In this document: piece after piece, positions 1 to 64,000 of the stretch
Layout of the letters: each line of letters starts with the position of its first letter
How positions within the stretch are numbered: position 1 is the stretch's first letter
Assembly: GCA_947568835.1 (NCBI GenBank)
Contig: OX387606.1
Span: 13,392,001 to 13,456,000 of the forward strand
Direction: 5' to 3'
DNA: 64,000 bases
DNA from: Protonemura montana
Taxonomy: Eukaryota > Arthropoda > Insecta > Plecoptera > Nemouridae
Notes under the pieces: model-generated
What the model was told of the DNA's origin: nothing
Databases searched by the model: none
The model's input: only the letters and a program-made list of their open reading frames with translations
Position numbers and translations under genes: made by a program

Positions 1-176
1 AACTTGGAAAATATTCTAAGGCCGAAGACGACCACGTGCTTAACGTCCCCCAATAAGTGACAGCTGACTCTGACAGCTCGTAATCCGCCCCACTAACCAA
101 AGCAACATGGCCACCGATCAACCCACCAATCAGTGACGCTGGTGATCAGTGGAATTTCATAAGCTCAATACAATCA

Positions 177-3123
177 ATGGCTGAAGCTGCGGTAGAAGAA
201 CCTGTAATTGCAAGATTATTTTTCTGTCATAAATGCAGCTCTGAAATTCCTAGGGTATTGCCGGTAAGATATTTCCTTCTATACACATTTCATTAAAATG
301 TCCATTTCGACCTTGCAGTGTCCATGTTGGCGACAGTCTAAGAATGAATTATTGGCCTTTCACAGCAGCATCCAACTCCTAAGTGGCAGGCCTGAAACCC
401 CTTGCCCCAATCTTTCACTTCAGTCAATGAAATTCAGTTTTGATAATCGCTGACTTCTCAGGGATAATCCCATGACATAAAAAAAACCTAAAGTTCATGC
501 ATGCCAACGCTCCATTATTTTATTGATCCCGTTTATTTAGCCAATACCTTTATGATTGCAGGACTACACCTGTCCGACATGCTACAGTGGATTTATCGAG
601 GAGTTAGAGACTCCACCAGAGAATGTCAGCGGTGAGAGCAGTATGGATGTTGAGGATGGTCCTGGAATGGATGTAAGTACCTTTTTTGAAGAAAATTGAT
701 TTTGGATTGGTTGATGCTTATCTTGAAACTAACTTACCTTTATTATTCATCACATACTACATATTTGTTACTGTTCATTCTACACATGAGTAATTTTGTA
801 TTTTTCATTTCATATAAGCTCCTCAACCAGCGTTTGCGTGAAGAGTTGAGCGAAATTATCTTAGGTGTGGGTGGGTTTGGTGCCGAGAGGCTACGAAGTC
901 ATCGTGGTAGAGATCGCGATGCATCGGAGACCCGACGGTCTGGAAGGTACGGCGGAATACTACCCAGGGAAAGGAATATTAGAAACAGGTGAGATCGGCC
1001 TTTTGACAAGGCGGGCTGCACTTATAGCAAGCATGAATCTTAACCCTCACTGTTTAGGTCGGCCAGTACTGGCACCGGTCGGCAAGTGGCACCTATAGAA
1101 ACGCTGATACAAGATTTCATCGTCAACTTGACTGGAGGAGGAGGAGGTGGAGGTGGCGGAGCAGTCTGGCAAAATGGTCGGGGACTCGGACGAGCAGGAA
1201 ATGCACCAGTGTAGGTGTATAAATTATTTCTAGGTATCATATGGGATCCATATTCTTCCAACAGCAGGGCTAATCTTGTGATCATAGACAAAAACGTTAT
1301 CAAATATCAGATATTTTTTTTATTAAAGTTTATTTGCTTGGAAGCTATTTTATGTCCCCTCAAAAGTCTATCTACCTAGTAAACAGATGTAAATCTGGCT
1401 GATACTTAAATCGCTGATGCATGCATATAATACAGTACTTTGGACCTTTCAGATATAACTTAATTAATGCTTCTCCATTCCAGCAGGTTCTTTTTGGGAA
1501 ATCCGGGAGATTACGCTTGGGGTCGGGAAGGGCTGGATGCTATTGTTACACAGCTTCTTAACCAGATGGATGGTGCTGGTCCACCTCCTCTAGCCAAAGA
1601 TAAGATAAAAGAAATTCCAGTTGTAGTTATCACAGAAGAGCAAGTCGGTAAGTAGCAACTTTTTCTTCCATTTCAGAAGTACCAGAGCCTACTGATGGCA
1701 ATACAGCAATGTAACATTAATATTCCTGTATTTTCTTGCAGGCAAAAGTCTGCAGTGCTCAGTATGTTGGGAAGATTTTCGTTTGGAAGAGCCCGTTCGC
1801 AAGCTGCCTTGTGAGCACGTTTACCACGAGAGCTGTATAATTCCCTGGCTGGAACTGGTAAGAACTATGTATATGTGTCTATACATGAAAAATATCGAGG
1901 CCTGCTATTTTCCAAGTGCCTAGTTTCCTTTTTATTTCCCTTGTCAGTAACATTCAATGCTATTACAATAGTATTATTTGATGGTTTAATCAAGGATCGC
2001 CCGGTTAATATGACATTTTCATTATCTAAGCAAACCATCTTAATTTCTCTATGCTGTCCATAATTTCTTTTACTGTTTTGTTCAATACTATTTTAACCAG
2101 CTTTCTAAAAACCCAATCCATTTTCCTGTTACCTTGCATTAAAGTTTATACTCCATTTTTGTCTTAAATTTTGCCATTTTCAGCCATGAATATGATCCAG
2201 GCTGTACTTAGAGAGTAATTTTTGTATTGTTGAGTTGGGTTCACCTTACCAAATGTTATCACAATATTTTTAATTAATTTCTTAGTTTACGGTGGTGGAC
2301 AATCGGCCGCAAACAACCTCACACAAGATTTTATATCTTTTGGCAATTAATTAATACAGCTTTAAAATAAGGGGGGATTTACTACTACTTTATTATGAAA
2401 AACTTGTGATGTTTCATCACCAGCCTCTGAAATCACTAAATAAATGTTCACACATTTTTTTTATTGTTCAAAATTTTGATAATCAAATTCACACTTATGA
2501 AGTAAATTACAATCTTCTCCACATTTCCTGTACTTTTTCCTCCCACTCTGTCATTATTTGCCTCACTTGGTAATAGAAACATTTCGTCTCTTTTTTGCAG
2601 CATGGCACATGCCCCGTGTGCAGGCAGAGTCTAAGCGAAGATGGGCAGGATGAACATCAGGCAAACTTGGGCGCAAATCCTATGAACGTTGGACCAAGTC
2701 TTGCTGCCTTATTTAGGTAACTAACCTTTTATGCACTAGTGTATCTACAAGATTTTTTACTAAATGTATCAAAAACTTTACTACCAGAAAGAAGTTAAGA
2801 TGATCACAACATACCTAGGGTACCGACATTAGAATAGGTCAAGTCTAATTTGTCTTCTGGATGTCTTTTTTTCTACAATTATTTAACTATCTTGTAACCC
2901 ATTCATAATTAATTGTTAAATTTTATCTTATAATGTGACATTTTCTATTTCTAGAGCTGCAAACCCTCCAACAACTGGTATCCGTAACTTGTCGTCCTCT
3001 TCTTCGACCTCCTCTTCTTCGTCGTCGTCTGGTTCGAATACGAGTGGAAATAATAGTAGTAGCAGTAGCAGTCGTAGCTCTCGCCCCTCGCCCGATTTCA
3101 ATATGGACCTGGAGTTTGATTAA
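177..3123 (+). CDS. RNF126: RNF126/RNF115-type RING-H2 E3 ubiquitin ligase, 8 exons, 361 aa
   Basis: Exons: 177-263, 562-672, 819-988, 1058-1210, 1484-1647, 1742-1857, 2601-2716 and 2955-3123; all introns are GT-AG and the total is 1086 nt. The N-terminus carries a zinc ribbon (C17/C20 and C33/C36), which in RNF126/RNF115 binds ubiquitin and BAG6. A Gly-rich stretch lies in the middle. The signature GNPGDYAWG then leads to a C3H2C3 RING-H2 finger: C234, C237, C252, H254, H257, C260, C271 and C274. The family transfers ubiquitin to mislocalised hydrophobic proteins and endosomal cargo in the cytosol; Drosophila Iruka belongs here. The Ser-rich C-terminus is low complexity. The start is the first ATG before the zinc ribbon. 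RNF126 and RNF115 arose as vertebrate paralogues, so the symbol means the shared ancestor type. The gene is convergent with MCM9. Confidence 0.93.
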
Positions 3124-4561
3124 TATCCTTGGCACTCCTTTAAGATGGCAAGAAATGCTGCAAAAAAATTTACAGTAACGAATGTGGTCAAAGAGCATTG
3201 GATGGGTAAGAATCATTTTGGCAACAGAAACCTTATCTATCTATATTGGGATGTTAACATTCCTCAGATAATGTACATAGATTTTAACTTGTACTTCTCA
3301 AGATTCTGTACAGTTAGCGGAGCTATTTCGTAAGTGGTTTGTTATAGTTTGCTAGGCAATGTATACATTTCAGTTCAAATTTCTATCCTATATATCTTCC
3401 CAAAATTTATGCTATATTTTTCGAATATTGTTTCATTTTTGATTGCTGTGTGGTACGTTGCGTCTAGGAGTTAGTGCCAACGTAGGGCGACTTCTTATCC
3501 TATAAACAAACCTGTGTGAAATTGATCTGGACCTGGACCTACCTAAATTAGTATCAGCTACATAGTCGTTGTATCTCTAAAGCTGTCTATGTATTCTTTT
3601 CACTTACAATAATTCATGACAAAGAATGTTTGTGACTGAGTAAACAAAGAAAGTTTGTGGTCTTCGGTAACTACACGTGAAATGGGTGAGATTGCCTGTT
3701 TAGAAGCACTTGATAAATCACTGTTATTTTGCACTGCACGCCATTTATATCAAGATTAAAAGTTGTCCACTAATTTCCTAAGATAAATATTTGAATAATA
3801 CATGCACTTGAAGAATATCTTAGTTGCGGTATGTTTGATGCAATTGATCTAGAGTTATTTTTTAAAGAGGTTATCTCTGCAATGTGCGTAACATCAACTT
3901 TTAAGCGTGTTGATTTGATGAGAGTTGATTACTATTCCCAGGTTTTCCATATCAAGTTTCAATCCTTAAATTATATAAGTTAAGTCAGGAGCCAAGATGT
4001 CAGAAACAGCAAAAGGCAACAGAAGCCAATGTGGAAATTTGAAACAACCTGTTTTGACTTATTATTAAAAAATCAAAACATAAAAAACAATTCATTTAGC
4101 ACTGTTAGCAAGGTTGACATTTTTGTAACCTGTGATCAAAAGATTTTTAATTTTTATACTAATTTCATGCAACAATAACGGGTAAAATATGAACTCATGA
4201 CTAGAGGTTTATTATTTGCCGCAACACAATTTTTGGCATTTTTTATTTACTAAATAATTATAAGCTATGCAAAACGCTGGTTCAAAATGAGTTAGACATG
4301 AACTCGTTTGAACACTCGAGCCCAGAAATTGTGTTTGTTTGACTCTTGTAAGAATATAAAAAGTATAAAATAAATTATAATCAACAGAAAAAATAACAAC
4401 TGGCTGCAGGGAGTTTGGTAGATTTGCCTAAACAGCTTCCTTTGATGCAATAGTAGTTCTCCTATAATTTTGGAAGTGATATTTGACGAGTACATTTTAT
4501 ACTGTAAAATGAAAAATATTACATATCTCATTTTTTATTAACATATTAAATTGGATAATAC
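3124..4561. other. Convergent 3' UTR/intergenic spacer between RNF126 and MCM9
   Basis: This AT-rich stretch lies between the stop codons of two convergent genes. On the plus strand ATTAAA at 3755-3760 is a possible poly(A) signal for the ubiquitin ligase. On the minus strand AATAAA is present at 4534-4539, very close to the MCM9 stop, and again at 4208-4213. No further coding potential was recognised. Confidence 0.5.
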
Positions 4562-7500
4562 TTACAAATCAAAATCAAAGTCTTCCAAATCATCGTCGTT
4601 AAAAATTTGGGAGCTGCTATCAGAAGTATGCTGCTGGCTACCATCTAAATTTTGTGAGGCTGACAGTTTCTTTCCATAGCTAATTAGGTCCTTAAACTTT
4701 GATAGGGGGCTCACGCCACTCACACTACGCACAATATTCTCACTCTGTATTTCGATGGGTTGTTCCTCAACTCCCAAAGACACCAGTGTCGTATCCTTAA
4801 TCGTTATTTTTTTGTAAGAAAACCGCTCCTTAAAACTCTGCAACCTATCTGACAAACCACTGCTTTTCGTAATCCCAGAGTCTGTACTTTTTTGTCCGTC
4901 CTTTTTATTCTCCACATCACCTGAGTTAACCGATTTGATTTGATTTTCTGCCACTCCATTTGACCAACATTTATCGTGTTCTTTCTTTTGTGATTTGGTT
5001 ATAGAATTTGCATTTAATGTTTTTGTGCTGCAATCAAAATAGGAGCTGTTGCTTCCTTGCTTGTTCAATCCGGGTGAGGTTGATTCATCGTTCCCTTTTG
5101 CATATTCGTCTAGGATCATTTCGATCATGGCATCTTCATCTAATTTGCTGTCATCATGCTCCTGGCAACCTTCTTCATCCATGATTTTGTCAGTTCCCTC
5201 ACCTTTCATCTTTCTCTTTGAGGATTTTAGTTTGGTCGTTGATGTATCTACTCTAGATCTGCTTCTGTTCTTCCTTGCTGGCGAAGGAGATTTGAATGCA
5301 TCGTTGTCGCTTGAATTGTCGGACATCACTTCAAACACTGCGTCTTCGGCAGATTTGCTGTGCTTAGGACTCGATTCCTTACACATTTTTCTTTTCTTTT
5401 TGGTTCTTGTACGCTTCCCAGTGCCGGCTTGAGTTTGCATGACTGTTTGACACGTATTTCTGTCCTTGGTTTTACGAATGTTTTGAAGAACTTCGCTCAA
5501 TTTTTCTGAGATAACTGCTGAAGTAGTGGGAGCATCGAACAGCCGGTTACTAGTCAAATTTCTTATTAGTACAGTTTCATTTTTTTCTTCGTCACCACTG
5601 TCACCGCTGTTTTCCCGATCATTTAGACGTAATAATTCTTCGTCTAGAATATCTGTCAAATCTAATCTCTGCAAAATCAGTTTGGCTGAAGAAAAAAACA
5701 CATGTTTTATTAATTATTTCCATAAAATAATCAAGAGGAAATGCAGAAAACTTCAAGTAATAAATTGAGTATCTTTGCCTATGGGTAGCTGCACGCACAA
5801 TTGCTTCCGACTTTCAAACTTTATCAAGTTTTACAGAGCCTTAAATTACCTTGAGTTCTGTATTCCCCAATCGGATCGTCAGGAAAGGTAGTGTGTAGAG
5901 CGCTGATACCCGGAATCAATGACGAGCCTTGCATTGAAGACTCAACCAAACAGACAGAAACAATTGCATCTTGTACCATTACTTCTTCGCGGAACATCAA
6001 CCTGGCATGTGCTTGAGCCAATCTGGAGAGAACAGGATTATGAGATGGATGAAAACTTTCAGTTAATTTGTCATTATTTAAAATGAGCCAGTCTGTATCC
6101 TGCTCAGACCTAACATCTGTCCTGAGGTACTGATACCAAGACTAACTGATAGTCACTCAAAGCATAACTTCAAATTTTGAGAATAAATTATCTTTCATTA
6201 ACATAGCTGTGCTTCAGCAAGGATAAAGCTTGGTAAAAATTTATTACGAGTGGAAATATTTTTTACCGAACGATGCTCTCGAGGAGCCTGACGGTGGTTC
6301 GAGCTGCGTTGCGATTGTCTGATGCCCGTTGCGCTTGGTAGTACTGGCTCAGAATGGTGTTTGCCGAATGTGTCATGATAGGCTGAAGAGTTTTTATGAT
6401 GCAAAAGTACGACTGCAGCTTTTCTAGGCTCCACAAATCGTCAGCACCATTGATATTGCTATTCTGCTCAAACTCTTTGATTGGATCTTTATCTTCAAGA
6501 ATGAATCCAGAAACTAGCCTGTGGAAAAAAGTGCCTAGGTCATAACCTTTTTGACACAGTACATACAGAAGAAGCTTGGTCTAAAGAAAGTAAATGCATT
6601 TTAACAGGTGATGCCTGTCTCTTTCATGGCAGTTATGAACCATGCCACAAAGAGTTAATACTGCTACTGGTTACATTTATTTACGTACAATCCAGAGGTG
6701 GCTTTCTGGAATTTAATTGTGAATTACGACAATGAAACAAAAAAAATTTAAAAAACAAATCATTTTTCTCATGAATTGGTTTGATAGAACAGGTGCAGAG
6801 ATACATACCGATCCCAATCTTCATTATAAGTGTCCAAAAGTACCATAACCAGGTCAAATCGGCTCAACAGAGGACTCGCAATAGCAATATTGACGCTCAG
6901 AGATTGCGACCGGTCGTATTTCCCCTTCGGATTGGTCGCAGCCAGAATGGTACAGCGTGTGTCGAGTTTGCAAACAAGGCCTGCCTTGGCAACGCTTATA
7001 GTCTGCTGTTCCATCGCCTCGTGAATGCTCGTTCGGTCGTGCTCTCGAATCGAGCTGAACTCGTCGATGCAACAGATCCCACCATCAGAGAGAACTAGGG
7101 CCCCAGCCTCCAGCTGCCATTCGCCATTTTCCTGCCGCATAAAGTAAGCAACTGTTTAACATGCCTAGCTGCTTGTACCAAAATGAAATCCCATTGAAAA
7201 AAAAATACCTTCACCTGTGATAAACTAACAAATACTTGTTACTCTACTGTGGATCATTAGACTTTGCTTAGCATTCAATAGTCAATAATCATCAGTAATA
7301 AAGTGTTCAATGCATGTGGGCTTATGCAATCAACCTACTATTTATTTATAGTCTGTCAATATCCCCACTTCGAGATCTTAAGGGTGTTAAGGGTGATCTT
7401 AAGATCTTAATAGGTGTTGACAGGAATTTAACTAACCAGCTTAACACAATCTGTTGATGACACCCGTACAAGGTTTAACCCAAAAAAGATGCACATATGT

Positions 7501-10500
7501 TAACAATTTGGAATTTTTGTATAAAAATAATTCAATAATGATCAATTAATTCAATAATGATCCAAAAATGGTAATAATTCCATAAATTCTGTCGGGGGGC
7601 ACCAACTCCACCACCACCTACACCAGTTAGTTTTGCAGCACTTCACCACTGATAACTATTTTAATGATTGATTTGTGGTGTTTAAAGACACACTGTTTGG
7701 CAACTGACCCTGTGGCACTGGTCTAATTGTGTCGATGAATGAGCGGATGATGATGAACCTAACATTGCATAGAAGGGAGGAGGGGAAACTTGGTGCCTAC
7801 TCTTGTCGAAGAGCACCAAGGCGACCACCAGCTTAACGTCCCTTCCGAAGGACGGTACAACTCGAACAGCAGGATTACTCCACAAATACATTTCGTCGAG
7901 AGGTTGATAAGCAAGGCGACTGAAGTTGCTGTGCTAACTTGCATCCCTCCAACCTCTCTCTCAAACAGAACTGGTCATGTGTATGATGGTCACCCATCCT
8001 TTACCTGACTCAGTGTTGCTTAACTTCGGTGATCTCATGAGAACCGGTGTTTCCAACACGCCAAACCGTTCGGTAACCATTTAAAAACAGTTTATATTAT
8101 AGCAGCGATGGTCTTAATTGCCTTCATTGCCAGTCACTAGACTGGCTCGTACACTCACTCGCACTGCTGAGACAGTTAGGCCGGCAGACGTGGACCCAGC
8201 GCCGGTCGTGAACACCGAGCGAGGGCAGACACGGGCGGCAAAACGGAGAAGGTGGGACTTGCCAGTTCCAGGATCACCGACCAGCAACATGTGCGACTCA
8301 CCACGAGTACGTATTCCCGAAGCATCAACGCGTTGTACGCCTCCAGAAATTATCACTGCCAGCGCGAGCTTCACGATGTACAGTCCGTACACCTGCACGT
8401 GGGAAGAACAGTGTTTATTTTTGGGTCTTTTGGGTTTGTTTTGCTGGGAAATACTAGATTGTATGCAGTGTTTTGGTCTACCGAAGAGCTATCTCCTTGG
8501 GATTGCTAAATGGTGTACAGAAATTTAAAACTGTTATCATTGATTTTTCGGAGGTTTTGCGAGCTGTTGGTGTAGGTTTTAGTGGTTTTCAGTAATTGCT
8601 ATATTTTAAAGGGTTTTGAGTCCTAAAGAGGACTTCATTTCGGTACAGATCGCTACACCATATCCAGGGTGAGACTGTCTTCACAAAACTATATCATGAA
8701 AATAGATGCACAACCTACTTGTGGGCAAAATGATGCAATGATAAGATTTCTGGCAGCAAGACGCTGATGAGAGTTAACTTCCCAATAATCGGTAAATTCG
8801 TCTCTGGCCTCTTTTGTAATCAGCACGGTGGATCCTTGGTCGTTGCAAATCTGCACGTGGTTAGCTTTTAGCACCAGCTCAACGTCACTACGATTTCCAA
8901 CGCTTAAAGGGTGCCAGCGCCTCATTACGGTACCACTGGGAAAAGATAACAGTTTTAAGTGTTATATTCAAATGTTACCTATGATTCCTACTCAATATTG
9001 CTAAGAAGCACAATACTAGAGAAGTTACGTAAGAAGTTAAGTTCGGTTTTATAACTACTCTGAAATTGTTAGACCACCAAAAATTTGGTGATTGGTGTGG
9101 CGATCATATTACAATCGATGCATCTTCAACTGACAGACTGACATCAATTTATTACCAAACATTATTATAACATGCTTTAACAGCAGAGGCATTTCAGAGT
9201 AATTGGTACTTTATGTTCTCTGGTGAGGAAAGAACACGATTGTTTTTATTTTTTTTATTTGAAACATACTCACCACACTACTACATCATCTCCCGGCTTC
9301 ACAGAGCCTGCCAAATCGTCTTCTAGCGTAACCCACATTGAGCGCGGTATTGTTCCGACTTTCAACTTTGCCATTTGCTCTTGGATTTTGATCTCTTGAT
9401 AGTCTTTGTAATTTTTATGCTCAACAGTAGTGACAACAGTAAAATTTGTTCCACGGCATTCATCTTCTGGATTTTTACATCGAGTTGGTGAAGCAAATAT
9501 GTAGAATTGTTCATATTCTGCATTTATGGTGTTGACATGTTTACATTTAGTGCATAAATAGGCCCGTCTGAATTCTAGCATCTTTGAAGCTGTTGTCCGT
9601 ACAATAGTCCCAGTAACTCGTAAAAAGTTGTTGATGTCATCGTTGCGAGGAAAAGTGGTTCGGTGAAGTTCAGGACAGACTGGCAAAGCTGGAAAGATTT
9701 TTTTCTTTTAAGAATGAAGATTATTATCCATTGCATGCTTTTTATCCATAATACCCAAGATTTAATTGCAAAGTAAAGTGTTATTAGAAACTTTCTCACC
9801 TGTCATACGAGCATGCACATGTATTTTTAAAGTCCGTGGTCCACTCGTATCTTTTAAAAGTTCTGTTTTCAACAAGTGGTTTTGGGCATCGACCAGCGCT
9901 TTGTCACAAATTGGCAAGCAATGGTCTGCATTGGATAAAATCCCATCTCCTAGAGCCGTACTCTCCTCGAAAAGAGTCACGAAACTAAAAAAAAATATAT
10001 ACATATATATATTATCATGTTTACTCTTAGGCCCTAGTTGCAATGTATAAGTGTGTAGCGGGGTAGTTGGTAATCCGAACAAAATATAACCTATATAAAA
10101 CCCACACCCTCGAGATAGGGGCTGGGGTAAACAATCCAGCAAAGCTGGCATAGGAACGATAATACAGGGAGTTCAGACCACCACTTGGTAGCACAGCTTA
10201 ACAATATGAAATATTTATTTCAATGCTGATTGATGGCAGAGTCATTGGTAGCCAGTGGAGCGGTGAAATATATGGGCTCAATACGGTAAATCAAGAGAAG
10301 AACACACTTACTTAACAGTAATAGAAGAATGCTTAGTATCGTCTTCCAGTTCAAGAATTGTAAGTAAATCCCCTCGATGGTGTGATAGTGCATATTCTCT
10401 AAACATATCTGTAAAATATTAACTCTTAAACATAACCCTAAACAAACAATGGATCGAAATTTAGCATGCATTAAGATACTTTAAGAAGATAATTTAATTC

Positions 10501-10545
10501 TAGAAAGAATATACCTTGAAGTTTATTGTCTTCATTCGAACCCAT
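4562..10545 (-). CDS. MCM9: MCM9 DNA helicase, 10 exons, 1016 aa
   Basis: Exons in coding order: 10545-10515, 10408-10312, 9984-9800, 9688-9274, 8935-8719, 8392-8159, 7131-6809, 6518-6267, 6022-5850 and 5685-4562. They total 3051 nt with phases that join cleanly. The protein has the MCM N-terminal domain with a zinc-binding region (CTKCKH, then a CKNPEDEC pair) and an AAA+ core. The core shows Walker A GDPGTGKS (354-361), Walker B CCIDEF (413-418) and an arginine finger in SPLLSRFD (R484). The helicase core and winged-helix part end near residue 650. About 370 residues of charged, probably disordered tail follow and end in an acidic-aromatic [13 protein letters not shown]9 forms a hexamer with MCM8 for homologous recombination and fork repair in the nucleus. 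SPxxSRFD context, ATNPKG and [10 protein letters not shown] favour MCM9 over MCM2-8. Intron 6 holds a SINE. Confidence 0.95.
7668..8076 (-). mobile_element. 5S rRNA-derived SINE, copy 1 (in MCM9 intron 6)
   Basis: On the minus strand the head (about 8076 down to 7984) reads like 5S rRNA. It contains GATCACCGAAGTTAAGCA, then GGATGGGTGACC, the internal control region of 5S genes. A body of about 300 bp follows, with GGGACGTTAA and a tail ending in CACCACAAATCAA. The flanks AACTATTTTAAT and AACCATTTAAAA look like a decayed target duplication. The element is intronic and in the same orientation as MCM9. Confidence 0.8.
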
Positions 10546-13073
10546 TTCCGATTGAGAGTTATGTCACTAAATATATTGCTGCGTTCATGGATTCTTTAAT
10601 AGATACATTCTTCAAAAAGCCACATTGCAATTTCGCGCCATTTTTTGACGAACAAACATGTACAAACATTCAAAAAGACTAGTTACCAAAAGAGGGCACT
10701 TTTATAAGTATAAAGGTACATTCGCATTCGTTCATACAACGAAAGTGTAGCAATTGAAAAGAATTTTAATCATTTCACTCCACTGAAGTTTGCAATTATT
10801 TAACACAGCACACTCACAGCACCAATAAAAAGAATTACCACACTTTGGAGTAGTTTTGCCATGGGACTTCCATTCTAATCACAAGTAGTAAGTAAAATTA
10901 TGATGGTTCAGTGGGTTAGAAGAAGCTCAACACAGAGTTGAAGAATTTAGTCAAACTAGCCCAGTCTTCTTTGAGGAATTTCCAACCATTTGAAACTGCT
11001 ATATTAATTCCAGGTGAGATCGCTAAATTTACTCCATAAACTCATAGTTTTAATGACTATGGTTAGAGACTGAAAGTGAACAAGAGAATACGAACACATC
11101 GTCTCTTTTGCATCATCCCAGCTCTGATAATATTAAAGATTGGAGTCTTTAATTGCCAACGGAACTCAGTCCCGGCGACATTTACTGCATCGACTGGTAA
11201 GATTAAACCTCCGGTGAAAATTGCTCAAGATCACTTCAAAAATTTGAATTTAATATCAAACATATCATCCATCAAGAGACTTTTACTCACTGTGATAAGC
11301 ACCTATATGCACGTTACCCGATTTCAGTAATAAAAATTAGCAGTACCTAAAAGAAAATTACTACCATTTTTACTCAGTTGAAACTTAAGTAAGAACGATC
11401 AAGTACAAGGAAAAATATAAATATTATAAATATTTTGTTTTGCATTAAACCATGTGAAACACAAACAAAAATACAAGCAAAATCGACATCAGATCGTCAA
11501 ACTGAACCTTCTTCCAGATCTCGTCAACAGATCCACTTGTGTCCTTAAAGAGGATCTGCGAGCCATTATTCTGGATTTCTGGCACCAGAACACGAGGCAG
11601 ATGCTTTTCCCCAATGCCGATGCGACCGTCGTTGTGGAACTGTATGGACTGGCATTAATCACCGTCTGCATCCGAAGCCAGTATCAGAAGGTGTTCAACA
11701 CTGCTCTATGCTACCACAAGCCTGAAACATGAATCAAGCAGTGTGAATCAAGCCTTGATTTTCTGTATTGTTAAGGGTATGCTAGAAAGTCTGCAAAATA
11801 ATTTTGTAAGCATTCTTGTTTGGGATTGAGGAAGGAAATGAAGTTAGCAAACACTCAGAAAGATCCAGAAAGAAACCCTACAGAAAAATGGTCAGGAATC
11901 TGGAATAATGTCTGCATATCTGAATTATTTTGTTTAAATGTATGAGTTAACTTTGTTAAAAGAGTGAGGGGGACGTTTAAGCGGCTTATCTTTGACTTTT
12001 TCCAAGGAGGTTTGCTTGATAGTAATAAAGGGTGTAGGTAATCAAATGTACTCTGCTAAAAGTGTAGGACATTTTCATCAACATTTTTCTCCTTGCTGAA
12101 CAGGGCAAGAAGTGGCTAAGTTTTATTCCGTCGTAAACTAGCTTCATGGTAAACTTGCGCAAAAATTATCTCTCCTCCCTTTCATCCTTTTTTCCCTTTA
12201 TCCTTTAGTTATCTCCATCAACTAACCCCCTCCCCCTTGACTTAACACACACATTCCAAAACTCTTTCTCTCTAAAAACAAACCTTACGTAACAATTTAA
12301 AATGCCCAAAATCAAAATCCTACTCCCAAACTCGTTGTAGACCGCAAATCTCCTTGACAACTGTAAAAGCTTTGCCCTTTGCCGACAGCGCGGCTATTGC
12401 ATCGCCGCTGGAAGGATAATATGTAGATGCGTCTGTGGGTACACCGGTTCTCTTGAGATCATCGACGTTAGTTGTCTACTTCCAAGTTTATCTCCTTATC
12501 CTAATGTCGATAATCTTATCAGCAGTGCATGATTTTAATGGCTATTATCCTGCCAACTGGTCTAAGCTTGTAAACGCTTATGATTTTACGATTTTTATCA
12601 AATTAATTTGCATGATTAGATTCTATTCTGAAAGCAGATTTTGGCCGATGCCGGATCAAAGTTTTCGGACGTCGGATAGCCAAGCTATCGGAAGTCAAAG
12701 TAGAATACGGAGATTTCTTTTATGGTCGAAATCAGCAGGTTTTCATTGCACGTGCTTTTTTTTATACTTGGCGTCGACTCGAGGCTAGCGATAACGCCCC
12801 GGCTTTTACCAAAAACTGAAATTTCCTGTGGTCTTGTTTGCTACTCAGTTATTTTTTATTTTACCCTATGGGGTCGTCACACTAAGCCATCAAATATGTG
12901 AATTTTGGCTCATTTTCAAAACCTCACCCCGTCGAAGATTTTCAAAATATCAAAATCTGATAAGATAGAAACCATAGACACACTTTTCCTCTATACACTC
13001 ATTTTTTGCAGATTTTTTCGAGTAATTTTAGACCCCCAAAAGTGTGACCGCGTGGACCTCTGCTCGCATACAC

Positions 13074-13335
13074 TGTGCTGGGTCAGGTATTGGATGGGTG
13101 ATCATCATACTCATTACCAGTTCTGTTCGGGAGAGAGATCACAGGGAAAGTGGTTAGAGGTGCATGCGTCTTTCTCATCAACCTCTCGATAGTATGGATT
13201 TTTGGAGGAATCCTGATTTTGGCATTATACCGTCCTTTGGAAGGTACGCTAAACCGTTGGTCCCCTTTGTGCTCTTCGACAGGAAGGTTACTTGCCACAC
13301 CGGGTTTCCCATCGGGCCTCCTAGCAAGCATATCA
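13074..13335 (+). mobile_element. 5S-derived SINE, copy 2, 5'-truncated
   Basis: Plus-strand copy that begins inside the 5S-like head (GGTATTGGATGGGTGA) and continues through the shared body, including ACCGTCCTTTGGAAGG and GTGCTCTTCGACAGGA. The first half of the 5S-like head and the tail are missing. The body is clearly related to the copies at 7.7, 13.8 and 29.0 kb. Confidence 0.7.
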
Positions 13336-13541
13336 CGGAAATCAACAACTAAAAAACGGATCCTCCCGAGCCTAACATCAAGAACTTACTAGCATTTCAT
13401 TTTAGAACATAACATATACATAGTTGTCAGGCAGGTAAAATTTGCAAAAGACTCTGAATAGTACCAACATATACAAAATAAAATTCTATAAAGGGCAGGA
13501 ATTTGGCGGTGGAATGAGTGTCCAGACTCCAGCGTCAGGTG

Positions 13542-13620
13542 CAGTGGCGTAACTAAGTAACCCTGGGCCCGGGGGCAAGATTTTTCGTTGGGCCCCCTCC
13601 CCCCCTCCCCTCCCGCACAC
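13542..13620 (+). mobile_element. Isolated hAT-type terminal repeat
   Basis: CAGTGGCGTAACTA followed by GGGCCCGGGGGCAAG and a C-rich stretch matches the usual ends of non-autonomous hAT elements. No matching opposite end (a CACTG-terminated inverted copy) was found downstream, so this is a truncated element or a solo end. The right border is uncertain. Confidence 0.45.
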
Positions 13621-13807
13621 CACAAAGAAAGAGGTCTGAAAAAAATTAACATTTCTAATGTTTCTGTCATTTATATACTTTCACTTGCGAGTGCTGAAAA
13701 ATATTCTTAAAAAATATCTAGTTACTAGAAATAAACGATTCTTTGCGATTAAGTAATTAATCGAGATCACCGAAAGTGATCCAAGGTGAAAAATGACATA
13801 TAGTTGT

Positions 13808-14138
13808 TTGATTTGTGGTGTTTAACGACGCGCTGTTTTGACAACTGGCCCCGCGGCACTGGTCTAATGGCGTCGGTGAATGAGAAATAGATGATGAACC
13901 TAACCTAGCCTTGAAGGGAGGAAGGGAATCCCGGTACTAGCACGTAGCCGTCGAGAGGTTGATAAGCAAGGTGAATGAAGTTGTAGTACCTTTCTTCTTT
14001 TCTCTAAGGTAGTACTAACTTGCATCCCTCCAACCTCTCTCCCAAACTGAATTGGTCATGAGTATAATGGTCACCCATCCAATACCGAAACGGTGATCCC
14101 ATGAGAATCAGTGTTTCCATCACACCATCCCGTTCGGT
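13808..14138 (-). mobile_element. 5S-derived SINE, copy 3, internally deleted
   Basis: Minus-strand copy. The 5S-like head is at the right end (about 14138-14070): GATGGGTGACC is changed to GATGGGTGACCAT, and the TTAAGCA stretch is lost. The body is shortened and lacks the GGGACGTTAA segment. The tail at the left end shows the shared CACCACAAATCAA (inverted). It sits inside the intron of trefoil copy A. Confidence 0.65.
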
Positions 14139-16285
14139 TAAAACACATCCTTGCAGTGAGTTGTCAATCAACCTGGTTTGAAAGAAAAGAGCAGGGAAAT
14201 TGATCACACCTCGGTCTTTGATCTTGATTCCGTGCCCATGAACACAACGAGCCAAGGCTACAAGTTCGGCTGTAAGTTCGACTGTCTTGGTGGTACGGGT
14301 CAAGCCGGCACTGGCACGGTAACCATGGCAATATCCATGCTACATGCGGAATCAAAACAACTAGATGCAATTCTATTCTCGGCGATTTACTTTTAGGTTC
14401 AAATTCAATGAAAGACAAAATCATCACTGCCGTGGATTCTGCTACACGACGGTGTTGTGTATTGAATAAGAAAATACCAGTTTTGAGATGGACCGAACGT
14501 TTTCGCAAGTTTTTCACGGGTGCGACGCTTTTTCTCCAATGTTGAAGCACCAGAAAAACAAAATTCCGTTAACAAACGATTAATTTTTCGGTCACAAATC
14601 AAAAAGACGATATATTGATGCCACTAAAAAGATTTTTCTCTCTGTTCATCTTGTTGCGAACGCGGTATGTTATGCAACTGTCACTTATTATAACACTGCA
14701 ATTGTAAGATGGTTACCGGAATTAGGGGGCATTCTTTATAAGTTAAAGTGTATGTCTGTCATAGTCAAAACCCAAAACTTACCTTAGTCGCGTTGATGTT
14801 ATCCTGAGCTGGAAGAATGTACCACTTCACACTAAACCAGACAATTAAGAATTAGCCCAAATAGGCAGACGAACCGAACAGATATGGAGACACTGGCGCA
14901 TTGGTGGTTATTGGTAGGTATTGAACGTTGATTGGAGCCGTCAATAGACAACAGGAGTTCAGGTGGGAAAACACTCAATTGACCAGGTGTATCATAATAT
15001 TGTCATTTACCCAATAGAGTGCGACTGCTTGCAGAGACATGCACGTGCTTTGACCAAAAGTGCGTGGGCAAGCTGAAGGGTGGAAATCCACCCAGAGCAA
15101 CACACACTGAGGTCTTGACGCTGCAAGGATTCGTGTTTTACGGAAAGAAGCAGGCCACTTTTGAAATGGGAGATGATTTTATTTTCACAACCCACAGGTA
15201 TTTATGAGGGAGTTTCATTGAGAGGTACGATTTTTAACATTTGATCGCAACGTGATGGCCAAGGGGGCCAGTTTCTCGGTCCAAATTGGAGAAATGACTT
15301 TAAACACTTGTCATGCGTGCAGGATTACACAATATGGTAAGAGCTGATAGAACTTACGATATGTATTTCCTGAAGTGGTGGTAGGCATATGCGGGATGCC
15401 TAAGCATTTCGGCGCATTCACCTGGCTACGACGCCGTTTTCTCCGTCGGTCAAAAAGAGGCTCCTCTGACCGGCAAGAGTGAAACATCAAGAGGCTTGGT
15501 TAAAGTTTTAATTAAAATCACGTGACGCGTCACGTACCTTTTTTTTTTCTTTAAAATGAATTCCACCTAACGTACTTGGGACTAACCGTTTCAATTGGTC
15601 CGTTTTATAAATCCGATTCATCGTTTCTTGTGGTCCCAGGTAAGTGAAGAGTTATTAAAAATCACTCCACTCGGCTGGTCGTCACTCGTCAAATGCAACG
15701 AATCATCTTATCATATAGACAGGAATTCCCTGTTCCCTCACCTGTCTCAAAATCTACGTATCTTAAGGTGGAACACATTCTCACCATGCTGTCTGCCACT
15801 ATTTGATGTATTTTCCTCTTGGAGAGACGGATGGAGGCAGATAATTTGTTTGCGTTTTGAAGTAAGTCCTGCTCCAGGTGAAATAGAGCTCTGCGTTGTG
15901 GCGTTACAAAGAAGATTTTTCCGGGAGAATCAAAATTAAAAAAATCAAACAAACGAACTGAGATTTTAAAACGTCGCTATTAGTAGAGCCTATGGTTAGA
16001 ATAGTAGGTAAGTCATAGGCTTTGCGGAAAATACAGAAATAACATGCAGTTTTTCCACCTTCCTATGCAGGCCTATACCTAAAGGCATATATATTTAACA
16101 ATATATATTTAAGTTAGACTGCCCTACAAAGCTGGCATTGTATATTACGGTGAGTTCAGAGCACCACTTGGTAGCACAGCTTAACAAAATAAAATAGTTC
16201 AATGCTACTGGTTTTTAGACTCATGTCCATTTTTTTTGTACTTTATTCAATGCCGTTTGTTGGCAGTCATTGGTAGAGCGATGAA

Positions 16286-16314
16286 ATTTGCGGGCTCTTG
16301 AAGAGCCCGCAAAT
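16286..16314. repeat. 29-bp palindrome at the start of unit B
   Basis: Arms ATTTGCGGGCTCTT and AAGAGCCCGCAAAT are separated by a single G. The matching place in unit A has only the left half in altered form (ATATATGGGCTCAA), so the palindrome formed after the duplication. Confidence 0.8.
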
Positions 16315-16336
16315 ATCGAGAGATGAACACACTTAC

Positions 16337-16566
16337 TCAAAAGTAATAGAGAAATGTTTGGTATCGTCTTCCAGTTCAAGAATCGTAAGCAAATCCCCTC
16401 GAGTGAAAATTCTCTGAGCATATCTACCAAATATACACTCTTAAACTTAACCCTATAAAACCATGAATCGAGATTTTACATCCATTAAAAACCCATTGTT
16501 GAGTAAAAGCATTAATTATAGACAGAAAAGACCATGCGGTTTATGATTTTCATTCTTCTTACCCAT
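16337..16566 (-). pseudogene. MCM9 exon 1-2 ghost (duplicated 5' end)
   Basis: Copy of the first two MCM9 exons in unit B. The exon 2 copy (16423-16337) is 87 nt against 97 nt in the intact gene. The 10-nt loss in the SHHRGD region shifts the frame, although the IL-ELEDDT nucleotides and the GTAAGT donor remain. The exon 1 copy begins with an ATG at 16566 (MGKKNENHK against MGSNEDNKL) but has lost the donor. The 5' flank (CAATTTCGCG-like block near 16.63 kb) is conserved with the functional MCM9 promoter. No later MCM9 exon follows, so it cannot make the helicase. Confidence 0.85.
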
Positions 16567-17189
16567 TTCCTATTGCTATTTGCTACGTTCAGGACTCTTC
16601 CAAGAGATACGTTTTTCAGAAAGCCACATGGTAATTTCGCGACATTTTCTGACGAACAAACAGGTACATAAATTCATAACGAATGGAGTTACAAATAGAA
16701 AACACTTTAATGAATGCATTATAAACGGTACAATATTACCACCTACATATAAAAATATTTACTAGAATAGGCCCATACAACTACAATGTATTTGTCAACA
16801 GCCAATAAACAAATATCAAACAAATATCAAATAGTCATTCAACGAAAGAGTAACAATTAAATAGAATTTCAGTGATTCCACTTCACAAAAGTCTTTGATT
16901 TATAAGCTATGTGCAGCACCAACCAAAATATCATGAAAGCAGATGGGGCCTGGTTGAAACCAAATGTTAACTAGTACAATAGCCAGGAGTCTTCCAACCC
17001 AATCACCCAATCTAACCCAATTTAAGCTCAGAAATGACAATAATTTATAATGTACTGTAAATTTTTTTTTTTTTTGCTAAATAAACAACTTCAAACGTAA
17101 GAAGAAGCTCAACTCGGCAGTTAATGATTTGGTACAACCAGGCCTCAGTCTTAGAGGGATTTTCAATCCCATTTGAAAATGTTACTTTA

Positions 17190-17282
17190 AAATAAATATT
17201 AATATATAATAAATATTATAAATAAAATAAATAAAAATAATAATATTATTATTTATAATATTATATATATTATATATAATAT
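17190..17282. repeat. AT low-complexity tract
   Basis: About 90 bp made only of A and T, with TATAAT/ATTATA microrepeats that can fold on themselves. It is absent at the matching place in unit A, so it expanded after the duplication. Confidence 0.7.
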
Positions 17283-17674
17283 TGACCAGATATTGGCAAT
17301 TGACCAGAGAATGTGAACACATTGTCTAAATTCCATCATCCCAGCTCAAATAATATTACAGAGAGGAGACTCCAGGCACCAACGGACCTCAGTCTCGGTA
17401 ACGTTCACTGCATCGACCGATAAAAGGCAACTCCAGTGAAAATTGCTCAGGATCGTTTGAACATTTTATCGAAAGTAAATAAATCTAGCACATAGATTCA
17501 AGATACTTCGACTAACTAGGATAAGCACCCAGATGCTTATTACCCGATTTCAAAAAGAAACACGGGCAGTACCAAAAAGCAAATTACAGTTTAAAATCAA
17601 TTTTCACTGTCACATTATTTTTAGAAGTTGTCATCGTGGAATGCTCACTCTCAAGTCACCTTGAGAATTTTTGG

Positions 17675-18717
17675 CAGGGGCGGCTCGTGAGGGAGGTTTG
17701 CGGGGCGGCTGCCCTCCCTAGCATTTTCGACAGAATAAAAGTATAATTGTTATTACTATTATTATTGTTCTACGCGTTTTGTGTGTTTTAAAATTGGTGC
17801 TACTTTCGGAATGCGAAAAAACGCGCTATTTGCGTCGCGCCAGTAGACAGTGCATGTCTAGTGCGTGAGTCTGAGTGGTAATGACCTTGACCGTGTGTCT
17901 GTCGAGCCCAGCCTCGGCCAGCCTTGAGCAGTCGCCGGGCTGAGCTAGCAGCGAGAGCGAGTGAGACACAATACATAATAGACACAACGATACACACGAT
18001 CGCACATTTTTTTTTAATAATTTCAAAATAATAGTACTACTAGCCTGACTTTCTGACCCCATCCTGTTGCACGTACTGTGTACGTTTTTGTGCAATGAAA
18101 ATTAATCCGATGTGTGACTTGACAGCTATAATAAGGAAATCTCTTTAAATTTGAAACTATTTTTTTTTTGTGAGAAAATAATGAACAAGTGTTTTTATTT
18201 TCTTCTAAATCCAATTTTGAATAAAATATACCTGTTTAAAATGTTTGCGTTTCAATCTCGTACGAAAACGAGGGTCGCCATTTTTATGACGTATAGTGAA
18301 ATCTGACGTCAGTATGACGTCAAAAAACCTCAAAAACCGGGAGCGAACGCAAAGTGACGTCAGAACTACCTGTAGTTAATCACAGCTCCTTTTCATCCGC
18401 CACAAGAATTGATATTTTAGCCATTCTTAAAACAAATAGAAATAGAACAGTTATGATCGGATTATAAAAAGAAAAAATACATCAGATTTTATTTTAAATC
18501 GGTATTTGAACAAAACGATAATAATTAAATAATAATCTTAAGGAGATTTCCCTATTCACTGATAACTTTTTTTTAAATATCACATGTTGAATTGTAATGT
18601 TACAATATTGAAATCCTACTACAGTCTTCAATACTTATGGTGCTGGTGGCGAGGGGGGGGGGGGGGGAGAAATTTTACTGCCGCCCCTCCAAGAAAAACA
18701 GTCACGAGCCGCCACTG
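17675..18717. mobile_element. Non-autonomous hAT-like DNA transposon
   Basis: The ends are CAGGGGCGGCTCGTGA and, inverted, CAGTGGCGGCTCGTGA. The flanking 8-bp duplications are ATTTTTGG (17667-17674) and ATTTTTGA (18718-18725), differing by one base. TIRs of this form with 8-bp target duplications are typical of hAT elements. The 1043 bp hold no transposase. The element carries a 15-base G run (18653-18667) and three TGACGTCA sites. It is absent from the matching place in unit A. Confidence 0.85.
18304..18362. promoter_or_regulatory. Cluster of three perfect TGACGTCA (CRE-type) sites
   Basis: The palindrome TGACGTCA occurs at 18304-18311, 18315-18322 and 18355-18362, inside the hAT-like element. 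It is the consensus site for CREB/ATF-type bZIP factors. A fourth copy lies at 20870-20877, outside the element. Function is inferred only. Confidence 0.4.
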
Positions 18718-19561
18718 ATTTTTGACAAGAGGTGTCTACGAAGTTTCGTTTTAAATCGATCCTATCACATACAAACGCAACTCGACATCAGACTGCCCAA
18801 CGGAACCTTCTTCCAGATCTCGTCAGCAGATTCAATTTTTTCCTTATCCTTAATGCGGACCTGCGAGCCACTATTCTGGCCTTCTGGCACCAGAATGCGA
18901 AGCAGATTTTTTTCCCCAAAGCCGATACGACCGTCGTTGTTAAAATGTATGGATTGACAACGATCACCGTCTGCCATCGAAGCCAGCATCAGAACCTGTT
19001 CCACTCTTCCCTCATCTAGCACGAGGCTGAAACAGGAATCAAGCATTGTAGCATCACATTTTGTCACGTGACCGATTGGCACTGGAACTAAACCTCACTA
19101 TCAATTGTTTGTTCCTTGATTTTCTATGTTTTTAAGGATATGTAGTATATAAAATCTTCAAAATCATTTTTTACACATTTTCTTCTAGGGTTGAGGGAAT
19201 AACTGTTGCAGGCAAACGCTTGCGCTTGGGAAGATCTTGAAAGAAACTCCCGAAGAAAAATACCAACGAATCTGGAAGTATGGATTTTACACATCATTAT
19301 TATCTTGTGTACATTTATAAATTAACTTTGGTGAGGAGGAAGGGGTATGTTTTAGTGGTTTATCTAAAGATTTAATCTTTGATTTGACCTTTTCCAAAGA
19401 TTTAACGAGGGCTTGCTCGAAAGTAATCAACTGAACTCTGCAAAATGGTGTTGAAAATTATGGTTTTTAGACTCATGTCTACTTGATTTATCCTTAGCAC
19501 TAGTTTTAAGAAAAACTATTTGAAATGGGTTTTGCATGCTAAGTAAAGGAAAACTAAATTT

Positions 19562-19600
19562 CCCGACGTTTCGTAACATATACTATAGTTACTTCTTCAG
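19562..19600 (-). ncRNA. Hammerhead-ribozyme-like core (Penelope type)
   Basis: On the minus strand CTGAAGA (19600-19594) is followed by a stem of GTAAC/GTTAC (19592-19588 with 19577-19573), then GAAA (19572-19569) and ACGTC ending at 19565. This is the order of the hammerhead core CUGANGA - stem II - GAAA - short stem III - GUC. An ACGT stem III with no loop is like the very short stem III of Penelope-like retroelement ribozymes, thought to act as dimers. One extra base sits next to stem II and stem I pairing is poor, so activity is doubtful. No Penelope reverse transcriptase was seen nearby. Confidence 0.35.
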
Positions 19601-22204
19601 AGATTTGAGCAGTCCTGACAATTTTCCAATAACATTGTTGATGTTGATGAAATGTTCATCAAAAATGTCATCCTAGCTAGACATGGCAACAAGTGGCTAT
19701 GTTTCAAATCGTCGAAATAAATGGTTCATCGATAAAATCAGGCAAAAATGATCTCTTTTCTCTTTTCTCTTTTCTCTTTCAATTTATTTTATTCCTCTCC
19801 GTCACCCCCTCCCCCCCAGCCCTTCTAACCGCTCCGTACACACACGTTGTCTAACGCTTTCTCACTAAAACAAACTTGTACACGCAACATTTTAAAATAT
19901 CCATAAAATTAAAAATCAATCTGTCGTCAAACTCACCCATACTCATTGTAGACCCTCAGATCTTCTTCACAAACATAGAATCTCTGCCCTTTGCCAGCGG
20001 CACCACTTTTGCGTCTCTGCAGAGTGGGATACTGGCCGACTTTGCAGTCCACGAGATTCTTTCCTGGTGCACAGCAATCCAGGTACAGACCAGAGCTCAA
20101 GTGCTTAAGGCGAAAGTGAGATCTGGACATCTGGAATGAGACAAACAAAAGATGTTGCTCAGGCACTGGAGGACACTGGAGACGGGGCAGTTAATCCATC
20201 TCGCTCAGTCCCCAATTTACATCGATTGGTGTGGTTAGGTAAAGGTTACGTTCTTTACTGCCTATACTTTCTACGAACGAACCTATTCTACCCTTATTTT
20301 TCTCGCACTGCCTACAAATCAAAATTCTTTCTTATCCTGCCTATTCTTGTGCTGCCTACGTTAGGAAGTGTCACGTGATTCCGAAAAATTCCAAACAAAC
20401 TGATAGATATTGTGCAAAAACGCATCGCGCCCAATGGTTTAATAATTTATTTGCGTTCATAAGCTGTGAAAATATAGAGACTCCTCTCTGGACCTCTTCT
20501 GTGATAGTGTAAAATTCCAAAAGTCAGCTCCCGAGCATTAACTCCTAGCAACCTACTTCCGTCTACTACTAACAAACAAAACCACCCGAGTCTAGGATAC
20601 ATTTTTCACAAGCAGGTCATTTTGGAACGTATACGTTTTGAACAAGGCAGGCGCAATTTTTAAACGTGTCCTTTAATAGAACCTTTTTAAAAATTAACCT
20701 CTTACGAAGGGACCTTCGCGGTCGAATGTGTTTACAGAGACAAGACGCCCAGATAGTCGCATTTATACGTGTAAAAGAAATAATTCGCCTAGCCTGGCCG
20801 CCGCCGCCTAGCCTGGCCGCCGCAGCCGCGGCCGACCGTGAACCCTTCCACCGCGTAGCTCTCAATGAATGACGTCACGCTGCAAGATTTACTACGAGAG
20901 CGACCTACGTTGGAGTGCACATGTGAATCCACGAGCGCGCCTGAAGGGCCAGGAAGAGTATCACTAAACACAGTAAAAGGGACGGTGACGATATTTAGGG
21001 ACACGTTGGATCGTTGAAACTTACGCAAATTCCGCGCGGTGGGTTCCATATCTAATTCTTATCTAATATCACTATTTCAGAATGTTGTAATATTTTCGCG
21101 AGGCTTCACATTTTGACGGTGACACTATGCTACGATCTAGGAGGCTCGTCTCCTAGATGTTAAACGTCACGAGTCTTGAGCCTAACCATGGGCTAAACTG
21201 TTGTGGCGGAGGGAGGCAAGACTGATAGAGAGAGACGGATAATCTGAAGCACACATGCTTGAAGCCAATATCCATGCTACATGCGGAATCTAAGCGACTG
21301 GATGAATTACACACTCGGCGATTGACTTTTAGGTTCAAATTCAATGGAAGTCAAAATCATCCCTGCCACGATTATGCTACGCGACGATATCCATGAAATG
21401 GACCTTTTTGAAACCGGATGTTAGTTCTGCTAGTTTAGCTCCTTCATTTGAAACACTATGACGCCCAAAATGCCTGCAATGAACTAAATGTGTATGTTAA
21501 ATCGCGATATGTTACGCAACTTTCACTGATAGTTACCATGCAACTGCAAGATGATTACTCCCGTTGCCAGCATTTTAGAGGTTTACTTCAAAGAAAAAGT
21601 GTATGTCCAGTAAAAACAATTCCAAAACGTACCTTAGCCCTGTTGGTGTTAATCTGAGCTCGAGGAATGCACCACTTGACACAAAATCAAAAAATGAAAA
21701 TAGAGTCAAGCGAATAATTGCACTTGATGCTGTGTCAAATAGACAACCAAAAATTAACAGAAGAACTGAACGTAACAGGTTGAACTCAGGCACTGCGAAC
21801 TTGAACGCAGGTTGCAGGCACTGGCGCGCCGGGAGCGATCGGTCTGCGCGGACGCTGTAAGAAATTAGGCCATCTCACGTCATTTGTAGCCAATATATAG
21901 AAAGAGTTCAGAAGGTGGGAGAGTACCTCATTGGTCAGGGTGGTCGTGCTATATATTCAATCAAAGATGGCCGCGAGTGGGGTTGCATGCAGTGACATGC
22001 ACGTGGGCGCATACGTTCGTCGTGCGTTTCCCTCTTACGGACATTAGCTGGCCACTTTTAAATAGGGAGAGAATTTTATATTTATAAAATGATTTACAGG
22101 TATTTCTTGGGTCCCTTCAGTGAGAGGAGCGAATTTTATCATTTGATTACGAAATTTTGACCATGGTGGTATTGGTTTGACCGTTGAGTGTAGGTGTAAT
22201 TTTA

Positions 22205-22335
22205 TTTCGATATTTCTCGTAAGTTCTCGTAGGTGAGACTTTTCATGCTCAAAAAATCTCCATCAATTTTTACCTTAACAATTGATGTACAAGTAACGAT
22301 ATTCAAAAGCGAGTAACCTACGAGAAATATCGAAA
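22205..22335. repeat. Small inverted-repeat insertion (MITE-like)
   Basis: A perfect 17-bp inverted repeat (TTTCGATATTTCTCGTA at 22205-22221 and its complement at 22319-22335) encloses about 97 bp with no coding potential. Unit A has no such sequence at the matching place, so it looks like a short insertion. No clear target duplication was seen. Confidence 0.5.
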
Positions 22336-23181
22336 TTAAATTTCATACGACAGTGGTTCTACTTAACGTGATGTTTCGGTACTCTGTATTTTTGTCGGTA
22401 AGGTAGTCATTTGGCGTCTCTATCAACGGTTTTACCATTGGGGTCTTTGCATAGGTGTCAGTGTTTCGGTCCTTGCTAGAGAAATGACTCAAACCACATA
22501 TCATCTGTATTGGAACTTGGTATGATGATAGTAATAAAAAGTATGAGTAATACCTGAAGTTTTGGTAGGCACACACGGGATGCCTAATCATTTAGGCGCA
22601 TGTGCCACCTCGCTTCGACGCCTCCGCCGTCGGTCAAGATTACGCCTTGATATCGTTGAGTGTGTACACTGTACACATAACCACTAACCGGCTAGACACA
22701 TCCAGATACTTTGTAACCTTTGTCCAGACGCCGAACTGAAAATAAGTCCTGGACTCTGAAAACGGTAGTCCCGGGTTTGTTAGATGGAATACAATAATAT
22801 TAAGAAATAAAAGGTACCAAGCACTTGGCATGTCATATACTATTTCCCGTTATTTTTGTCGCCAACTTACTTGGAAAGGTCGGGACTTGGGTCTAACGAC
22901 AGAAGCCATTAATAGGTAGAAATTAAAGCTAGGAAAACTAATTATTTTCTTAATATTGAAAAAGTTGTACCAAAGAAGTTTTTCTTCTATCGGTAATGGG
23001 CGGTAGCAAACAAATCGGTTCGTGGACATTGCCGATCATTATACAGCTGAGCAAAGGCTTACTGATAAGGGAACCGATTCATCAGAAAGATTTTAACTAA
23101 AAGCACGTGACATGTCGTTGTGCCTATGTTTTTCTTTAAAATGTTTTCCATCCAACGTACACGGGAACTGCTCAGGACTAC

Positions 23182-25221
23182 GTGGGTCATTCCATGTCAA
23201 ATCAACCGAGCAAAAAAACGTCACCTCTTAGAAATCGACCAAACTTGGTAGGATGATGATTACATGATTTCTTTGGTGGTATATTTTTTTGTTTGCCTCT
23301 GAGTCAAATGGTTCGCCTGGTACGGCCCCGAAACGGCGGGACGGCACTGAATTTTGGGGTACACGCGTCTTTTTTCTTTCTCAAATTGCGTCGGCTGTAG
23401 ATAAGATAGATTAATGAAAAAATTTTCTATTAAAGGTATTAAATGTTGTTTCATATTACATAAATTTTGTTTAGAAAAAAATCCCCCCCTTCCCCCATTT
23501 CATTTGTTCTACCCCTCTTATCTTTCAAAGTGCTATTTTTATTTTATTAAAAAAATTCAATTTGTTTGCTATAAGTATAAACTACATTTTCTGAAAGTTT
23601 CAGAGTGGGACAACGAGGGAATTTTAAGATAAAAATTAAAAAGTATCTTCGTGTGTAAAAAATCGCTTGTTTTTACATGTGTGTACGCGTATATGGGATA
23701 GTCCACACAAAATCAACACATCATTAAACCTGACCAACTTTTATGTGAAATAAAAGTATGCTTACACATAAAGTAGGCTTAGAGCAGACTTTCACTATTT
23801 TTTTCAAAATTTTTTCCCGCACCGTTCATGCGCAGTAGCAGTCCGAACTTTAGCACTTTTCAGTGTTTTGGTTCGCCTTCCACGACGTTTGGGCTTCTAG
23901 CTAACGACCCGTTAAAGATAACGAAAAAATAAAAACACTGATAGAAAGCTGAGAAAATTTAGAAAAGTTCGAATTGAAAAAAAAACTTAGAAATATAAAA
24001 ACTACGCTTAATGTACAAACATCCCCTAAATTAACAATAACAACAATTTACTCTACTTTTAACTTAACGAAAATTTAAGAGAACCTCACCAAAGAACTGG
24101 CCCAGATGATCTGAAAGTTTCGTGACGGCTAACGCGCCAGTTTCTTAAAAAAAAAAAAATCTCGATTAAATATGTGTAGAAGGTAAATTAGCACATCTCG
24201 TAAAATTGAGAAATTCCGATTCGATTCAGAAATCGTGATAAAAAATTATCTGAAAAACTTTAGCGAGTTCCATCACGAAACTTTCAGATAAGCTTAACCA
24301 GTTCTTTGGTGATGTTTCTTTAAATTTCCGTCAAGTTAAAAGTAGGGTAAATCATTTTTCTTCTCAATTTAGGGGATGTTTGTACATTAAGCGTAGTTTT
24401 TATATTTTTAAGTTTTTTTCTTCGAAATTTTCGAAATTTTCTCGGCTTTCTATCTGTGTTTTTATTTTTTCGTTATCTTTAACGGGTCGTTAGCTAGAAG
24501 CCCAAACGTCGTGGAAGGCGAACCAAAACACTGAAAAGTGCTAAAGTTGGGACTGCTACTGCGCATAAACGGTGCGGGACAAAATTTTGAAAAAATGTGC
24601 GAATGTCTGCTCTAAGCCTACTTTATGCGTAAGCATACTTTTATTTCACATAAAAGTTGGTCAGGTTTAATGATGTGTTGATTTTGTGTGAACTTTCCCA
24701 TATACGCGTACACACATGTAAAAACAAGCGATTTTTTACACACGACGATACTATTTAATTTTTATCTCAAAATTCCCTCGTTGTCCCACTCTGAAACTTT
24801 TATCAGATGGAGTTTATACTCGAAGCTATCACATAAATTTTTTTAAAGTAAATAAAATAGTACTTTGAAAGATAAAAGGGGTATAAAAAATAAAAAGGGG
24901 GAAGGGGGGGATTTTTTTTTAAACAAAATTGATGTTTTATGAAACAACATTTAATACCTTTCATAGACATTTTTTTCATTAATCTATCTTAACTACAGCC
25001 GACGCAATTTGAGAAAGAAAAGAGGCGCGTGTACCCCAAAATTCAGTGCCGTCCCGCCGTTTTGGGGCCGTACCGGGCGAACCATTTGACTCAGAGGCAA
25101 ACGAAAAAATATACCAACAAAAGAAATCATGTAATCATCATCCTACCAAGTTTGGTCGATTTCTAAGAGGTGACGGTCAATTTTCCAAAAAAATTGGTTG
25201 AATTGACATGGAATGACCCAC
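23182..25221. mobile_element. 2.04 kb foldback element (near-perfect long palindrome)
   Basis: The left end GTGGGTCATTCCATGTCAA is matched, inverted, by the right end at 25221. The two arms of about 950 bp are near-identical in inverse order through their whole length: the TACGGCCCCGAAACGGCGGG region (23.32 kb) mirrors 25.07 kb, ATCATTAAACCTGACCAACT (23.72 kb) mirrors 24.66 kb, and CTGAAAGTTTCGTGA (24.11 kb) mirrors 24.27 kb. A spacer of about 130 bp lies at 24.13-24.26 kb. There are no long ORFs. Target duplications are not obvious. It sits in unit B only. Confidence 0.85.
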
Positions 25222-25301
25222 ATGTTCCTACTAGATCTTTTTAAGAATCCGTATACACGTGTCTTTTCTTGTAGTCCCAGGTAAGTGAAGAGTTATTGAA
25301 C

Positions 25302-25710
25302 CCGTCCTGTAGGGCCCGTCCTGTAGGGCCCGTCCTGTTGTCTGTGGGTGAAAGGCCCACCCTGGTGTCCATGGGTGGAAGGTCCGCCCTGGTGTCCATG
25401 GGTGAAAGGCCCACCCTGATGTCCGTGGGTGAAAGGCCCACCCTGGTGTCCATGGGTGAAAGGCCCACCCTGGTGTCCGTGGGTGAAAGGCCCACCCTGG
25501 TGTCCATGGGTGAAAGGCCCACCCTGGTGTCCATAGGTGAAAGGCCCACCCTGGTGTCCATGGGTAAAAAGGCCCACCCTGGTGTCCATGGGTGAAAGGT
25601 CCACCCTGGTGTCCATGGGTGAAAGGCCCACCCTGGTGTCCGCGGGTGAAAGGTCCGCCCTGATGTCCGTGGGTGGACGGACATCAGGGCGGACCTTTCA
25701 CCCTCGGACA
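25302..25710. repeat. 27-bp VNTR ending in an inverted unit
   Basis: Three copies of a 14-bp CCCGTCCTGTAGGG-like unit (25302-25339) are followed by about 12 tandem copies of a 27-bp unit (GTGTCCATGGGTGAAAGG plus CCCACCCTG). Unit variants differ by ATG/GTG, CAT/CGT and CCC/TCC. One copy has an extra base (GGTAAAAAGG). The last unit (25644-25670) is repeated as an exact inverse copy (25677-25703) after a 6-base loop. Because 27 is a multiple of three, long open frames appear on both strands; these are not evidence of a gene. Confidence 0.9.
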
Positions 25711-25714
25711 ACAG

Positions 25715-28700
25715 AGAGATCAGATTATTGACAGCCATACTGTAAACTATCAGGGCAAACACCATGGTCAACATCCCCTGTCTCGAGTACGTGGTAAAAA
25801 CGACCCCTGTAAAAATTGACTTGGAGGTAGAAAGAACTGGACAGCACATACCCCAAGCCAAATTAGCAACAGAAAATCGAACGATACCAGTAAAGACTTC
25901 ACCATATTCTATCAAAACATTAGATCGATCTGGGGGGAAAACTAGAGATCTCGAAATAAGATAAAGAAAAAGGAATAGACATTATATTATTAACCGAACA
26001 TTGGTAAAATAAGAACAATATAGATTCCATAGTGATAGAAGGCTTTCAACGATCATCCATATTGGTACGAGAAGCCCCATATACGGCGGTACCTGTTTAT
26101 TTACAAGACACTCATCATTCATGGCAAGACGTTACCGAAAGATCAGATTTAGTGAAACTAAGCATAGAAAAGGTCTTTGAATGCTCGGCAATCGAGATCA
26201 AAAGCTATAATATAATCGTAATTTATATTTATAGATCACCCTGTGGTTGTGTAAAAATGTTCATGGAAAAATTAGGACAGACAATAGCAAAAATATCTCA
26301 TGAAAACGGGAATAAAACAATACTCATTACTGGAGATATAAATTTGAATACTATGAACAATCACCCCATAAAACAAGAATTAAATACATTACTGAGTTCA
26401 TATAACCTCCGACTGCTAATTAACGAGCCAACACGGGTCACTTACCATACGAAAAGCTGCATTGACAACGTAATCACAAACCTGAGTAGAGAAGAAGTGA
26501 CGTGCAAAATTGAGGAAACCGGATTATCAGACCACAAAGCAATAACAATACTTTTTAAATCGAAAGAGTCTAATAGATCAAATAAACAGGGAGATAAACT
26601 TGGTTTCACCAAAAAGAGGTACTGCAATAAGATTAACTACAAAAAAATGATCTCACTTCTACAAAGACAGGGCTGGGAGAAATTGAAACAAGATCTAACT
26701 TTAAATTAAAAAATTAAAAAATTTCTGAACATATTCCACGTCCACTTCAACAAAGCATACCCAAAACAAGTGAGAAAAATCAGACCCCGGAAAAACTCAG
26801 CGTGGATAACAAAAGGAATAGTAATTTCTTGCAAACACAAACGCAGGATTATTGAATTAGGCAAATAAATAAATAGTGACATTTGGCACAACCATATCAA
26901 AAACTATACCAAATGCTTAAAAAAAGTAATAAACGCAGCAAAAAAACAATGTATCCATACATGCATAGCTAAATCTGATAATATAAGTAAAGCAGTTTGG
27001 AACACATAGATAAAGAATTGAGAAGAAACAACAAAAGAAACTTCAAAAATATAAAACTACCAGTAAATGGGAAGGAAATAGTGGCAGCATACGACGTCGC
27101 AAGCAGCTTTAATAACTTCTTTCTTAACAATATAAAAAGCATGAAATACTTAAATACCAACAAAACTGATACACATCCGGCCATACGTAAACTTGGTACT
27201 AGCTGTCACAAATCGATGTTTCTATTCCCAGTGACGGAAACAGAGATAAAACATATTATATACAAACTAAAGAACAAAATGAGATCTGGACTTGATGAAA
27301 TCCCCATTACCGTAATAAAAAAATGTGCAATATATCTGCTTGAGCCATTAGCGGAGCCAATTAACACGTCACAAGCTACAGGTAATTTCCCTAACATATA
27401 AGACAGAAAACAGGAGTGATCCAAACAACTATCGCCCAGTACAACTACTACCGTCATTTTCCAAAATACTCGAAAAAGTAGTGTACAACAGACTCGTTAA
27501 CTTCATGGAAAAAAATGGTCTATTAATAAAACAACAACATGGATTTAGGAGAAACAAATCAACTGAAACAGCTATCTTTCAATATTTAATAAATATCACT
27601 TCTTCTTTAAGTCAAGGAAAGCATACAGTCGGGATACTAAAGCATTCGACTCCGTAAACCACGAAATTTTACTGCGAAAGTTAAATCACTATGGAGTGCG
27701 TGGCACAGCAAACAAATGGTGCAGATCTTTCCTTGAAAATAGGAAACAACGAGTGGTAATCAGTGAAAAAAATTCAGAAAATAATATAGGAATTCACTTT
27801 TCTGATGAGGGGCATAATGAGCAAGGAGTCCCGCAAGGAGCTATCCTGGCTCCTTTGCTTTTCTTAATTTACGTAAATGATATGCCTGCTAACATAAAAG
27901 ATGGTAAAGTGACTATCTTTGCAGATGATACAAGTATGCTTATAACAGACAACTCTTTATAGGGTGTGAACGAAAAAGCAAACTTGGCAATGAAAGAATT
28001 ATCAAACTGGTTAAATTCCAATCAACTGAAACTAAACGCAAGCAAAACAAAGGGTATATCGTTCAAAACAAGGGGCTCTCAGGTCAATCACATAAACATC
28101 AACGTCGGTAAAGAAATATTTATAAAAAAAAAGTAAAAGAAACCACTTTTCTGGGCATCGAACTTGACCACGAATTAAATTGGAAGGTCACATCAACAAA
28201 GTACAGAGCAAATTGGCTTAACTATGCTATGCCATAAGAGCTCTTAAGCCGACCACTTCGATAAACACCCTAAAAATAACATACCTAAATAACATACCTA
28301 AAAAGAAAAAAATATTTACTCTCCAAAAAAGAGCAGTAAACATTATCCTGAAACTTGACCAAAAGTCCACATGCCGAAACCAGTTTAAAAAATTAAAAAA
28401 TTAACATTTCCAAGCCTATACTAACTCAATCTACTGTATTTTATAAGAAAAAACTCTAGTTAATTCCCGGTACCAAAGCCCCAAAACAAAACTAGAAACA
28501 AAGGAAACTTTGAAATTGAACCAGAAAATAGAACTCAAATTAGAAATCAGGCCAAACAACAAGGACTGAGACTCTTCAATATGCTACCGGAGACTTTTAA
28601 GAACCCGACTGTACAAAAATTTAAAACAAGACTAAAAAATGTCTTAGTGGAACTAGAATTTTACAATATGGACGAGTTTCTGTGTTTTTGTCAGAATGCT

Positions 28701-28870
28701 AAAAATGTGTAAATACTTTGTAATTTAGGACTCAACTGATGTTTTAGAATTAATTTGATTGTTTCTCAAATAGAATATATAATGTAATAAAAAATTAATT
28801 TTAAGTACCTACCTATGACATGTCTGTACATTCAAAGGAATTCTTTGGACAATAATCAAATACAAGTAAA
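25715..28870 (+). mobile_element. Defective non-LTR retrotransposon (LINE, Jockey/CR1-like)
   Basis: An endonuclease region of the exonuclease-endonuclease-phosphatase type spans about 25.9-26.6 kb (GIDIILLTEH, GDINLN near 26.33 kb, IDNVITN, SDHKA near 26.53 kb). A reverse transcriptase follows at about 27.24-28.12 kb (KAFDSVNHEILL, QGVPQGA, FADDTS near 27.92 kb, QLKLNASKTK). Several frameshifts and stops separate the pieces (for example after ATGNFPNI at 27.4 kb and after TDNSL at 27.96 kb), so it is inactive. It interrupts a block that is continuous in unit A (GAAGAGTTATT / AAAATCACTCC). Whether the VNTR upstream is its 5' UTR is unknown. Confidence 0.85.
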
Positions 28871-29012
28871 TACAAAATCACTCCACCCAGTTGGTCGTCA
28901 CTCAGAATGCAGGGGACTAAGGTAAGTAGAGGTAAGTAGAGGTATTCTTCGTACCTTGGCTTGTGTCCTCCTAGGGCGGTACCCCCTCTAAATGATGTAT
29001 TTTCCTCTTGAA

Positions 29013-29452
29013 TTAATTGATTTGTGGGGTTTAACGACTCACTGTTTTGACAACGGGCACTGTGGTACTGGTCTTATGGCGTCAGTGAATGAGTAGATGA
29101 TGACGAGGATGATGATGAACCTAACATAGCCTAGAAGGGAGGAGGGGAAACCCGGTGCCGGCACATGGCCTACTCCTGTTGAAAAGTACCAAGGGGATAA
29201 CCGGTTTAACGTCCCTTCCGAAGGACGGTACAATGCGAAAAACAGGACTACCCCACAAATCCAGGCTTTCGAGAGGTTGATAAACGAGGCGAGTGAAGTG
29301 GTTGTACTAACTTTCATCCCTTCAACCTCTCTCCCGAACAGAACTAGTCATGTGATTGATGGTCACCCACCCAATACCTGACATCAGCGCAGTGTTGCTT
29401 AACTTCTGTGATCTCATGAGAACCAGTGTTTCCATCACGTCAAACCATTACG
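29013..29452 (-). mobile_element. 5S-derived SINE, copy 4, full length with target duplication
   Basis: Full-length minus-strand copy of about 440 bp. The head (29452 to about 29360) matches 5S rRNA: GGTTCTCATGAGATCAC, AGAAGTTAAGCAACA, then TATTGGGTGGGTGACC. The body has CCGTCCTTCGGAAGGGACG and GTGCCGGCACCGGG. The tail reads CGTTAAACCCCACAAATCAA. The 13-bp flanks TTTTCCTCTTGAA (29000-29012) and TTTTTCTCTTGAA (29453-29465) are the target duplication. Unit A carries the uninterrupted site (TTTTCCTCTTGGA near 15.81 kb). Confidence 0.9.
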
Positions 29453-29465
29453 TTTTTCTCTTGAA

Positions 29466-29483
29466 GGGGGGGGGGGGGGGGGG
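29466..29483 (+). repeat. G18 homopolymer
   Basis: Run of 18 G directly after the right target duplication of SINE copy 4. Other long runs are G15 at 18653-18667, G12 at 46096-46107, G13 at 46339-46351, G19 at 48065-48083 and C14 at 57988-58001. Confidence 0.95.
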
Positions 29484-29906
29484 TGCAATAAGTAGTTCAT
29501 ATATTAATAATAATTATTAATAATACATTGTTTCGTTACTTTTCCGTGGAAATAAATCAATCAAATCAAAGCCTCTAATTATGTTTATCTGAGCTTTCAA
29601 AGCATAGCTATAAGTTGAGCCTGCGGTAAGAAGAGTAGGTAAAGCATGGGCTTTGCGAAATACAGAAATAACATTCAGTTTTCACTCACTTTCCTGAACT
29701 ATTGTTACGTTTGAATTCTCTGCATATTAGCGCGCTCCCAGTTCCTTGAATTGCTGTCATTCATGACAGCTGCTGTCAGCTGGAAGTGGGAGTGTGTATT
29801 GGGAATTGGGAGTCTGCGGTTCGAGGGGTGGGTGGATCCATGAATGAAAGTTTTTAACGAGTGGTTAATGCTGTTTTCCTGCTTTGTGTGGTGAAATCAT
29901 TGGAAA

Positions 29907-32900
29907 ATGGCTGAATTCGTCAGAGGTGGTCCAGGAACAGGAATAATTTTGCCCAAAGAAAAGTTGCATGGTTCACCCAGTACTGGAAGTGACGAGGGTC
30001 ATGATGTTGCCATTGGGGAAGAATTTGATCCCTTTCTTGGTGATGAAGGGGATGGTGGTAATGCAACAACAAACAATGTAGCACCTCCGGAAAACCAGTA
30101 AGCGGCCTATCTTCGCTACCGTGTTGAACTTCCTGATGATCCATCTATACCAATAAAGTAATTAAAATCGTTGTCTTTCTGTGTAGGTGGTATCACGGTC
30201 GACTAGATAGATACACCGCAGAAGAGCGTTTATGGCAAGCGACAAAGATGGGAAGTTACCTTGTTCGCGAAAGCGACAGAAAACCTGGCTCATATGTGTT
30301 ATCTTATTTAGGAAAGACTGGCATCAACCACTTTAGGTATGTTGTTATTACTTGCACCTGCTACTTCATAATTTAGGAATAAAAAAGATACATTGAGTTA
30401 AATGCATTATTTATGTCGAAATGCTTCAAAATGATGATGCCACATTCTCATTCTTTAGAATAACTGCAGTTTGCGGAGACTTCTACATTGGCGGCCGACA
30501 GTTTGATTCTTTGTCTAACCTTATCGGTTACTACACGAGTTGTTCAGATCTGCTTAAGCGCGAGCGTTTAATACACCCCGTTCCACCTCCTGAGCCAGTT
30601 AATGATAAGAAGCGTATCGTGGCTATTCTTCCATACACAAAAATGCCTGATACAGACGAACTCACTTTTCAAAAGGGAGATATTTTCTTTGTACATAATG
30701 ATATGGGAGACGGTTGGTTGTGGGTGACCGCACATCGAACGGGGGAACAAGGCATGATATTCCGTGATCTTGTTGATGATCTCGATGAAAATATAGACCC
30801 CAACACTGTGTTTTGCTGGTTTCATCCTGATGTCACTAAAAGTGAAGCAGTCGACATGCTAGTTAAAGGTGCGTTTGGTGCTTGAAAATCGTAGCATTAT
30901 TCGTCCTTCACTAGAAGTTGCAATAGAATATGGCAATTTAAAAGTTAAACATTTTAAAATAATAAAAACAATGTTGTGTTTCAGCTGGCCCAGGAAGCTT
31001 TTTGGTTCGCCCAAGTGATAACTCACCTGGCGACTATTCTCTCTTTTTCCACATAAACAATCAGATCCAGCGTTTCCGAATTGAGAAGAAAGGTGTTCGA
31101 TACCTGATGGGAGGTCGCACTTTTGAATGCCTCGATGCTGTTATAAATCGCTACAGAAAGGAACAAATCGTCGAAGGTCACACTCTTGTACTGGCAGTTG
31201 GAAGGGTATGCTTCTACTTGCTAGTTACTACCTCTTCTGTGAACAGTAGTAGTTATTTTTACTTTTAATTTCATTAAATACAAGTCAAGATCTGTTATAC
31301 TGATCGTTAACATAGTCAGGACATAGAGGTTGAAGAGAAATAACAAAATAATCAATGTTTTTCCTAGACCATGGCTGATGGCGATGGAACTTTCAAGTCA
31401 AAAGAAGTGCAGCACGCTGAACAAATCTATGCGACGCTCCGTGAATGCAGAGAACAATCTGGCTTAAAAAAGAACAAGGGAATCAAAATGCAAGGATATT
31501 TGAACAAGAAAAGTGAAAAGAACAAGAAATGGAAAGCCATGTACTTTGTTCTGGTTATAGAAGGAACTGACACGTTTCTATACTTTTTTGACAACCCAAA
31601 ACGTACCAAGCCAAAAGGTCTAATCGACTTGAGCTGCGCATATCTCTACCAGATGCACGACTCTGTGTTCGATCAACCACATTGCTTCCAGCTCGTCGAA
31701 CGAGCACTGCCATGCCTGGCCACCATTACGTACCTGTGTTCAAACTCTGCTGATACTACTCAGGTAACTTGCAGAGTTCAGATGCTCACTGAGGGATACA
31801 TTTTACTGATAAATGGTACAACCATAACTTCAGGGCAGTGATGTCCTTAGGTTTTTCACAAACCCAGACTAATACTACAAAGTTTTAAATCTTATTTTGG
31901 CCTCTTGGCTGCCAGAAAGATGAAATGTCAATTTAAACCCTTAATCTGATTAAAAAAAAAAAAAAAAGATTAGCAGTAAAGGAATATATTTTTCACAAAT
32001 TGTAAGTAGCCAGTGCAGTTAATTGATAAATATTGCTCAATAAATAAACCACCATTTCTTTCAATAAAACTTGAAACAGAAAAAATTAACTTAAAGCAAA
32101 CTACTAACATCAAGTACTAACATCCATTTGTTAGCGTCCAGATTTAAAATTGCAATTTGTAGTTAAGGAAAATGTAAAATCATTTTTCTGAACAGAAAAT
32201 AAGTGAGGAGGTACTAGCGTACTTATAAGCCAAAGAGGTTGCGGAAACTCCAAATTTCAATTATGTGTAGTTGTGGAAGAATTCATTACCTCATCAAGGA
32301 ATCCTTTTAAGTCCAAACTATCATTGCAAGTAGTAGCAATATGTAGCTCTCAACTGCTTTACCATAATTTATAATCCTATGTGTGTTATGTGCAGGATTG
32401 GATTACGGCCTTGAAACCACTGTGCGTCACGCAACAAGTGGCACGGTCGCCAAAGGCACAGAGGCTCCGAGAACTTCGCTGTTTGCAGCTCCACGTTTTG
32501 GACGCACACCGTCTTCCTTACAAGCTCGTCCCGAATCCGTTCTGCATTATTTCATTGAATCAAATCAAAGTTGCACGCACAAAGGTGAAAAACGGTCCAG
32601 ATCCGGTCTGGGACGAAGAATTTGTTTTAGAGTAAGTAGATTACCAACTTTTTTTGCCTTTTGGTTTCTTTTCGTTAAAAATGTATTGTGCTCCAAGGTT
32701 CCTCCATCATACTTGCAATTCCTGGCCTTGTTTGGTTAGCATCAAATTAGCCAGTGGTGGATATTGGTGGGGCCAATAATATTTCAAAATTCTTTTCTAT
32801 TCCAAACTCTTTATCTCATTGCTATGACCCAGGAAAAGTTCAGATAGTGGCAGGGTACAAAACAATTGTTGGGGCCATCACAGCAGGTATGGCAGCTTAG

Positions 32901-35223
32901 AAAAACATGGGCAATGTATGGTGATTTAAGTGCTTTGAGTCTAAAGGCTTTTTCTGAATTTCAGTGATGTTCCTCCCGATGTTATCACGTTTACCATAAC
33001 AATTTACAACAAAGGCAAGCGATCCAAAGATACAGAAGTTGCTGAACTTACTGTAGAGCTTGCCACTTTGACCAATGGAGATGAGGTAAACAAAATTCGA
33101 GCCCAAACCATATTCAATGTTTGATCTTTAATTTACCTGTTTAAATTTTAAATGCATTGTGGTTTCGTCTGACTAGAACGAAGACTGGTACCCGTTGTCA
33201 GGGATGACGCCGATCGGGGAATGGGGATCTCTGCGACTGCGCACGCGATACGTCCACGATCTCATAATGCCGCAGGAAGAGTATTCCCCGATGCAAGAAC
33301 TGATTCTTGACCCTTCGCTCGAGGTGGTGCATGCTTTGGCCGATGTCTGCCATCTGGATCGAGTGCCGCTCGCCAATTCCCTGCTACGGATCTTCAGGTG
33401 GGAACTTACATCTACATTGGATTTCATCCTAGTGCTCATAAGTTGCAAGGGCTACCCCAAGTATTAACTTTATAATGAAGTTAGGGTTTGGATAATCAGT
33501 GGCTGAGCCCTATAGTAAGTCCTCAATCAGCCCTATGAGGTATTTTTAATTAAATGCAGATTTGTCCGCACTTCATGGGCACTTTCGACTTCATTTGTAG
33601 GTATGAAAGGAAGGAGGCAGAACTGATGAAATCATTGAATGAAGCAGAGATAGAGAAAGAAGAAGAAACGTCTACCCTTTTCCGGGCTGCTTCGCTAACT
33701 ACAACCTTGATGGATTTGTACATGAAATCCGTTTGTACGGGATTCCTCAATTCGGCTATTCTGGACACGATTATAAAGCTGCAGGAAACGAAACAGTCTT
33801 GCGAGGTAAAACACATACATTTTACATTTATTTTTGCTTGATTGACTTTCTTTGTTGTTGAGCATTGTTTACCCTGTTGATTCGATTTCTTTTTAGCTGA
33901 ACCCGACGAAAATGGACTCACCCGATGATGCATGTAATAATGCCGAGTTCCTACTCCAGATTTTGGATGAAGTCACTTTATCCATTTTCATGTCGGCAGA
34001 TGCATGTCCAAAGTGAGTACAATTATTAGAAATAGATTCTTGCTTTTTTTTATAGCATTCTAGAATGTTTTATTACCTGAAACATCAATAGTCAGTCTAT
34101 TTTGTCTCATTTCAATTTTAAACGACTTGCAGGACGGTACGTTACATCTGTGGTTGCCTACAACGTACTGTGATGGGAAAATGGCCTCATGAGCGCTTTG
34201 TTCGAACAAGAGTCGTCAGCGGTTTCATATTCCTGCGGTTACTATGTCCTGCTTTACTGAACCCGCGACAATTCAATTTGATATCAGGTAAAAGAAATGC
34301 CACATCCTTGCTTCTTTGCTAGTTCGATACTTTTCTGTTCGGAATCTAACTATCTTTTTATGGTTACAGAGCCACCCATTCCAACAGCTTCACGATCACT
34401 GATTATGGTGGCCAAATGCCTGCAAAATCTTGCCAATTTAGTCGAGTTTGGTGGAAAAGAGCCGTACATGGAAGTAGTCAATCCGTTCATTCTCAAGAAT
34501 AAAGAACGAATGGTAGTGTTTCTCGACCAACTTTCCGTAAGTCTGCCGATCGATCTTGTATCCAGACACAGTGATGCCCTGCTTTTTAAACAATCTCTTA
34601 GGAAACCTTATGAGTCTGGAATGTCAGTAGGAACTTAAAATAATCTTCATTCGTTGCAAAGTCAAGACTCCCTTACATTCTGCTACCCAACTCAATTACC
34701 TGATCGCATTCTCGTACACACTTGTACCATGCATAACTCCTAGCGAGCAAGTAGTAAACCACAACGTGAAAATAAATAATCTGAAACCAAGAACCAAGCC
34801 TCTGAACCCAAGGCTCCTTAATATTATGCACCTTTAATATTGGTATTTATCTTCAAAGCTTAATTATGTTCTAATCCCAATTAGAATCTGGTGGAAAAAC
34901 CTGAATCGGAAGAGGCTCGAGTCAAAGGCGACCCTGCTCGCGATTTAGGAACAATACATCACATTTGCGTGTCGCACTTGAAGGAGTTACAAACGCTCAG
35001 CAAATCTCAGGTTGGTTAATTACTCAAGTTTTAATAACATAACTGGTTTTGTACGATTCTAATAACTTCTGACTAGGTGTATTTAAAACCTTTGGATAGG
35101 ATTAGGTACTAGCAGTAGAATGTAACAAAAATCCTTCTTCTCCAGGCAACTATCAAGAAACTGGTGACCGTGACAGAGATGCTAAGCAAACACAAACAGA
35201 AATACCTCGAAATGATAAGATAG
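29907..35223 (+). CDS. vap: RASA1/vap-type Ras GTPase-activating protein, 14 exons, 930 aa
   Basis: Exons: 29907-30097, 30187-30336, 30459-30868, 30985-31205, 31368-31763, 32396-32631, 32965-33085, 33177-33397, 33601-33805, 33897-34012, 34133-34287, 34370-34536, 34885-35010 and 35146-35223 (2793 nt). Domains in order: acidic N-terminus; SH2 (65-150, YLVRES with R91); SH3 (about 166-225, ILPYTKM); SH2 (about 236-320, FLVRPSD with R259); PH (about 363-465, GYLNKKSEKNKKWK); C2 (about 485-600); RasGAP (about 640-870). The RasGAP domain has arginine finger R677 in TLFRAAS and the GFIFLRLLCPALLNPR motif. It should speed GTP hydrolysis by Ras at the membrane after SH2 docking on phosphotyrosines. 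This domain order is specific to p120RasGAP, called vacuolar peduncle in flies. The start is the first ATG in a short 5' leader. All key residues are present. Confidence 0.95.
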
Positions 35224-36000
35224 TTTCTCACTACATGATGGTAGCGTGCTGGTGAAGGTACATGCTGATATATACGTACCCTTTTCTCAGATAATTTCAC
35301 CTGGCATTTAATGTACCTACATTTTGGTAGATACACTTTTTTTTGCATTTGACTTCATGTTTGTGTACATGCTTTTTCCTTCATGGTTTAAAATAATGCT
35401 TTTTAATTTGTGATCTCTTATCGAGTTGCAGTGCATCCTATGTACAAAAATAGAGTCCTATTTTATGGATTACAAATCCTACTCAAATCGGTGGAAAATG
35501 GTTGCTTAGTTTTATTTATTTTTTGGGTAAGTAAATATTAAGGTACCTACTTTCCATTTCATAAAACAATTAGTGCCAATGACTTTTGCTTTGAATTTTT
35601 TAAAGACAAGTCTTTCCATTTAGTGCTGTATGGTAGCTTTAGTTTTTCCATCCTAATGGAGACGGAACTACTGGTAAGTAGAAAATAGAAAGAGTTTCGA
35701 GTGCAGATCTATTCAACAGTTTCTGTACCAATGTATGTTTAGCTTTAGGAGCTTTGATAGCAAATTATGTCATTCGTATATAAGTCATATTGAAAGGTGA
35801 AGTGGATAACCCCGAGCTATGAGATAAAGATTTTTTAAATATGTGAAAATGTTTTATAGATCTGCGTAATTTTGATTTGTGCGTGGTGCGTAACGGAAAA
35901 CTATAGTAAAGTATGTGCTTACTTAGTTTTACAGTACAGATTTTCCAATAAAAACATCGATTACCAAAATGGTTAACGTAACTAGTGAAGGAAGCGGTAT
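35224..36000 (+). other. RASA1/vap 3' UTR region
   Basis: AT-rich sequence after the stop codon. AATAAA at 35947-35952 is the clearest poly(A) signal; other AATAAA words occur near 36.55 and 36.59 kb. The transcript end is not determined. Confidence 0.45.
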
Positions 36001-38899
36001 CTGAATTTTAAACTTAACAGTGATTTTGTTACTGATGGAAAATGAATTGTTCTCTTATGCTAAACAGACAATGCATGCCTTTTTTACTCTGTGGATACAT
36101 GTCTAACGTTCAGGCAGGCACTATAAAAATATGTGTGTACATAGGCCTAATGTCTTTTAATTAAAGTAAAAGCAACACCATTTCGATTTTAACAATACAA
36201 AAATTAATAAACTTTGATTATACAAAAATTACTTGTTTGTTTCAAACGTCTTATGTTAAGAAAAGTAGGCTGAACGCCATAACTACGCAGCTGAATGCAA
36301 CCCATGGACTCTTCCTTTCCCCTATCCGAGCGCATTTCCAGAATGTTCCAAGAAAACTGCAAATCAAAAGTTTATATTATTTTTACAGCTCGTACTTATT
36401 TGCAAAGAAAAGCACTGTAAAGGTTACTCACCCAACTTTGTTCCTGTCAACCAAACTTGGGAATATCGATCTGACATATGCACAAGTACATATAAGAAGG
36501 AGCACGACGGTCAACAAGCTTTGAAAGTTGAAAATGGCAGACTGAAAAATAAATATAAAGTTGTGATATTAGTTGTATACATGGACAATAAATATTACTT
36601 TACTAAAAATTTTATGTGTATCGGTATGTATGGTTTATTTATTTATTTAGCTTTTTTAGCTATTAAAAAAAAAAAGAACAATGTTACATTATATTTTTCT
36701 CTTCATCCTCTTTAAACGTATCATGCAATTTAGTCTTATTTGATACAGTTAGTTTTTAGCTATAACATGGTTGTTGCTAAAGATTCTGCTCGAAGGACGT
36801 AGGAAAGGAACCTATATAATCAGTACATGCACATTAAAACCACAGCAAACCTAATAGATTGGCTGCAAGTATACATTTATATTTTGTCAGGTTAAGAAGT
36901 GACATTATTTTCAATTCTGTGTTAGTACCGTTGAGTGTGAAGTACCTTACAGGAAGGAATGGGTTCTAGGAAAAATCATACAACTTCGAGACAAATTTTA
37001 AAGAAGGAAGGTATCAGATGTAATCTGGGCCTCAAAAACGAAAGTGCTGTCATCTATTCAGCCATGAAACGAGTATACATAGACAAGAGCTCTCTGTATT
37101 TATATTAACACATGGTCGGCATCCAAACGAGTAGGAGGCCAACAATTGGGTACTGGTCACAAACAATACCTTCCGGCTAGGGCATCAGTGGTGACTGAAC
37201 CATTCAAAATATATAACGTGTTTATTTTTACATACAAAGTCAAACACATCTAAGTACAGTGGAATCATTGAATCATCGCTAGCATCAATGAGGAAATGCA
37301 CAATTTTGCCATGCAAGAAAAATTTGGCATTCAAACTACCAGATTTTCACCCATGAATACACTCAACCGAGTAAGTATATGCTATTAATTTGTCTACAAG
37401 CGCTTTAATGTGAAAAATAAGAAAATAGTGCTGAGGGCGTCTGAGCGAAAAGTGAGGTTATCACGGATACATACCATTACTATCAAATTTTGTTCAAGTA
37501 TAGGATGCCACCCTTTTAAGGAATTTTTCTTTAAATAATTTTATGGCGATCAACTTTTCACACACAGCTTTAAATTACATAGCATGCGAGAAATAAAAAA
37601 AAAGCATCCAATATTGCTCTAGCTTCTGACAGCTCCAACTGACGTAACGTGAGACGGGCCGGCGACGTGTTTTCTTGAGTTCATTACTTTGCTACTAGGT
37701 GCATTGGCAACAAACCAAATTCGAAAGTTTAAGCATATTAAACCGGCGGCGGTTAGTGGACCCCTTTTAAAACTTAAACTGCACGTTTAAGTTTTAAAAG
37801 ATACAGGTAATACATGATTTAGATGAATATGCTCTAGAATTACCAACGAAAAATAGAGTATACATTTTTCTGGTGATTTAGGCTAAAGGATTCATCGCAA
37901 CATCATGTGACAGAGCAATCATGTAATGATTACAAACGCTGAAACATTTTTTTAAATTACAACAGTACCAGATCCATTTTTTGTTTTTAATTGAAAGTTT
38001 ATGCAGCTTTATATATATACACATAACAACGTATGTCAGTACTCACTTGTTTTGTATTTATCCTAAATCAGTGTCTTAAATGCAGTCTCTTCGGAACACG
38101 GCCTCTATGACTCACCCGAAGTAAGTACGATATCAAGCGTTACATTTTAAAATAAAAAATAAATCTTATTAATTCCCGCCATTAAGGCGCGCCAGCAATT
38201 TCTATTAATTACATGCTAATCACATCCACATTGGCGTACGATTCACCTGCATTCCTATACCGTCTCCTCTTTCATATCCCACTAAGAATCGTATGACCAC
38301 GAGGTGCATCCCACCCAAGTGGCATGATTCAATCACTTCTGCGAATTCAAAATCAGGAAGAGCTCAATTTCCATTCTCTTGCCACCTACAAAAATGTTTT
38401 TATCTTTCAATGATGCTAGGTGGTGGCTGAGGTCATTGCCCTGACTGGGGTAGAGACATGAGACCATTCGCGTGGTGGCTGCCTATCGATTTGTTCATCC
38501 CCTTGGCCGGCCAGTGTCTAGGCTCTCCTAGGCCTACACTGCAGATGCGTCCCACGGCCGAATTGCTCCAGGCTCTACCTTCTTAAACTACAGGGAAGAT
38601 GCACATTCCGCTCAAGCAACCACTTCAGGTATCCTGGGAAAATAGGACTTGAAGCGATGTGCGCTCTAAATGGGAATTTTTTTTATTGACGTCGGGGCCG
38701 AATTTGCTTGCATACATTTGAATGATATGCGGAGCAGTTTTCATGTCTGTTTTGCAACCGACACCCAGGGGGAGGTCAGCAGAAGATAGGGGCACTAGTA
38801 AGGCTACTTGAGAGTAGCTCGAGTAGTACGACTTCACTCTACTTTTCATCACAGAGTAGGTCCACCTTATTTTTAAATGCAACGCGTTGTTTGTGATAT

Positions 38900-40300
38900 C
38901 ATAGAGTTGACTTCCATGGTGGCATAATAATTGTTTGTGCCAAACGGTGGGTTCTTCATCGTTAGCCCCATCCCACCCAAAAGTATTGGGCAATTGGCGT
39001 TTACAGAAATTGAATGGAAGGTTTGCACGCATTTCCTTCCGCGTCCCGCCCATGCCGTCCGCCACACAAATTTTGTACACCCGGACGCCATAGCGTCGCG
39101 GCGCACTGAAAACGCTCAGAGCGCGTGTGAGGAAAACCCCGGCAAATGCATGGACGCCGAGAAAATCAGTTTGAGTCGGTGCCAAGAATCGGAGAGAAAA
39201 CCCAACTCCCATGTCCACCACCGCCAAATGTCCTGCAGTACGATCCTGCCAACGCCCTTATACTTCCTAGGAAGCTTGCTCTCCTTTTTTTCCCTTCTAT
39301 ACTCAAAATTGCACCTACAGTCTCTGAACTACACCATGCGCACTGAACGTACACCTATTACTATATTGCATGCGTACTGGCGCGCCGGCCAATCACAACC
39401 TTACGTCTGTACAGGGGCAAAGGGGATAATATGATATTGATGTTTCCCGAGCCCGGTTGCCAAATTGGTGGGCTGAAACTTTCGCAGCAGTGGGGACTTG
39501 CTGCCTTTTGGCTGGAGCACAGATCTCAGTGTGTGCTGTCTGTAGTGGGCGAAAAATTACCTGCCGTTCATTAAAATTACTAATTTAGACTAATTCATTG
39601 TTTTCGTTCGATGGCAAAGGTTATTTTTATGCTAAGTTTATTTGATGACGAGTTGGACCATATGCAAAAAAAAAACGAAATGATTTGGACTGCAATTCTA
39701 GCCGAGAGCGCACACTAGTTTTCTAACATGTTTCTGGCCTTGCTAAGGATACAGACTTGGCATTATCTCATCTTGAGTTGATTAGCAAGAATAAATTAAG
39801 CAATCCTTGTGTAACAAATACCAGACTCATTCAGTCCAGATTTTTTTTAATGTCACTACAACAGCACAACGAAATTTTAACCGGCGTATTTTTTTCCTTT
39901 TTTTTTTGCGACATGTACCAAACTTATCGGTCCCAAAAATGAAATCATACATGCGTACATTTTGCGCAGAGAAATACATGGACATCGAGACAATAACGCA
40001 TCAAACAAAGTCATTTTTCATCATGCTGTGCATCCTGACCGGGCCTCGAGCGCGTTCTTGACATGGGCTTGGTCGCAGCGGGGGCGGCGGCGTCGTCGGC
40101 GGCGTCGGCGACGTCGCGACGTCACAACGCCGCATCCAGACAACCCCGTGCAATATCGATTCCTGTCTAGCTAGCTGCTGGGGGTGGCGTCCGGGGGTGA
40201 GGCGCCGGCGGGGGCGCCGGGCCGGGGTGTGGAAGGGCAGCGGGGCACCGGCGGAACCGTCGCGACGCCTCCTATAGCGTCAAGAAACTGCTTGAATAGC
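38900..40300. promoter_or_regulatory. GC/CpG-rich island in the desert
   Basis: GC content rises sharply against the AT-rich surroundings. CG-dense stretches such as GGCGGCGTCGGCGACGTCGC (about 40.1 kb) and GGCGCCGGCGGGGGCGCCGG (about 40.2 kb) stand out. Such islands often mark promoters, but I see no start codon followed by a recognisable protein on either strand. Confidence 0.35.
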
Positions 40301-40840
40301 GTAACGAGAACTATTGAAGCACGACCACTACCTCACACATATACATGGGGACATATTTCATGATGAATTATTTTATGTGACATGTTAGAATCTGTTTTGG
40401 GAAAAACATATTTACCGATTTTTTTATTTTCATTTATTTGTAAAAACAATATATGTAGGATACCTTCTTCAAAGACATCAGAACATTTCTTGAATATCTG
40501 CCCTGGCTGAGTTACTTCCGGGTGATTTGCTCTCGACAAATAAAATCCATTCGTCTCGTCCGCAACATCCGATTCAACGACGGCGTGTGTCAATGACGTC
40601 TGCAACTATGACACATATTATAATGGAAATCATATTAAGTGTAGGTTATTATTCGCGTGGAAAATTGATTGCAATACGCCAAATATAAGCAGGTGCACTG
40701 CAAACTGCCGCATTGCGAATTGCGATCTAGTTGGTGCTGGAATTTCTTGACAGAGCGGTACTGCTGTCCCATCAAACTAGCTGACACCAGTTTTGTTGCT
40801 TTAACACCGTTTTAGATAGTCCCAGGAATATTTCAACGAG

Positions 40841-41445
40841 ATGAGACGCAATAGCGGAATACATGAGACCTTCGTCTATTCACGACAGCAGACCTCCGCT
40901 GCGTTTGCTCCTCTTAGAATTTACATGACAAAAAATAGGATAACTTTAGAGAGCCATATGAGAGGAGCCACAAAAAAAAACATCTTTTTTGGTCCTTCTC
41001 TTGTGAATAATTTGTGTTTACATGATTTTATGAATCAAATTCTGATCAATTGGGATTTAGTAACAGTTGGTGTTTGGGGATTGAGCTGGTGGACAGGACA
41101 AGCAATGTTCACAGTCCTTTTCTTCATCTACAAAGCCGAAAACCACAAAACACATGTTACCTCCGTCCATTTTGGTAAAAAAGGGAATGTATGGGAGTAT
41201 ATAATCTACATATTGTACGTTATTATGATGGCAACAGTCAGTATAGTTGCTGTTATAATCACGTAATTCACGTTGGATCTACCACCTACCGTATGGCATA
41301 CGCTGTCATGAACGGTATAATCATGCAGTCTGGATACATGTTGGTTGGGGCACAAGCATTATTTTCCGTTGGATTGCGCCTCCTGTGTCATTCAGCACAG
41401 GCAACCGGGCAGCTGCTCGGAAAGAAATTACGCCAGAAATTTTGA
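40841..41445 (+). other. Unassigned overlapping ORF pair with hydrophobic segments
   Basis: ORF 1 (40841-41266, 141 aa) has two strongly hydrophobic stretches: VTVGVWGLSWWTGQAMFTVL and YIIYILYVIMMATVSIVAVI. ORF 2 (41191-41445, 84 aa) overlaps it in another frame and contains MAYAVMNGIIMQSGYMLVGA. They could be one broken membrane-protein gene or chance ORFs. No family is recognised, no ribosomal or splice context decides between these, and codon bias cannot be judged here. Confidence 0.2.
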
Positions 41446-44400
41446 AATAGTTGTTATCGAATTATGTTGGTTATGAGCGGAACTTCGATTTACAATGGGG
41501 TTGTAATTGGAACACTAGGACATGTTTCAAACCACTTTTGCACTTTTTTTTATTAATATTTTGATTGATCTTAACTATTTTAATTTAGAATTAGGTTAAT
41601 TTTGTTATCAATCACTCAAAATATGGGTGTTTTCTTGTAAGATATCTTGGAGAAATCCAGGTTTTTGGAACTGAAAAGTTACCGTGCAATTTTCGCCCTC
41701 GATACACAGCGTTACCGCGCTTGAACCCATTCGATGTAACCCTTCATGAATCATGGTAGCATATCGTGTTGACTTTTTTTATATTTAAAACACGGAAAAT
41801 CGATTCGGAACCTACCAGAATATAGCCCCATGTCGACTGCAACTAAATTCAACTTAATTATGTATTACTTAACATTTTGACTCATGGAATAGCCCAGTTA
41901 GTATGAAGTGGAATCACTTTTTATCGTGTGAAGTGATATTTGGACGGAAAAAAAACATGTAACAGCCCTTAAACTATTGTGATCGACTCATTTACTTTCA
42001 GTTAATAATAGAAACAAGTAATATAACAATATTACGATCTGATGAATAATTATATGCTCACAGTAATTGCTCAGTACAGTAGTAATCATTCGTAATGGAC
42101 ACCATAACTCTTCATAAAAATAAATAGTACTTGCTGGTATGCCATCCACCACTTTACGCTACTTGTTTCGTTTATAAATAGGTAGCAATAATCCTTCGGT
42201 TAGGTTAACATCAACTAATTACCCGTAACCTTGCGCGATTGAAAGAGAAAACGTTGATAAAAGTACGTGGATAAAAACGTCCAGGTGCAACGAGAGGATG
42301 AAGTCCTCGCCATGCACCTTTCCTTCCTGTGTGTTAACAATAATGAATTGTATCACCTGGACTCTTACTGTTGGATGGCATGTGCCACACTGTAAACACC
42401 TTTACCTGGCCGGTCTGTTCGATGGATTCTACCGGCCTACATAAGATATCTATACCTTTTGCCATGGTCTGCCTCGGCCTAACCATGGTAGGGACAATAA
42501 CGTTATGGGTCTCACCAAATACTTGCACAAAAGATTAGGCTAAAGGAACGGTTTGATAAGACATTTACCAAAAATGGGGATGATATACGAAAGATGGAAG
42601 ACCAAGTCAAACTGGTAATTTTTGTTAGTTTATTGGTTCGAGGCAGAGTTCCAATAGCGATGTTTTATTTTAATAAAAGACGTGGCTTTATAGTCCTTTT
42701 TTGTAAGATAAGAATATATTCAATTTTATTACATCCAATAAATGAATGTAAAAAGAAAATCAATATTTGCTAATAGCAAAATATAACGTTTGTGTGTTAA
42801 AACTAAATAATTTATGAGATGTTAAAGCAAATGACACTGCAGGGAGTCTGGAGTTTCAATATTGCTAGAAATGGAATAATCGAACGAACTGTGCTCGTTT
42901 CTGTAGATGGATTGTTGTGTTATAAAGTTTGTAGATTTTCATACCAGGTATTGCTATATCTGGTCCAGACGATATTTAGTTGGTATGTTTTTATTGTTGA
43001 CCTAATTTTGCCAGCCAGAGTTGCCCAGACAGAGTCCTAGATACTAACAGACATATCCTGGAAACTGCAGCGCTGCATACACCAGTGGCGGCAGTTCGAT
43101 TCCTAAGGATGCAGTCCAGAACGAAAATGGCATGCACTTTTGAGCCAACACTTGACCGAAAAACCACTCAGAAATGCTGAAAACGGAGAATACTTTTTTC
43201 CTAAACCTCTTGTTTTATGGCTCAAATTTGCAAATTGTTCCGGATAAAAAAGTAAAAATTATCACAATTAGGTGAAACCGTGTGGTATTTTAGTTGACTT
43301 AGAAAGCGACTGGAAAATTGGTAGTCTTCGAGCTTCTCCTAACTGTAGTGTGTCACGGAAAAACCTAAATGATTCACCGCTTCGCGTAGGAGACAAAAAT
43401 CGTGAGCCAAATCGCCGGAGGGTGCAGCCCGATCCTTGAGCCCACGACTGATCTGGTACGCCACTGGGGCTGCTGGCTGCTTTGCTCCTGCAGCTCGGGA
43501 TGAAAACTCGGGTCGGAAAATAGACCAACACAACCTGGCCAGGGTGGAACGGAGTACATTGTCCTGGTTACCCGGCGTCGGGACGTGGATCCGGGATACA
43601 AAACGAAAAAAACGTGGGAGCTAGCTAGCTGCAATTATTATGCACAAGTTGTTCGAGGAATAGAGTGCATTATAATGGCAGTAAATTAAATCAAGCGTGC
43701 ACAAAGCTAGCAAACTCCAATTGGTGCTCGGATTTTGGAATGTTGAACAAATTATGCCCGAGTTCGGTGAAAATGGTTAGTTTGCATGTACCTCATATGA
43801 GTTTGTTTGAAACACAAAAAAAAACAGCTGTAATAAGTTTTTAAGTATATGCGAGCAAGCAAGTTTTGCACAACTTTCAGGATAGATTTTCGAAAGCGGA
43901 CGACGGCAATATTGTGAGGAACCAGTCACACGGATCATATTTTCCCAAACTCTTCGTAAATCGTTTCAGGAAAATCTCCGCGTGCATTTCAGTCACGAGA
44001 GAATTCACGCAATGTCTTCCTGAATGGCATTGTCGAATGTACAAAGCTTGCCTTTTTCTTTAGAGACCAGGCCGTAGTCCCCAATCACCTATGTTAGTGA
44101 AAAGGTGGTGAGTTTCAGACTTGGGTTCTTGAGTTGACCTAGACTGGCAGATGCGAGAGCCGACCAAGACGGTATTATTTCACCTTGGGCCTGCTTGAGG
44201 ACGAGGCACCTAGGGTTTGGGGTAGGTCCCTGTATTATTATCATTAAATAATACACATCACCCATGAGAAGCGAGCAAAAGAGATCGGAACAACGGATGT
44301 GTGAGAAGCAGCAGATTTAAGAAAGTAAGGATTTTCGACGACTTACAATATAAGGGATGTATTAGTACGAAGCAACGACGTTGTATCACTGTTATATAAA

Positions 44401-47400
44401 AGCGAATAATTGGTTTGTTACTTTTGTTTCTTTTTTATTGAATCGAGATATTTCTCTAGAAATGGCTTCTGACAAAGAACACAGTGATTCTTGTTTCGCG
44501 TGCGAGAGAAAGAGGTGAAGCTATAGGTGAGGGTGGTATTGGTTTTGATCGTCCCCCCGATTCGTCCGAGACGTAACGGGGATGGCACGGCACGGGGTTG
44601 GTAATTGTGAAATAGAGCACACTAATTGCTGTCTGGTGTGGTGCAATTGAGCTCAATGCCTCTCCATACCTCTTCCAACTCTGTACAGATCATACAATCG
44701 TGCACGTATTGTGCACGGCCATACTTCTCGCTGCTCTTACAAAAATCGCATTCAAATTACCATTGAAATGAGTTACAGGAATGGGATTGGGATGCATTTA
44801 CCATTATTTATAATTCGCTAGTTATGAATATCTCCAACAACACGTGTTTTTTGTATGCAAAAACCAGTCTAGGTGTCTCAAGACTAGTTTTGTGTTTTTC
44901 CCTTGAGTGTGTTCTTTGTATTTTTGTCGGTCGCTTCCAGTTATTGCATTGTTTAATTTGAATTGCGCCTGAGATCGCATAATGGCAGACGAAGGAAAAA
45001 AACTAGCATGACAAAACGAATGGCATCACTGAAGGGGTTGGTTGCAAAAAGAACGTAAATTACTCTCGCACTCGACAATGCGTGTCTGTGTATGTGTGTG
45101 TGCGTATAAGTTATGTAACGCGAAATGAAAGAGATAATGCTAATTGTTGTGATAAGACAGGCAGAGAATGGCTGGATGCTGTTTTATAGCCCTTCGCTGG
45201 GGATGATTTTCTCTTCGATCCAGATGCAATATCTGCAGCATCCAGACAAGGGCGTTGCCATAGTTACGATTTCCTTGCAAGGGTTGTGAATCGCAAACGG
45301 CAAAACATTCACACAGCTCAATACTTTCGACGAAGAGAAAATTCTACTTTAAAGCGTCGCTTTTGATGGAAATTAATCTTGTTTAAGTTCCAAGGAAAAT
45401 GATTTCATGCTCTGTTTGTATTTTAACTGTAGAAGGATCACGGCAAAGTCTTTAAGCTTCTGCGTTGTCTGAGACTTGAAATCTTAGCTTTTCGGCATCC
45501 CCTGACGATTTGAGTGGTGAGCGAAGCTTTGAGGACGTATTTACAAAAATGTCTCCGACCTAAAACGCCCCGTTCTCTTCTAATTAGAACCTTCCTCTGA
45601 GCGTCGTAGGAATTGGAAATAATCGAAAAGAAAGAAGAGCCATGATTGAGCGATATTCATTTACTTGGATTTAGAGTGTTAGACATAATCAAATGAGCTC
45701 AATCTCTCGCCTCCAATAGAAGATTGGACGACAGACGGCTGAATTAACTACCTCGCCATCAGCGCAATACTTTGGGCGACTGGATACTAGTTTTGTGGTC
45801 AGACAATTAAGTTACACGCCACTGCCAATTAACGTGGACTGCATTGCATCAGCAGAAAAGCCTGTGCCGTTAACGAACCATCTTGAGCTAATCAGCACTG
45901 GATCGATTTCTCCTTGGGAGAGCCAGACGGAATCTCGGAGCACAAATTTATGTCTCTGGTAACGCCAAAGAATGTATCACAATTGGTTCTTTCTTCCTGT
46001 ATAGAACTGACTGTCATCTGAACCACGCAATTTGTAGGGATTCTTGTAGAAGACATTGTATGAGCGCCCGCCGGTTCCTGTGGGTGGCGGGGGTTGGGGG
46101 GGGGGGGAGGCTCAAGAAATGTAACTTACCTTCCTTCTATTAGATTGCATACTCTTCATTAAGCTTCTTATATTTTTCGGTTATAATAACTATAATAACT
46201 CACTCAAAACACGGGCTCAAAATTGAGTATTGAGGAAACCCCTGGTTGACAACAAATTTTTCCCCGATTTAACATAGAGTGCCCCGGCCCTGGGGTGGAT
46301 GACTCGAGCCATAGACATTTTGAGCTGGATTCCATGATGGGGGGGGGGGGGAGGCAAGTGCCCCCATTCGCCAGCATTCCGGGGTTCACGGTATAAATGA
46401 AGCAAACTGGAAACGCGAAGACACAAAAACAGTATAATAGCAATGCCGAATCAGTTGATACCTATAACTGCACCGAGGCCACCTTCGACAATCGTGGAAC
46501 CTACCCTGAGTAGCATCCACCCCTCGGTGCTAGCACAAGAATTGCATTCCAGTGCACATGCACTGGTTCATGGCATATATTTTACGTAAATTAATTTAAC
46601 GGTTAAAGAGTCTAGTTTTTCTTTTCACATGGGAACTCTTGAGGGGGGCCAAACGGGCCAAGGGTCGCTATTCTAGCCCCCCCAATGTTTTGGAACCGTT
46701 GCTGAGGAAAAGGAAGGAAAGACCAAGATCGCGAAGGGTGTTTTAGAGCAGGGGTTTCTTATAATCGTGAAATGCACATGTCCTGAAAATGTAAAAGGTA
46801 TGATCTTGTTGGAGTCTATGACGCAACCACGGGAATCTTAGGGGCACATTGTCGTTTCGTCTTTTGTGTGTTATTAAACTGCGTCCTAAGGGTGGGATAA
46901 GTATGGGTAGGGGAAACGTGTGGCACGTGCCCATTACTGCCCTGCCCCCTCTTTCCCCTCTATTGGCCGAAAAAAAAAAACGGGGTTCAAAGAAAATAGC
47001 CCTCTTTCCTTGGGGAAGCTTTGTTGTTATTTTTTTGTCGTGTATATATGAGATCGTCTTGAGAGAATATAAATTCCCGTTGCTAAAGAAAGAGTGCTTA
47101 GAAAGATGAAAATTCGTTACCTGAGGTGGTAGCAACTTGCAGTGCCAGAAGGCAAGGATGGGGTCTGTTGAAAACCGTTGGCAGGCGGGCAGGCGGCGAA
47201 GTAGTCTTCGACTTCTACATCACCTGGCTTTCAGGCCTGCCCTCGAGATGCTGGTATGATAAAACCATCCTCGCCTCGACTTTGGCAGATGACATCGTCT
47301 CAAGATGCTTCCGTGAGATTACCTTGATTACGAACGGGTACTAATTATGCTGCTGTAGCTCACTCAAAATGATTATCTTCGCGCCAAAATTTGTAGGTTA

Positions 47401-50400
47401 AACTTTTGTTGGATGGGCAAGACTGATGTGATCATATTAATTCACACACGAAGCTGTCCGTTACAAATACGATTTATTTTCTACAATAATATAATAATGT
47501 TGGTATATATGTTTTTGTTTTATTTATTCGTTCCTATGTGAATTATATGCATTCACGGAGTCCTATGAAACAAAATATCAGCAAACATGAAAAAATTAAC
47601 ATCCATCTAATTTAATCTTACTTCGCTTTTGTTTTTACCCAAAAAGGAGGTATTATGTTGAACGTGAAAATACATTTTTGTCCAAAGATTATCTTACGCA
47701 CATTAAAACATGTATAATAAAATATAATATGTGAAGAATTTTGCATGGATTAATACTCTATAGCTATAATAGGTATAGGTATTTATATATATTTATATAT
47801 TGTAAGTGTTAGACTTAGCGAATGGTTCTCATCTAGTTTCTTTGGATGTTGAGGATAAAAACACTGCTACATTTATAAATGAAACATCTACCGGTTAGAT
47901 AATGCTCATGACTTTTTTATTACAATTATTACGTAAATATAATATTATTTGTTAACATAGACACAACCCTGATAGTTCTGGATTCGACATTGCTTATGCA
48001 CATTATAATAAAAGTGTGAAATTTTACAGACGATAAAGAGTATATTCTATTTATCTTTTAGTGTGGGGGGGGGGGGGGGGGGGAGGACATAGACGGCAAA
48101 TATGTAATTTGGGGGTTTTCAACAGCTATGATAGTATATTGTAAGAGTATTGTTCATATTATTTCAGTATGTACGATATTACAGTGAACATGTTGGCGAG
48201 TGACCACATGGCACATAAAAATACATAAAATGTGAAAATCACAAAAAACGTTTAAGTACTCTGTGAATTCTTTTCAACCACTGCCTTGAAAACTAATTTT
48301 GGCAAAGACAAGAGCATGCACTGACCTGTTCTGCATAAAATACGAATGTCTAGATATTATTATTATTATATTATTCGTCGTGAATCTAGGAAAGTTTGAA
48401 AGAATCGGTGAACGATTGGGACTAAATAGTATTGCAAGTGGAATAATGGGTTAAAAATGACGAAAGCTTTCTTTGAGCAAATGCAATTGGTACACGAGTT
48501 GGGATGGTGCTTTCCATGCCTTCAACGAATCGCGTTTCCACCCGCTGCTTTCGCGCGCAGTGGAAATCGTTCGTTGGAAATATTGTTTCTTGTATTACAC
48601 ATCGTTTTACAAATTAGTACATTTATTTGGCACGATTCAATTTTTTATTTAGAATCTGCTGCTGCACATTTGATTTGTTACCCACTAATAACAGGTCCAT
48701 TTCTAGCCCAAACACAAGTTATTTATTATCAGTTATGATAATTGATTCAATTTCATTCAATGCTCATTATTACGTATGATATTTCATCACACAATCGTCT
48801 ATCATGATCTGTGAGAAAGCAATGCGACACAGGCAACTGTGGCCGGCTAACCAGCTGCAACGGAAGGCCATCTATGTCAGTAGCTGCGTATGCAGATGCA
48901 CCCATGGAGTTGGCAAGCTCGATTACCAAAAAAACTCCACGATTACCAAGTTAGTACTTGTGACTACTTAAACTAGTACGTTAGGTCTCCGGAAAACCAA
49001 TCTGATGGTACAAAATATAGACATTATCATTATTATTACGTAATAACATCAGGGTTACATTTTGAATAAAATAACTATATGTTTAGATATTTCATTTAAC
49101 AAATTATGCAGTCAGTTTATCTTGATTAATAAATTTAGCAGAATGCTGTTGGCATGATTTTAGTACAATCGTGTTTTTTTTTTCTCAAATACCTACAAAA
49201 TAGAAATAGAAAGATTTTTCACATTTTCTTTTATATAGAAGCGGAAATTAAGGTGTTTCTTCCATGACTAAGAAACCGTCTGGTTGAAAATAACGTAATA
49301 GCATTTTCTTCCGCTTTCCCTTTAGTTAGTCTGCATTAAATCACTCGCTTGTCAGATTTTTTCCTGTTCACATTTATTATTTGGTTATAGAAAATAAACA
49401 CCAGAATCAGTCTTACGAATCACAGTAAGGCTTCGATATGGGTACTAGTGTGTGTAGATGTTAAGTAGTCTGTGTGTTAAAACTGCATGTGTAGAGAAAT
49501 GAATGGAAAACGGGGGTTACGACAAAGAATTTTTTTTATTTAATAAAATATATGGGGTACAAAAACATCAAAAAATCAAATCAAAGAAGCAAACCACGAT
49601 GATATTGTGCAAATTTCTGTTTTGCGGAAAACTTTCTAGCACATTAGCGTACCGGAAAACCGGAAAATATAAGAAAATTGTGTGACGCAACAGTATAATA
49701 AATACCTTGCCTATACCTACTCACGGTGGGCTTAGAATTGTATAAATTATAAATAACAGGGTGGTGGTACCACAATCGAAAGCATTTTCTGGGAAATACA
49801 CTTTCTTCCATACTATCAAAAACTTCTGTGATATTCATTCATGAATTTAATTCCGCAGATACCGATTATGTTACTTCTACCGATTTTGGCATTCACGACG
49901 GTTTAGGCCAACAGCAAAAAGTCACTCGCGTTAAGATACAATCAATTTATGTAATGGCGAATTACTTAAGGCATTCAAATAGAAGATCAAAATGAAGACT
50001 GGGCGGGAAAAAAATGAAAGCAATCTTTGGTTTGATCGTAGAAATCTAGAAGATAGTAGAAAAGTGTTTATACTGTTACAAGAAGCTCTAACGGCCGTTG
50101 AAAAGAGGGCAATACAATCTATCTATATATTTTCGTGAAAATGTGCACAATTCGTATAAGACAAGAAGTAGAGCTGTGATCACGAAGAAAATGACTTGAA
50201 TGGTTCACAGTAGAGAACACAGGGTCGCTATGTACGAGTAGATCATGAGAATAATAATAATATATAACGACAAATCACAATTAATCGAAGAAATCGCATT
50301 GCCTAAGTAACATTCACACGCACATCAAACATACTAATAGATTATATATAGATGCATCTTCTGTTACAGTTTATTAATATATTTATTTTAATGCTGAGCA

Positions 50401-52965
50401 GGTTTTTCTCCGTTATCTCTTTTTTTGTTTGTTTGTTGACTGTCTACTTAAATATGCTTTCGACCACACTGCCGGCCAATAAAATCTTCTACCTAATTAT
50501 TGCTTTTTAGTCATTATTTTAGCTAAATGTTACTTTTTTGCAAGGCAGATGAATGGCGCGGCTCTCCCTCATTTTACAGCGGGCGGCAGTGTGGTGGTCA
50601 GCACACCATGGTAGGTAGCTAACAAATTAAATCAGCCGCCTAAATTGTTATCAATTCAATTTTTCCACTAGACTTCTTGGAGCGTGTGTTTTGTGTTCAT
50701 TTTAGTCAGAGAGAACATCGCTTTAACATTGTAATTGGTTTATTTGCGAAATATTATATCTTAAATTGTCATTATAGTTTAGGCCTGGACCTATTACACA
50801 TGATTAGTGATAACAATCAATGTCTGTGACACGACTTAAGTCAATCGAGTACGAACGAACGAATTCATCAATCTACCTTTCCCCAAGATGATTTTTGGAT
50901 TTAGGATTTAGTCTAAATTTGTCAATGGAGACTGAGCTAGTTATAAGATAGATAAGTTGCTGGAATATTATTACGTTTATAGCCGTTTTTTTGTGTCAAT
51001 ACAAGTTAGAAAAATATAAGAAAATAATTTTGGCAACCATTGTTTAGGTTGAAATAAAATTGTTTCACAGATTTTTACTTTTATTGCGTTATGTGTAAAT
51101 TTTCAACTAAATTACTTCCGTTTAGATGTTCCGCCAGTTCAATAGTTTCAGTTATTGCATTATTACTTTATTTATCAAACGAAAAAATAAACTTGTCTTC
51201 CAGTAAAAAAAAATATATTTTATAAAAACACAATTAAATATATATCATACATGTCGTCATTCACAGGTAATGCCATAAAAATGATGAGAAGAGATGGAAC
51301 GAAAATACAGGAGGTTGAAACCCCTAGGAAGACAAAATCAGAGTTTTTACGTCTTGCAATCGAATCGAAATGTAGCCAAAGCAGTCTTCGAAGCCAAGTG
51401 TTCGACGCGTTTACTTGCTATAGCTTCATTGATCCTACCCACACTGTCACATTGTCCTTAGCAGACTTTTAACATAAAAATAACTTCTCCTGTGTCACTA
51501 ATATTTTATATCATAGCTACATCATTTTATATATAATATATAGTTAGAATATTAATATATATTTATATTTAGGATCATAATAAAATAGAAAAAACACTAA
51601 ACTAATACCTTTCCTACTGTTTTTATATATTTTCCAATATTTTGCAAACTCATTGAGGGGAAAGAATCTGCCATAGTATACACTTTGCAATTTTTGTCTT
51701 CTATGTTAATAATTTTTTTATCTAGAAAAATGCAAAAACTGTCTAACAATATCCAACTATGTAATAATTGGGACCATTTGTAAATTAGGTAATCAGAATG
51801 TACGTACTGCTAAAGAGTGAGTAAATGCAAAGTTCTTAATATAGTAATAAATTTATTCAATCTTGTCGATTACTTAATTTAAAAATAATTCCAAACTAAT
51901 TACATCTATTTAATAATAATAATAATATAATATCTTCATAATCATCATATCAGAGATAACGTAAAAAAATAAAAGTGTTTAAATTATGTAAGAAATTAAA
52001 TAATTCAAGATCTTGTACATGTAATCGGGAACCAACTCACTAAGATCACTCTCGGCGGCTAACTTTCCGGGTTCCGCCATTCAGAGAGTTCACCCATACA
52101 ACGTATAATAATTCACTCGGTAATATGTAGCTACACACATACAAAAAACATCGTTATAATCATACAATATTTTCGAACATTAATAATATTAAAATAACAA
52201 ATACTGAAATTTTTGTGAGGCACACCACATCTTGGGCCGGCAGAGGACAGAGTTGCAATTTAATATTAAATCTATCATCATCATTATTCCTCGTCTTTTA
52301 AACAGTATATTTCGTATCGATGTCAAATCAAGACAGCTAGAAGATGCGGCTTACAAGAAAGAGTCGAAACATTTTAAGTGTTTAAAAAAAACATCCAGAA
52401 ATTGCCAGTGCTCGGGGCAACAGTCAATTGAGCATCTTTACCATCGAGTTCACACATAGTAATTGTAAATGTGTACGAGAAACCTAGATTCGTATGTGCC
52501 TGCATGCTTGCGTATCGGGAATTTAGAAACGCTCCCCAGCGGGGTCGAAGCAATTGGCCAATTTCCTTTTTTCCATTTAGCAAAAGTGCAGATTATTGAG
52601 AGCAAAATACAAAGATATATTTCTATACAAATGATTATATATTATTATTTATTATCGATTTATTAACTTATGGCTATAATATTATATCACACGAATAAAC
52701 AAACAGAACAATCAATAACAGTTTCGCTAACAAGTGAGATATGTCTTCTTCAATTATTATCATCTAGGTTTAGGAATGCATCCTTTTCCTTTCGGCAGCT
52801 GCGTTTTAGCAGCAATTTCCAACTAGATTTAGTTTTTCGATAGCCTGGAAATAATGATCTCGCTCCCTGTCAAGGTCTGTTGAGGCCCGCAGAGACGGTT
52901 CGCAGTATTTCGCGGCGGTGGAGCGGGCATAGCCACGTTCCCCGGTTCGGGTTCGTAGCTAACCG

Positions 52966-53030
52966 CAAAGAGTCGGAGTGGCAGTTAGACAATCACAGCC
53001 AGAGCCAGGTTCAAATCTCTGTCCTCTGTC
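52966..53030 (+). mobile_element. Possible tRNA-derived SINE head fragment
   Basis: GAGTGGCAGTTAGACAA resembles an RNA polymerase III A box, and AGCCAGGTTCAAATCTCTG, 20-odd bases later, resembles a B box (GGTTCAAATC). The spacing is as in tRNA-derived SINEs. It cannot fold as a full tRNA and no second copy was noticed in the window. Confidence 0.25.
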
Positions 53031-53820
53031 TGACCAAGTGCTGTTAGGCTACTTCCATAATAATTTATATTACTTTCATAATTTATCATATATTATTAAA
53101 TAATTGAGAATTTGTCTATAAGTACCTCTTGGATTAGGAAAAATCCCAACACACAAAAAATATACAAAAGAAAGTCCCTAAGCGAGACTCGAGTTATCCA
53201 CCTATGAAATACCAGTCCCAAAAGCAAGGGGCCCATATTAGATAAATGTATAATAGTCAACATAGCTTATCTTTTTTTATATTTTTTTTCGTCTGTTTTT
53301 CTCTACATTCATATTATATCATGCATCCACAATACAAAAATCTAAATCTCATTTAAAATATTTTATAATACTCTGAAAGTGTGTGATATCATCAATATTA
53401 TTAATATATTATTACGAACGCATCGGTTTTTGCTTCCTACTGGCAACCTCGCTCGTGATCGGTCGATGAAGGGGCTTCGAGAAGGTGCATGCATTATTGT
53501 TTCAACTACTACACTTTTACATTTATAGCCTAAATTATTGGCAGTTATCTTTCACAGAATGTACCACATGTTTAATCCAAGGCATAAAAGAGAAAAATCG
53601 CATCCACACAAATACATAAATTAAACTAAAAACAAAAATAGTAGACGTACTCGTAACATAAAATATATAGATTTAAATAATTTACTTTAATTTACTCCGT
53701 TCGTTGTATAAAAATTCTCCTCGATTAAAATCCTCCAAACAACATCGGTACATCCTGCCAAAGCGACGGCTTCCGCGCGCTTCTGCCTCCGCCCCGAATG
53801 CCGACTGACTCGCTTGTTGC

Positions 53821-56800
53821 TTAGGAGAAGATACGGATGGCTTGGATGACTGGTACCTGACAGACGGGGCAACGCGTCTCATTCTCGCAAGCGCGGTTGG
53901 CGCACTCCAGACAGAACAGGTTGTGTCCGCACGGCACCAAGGCGGCATCCACCTCCTTGTCTCCGCAGACCAGACAGTCGCGCCGCAACGCGCCGCTGCC
54001 CATCAGGCTGCCGAGGCTGCCGAGCGACTCTGTCGGGGACGCAGATGCCGTGGGTGAAGGTCGTGCGGTTATTCCAGTCAGCGACGATGTTGTTGGGAAC
54101 GACCAGATGCTTGAGGTAGCCGTCGACGTCTCGAACGACGGCGACTCGCCAATGCCTTCGTCCCGATCCAAGCTTCCGCTCCAGATCGAGCCAAGGTCGC
54201 CAAGGCGGCCGCCCTGTCCACCAGAGCCGCCCGAGGAGCTCGAAGACGAGCTCGAGGAAGAAGAGAACGCACCCGAAGATCCCGTCGAAGAGGTCATGGG
54301 TGGGAAGGACATGGGCATCGACGGGTCGGCCATGGACATGTTCGTCGAAGGCGGAATGCTCGTGTCGAGATAAGTGAACAGCGAGCCAAGCCCCGAGTTG
54401 TATAGGGACGCGAGGAGGTCGGGCGAGTCGTCAACGATGGCTGAACCGTCGGCGGCTCCGGGCAGCGAGCCGGGTGTGCCGTTGCCAGTGCGCACCGCAA
54501 TGTGTGCCTCGATCTCTCGTCGTGCAGACTCTACGCTCTCAGGCAGGCCAGTCACCTCGAAGACGGGTTCCTTGTCGCGCGAAGGAGTCACGATGTATGT
54601 GTGCGACTGGTGCTGGATGCGCTTGATGGTGGCACCCTTAGGGCCAACCACTAGCCCTACAACGCGGTACGGGACGCGAACCTGGATGGTCACGTGGCCG
54701 GGGACGTTGGCAGGAGGGCCGGGAGGTGTGACGGCAGTGCCGGTACCGCCGGTGCCACCAGTGCCGCCCCCGCCGCCTACCAGGCTTGTGCCGCCCAAGT
54801 TATTCTTGCGCGACGCGCGGATCTGGGAGAAGTGCTCGGCGGCGGAGAGGATCTCCCGTTTGGCTTTGGCGACGTCTTCCTTGCGTCCTGTCACCACAAA
54901 CACGGGCTCCTCGCCGCGCACAGGGGTCTTGATGTAAGTGTTGGTCTTCGCGCGGAGTGCTTTGATCTTGCAGCCTGAAATCAGGAGGAAAGGAAACGCT
55001 GATTAAATCACTGCCTGTAATCGGATGGACATGTTTTGACGTGTTATTGCATCGTTTCTATATTCAATGACACACCCGCTACGAGTTGTTATCTGGACCA
55101 GTGTTCATAATGAGGAGCCTGTGAGAGCTAGTGGGTTAGAGAGAGAGAGAGAGAGAAAGGACGGAGTATCGTATTTCTGGCCCAATGTCGTCTCTAGCGG
55201 TGGCCTGCTTTGATTAAAGCAGTTTAAGAATTATTAGCACAGACAAAGAAAAAAAGGTAGTAGCCCCGTCTGCGGAGGCATTGTTTCATGGGATGTCTGT
55301 ATGTCCTATCTGTCCTTCAGAGTTAGAGGTAGGAGACCACGCGGTCGGTCAGGCTTGCTAGCTGCGCAGGTTTCACCTTGGCACCGGACTTTCAACTCAA
55401 ATGATCCAAGATTCTTTGTAGTCTGTGAAAATCATCACGCTTCCCACATTATACGAGATGCCAATATAGTTTAATAGGCCACATCCATATTACAGTATTC
55501 GAAGAAATTCGATAACTAAAGTGGGCAACTGAGAAGGAAATGGTCCAAGATTTTGTATGGGCAACCATTGTTGAGGTGTGCAGAAATGAGTAATACTTCA
55601 TTTTGCTCACAGGAAACGATTCTAAACGCGTACTTTTCCGTCTTGTATAAGTGGAAGTTTACTTCGTCGAAACGAACAATCTGAATAAGTTGCAGAATGC
55701 GCAGCAACATTATCGTAGGCATCCCAGGACAGAGCGCTCTGTAGAAATAAGGTACTACAACATGTGTATCTGCGGTCGCGACAGATACCGAGAGACGGAA
55801 TCTAATTTCGGATCAGCTTCCTTTGACACACTATGTTCAAACGCAAATAGAATTGAACTTCATTTTTACTCGCGTTGTCTAAACTCTGAAGAGTCGCATG
55901 CATGCGGCTTCAAGTTTTACTTGAAAAGCGAATCGCTGAAAAATCCGCCTCGCCACGAGACTTCGCACGCAGCTAATATGCTCATGAATTCTGAAAATAA
56001 TTTATATCTGCCGACAATCGGAGCACCTTCGTGGGATACGGTGGCAGACTCGTTCGTTAGCTTCGACGACGTACAATTACGTGATCCTACAAGTCAATTC
56101 CGCTGAAAAGCGACGCGCCTAGCGTTAAGACTCCCGTCTTGTTATGTCCGCCGTGTTTGTGACCACATCCGGATCATCTTGTCATTCAAGGGGCATCTCG
56201 GAAATCGTCTCCAGCCGCAGGATTCGCGTCGATAACATATTTTGAAGGTGTAAGGAAGAGTACAGCAACAGCAGTAGTAGTGATTGTGCAATGCCAATGC
56301 ACTGAATGCCGAAAAGTGCGAGTGCATGAGATAAGGAGGTTTCTTCTAAGAATCCACAACACACTGTTATGTTTGAGCAGGAACTGTAATCACACACATG
56401 GCTTGATAAGAAGCAGATACAAAGATAGCGGACGTGGGGTACCTCATTCTCGTTTACTAGACTCCGAAAAGTACGGGTCGAAGAAATGCAAACAAATGCG
56501 GAGAAGACTACTTTTTGGAGCCGATCCAATCGACTTGAAACTATTTAGAATTCCTCATATTATTTCCAGAGCAGGGACCTTTGCAGATGTATTTAAATAG
56601 TAGCGTAAGTTATTGACCGAGCCCACCACATTAATGGCAATAATATTATCGCTAGACACAAACGAATTTCGCCTCGATTAAAGATTAAAAAAAAAAAAAA
56701 ACCTAATACAGTGGTGTCGCATGACCGATCGCGATCGCGTTCACAGATATAAACTCGCATAATAATGTTTTAATTAAAATGAATCATGCAGCAGCGTATC

Positions 56801-59800
56801 TAGAGAATAGTGTTTTATAATGCTGCATCGGACGTCGCCGCGGCAAGGGTGCGCGTCGTCTGGTTGGGGCAAAGAGGTCGGGGGCATTGCAGCTAGCACG
56901 TGCCCGAATCGGCAAGGGTGAATGGGATGTGAGCGTCGGGGCTGGGGCCAGCGGGCGGCGGGGCGGGTGGGCAGGTGGGGTGGGGGAGGGAATGAAAGAC
57001 TGCTATGCGACAGAAGGGTGCTATTGCTACTAGAGACCCAGCCTGGCTGCTCTGCTGGCTTGCTTTGCCTCCCTGTTTGCTAGCTGCCTGCCTGCCTGCC
57101 TTCGCGCTTGGCACCGAGCTAACGAATCAATAGCGCCATAGTCGCTGAAAACTGCTTATACTATGCAGTCTACCATGAAAGCTTCCCTGTACGTGAACGC
57201 ATTTCCCTTAGGCCTCGAGGCGAAAGTTAAACGGGGAAAAAAATTCGACTCATTGTGTTTATTTTTAGACGTTATCAACCATTCACCCTGTTCGCACGTC
57301 CATGACATATTGCTAATCAGTGGAATGATAAAGATAGATGTCGTGTGGGACTGCCGAGACCCCGTCGCGTCAACTCCTGTCCGCGTGGCCATGCCTGATC
57401 GGAAAACGCGTCGAGTAGATTTTCATGTCTGGCGTGAACCTCTGTGGCATTTAAACCCGCGGTGAAGTCTCGCCTATCTGTTGGCATCGACGATACTCCC
57501 AAAGACGACGACGCCTATCAGCTAGTTCACCGTGCAATAACGAGCATCTTCCTTCCGAAGATTGTATTTCCGTTAGTTTGCGTCTAAAATTAGCAGACCC
57601 GACTTTCGAAAAACATTGCTTTTAGACTCAGGTAGCAGCAAAAAAGCACTCGGAAACAAAAAATGAAACGAGCGTGCGCGCGTATATGAAAAACGATGCC
57701 ACTCAAATACAGGTTTTTATTTAGTGACATTTCTTGGACCGTGGGCCCAACGGGCCAGCGAGAGAATCTAGACGAAATAAAATATTAAGTTACGAAATAA
57801 TGTAAAAGTTTGTATAAAAGGTTAACGTGTGTCTAAATAATTCAGAGACCACCACGCCCACACCAGCAGAAGCCGGCACCGTGGCATACATCTAGTAGCG
57901 AGATCGAGTATGTACGCGTTGCCCGCTGGACGCGAAGGGTCCATCACACGTACGTTTACCCGACCCCACCCTCGCCCCTCAAATCGACCCCCCCCCCCCC
58001 CATGGCCGGCGTCTATGGGGAGTAGTTTACCCCCGGCGGTACAGGCATCCATCCCCAACATTCCCGCGTGCTCTAGACCTCTCCCGACTCCGACCAGGGC
58101 ACGGGGGGGACGCACAGAGCAAAACTCCCGGGCAACACAAACTACTAACCACTCCTCACTAATGCCCGTCGCGAGTCCCGACAGTTCCCACCCTCTCCGA
58201 CTGCTACCCTCCTCCAGAGTCCCGACGCCGGTGACTCCCTCCTCCCAGCCAGTACATTGGGAGTGCTGAACCACCCTCCATAGCACGATGATAGCGAAGA
58301 GCCACGATCCGAACTCAAACAAGACGAGTTAACTCGTTGCACCGAGCGGCTACAGCAGGAAATGGGAGTAAATTAATTACGATTTACGAATCAAGTCACC
58401 ACACGAGTTAATTGAGATTACAAAGTGTGTAATCGCGTTCGAAGATTGATCACTTTCAGAGAGGTCCAGTTTCGTCTTTTATGTAATGCGGGACGGGCGT
58501 CGGCAAAAGCAACCACGTGGTTTTCGGCGGTCGGTGATCGGTGCGGTAGCCTGCGAGAGCAACCGACCACCTTTGACGCCCTTTGCCGCAGAATCATCCA
58601 GACCACTCCAATTTTACGGGCGACGGTGCGGCTAGGGAACGACGAGGGGAGCCGGGAATGTTCTGGAATCCAGATCGTTGCTATGGATACGCACAGGCCG
58701 GGAGTCTACACTATCAAACAGGGCGGCTTGTCGAGAATAAAAAAAAACTCCCCTTCCCCATTTGTGGACACGTGCTCCTGGAAAGGAATCGTGTATTTTT
58801 ATTTCTCGCGGCTGGTCCGTGATAGGACGCCGTCGTCGAACAGGCTGTGTTTTGGTACCGACTTCTGCTGTGCCTTTAGTCTAGTTGAGATAATGAATGA
58901 AACTAACTCGATTGAGAAAATAAGCAGTAGCCGTCATCGTGTCCCGTCCTTTGCAAATTCAAGACACACCTAAACCGATCTCCTTCTGCACTGGTTTTTT
59001 GACCAGTGCGTTATCTACAGACCAAATCTATTATGCTGTTATTACTTATGTCATCGGCAAATAACATGTGGCAATCGCCCAGTCCGAGTGCGACAATTCG
59101 CCTATCGTGAGAAATTCTAATGTTCCACTCTTCCCCTCGCGGCACCATTGGGGCCTACCGGTATTTAAAATGAAATACATGGTATATCGTTATCATTATC
59201 ACAATAAGGATGCAAGGCAATGAACTAGTCCGGTGTTGCCACACTCACACCAACATTACTCGATACACGTAACACACCCATCGAGTGGTAACGCGCAGCA
59301 AACCACTGCAGTGTTCAGCAAAATGCGGTGTTTACCAATTGTGAGGTTTTTCCAGACATAAACAAATTTTGTTTGCATTTGCAAGTCGAAGAGCGTTCGC
59401 AGTAGATCCACGATGCATTTACGCGAGATGAATGCATGGCACTGAATTCCTTTGGAGAAGAAGATGGTATGGGCTGGGGACTGGAGAATACACAACTATG
59501 CCTATGGCCATGCTCTTTTCGGTATACCTGTGTTTACAGACGGTCACGGCTAAGCAAGTTTTACTAGATAAGCTGATCCCGGTATCTACACAGTTTAGGC
59601 CAAAAGGAAAAATAACAAAACTGCGTATCAGAATTTTTATGTGAATCCATTTGGGTTAAAAAAAATCGGTGGCTTTGACTGCTAACAAGCAATGTGATCT
59701 TCACACATGTAGAAGTAATTCAAGTAGTTTTATAGGGGTTGCCCTAAAGGGGTGCCAGCATCTAAGCTCCGGATGAAGGATTTTTTTTTTTTTTTTAATT

Positions 59801-62171
59801 AAAAGTCTGCGTAAACAAAATAATGATGCAATAAGATATTACTCGGTGCTTGTCCGTACTCTCACCTCGACCTTGAAAGTAGCTGGACTGGTTTTCTGGT
59901 TCAACGTATCAAAGAAAGGGAAATCTCGCAAGCGAGACCAAACGAAGATTCGTGAACGAGCACGTGACCTACGTCAAAGGCAACGCACGATATCATTCTG
60001 CCCATGTTGGTATTGCTCAGGTAGGTAGGTATATTACTATTTATATCCCTGTAATAAATAAAGATCAATGATCTAATTCATTCACTGTACAACTAAAATA
60101 ATAAAGCTACATGACAAAATGACACAGGGTATTTAATAGTGCAGTATGAAAACGGTTTCTTTTGATTAACGATAAGGTATTTTGTCAAATATTTAAGTAA
60201 AATTACGATAAATGCACGTAGGTGAGCCGTCGCTAGATATCGAACATGATAAAACAAATTATATGCCTGTGTAATTGCTATTTCAAGTTCCAGACAGTGG
60301 ACGGTGGCTAGGTAAGGTCATGATCTCGACCGAGAACGACGCATTGACATGATGGAAATGGGAAATATTAAAACAAAACAATTGTACACTAGTCGCGCAC
60401 GTCTCGCGTTTCCTCTAGTTACGACCGCTTCGTGCACTGTACATGTGCGTAACCAACAATGCCAAGTACCAGCTCGGGGCAACAACTGCAATCGAGCAAT
60501 TTGATTCATTTACGAACACTCGGCTCATAATTTTAAAACAAACGATAACAGGCATACTCCACGCTTAAAAAAACGTTCTTTTCCGTTTAAGAACACAGGA
60601 TTATGGGACCACGCGGTTTCTAGAAAAATATACTACGAAGAAAAAAATGGACAGGATAGGAACATGAGCACTGCTGTAACATCTGCTGCGTGGTCCCCTT
60701 TGTTCGTGAAGGTTTTTTGAACATGCTTCGAGTTTGCCTGAAGGGCCTTCCGGCCAGCTGCCACCACAAACTCTGAACAAAATAATATTCTTTGTTGTCT
60801 TATATCCGAAAAATTTTCTGGAGGATATCGGTCGGTGTGCGAATCAAATTTTGTCGGTCAGCATTACACCGACGAGATAGTCAATTACTCGTCTGGTGCG
60901 CAGCGGAAAACTACGAACACTAACTGGTGGCAGACAGGGTGTTTCCTAGCGGACACAGAAAGATGACCTAATTAACTAATTGCTCCAGAGCATGTGGATA
61001 AGGGCAAGGCTGCGGCCACGCTAGAACCAGATTAGAGGGTGACCATAGACAACGAATCGAAATGTCCCGAAGCGATCGGCTAAGGATGAGCACGTGTTTT
61101 CAGTTACTCGTTGTAATGTGGTTGAAGATGAAAGGAGCAAAAGAGCACATGTCCAGATTCGAAGACAGTAAATTAGAAATACGAATACATCATTCGATGA
61201 GGATTATCCTAGCGGGACACACTTGTTTAATAGAATGGCCATGCATCACAAGTGCTAAATGATTATTACGAAAGATAACAGTTTGTTTATTAATGAATGC
61301 TGCGAGGGAAAGCGAAGTTGTCTTGACATTATGTCACTGTTGTTTCGATAACATCTTTGAAATTGGCCGAAATCATTGTTGTAAATGGTTTGGTTAATTC
61401 TATTCGCCAACAATGTGAACGAATCCTTCCACATTATCGCGGAAAAGAGCAGAAAAGGATAGCTCATGTTTTAATCATTCAACAATCGACCCTTCATGTT
61501 TAATGTGAACTAGCAGGTATAAAATGAAATGACTGTTGAGCATCGACAAATTGGATCAATTTAAAGAACACCGGTTCGTATCAGGGCCATGCTTGTAATG
61601 TTTAGCAACTGTGGAAAGGACAAAGTAAAGTAGACTGGAATATAAATTGAGTATCTTGTTTTGGTAGGTACAGGGTACGCCAACAAACAAGCAGGTATAC
61701 GCTCGCCGAGGAAAAAAGGTGGCCGCATCTTGGGCTGGTATGCCTTGCTCAATAAGTCACAGCACATGGTCGGATAGAAGTGACCATAGATATAGAAATC
61801 CATCGTAAGAAGTTACCACCGGGAGTCGGTCAGGGTCTTTGTTTGCCGCCATGACAGACTAAGCGATGAGCACGGTGATTTTGAAGAAAAACGTGGTCTC
61901 ATCAAAAAATGGATTTCTTACCTTGTCTCCCAACAATCTCTGCGACATGCTCCGAGCTCGGAACTGGTACACACTCCGTCATGTTTTGGCTCTTCTTGCT
62001 TCTACTATCATCGGCAAATGAGGGTGCAAGAATTTCTCCCGATTGTTCAGTTGTGGGTGGTGAGCTCTCACTAAAACCCAGCATGGACAACTCAAATGCC
62101 AACTGCAGTGCTCTTTGGTCTTCCAAACCGCTATTATTTCGATCCATGTCGGAATAGAGACTAGCAGGCAT
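53821..62171 (-). CDS. mex3: MEX3 RNA-binding KH-RING protein, 2 exons, 467 aa
   Basis: Exon 1 is 62171-61922 (83 codons plus one base) and exon 2 is 54974-53821; the 6.9 kb intron falls inside the first KH loop (GRQ|G). The order is: N-terminal [12 protein letters not shown], like vertebrate MEX3; [18 protein letters not shown], the family hallmark; KH1 with GRQG (81-84) and [17 protein letters not shown]2 with [14 protein letters not shown]; a Gly/Ser-rich linker; and a C-terminal RING ([24 protein letters not shown]) ending QAIRIFS. MEX3 proteins bind 3' UTRs and repress or destabilise mRNA in the cytoplasm; the RING gives ubiquitin-ligase activity. An upstream in-frame ATG (62216) would add 15 residues; 62171 is chosen because it aligns with relatives. 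Exon 2 is GC-rich against AT-rich flanks. Confidence 0.95.
54975..61921 (-). other. MEX3 intron 1
   Basis: Single 6.9 kb intron bounded by GTAAGA (donor at 61921) and TTTCAG (acceptor at 54975). It contains a short GA repeat (about 55.14-55.16 kb), a GC-rich section at 56.8-58.7 kb with a C14 run (57988-58001), and no gene that I can support. ORFs up to 182 codons occur in the GC-rich part on both strands but show no family features. Confidence 0.7.
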
Positions 62172-64000
62172 CACAGTATTATAATATATTTCAATAGGAA
62201 TTCTTACAACATACAATAAAAATGAACACTGTACAAAAATAAAACTACTGATTCAAGCCGCTATTATACGGGATACGGCTAGGGTGCCGACGGTGTAAGG
62301 CCGGCAATGCGACTGGTCCCGATGCCCGTTTAGGATGAAGGCATGTGCTCACAGACAAAACGTCATACAACTTTGGCGCAGTTTCGAAGAGCGCTCAGTT
62401 CAAACACAGCCCGGGGATTGGCTCCGACCCGGCATGTGAACAATTCAGAGACGATCGAGATCAAGCGATTGGTGGGAAACGCTCCCCACCATTTCTGTCC
62501 GTCGCAGATGCGTAGACGAGTGGAAAATGCAGGCAAGCTCAGGGCATGGCGGGCGACCGAGCTAAAAATATCTGTAAGCGGCGTGGTAGACAAAGAAAAT
62601 TATGCAGTCTTTCTCCATATATGATAGCAATTAACACCCTATAGATGACGCGTATCAAACTTTGTCATTTAGTACTTCTTAATCCGAAAACTGTAACATC
62701 TAGTCCCAAATAAAGTCAAATTACTTGCAACCACGTGCTCGACCAAAATTCGATGCTACGGGAGACTTAACTGTATTAGTTCTCACTTACGGACCATTAT
62801 TTGTTCCGAATATTAACAAACATAGCTATTTGCTGTTTTGTGCTGCTGCAGGAGCAACACGATATGAATATATTGATATAGTTTCCTAGATACAGCTAAA
62901 AATGTAAGTGGTCATGAATGATGGTGCGTGAGCCATCCCTTCCGTGCCGGTGAGTTACACAGTGGCGGATAGGTGGCAGCACAAATTGAGTCAAGATATT
63001 TTTGGTCGAGATCGACCTCTGCGAAGTTCTGTTAAATCCTCATAGATGGTAAACCGACATGACCGAGTATAGCTATTTGAATTTCTGCCCGGCAAAATAA
63101 TTTCGTGATATTAAACCAACGAGCCATATAAAGGGTAACCACTATAAACCATTATATAGCTTGCTGTATAAACGGAGAAAAAAATGATGTCAGTTTTTAA
63201 ATGTTTCTTCTAGGTCCACCTTGCAAAGTGTAACTTAATTCGAAGAAAGATAATGGCTAGTAATCTTGTGAAGACAAATTAAAATAGAATAAGATTTTTT
63301 TCTGCCGTAGAAGTTTTTCCTCAGCATGGTGGTAAGTTAGGTATGGATCACTGATCTCAAATAACTGATCAGTGGTATGAACTTATCTCTTTCTAAACAT
63401 GAAAATGTAATGAAAATTGTTTTATAATACATTTGACTGAAGCAACACTATTTTTTACTGTCTCCATGAATTGCTTAATTAGTTGCTAAGAGTAGGGGAG
63501 GAGGGGTCTAGTTGTCTCAAAATCTACCTATGTGTGCATATCTTCTAGAAAACGAAGTTATTCTTATGTTTTATTTTTTTTTATTGATTAATACACATTT
63601 GGTTATAATGTGAAATTTTTTACGATTTATTAGACTATCAGTTGAGTTGCTATGTCTCTTAGTTGACCTAAAAATGTTTGAGACTTTTAACCCCACGTGT
63701 GGGTCTAGTTGTCTCACACACTGAGGCTAGTTGTCTCAGTGAGAAATTTTGTTTTGTAATCATATAATTAATTTAATTAAAATCTGCATCAGTTACTATG
63801 TGACAATACCGAGTCAATGTTCGATAATTTATGTCAAAATATTTTGCAATTTTTTCCTGCAATATAAATTGAGCAGCGCGTAACATGACATCGGGTGCTA
63901 CCAGCCCCCGATAAGTTTTTTTTTTACAAACTCGTTATAAACTCGTAATTGGTACATTTTTGTAAATTGGTTCTGTAAAAAGTAAAAAAAATCAATTACT
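62172..64000. other. MEX3 upstream region and right flank
   Basis: No coding sequence was recognised. The MEX3 5' UTR and promoter must lie at the left edge of this stretch. The right part is AT-rich and carries three copies of CTAGTTGTCTCA (see separate entry). Confidence 0.5.
63508..63738 (+). repeat. Three copies of a CTAGTTGTCTCA motif
   Basis: The 12-mer CTAGTTGTCTCA occurs at 63508-63519, 63705-63716 and 63727-63738, the first two preceded by GGGT. The last two are close together. It may be part of an interspersed repeat whose other end is outside the window. Confidence 0.6.

What the first reader, a model, noticed from the sequence alone, without database searches (positions are those of the whole stretch)
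7668..29452. SINE family headed by 5S rRNA sequence
Four copies (7.7, 13.1, 13.8, 29.0 kb) share a head matching arthropod 5S rRNA, including GATCACCGAAGTTAAGCA and GGATGGGTGACC, the region that serves as the 5S internal promoter. Most SINEs are tRNA-derived; 5S-derived (SINE3-type) families are rarer.
Basis: partly seen in the sequence, partly recalled or inferred. Interest (0 to 1): 0.7.

Follow-up and report, generated by a model that had tools for sequence, protein, structure and literature searches.

The report
5S-headed SINE with multiplied promoter
The window holds four copies of a small copy-and-paste DNA element that starts with a piece of the cell's 5S ribosomal RNA gene, and elsewhere in the same genome the switch of this element has been multiplied into many short tandem arrays, mostly near chromosome ends where this could be tested.

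Summary
The finding is real and its reading is right. Four diverged copies of a ~440-bp SINE lie at 7.7, 13.1, 13.8 and 29.0 kb; its head is a 5S rRNA fragment (Rfam 52.7 bits for copy 1; consensus head 64 of 76 bases identical to this genome's own 5S gene). Only two of the four copies keep the whole head. The family is dispersed (3,743 exact head words genome-wide), has a simple-repeat tail and target-site duplications (TSDs): a 5S-derived SINE, a class known from fish, mammals and insects.

The less ordinary part lies outside the window. Many copies elsewhere carry the 5S control region (boxes A, IE, C plus ~47 bp of body) as a 91-bp tandem array, often between an intact head and tail: 16,001 exact unit-to-unit junctions. 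Two junction variants that could be mapped lie almost wholly within 3.5 Mb of contig ends. Multi-unit elements were retroposed as such: a complete 4-unit copy has a perfect 15-bp TSD; a 7-unit copy starting mid-unit has a perfect 14-bp one. The nearest parallel found is SINE-derived satellites of squamate reptiles (tRNA SINEs, subtelomeric). I call it a new variant of a known kind. Transcription and function are untested; the arrays show no sign of promoter constraint.

The parts
7663..8076 (-). SINE copy 1, full length, one promoter unit
   Evidence: nhmmer 2.7e-139; Rfam 5S_rRNA 52.7 bits at 8074-7964; imperfect flanking repeat AAATGGTTA/AAATAGTTA, score 6, below my cut-off of 8
8011..8026 (-). 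copy 1 box A (AAGTTAAGCAACACTG), the same 16 bases that begin the tandem unit elsewhere
   Evidence: sequence; box names and places are recalled
8004..8009 (-). copy 1 intermediate element (GTCAGG)
   Evidence: sequence; box name recalled
7988..7999 (-). copy 1 box C core (GGATGGGTGACC)
   Evidence: exact match; box name recalled
13057..13331 (+). SINE copy 2, lacks the 5' part of the head (box A) and the 3' tail
   Evidence: nhmmer 2.2e-84; model positions 59-322
13803..14141 (-). SINE copy 3, deletions remove box A, the start of IE and part of the body; tail present
   Evidence: nhmmer hits 14141-13948 and 13951-13803; model 1-188 and 283-438; unit row
29012..29454 (-). SINE copy 4, full length, one promoter unit, with target-site duplication TTCAAGAGAAAAA / TTCAAGAGGAAAA
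   Evidence: nhmmer 1.2e-140; Rfam 5S 37.7 bits; TSD score 10
12441..12470 (+). probable scrap of a SINE or 5S head
   Evidence: blastn 90% over 30 bases, E 1.2e-5; nhmmer E 0.076; sequence

Best explanation
The repeat is a 5S rRNA-derived SINE. Shown: a ~92-nt head like the host 5S gene up to box C, a ~300-nt body, a short constant 3' end (...GTCGTTAAACACCACAAAT) with a simple-repeat tail, target-site duplications, thousands of dispersed copies. Inferred: RNA polymerase III reads it from the internal 5S-type promoter, and an unidentified LINE copies the RNA back into DNA. In one lineage the promoter became a tandem array. The 6-nt word AAGTTA occurs both at box A and 91 nt downstream in the body; slippage, template switching or unequal exchange between the two (inferred) gave a 91-bp unit that starts at box A and holds the whole control region. 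Elements with several units were themselves retroposed (shown best for L065 and L049 by perfect target-site duplications). Near chromosome ends the arrays then grew further, presumably by unequal exchange (inferred from array length, repeating orders of unit subtypes, and the many unrelated minisatellites in distal stretches).
For: 5S head. SINE hallmarks: TSD test, tails. Exact words: 3,743 heads, 3,944 body joins, 2,278 tails, each with 0 in the reversed control. Tandem units: 16,001 exact junctions, control 0; 91-bp period by TRF; complete head-(unit)n-body-tail elements with n = 2 to 6. Retroposed arrays: L065, 4 units, complete, perfect 15-bp TSD, 7 Mb from the contig end; L049, 7 units, starts mid-unit, perfect 14-bp TSD; 8 of 26 elements with two or more units score 8 or more, against 14 of 650 mismatched flank pairs, 2.2%. 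Units differ little more between elements (6.0%, 12,155 pairs) than within one (5.0%, 565 pairs). Distal bias: 45 of 46 clusters and 52 of 56 clusters within 3.5 Mb of a contig end, 24% and 22% expected. Tandem repeats of period 20-200 cover on average 2,394 of 10,000 bases in the 4 distal systematic stretches and 61 in the 16 interior ones.
Against: No partner LINE was found: none of the three reverse-transcriptase hits listed on C1 (of 150 scored in the genome) has an exact tail word within 10 kb. No transcript data. In multi-unit arrays the control region is no more conserved than the rest of the unit (2.7% against 3.0% mismatches, p 0.36; box C 4.4%), so nothing shows that extra promoters are used. 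18 of the 26 multi-unit elements have no clear TSD (two of these are cut by the stretch), so some arrays may be local expansions or decayed copies. Low divergence of multi-unit elements is partly ascertainment, since most were picked by an exact 22-base junction. The distal bias partly follows SINE density, which climbs toward the right end of C1.
Confidence: 0.85

Rival explanations
1. All arrays are local: single-unit SINEs inserted everywhere and then expanded in place, again and again, between the same AAGTTA words, mostly in chromosome ends that favour tandem growth. Multi-unit elements are not mobile as such.
For: Strong distal bias; distal systematic stretches carry about 40 times more minisatellite than interior ones (4 against 16 stretches); repeating or alternating unit subtypes in L009 and L049, seen by eye; PMC10702118 proposes initial duplication by unequal recombination followed by amplification for squamate SINE satellites.
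Against: L049 begins in the middle of a unit and has a perfect 14-bp TSD, so its RNA already crossed a junction. Between-element unit divergence is close to within-element. Multi-unit copies exist in the interior of C1 (3 of 22 word pairs), one with a perfect 15-bp TSD. Position 70 is G in the majority of later units in 21 of 30 multi-unit elements but in 6 of 21 scorable one-unit elements (p 0.005).
Confidence: 0.25
2. The arrays are an independent satellite DNA that merely shares sequence with the SINE, or 5S pseudogene arrays from the true 5S locus.
For: Some arrays lack a SINE tail or head in the stretch read (L009, L059, L060). One locus, L047, has a 92-bp unit that is the bare 5S-like head.
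Against: Each 91-bp unit contains ~47 bp of SINE body that is absent from the 5S gene, and many fetched arrays pass into SINE body and tail. The true 5S genes fetched (L029-L038) match the SINE model only over positions 15-93.
Confidence: 0.04
3. The head is a decayed tRNA or 7SL head that resembles 5S.
For: None found.
Against: ARAGORN finds no tRNA in the window; Rfam at gathering score reports only 5S; 64 of 76 identity to the host 5S gene.
Confidence: 0.01

Closest known systems
5S rRNA-derived SINEs (SINE3 class) of insects: HaSE3 of Helicoverpa (PMC3272025), PxSE4/PxSE5 of Plutella (PMC8010984)
   Same: 5S-type head with boxes A, IE and C; few hundred bp; simple-repeat tail; PxSE4 is 389 bp with 4,415 copies (passages read).
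   Different: The passages that I read report no tandemly repeated promoter. Sequence kinship of the bodies could not be tested, since no Repbase or SINEBase is on hand.
SINE-derived satellites (sSat) of squamate reptiles, Vassetzky et al. 2023 (PMC10702118)
   Same: A tandem unit made of the 3' part of the SINE head with a promoter box plus the start of the body (67 bp in snakes, 91 bp here), terminal units that run on into the SINE, subtelomeric preference, alternating subtypes in some arrays (outline, passages and sections 3, 6, 18, 19 read).
   Different: Those SINEs are tRNA-derived and the snake unit holds box B; here the unit holds the whole 5S control region. There arrays mostly keep one SINE end, and arrays with both ends are called minor variants; here many keep both, some with TSD. 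The host here is not a reptile: its histones look arthropod (recalled).
SVA-type composite retroposons (recalled, not looked up)
   Same: A retroposed non-autonomous element with an internal variable-number tandem repeat.
   Different: In SVA the repeat is not a 5S promoter, and the parts are of other origin.
Amplified 5S rDNA of Esox pikes (PMC5437419) and 5S-bearing Cassandra elements of plants (PMC10853983, PMC7215508)
   Same: Very many copies of a 5S control region in a genome (Esox passages read; the Cassandra papers seen in search listings only).
   Different: Esox arrays are whole 5S genes in (peri)centromeric regions; Cassandra is an LTR element.

Membership tests
5S rRNA-derived SINE (SINE3 class) | Head derived from 5S rRNA | tested here: met
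   Rfam 52.7 bits for copy 1; 64/76 identity of the consensus head to the host 5S gene, best shuffle 29 against 104
5S rRNA-derived SINE (SINE3 class) | Boxes A, IE and C of a type 1 Pol III promoter in 5S-like spacing | tested here: met
   Ungapped alignment over 5S 17-92 spans all three; box places recalled
5S rRNA-derived SINE (SINE3 class) | Dispersed copies with target-site duplications | tested here: met
   13 of 23 elements at score 8 or more against 1.6% of 506 control pairs
5S rRNA-derived SINE (SINE3 class) | 3' end shared with a partner LINE, simple-repeat tail | tested here: inconclusive
   Tail (AATAAT or CAATCAAT repeats) seen; no LINE with the same end found, on C1 only
5S rRNA-derived SINE (SINE3 class) | Pol III transcription | not testable with these tools
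   No RNA data. The 440-nt consensus has no run of four T, which agrees with a Pol III transcript but does not show one
5S rRNA-derived SINE (SINE3 class) | Body homologous to a named SINE3 / Deu-domain family | not tested
   A likeness of CCTTCGGAAGGGACGTTAAGCC to the Deu domain is recalled only; no reference sequence on hand
SINE-derived satellite (sSat) | Tandem repeat of a defined SINE segment | tested here: met
   91-bp unit = model 49-139; 16,001 exact junctions
SINE-derived satellite (sSat) | Terminal units extended into the SINE | tested here: met
SINE-derived satellite (sSat) | Preference for chromosome ends | tested here: met
   45 of 46 clusters, 52 of 56, for two junction variants; contig ends are taken as chromosome ends; the main junction word could be listed only to 2.3 Mb of C1
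SINE-derived satellite (sSat) | Very long, homogenised arrays (hundreds of units) | tested here: inconclusive
   Longest array read has 21 units (L060); one place list spans ~49 units; no survey of the longest arrays was made

The most novel reading that the evidence does not exclude
A SINE lineage that multiplied its own Pol III promoter and spreads as a retroposing promoter array: every 91-bp unit is a working 5S-type start site, so longer elements make more RNA and also shorter RNAs from inner units (headless copies such as L049 would be their offspring), and some 16,000 or more extra TFIIIA sites, many at chromosome ends, compete with the true 5S genes.
Probability: 0.12. Interest if true: 0.8.

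Novelty: new variant of a known kind. Interest (0 to 1): 0.55.

Why it matters
Two papers on insect 5S SINEs cite the idea that a retroposed 5S promoter stays silent or weak because type 1 promoters lean on upstream signals (passages of PMC8010984 and PMC3272025). A family that repeats the control region inside the element is a natural test of that idea. It also bears on a question that the squamate SINE-satellite paper left open, whether such satellites are restricted to squamates: here the same SINE region and a chromosome-end location recur in an unrelated animal with an unrelated promoter. Because head, array, body, tail and TSD are often all intact here, the steps from SINE to satellite can be read in one genome.

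Tried and rejected
tRNA or 7SL head: rejected. Independent satellite or 5S pseudogene arrays: rejected because units contain SINE body. Constraint on the promoter in arrays: tested, none seen. Internal-promoter starts: of the headless arrays fetched, 5' ends lie at model 40-60 (seven elements) and 88-110 (five); the second group is 30-52 nt before the next box A, near the 48 nt that a 5S start would give but scattered, so I do not claim it. Partner LINE: not found. Viral contigs: 0 hits for two exact patterns. A junction pattern guessed for the 92-bp arrays gave 0 hits; the guess was wrong, as one search showed. Species: not identified; the COX1 family search (PF00115) did not complete. The script ended with a file error after its search table was printed; its search was repeated.

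Rows dropped before counts: place lists are capped at the first 100. In one search the places on C3 and C5 were left out (C3 length not printed, C5 list cut off), those on C3. In one search nine heads with 92-bp spacing were left out of 100 before pairing, pairs more than 12 units apart were not formed (this drops the pair 550656-552689 seen, which spans another head), and join and tail lists were cut near 27.3 Mb, where the head list ends. In one search, L047, the 5S gene loci and L001 (the same locus as copy 1) were left out; some of its 22 one-unit elements, such as L052, also carry part of a second unit.
Full report
What is in the window. Four copies of one repeat lie at 8076-7663 (-), 13057-13331 (+), 14141-13803 (-) and 29454-29012 (-). 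A profile built from them gives no further significant hit; one 30-base stretch at 12441-12470 is a probable scrap of the head (blastn E 1.2e-5, nhmmer E 0.076). Copy 1 matches the Rfam 5S model end to end at 52.7 bits; copy 4 matches at 37.7 bits, just under the cut-off of 38. ARAGORN finds no tRNA and Rfam reports nothing but 5S at gathering score.

The host genome. The window is part of G000 (258,480,905 bases, 34 contigs), at C4:13,392,001-13,456,000, in the middle of a 25.9-Mb contig. Its true 5S genes are 119 nt long; 47 places were scored, many in a ~9.5-kb repeated block at the start of C11 with three 5S genes each. Frames beside them read as histones H2A and H2B (recognised by eye) and Rfam reports a histone 3' stem-loop there. 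The histones look arthropod to me from memory; the species was not identified.

Head against the host 5S gene. A consensus of 17 full-length rows (one locus counted twice) aligned without gaps to the 5S gene over 5S positions 17-92: score 104, which is 64 matches in 76 columns; the best of 500 shuffles scored 29. The likeness stops just after box C, so the SINE kept the internal control region and lacks the 3' end of 5S.

SINE anatomy. A profile of 14 single-unit copies has 440 positions: head to about 92, body, and a constant 3' end GTCGTTAAACACCACAAAT followed by AATAAT- or CAATCAAT-like simple repeats. Of 23 elements tested, 13 have flanking repeats that score 8 or more, against 1.6% of 506 mismatched flank pairs. 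Copy 4 is one of the 13; copies 1 and 3 (score 6 each) are not; copy 2 was not tested. The consensus has no run of four T. The DNA search scored 40 places of 6,795 first-look candidates, so counts come from exact words instead: 3,743 heads (some of these lie in arrays of a second, 92-bp kind), 3,944 head-to-body joins and 2,278 tails, each with 0 in the reversed control. In 20 systematic 10-kb stretches of C1, C2 and C4, 8 stretches hold 18 rows of this SINE; 10 of the rows lie in the 16 stretches more than 3.5 Mb from a contig end.

The promoter array. In those same 20 stretches, 4 of 13 elements with at least one complete promoter unit have more than one: 15 units in L009, 3 in L017, 4 and 7 in L024; these three stretches lie at 1 to 3 Mb from a contig start. 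Tandem Repeats Finder gives a period of 91 bp. The unit is model 49-139: it starts with AAGTTAAGCAACACTG, which is box A of 5S, contains GTCAGG and GGATGGGTGACC, and ends after ~47 bp of body. Both edges carry AAGTTA, which offers an obvious route for the first duplication. The junction word GGATGAAAGTTAAGCAACACTG occurs 16,001 times in the genome, its reversed control 0 times. In L009 and L017, 11 of 16 true junctions have that exact word, and in L024 5 of about 10, so the real number is larger. 16,001 x 91 bp is 1.46 Mb, or 0.56% of the assembly.

Multi-unit elements. From the first 100 listed junctions, which form 26 clusters in the first 2.3 Mb of C1, I fetched 23 clusters, and later three interior loci found by word spacing. 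Many are complete: head, n units, body, tail, for example L043 (2), L041 (3), L042 (5), L040 and L044 (6), L058 (5), L065 (4), L063 (5). Of 26 elements with two or more units, 8 have TSD score 8 or more, against 14 of 650 mismatched flank pairs; two of the 26 (L048, L057) are cut by the stretch, and two of the three interior ones (L063, L064) have no clear TSD. L065 has a perfect 15-bp repeat GTGGCACATACTTGG and lies 7 Mb from the contig end. L049 lacks the head, starts mid-unit, has 7 complete units, and is flanked by a perfect 14-bp repeat AAACACTGGACTCC, of which the first A's could belong to the tail: its RNA must already have crossed at least one junction.

Age and shared variants. Over 182 units from 52 elements (30 with several units, 22 with one complete unit), pairwise divergence is 5.0% within an element, 6.0% between multi-unit elements and 12.8% between one-unit elements. 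Most multi-unit elements were chosen by an exact junction word, which favours young ones, so the contrast with one-unit copies is partly built in; the near equality of within and between is less affected. Position 70 is G in the majority of later units in 21 of 30 multi-unit elements and in 6 of 21 scorable one-unit elements (Fisher p 0.005). These results favour a multi-unit lineage that spread by retroposition over many independent local births. Local growth occurs too: by eye, L009 begins with a repeating order of three unit subtypes and L049 alternates two. L047 is a different array, seven copies of a 92-bp unit that is the bare 5S-like head, running into the 91-bp kind.

Where the arrays lie. 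The main junction word is listed only for the first 2.3 Mb of C1, so I used two rarer variants, clustered at 10 kb. Variant 1 (335 sites, first 100 listed): 45 of 46 clusters on C1, C2 and C4 are within 3.5 Mb of a contig end, 24% expected. Variant 2 (616 sites, first 100 listed): 52 of 56 clusters on C1 and C2, 22% expected. Among head-to-join or head-to-tail pairs on C1, 9 of 14 in the first 3.5 Mb have two or more units against 3 of 22 further in (p 0.003). The SINE itself is also denser distally: 4.6 exact joins per Mb in the first 3.5 Mb of C1 against 2.9 per Mb between 3.5 and 29.62 Mb, with a climb on the right side (12 in Mb 27, 17 in Mb 29; the list ends at 30.03 Mb). SINE density therefore explains part of the bias, but the unit-number test does not depend on it. 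Distal regions favour tandem repeats in general: repeats of period 20-200 cover on average 2,394 of 10,000 bases in the 4 distal systematic stretches and 61 in the 16 interior ones. The window is mid-contig and its copies are single-unit, in line with this.

What was not found. No sign of constraint on the control region within arrays (2.7% against 3.0% mismatches, p 0.36; box C, at 4.4%, is the most variable part compared). No partner LINE: of 150 scored reverse-transcriptase hits, the three on C1 have no exact SINE tail word within 10 kb; hits on other contigs could not be compared because the tail list covers C1 only. No match in viral contigs for two exact patterns.

Against the literature. 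Passages of PMC3272025 and PMC8010984 describe insect 5S SINEs with the same kind of head and mention SINE3-1_TC of Tribolium; the passages shown do not mention promoter arrays. The outline, passages and four sections of PMC10702118 describe SINE-derived satellites in squamates: tRNA SINEs, a 67-bp unit with box B and the start of the body in snakes, subtelomeric bias, and the remark that it is uncertain whether they are restricted to squamates. A search for the phrase 'SINE-derived satellite' finds that paper and one review in which the phrase stands only in the reference list. Passages on nine highly conserved SINE domains (PMC6887750) and on arthropod transposons (PMC6327564) named no such array. 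My wider searches (in only 25 of 46, 19 of 20 and 20 of 85 papers were listed) showed no title or abstract opening that describes a 5S-derived SINE with a tandem promoter. The library holds open-licence papers only, and Repbase, Dfam and SINEBase were not available, so this says nothing about databases or subscription journals.

Verdict. As given, the finding is correct and fairly ordinary: a 5S-headed SINE, a known, uncommon class. The tandem promoter array makes it a new variant, close in form to squamate SINE satellites but built on a 5S promoter, in a different animal group, and retroposed with several units in the best-preserved cases.

Noticed in passing
window 23219-25175: Nested inverted repeats with arms up to 445 bp at 91% complementarity, a fold-back element.
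   Followed up: no
window 25295-25737: Minisatellite of 27-bp period; Rfam reports several weak miRNA-precursor and one other match at about 25630-25715, all below gathering score.
   Followed up: no
window 26008-26709 (+): Fragment of a LINE endonuclease domain (PF14529, E 7e-10).
   Followed up: no
window 10290-11744 and 16315-19049; 14369-14431 and 21305-21367: Diverged direct repeats 6-7.3 kb apart that suggest a tandemly duplicated gene or block; its identity was not worked out (frames listed).
   Followed up: partly
window about 29467-29484: A run of G next to the 5' end of SINE copy 4.
   Followed up: no
G000 C11:70-105743; L032-L038: 5S genes sit beside histone genes (H2A and H2B by eye, histone 3' stem-loop by Rfam), three 5S genes per ~9.5-kb unit.
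   Followed up: partly
L047 (G000 C1:1224900-1226000) and C1:923572-923777: A second array type with a 92-bp unit, the whole 5S-like head repeated, joined in L047 to 91-bp units.
   Followed up: partly
L050, L051, L060: Three multi-unit copies begin at exactly the same base, model position 47, two bases before box A; one (L051) has a 7-bp flanking repeat there. Cause unknown.
   Followed up: no
L009, L023, L024: Distal stretches rich in unrelated minisatellites; a 41-bp unit is shared, on opposite strands, by L009 (C1) and L024 (C4), and L023 holds a 168-bp array.
   Followed up: partly
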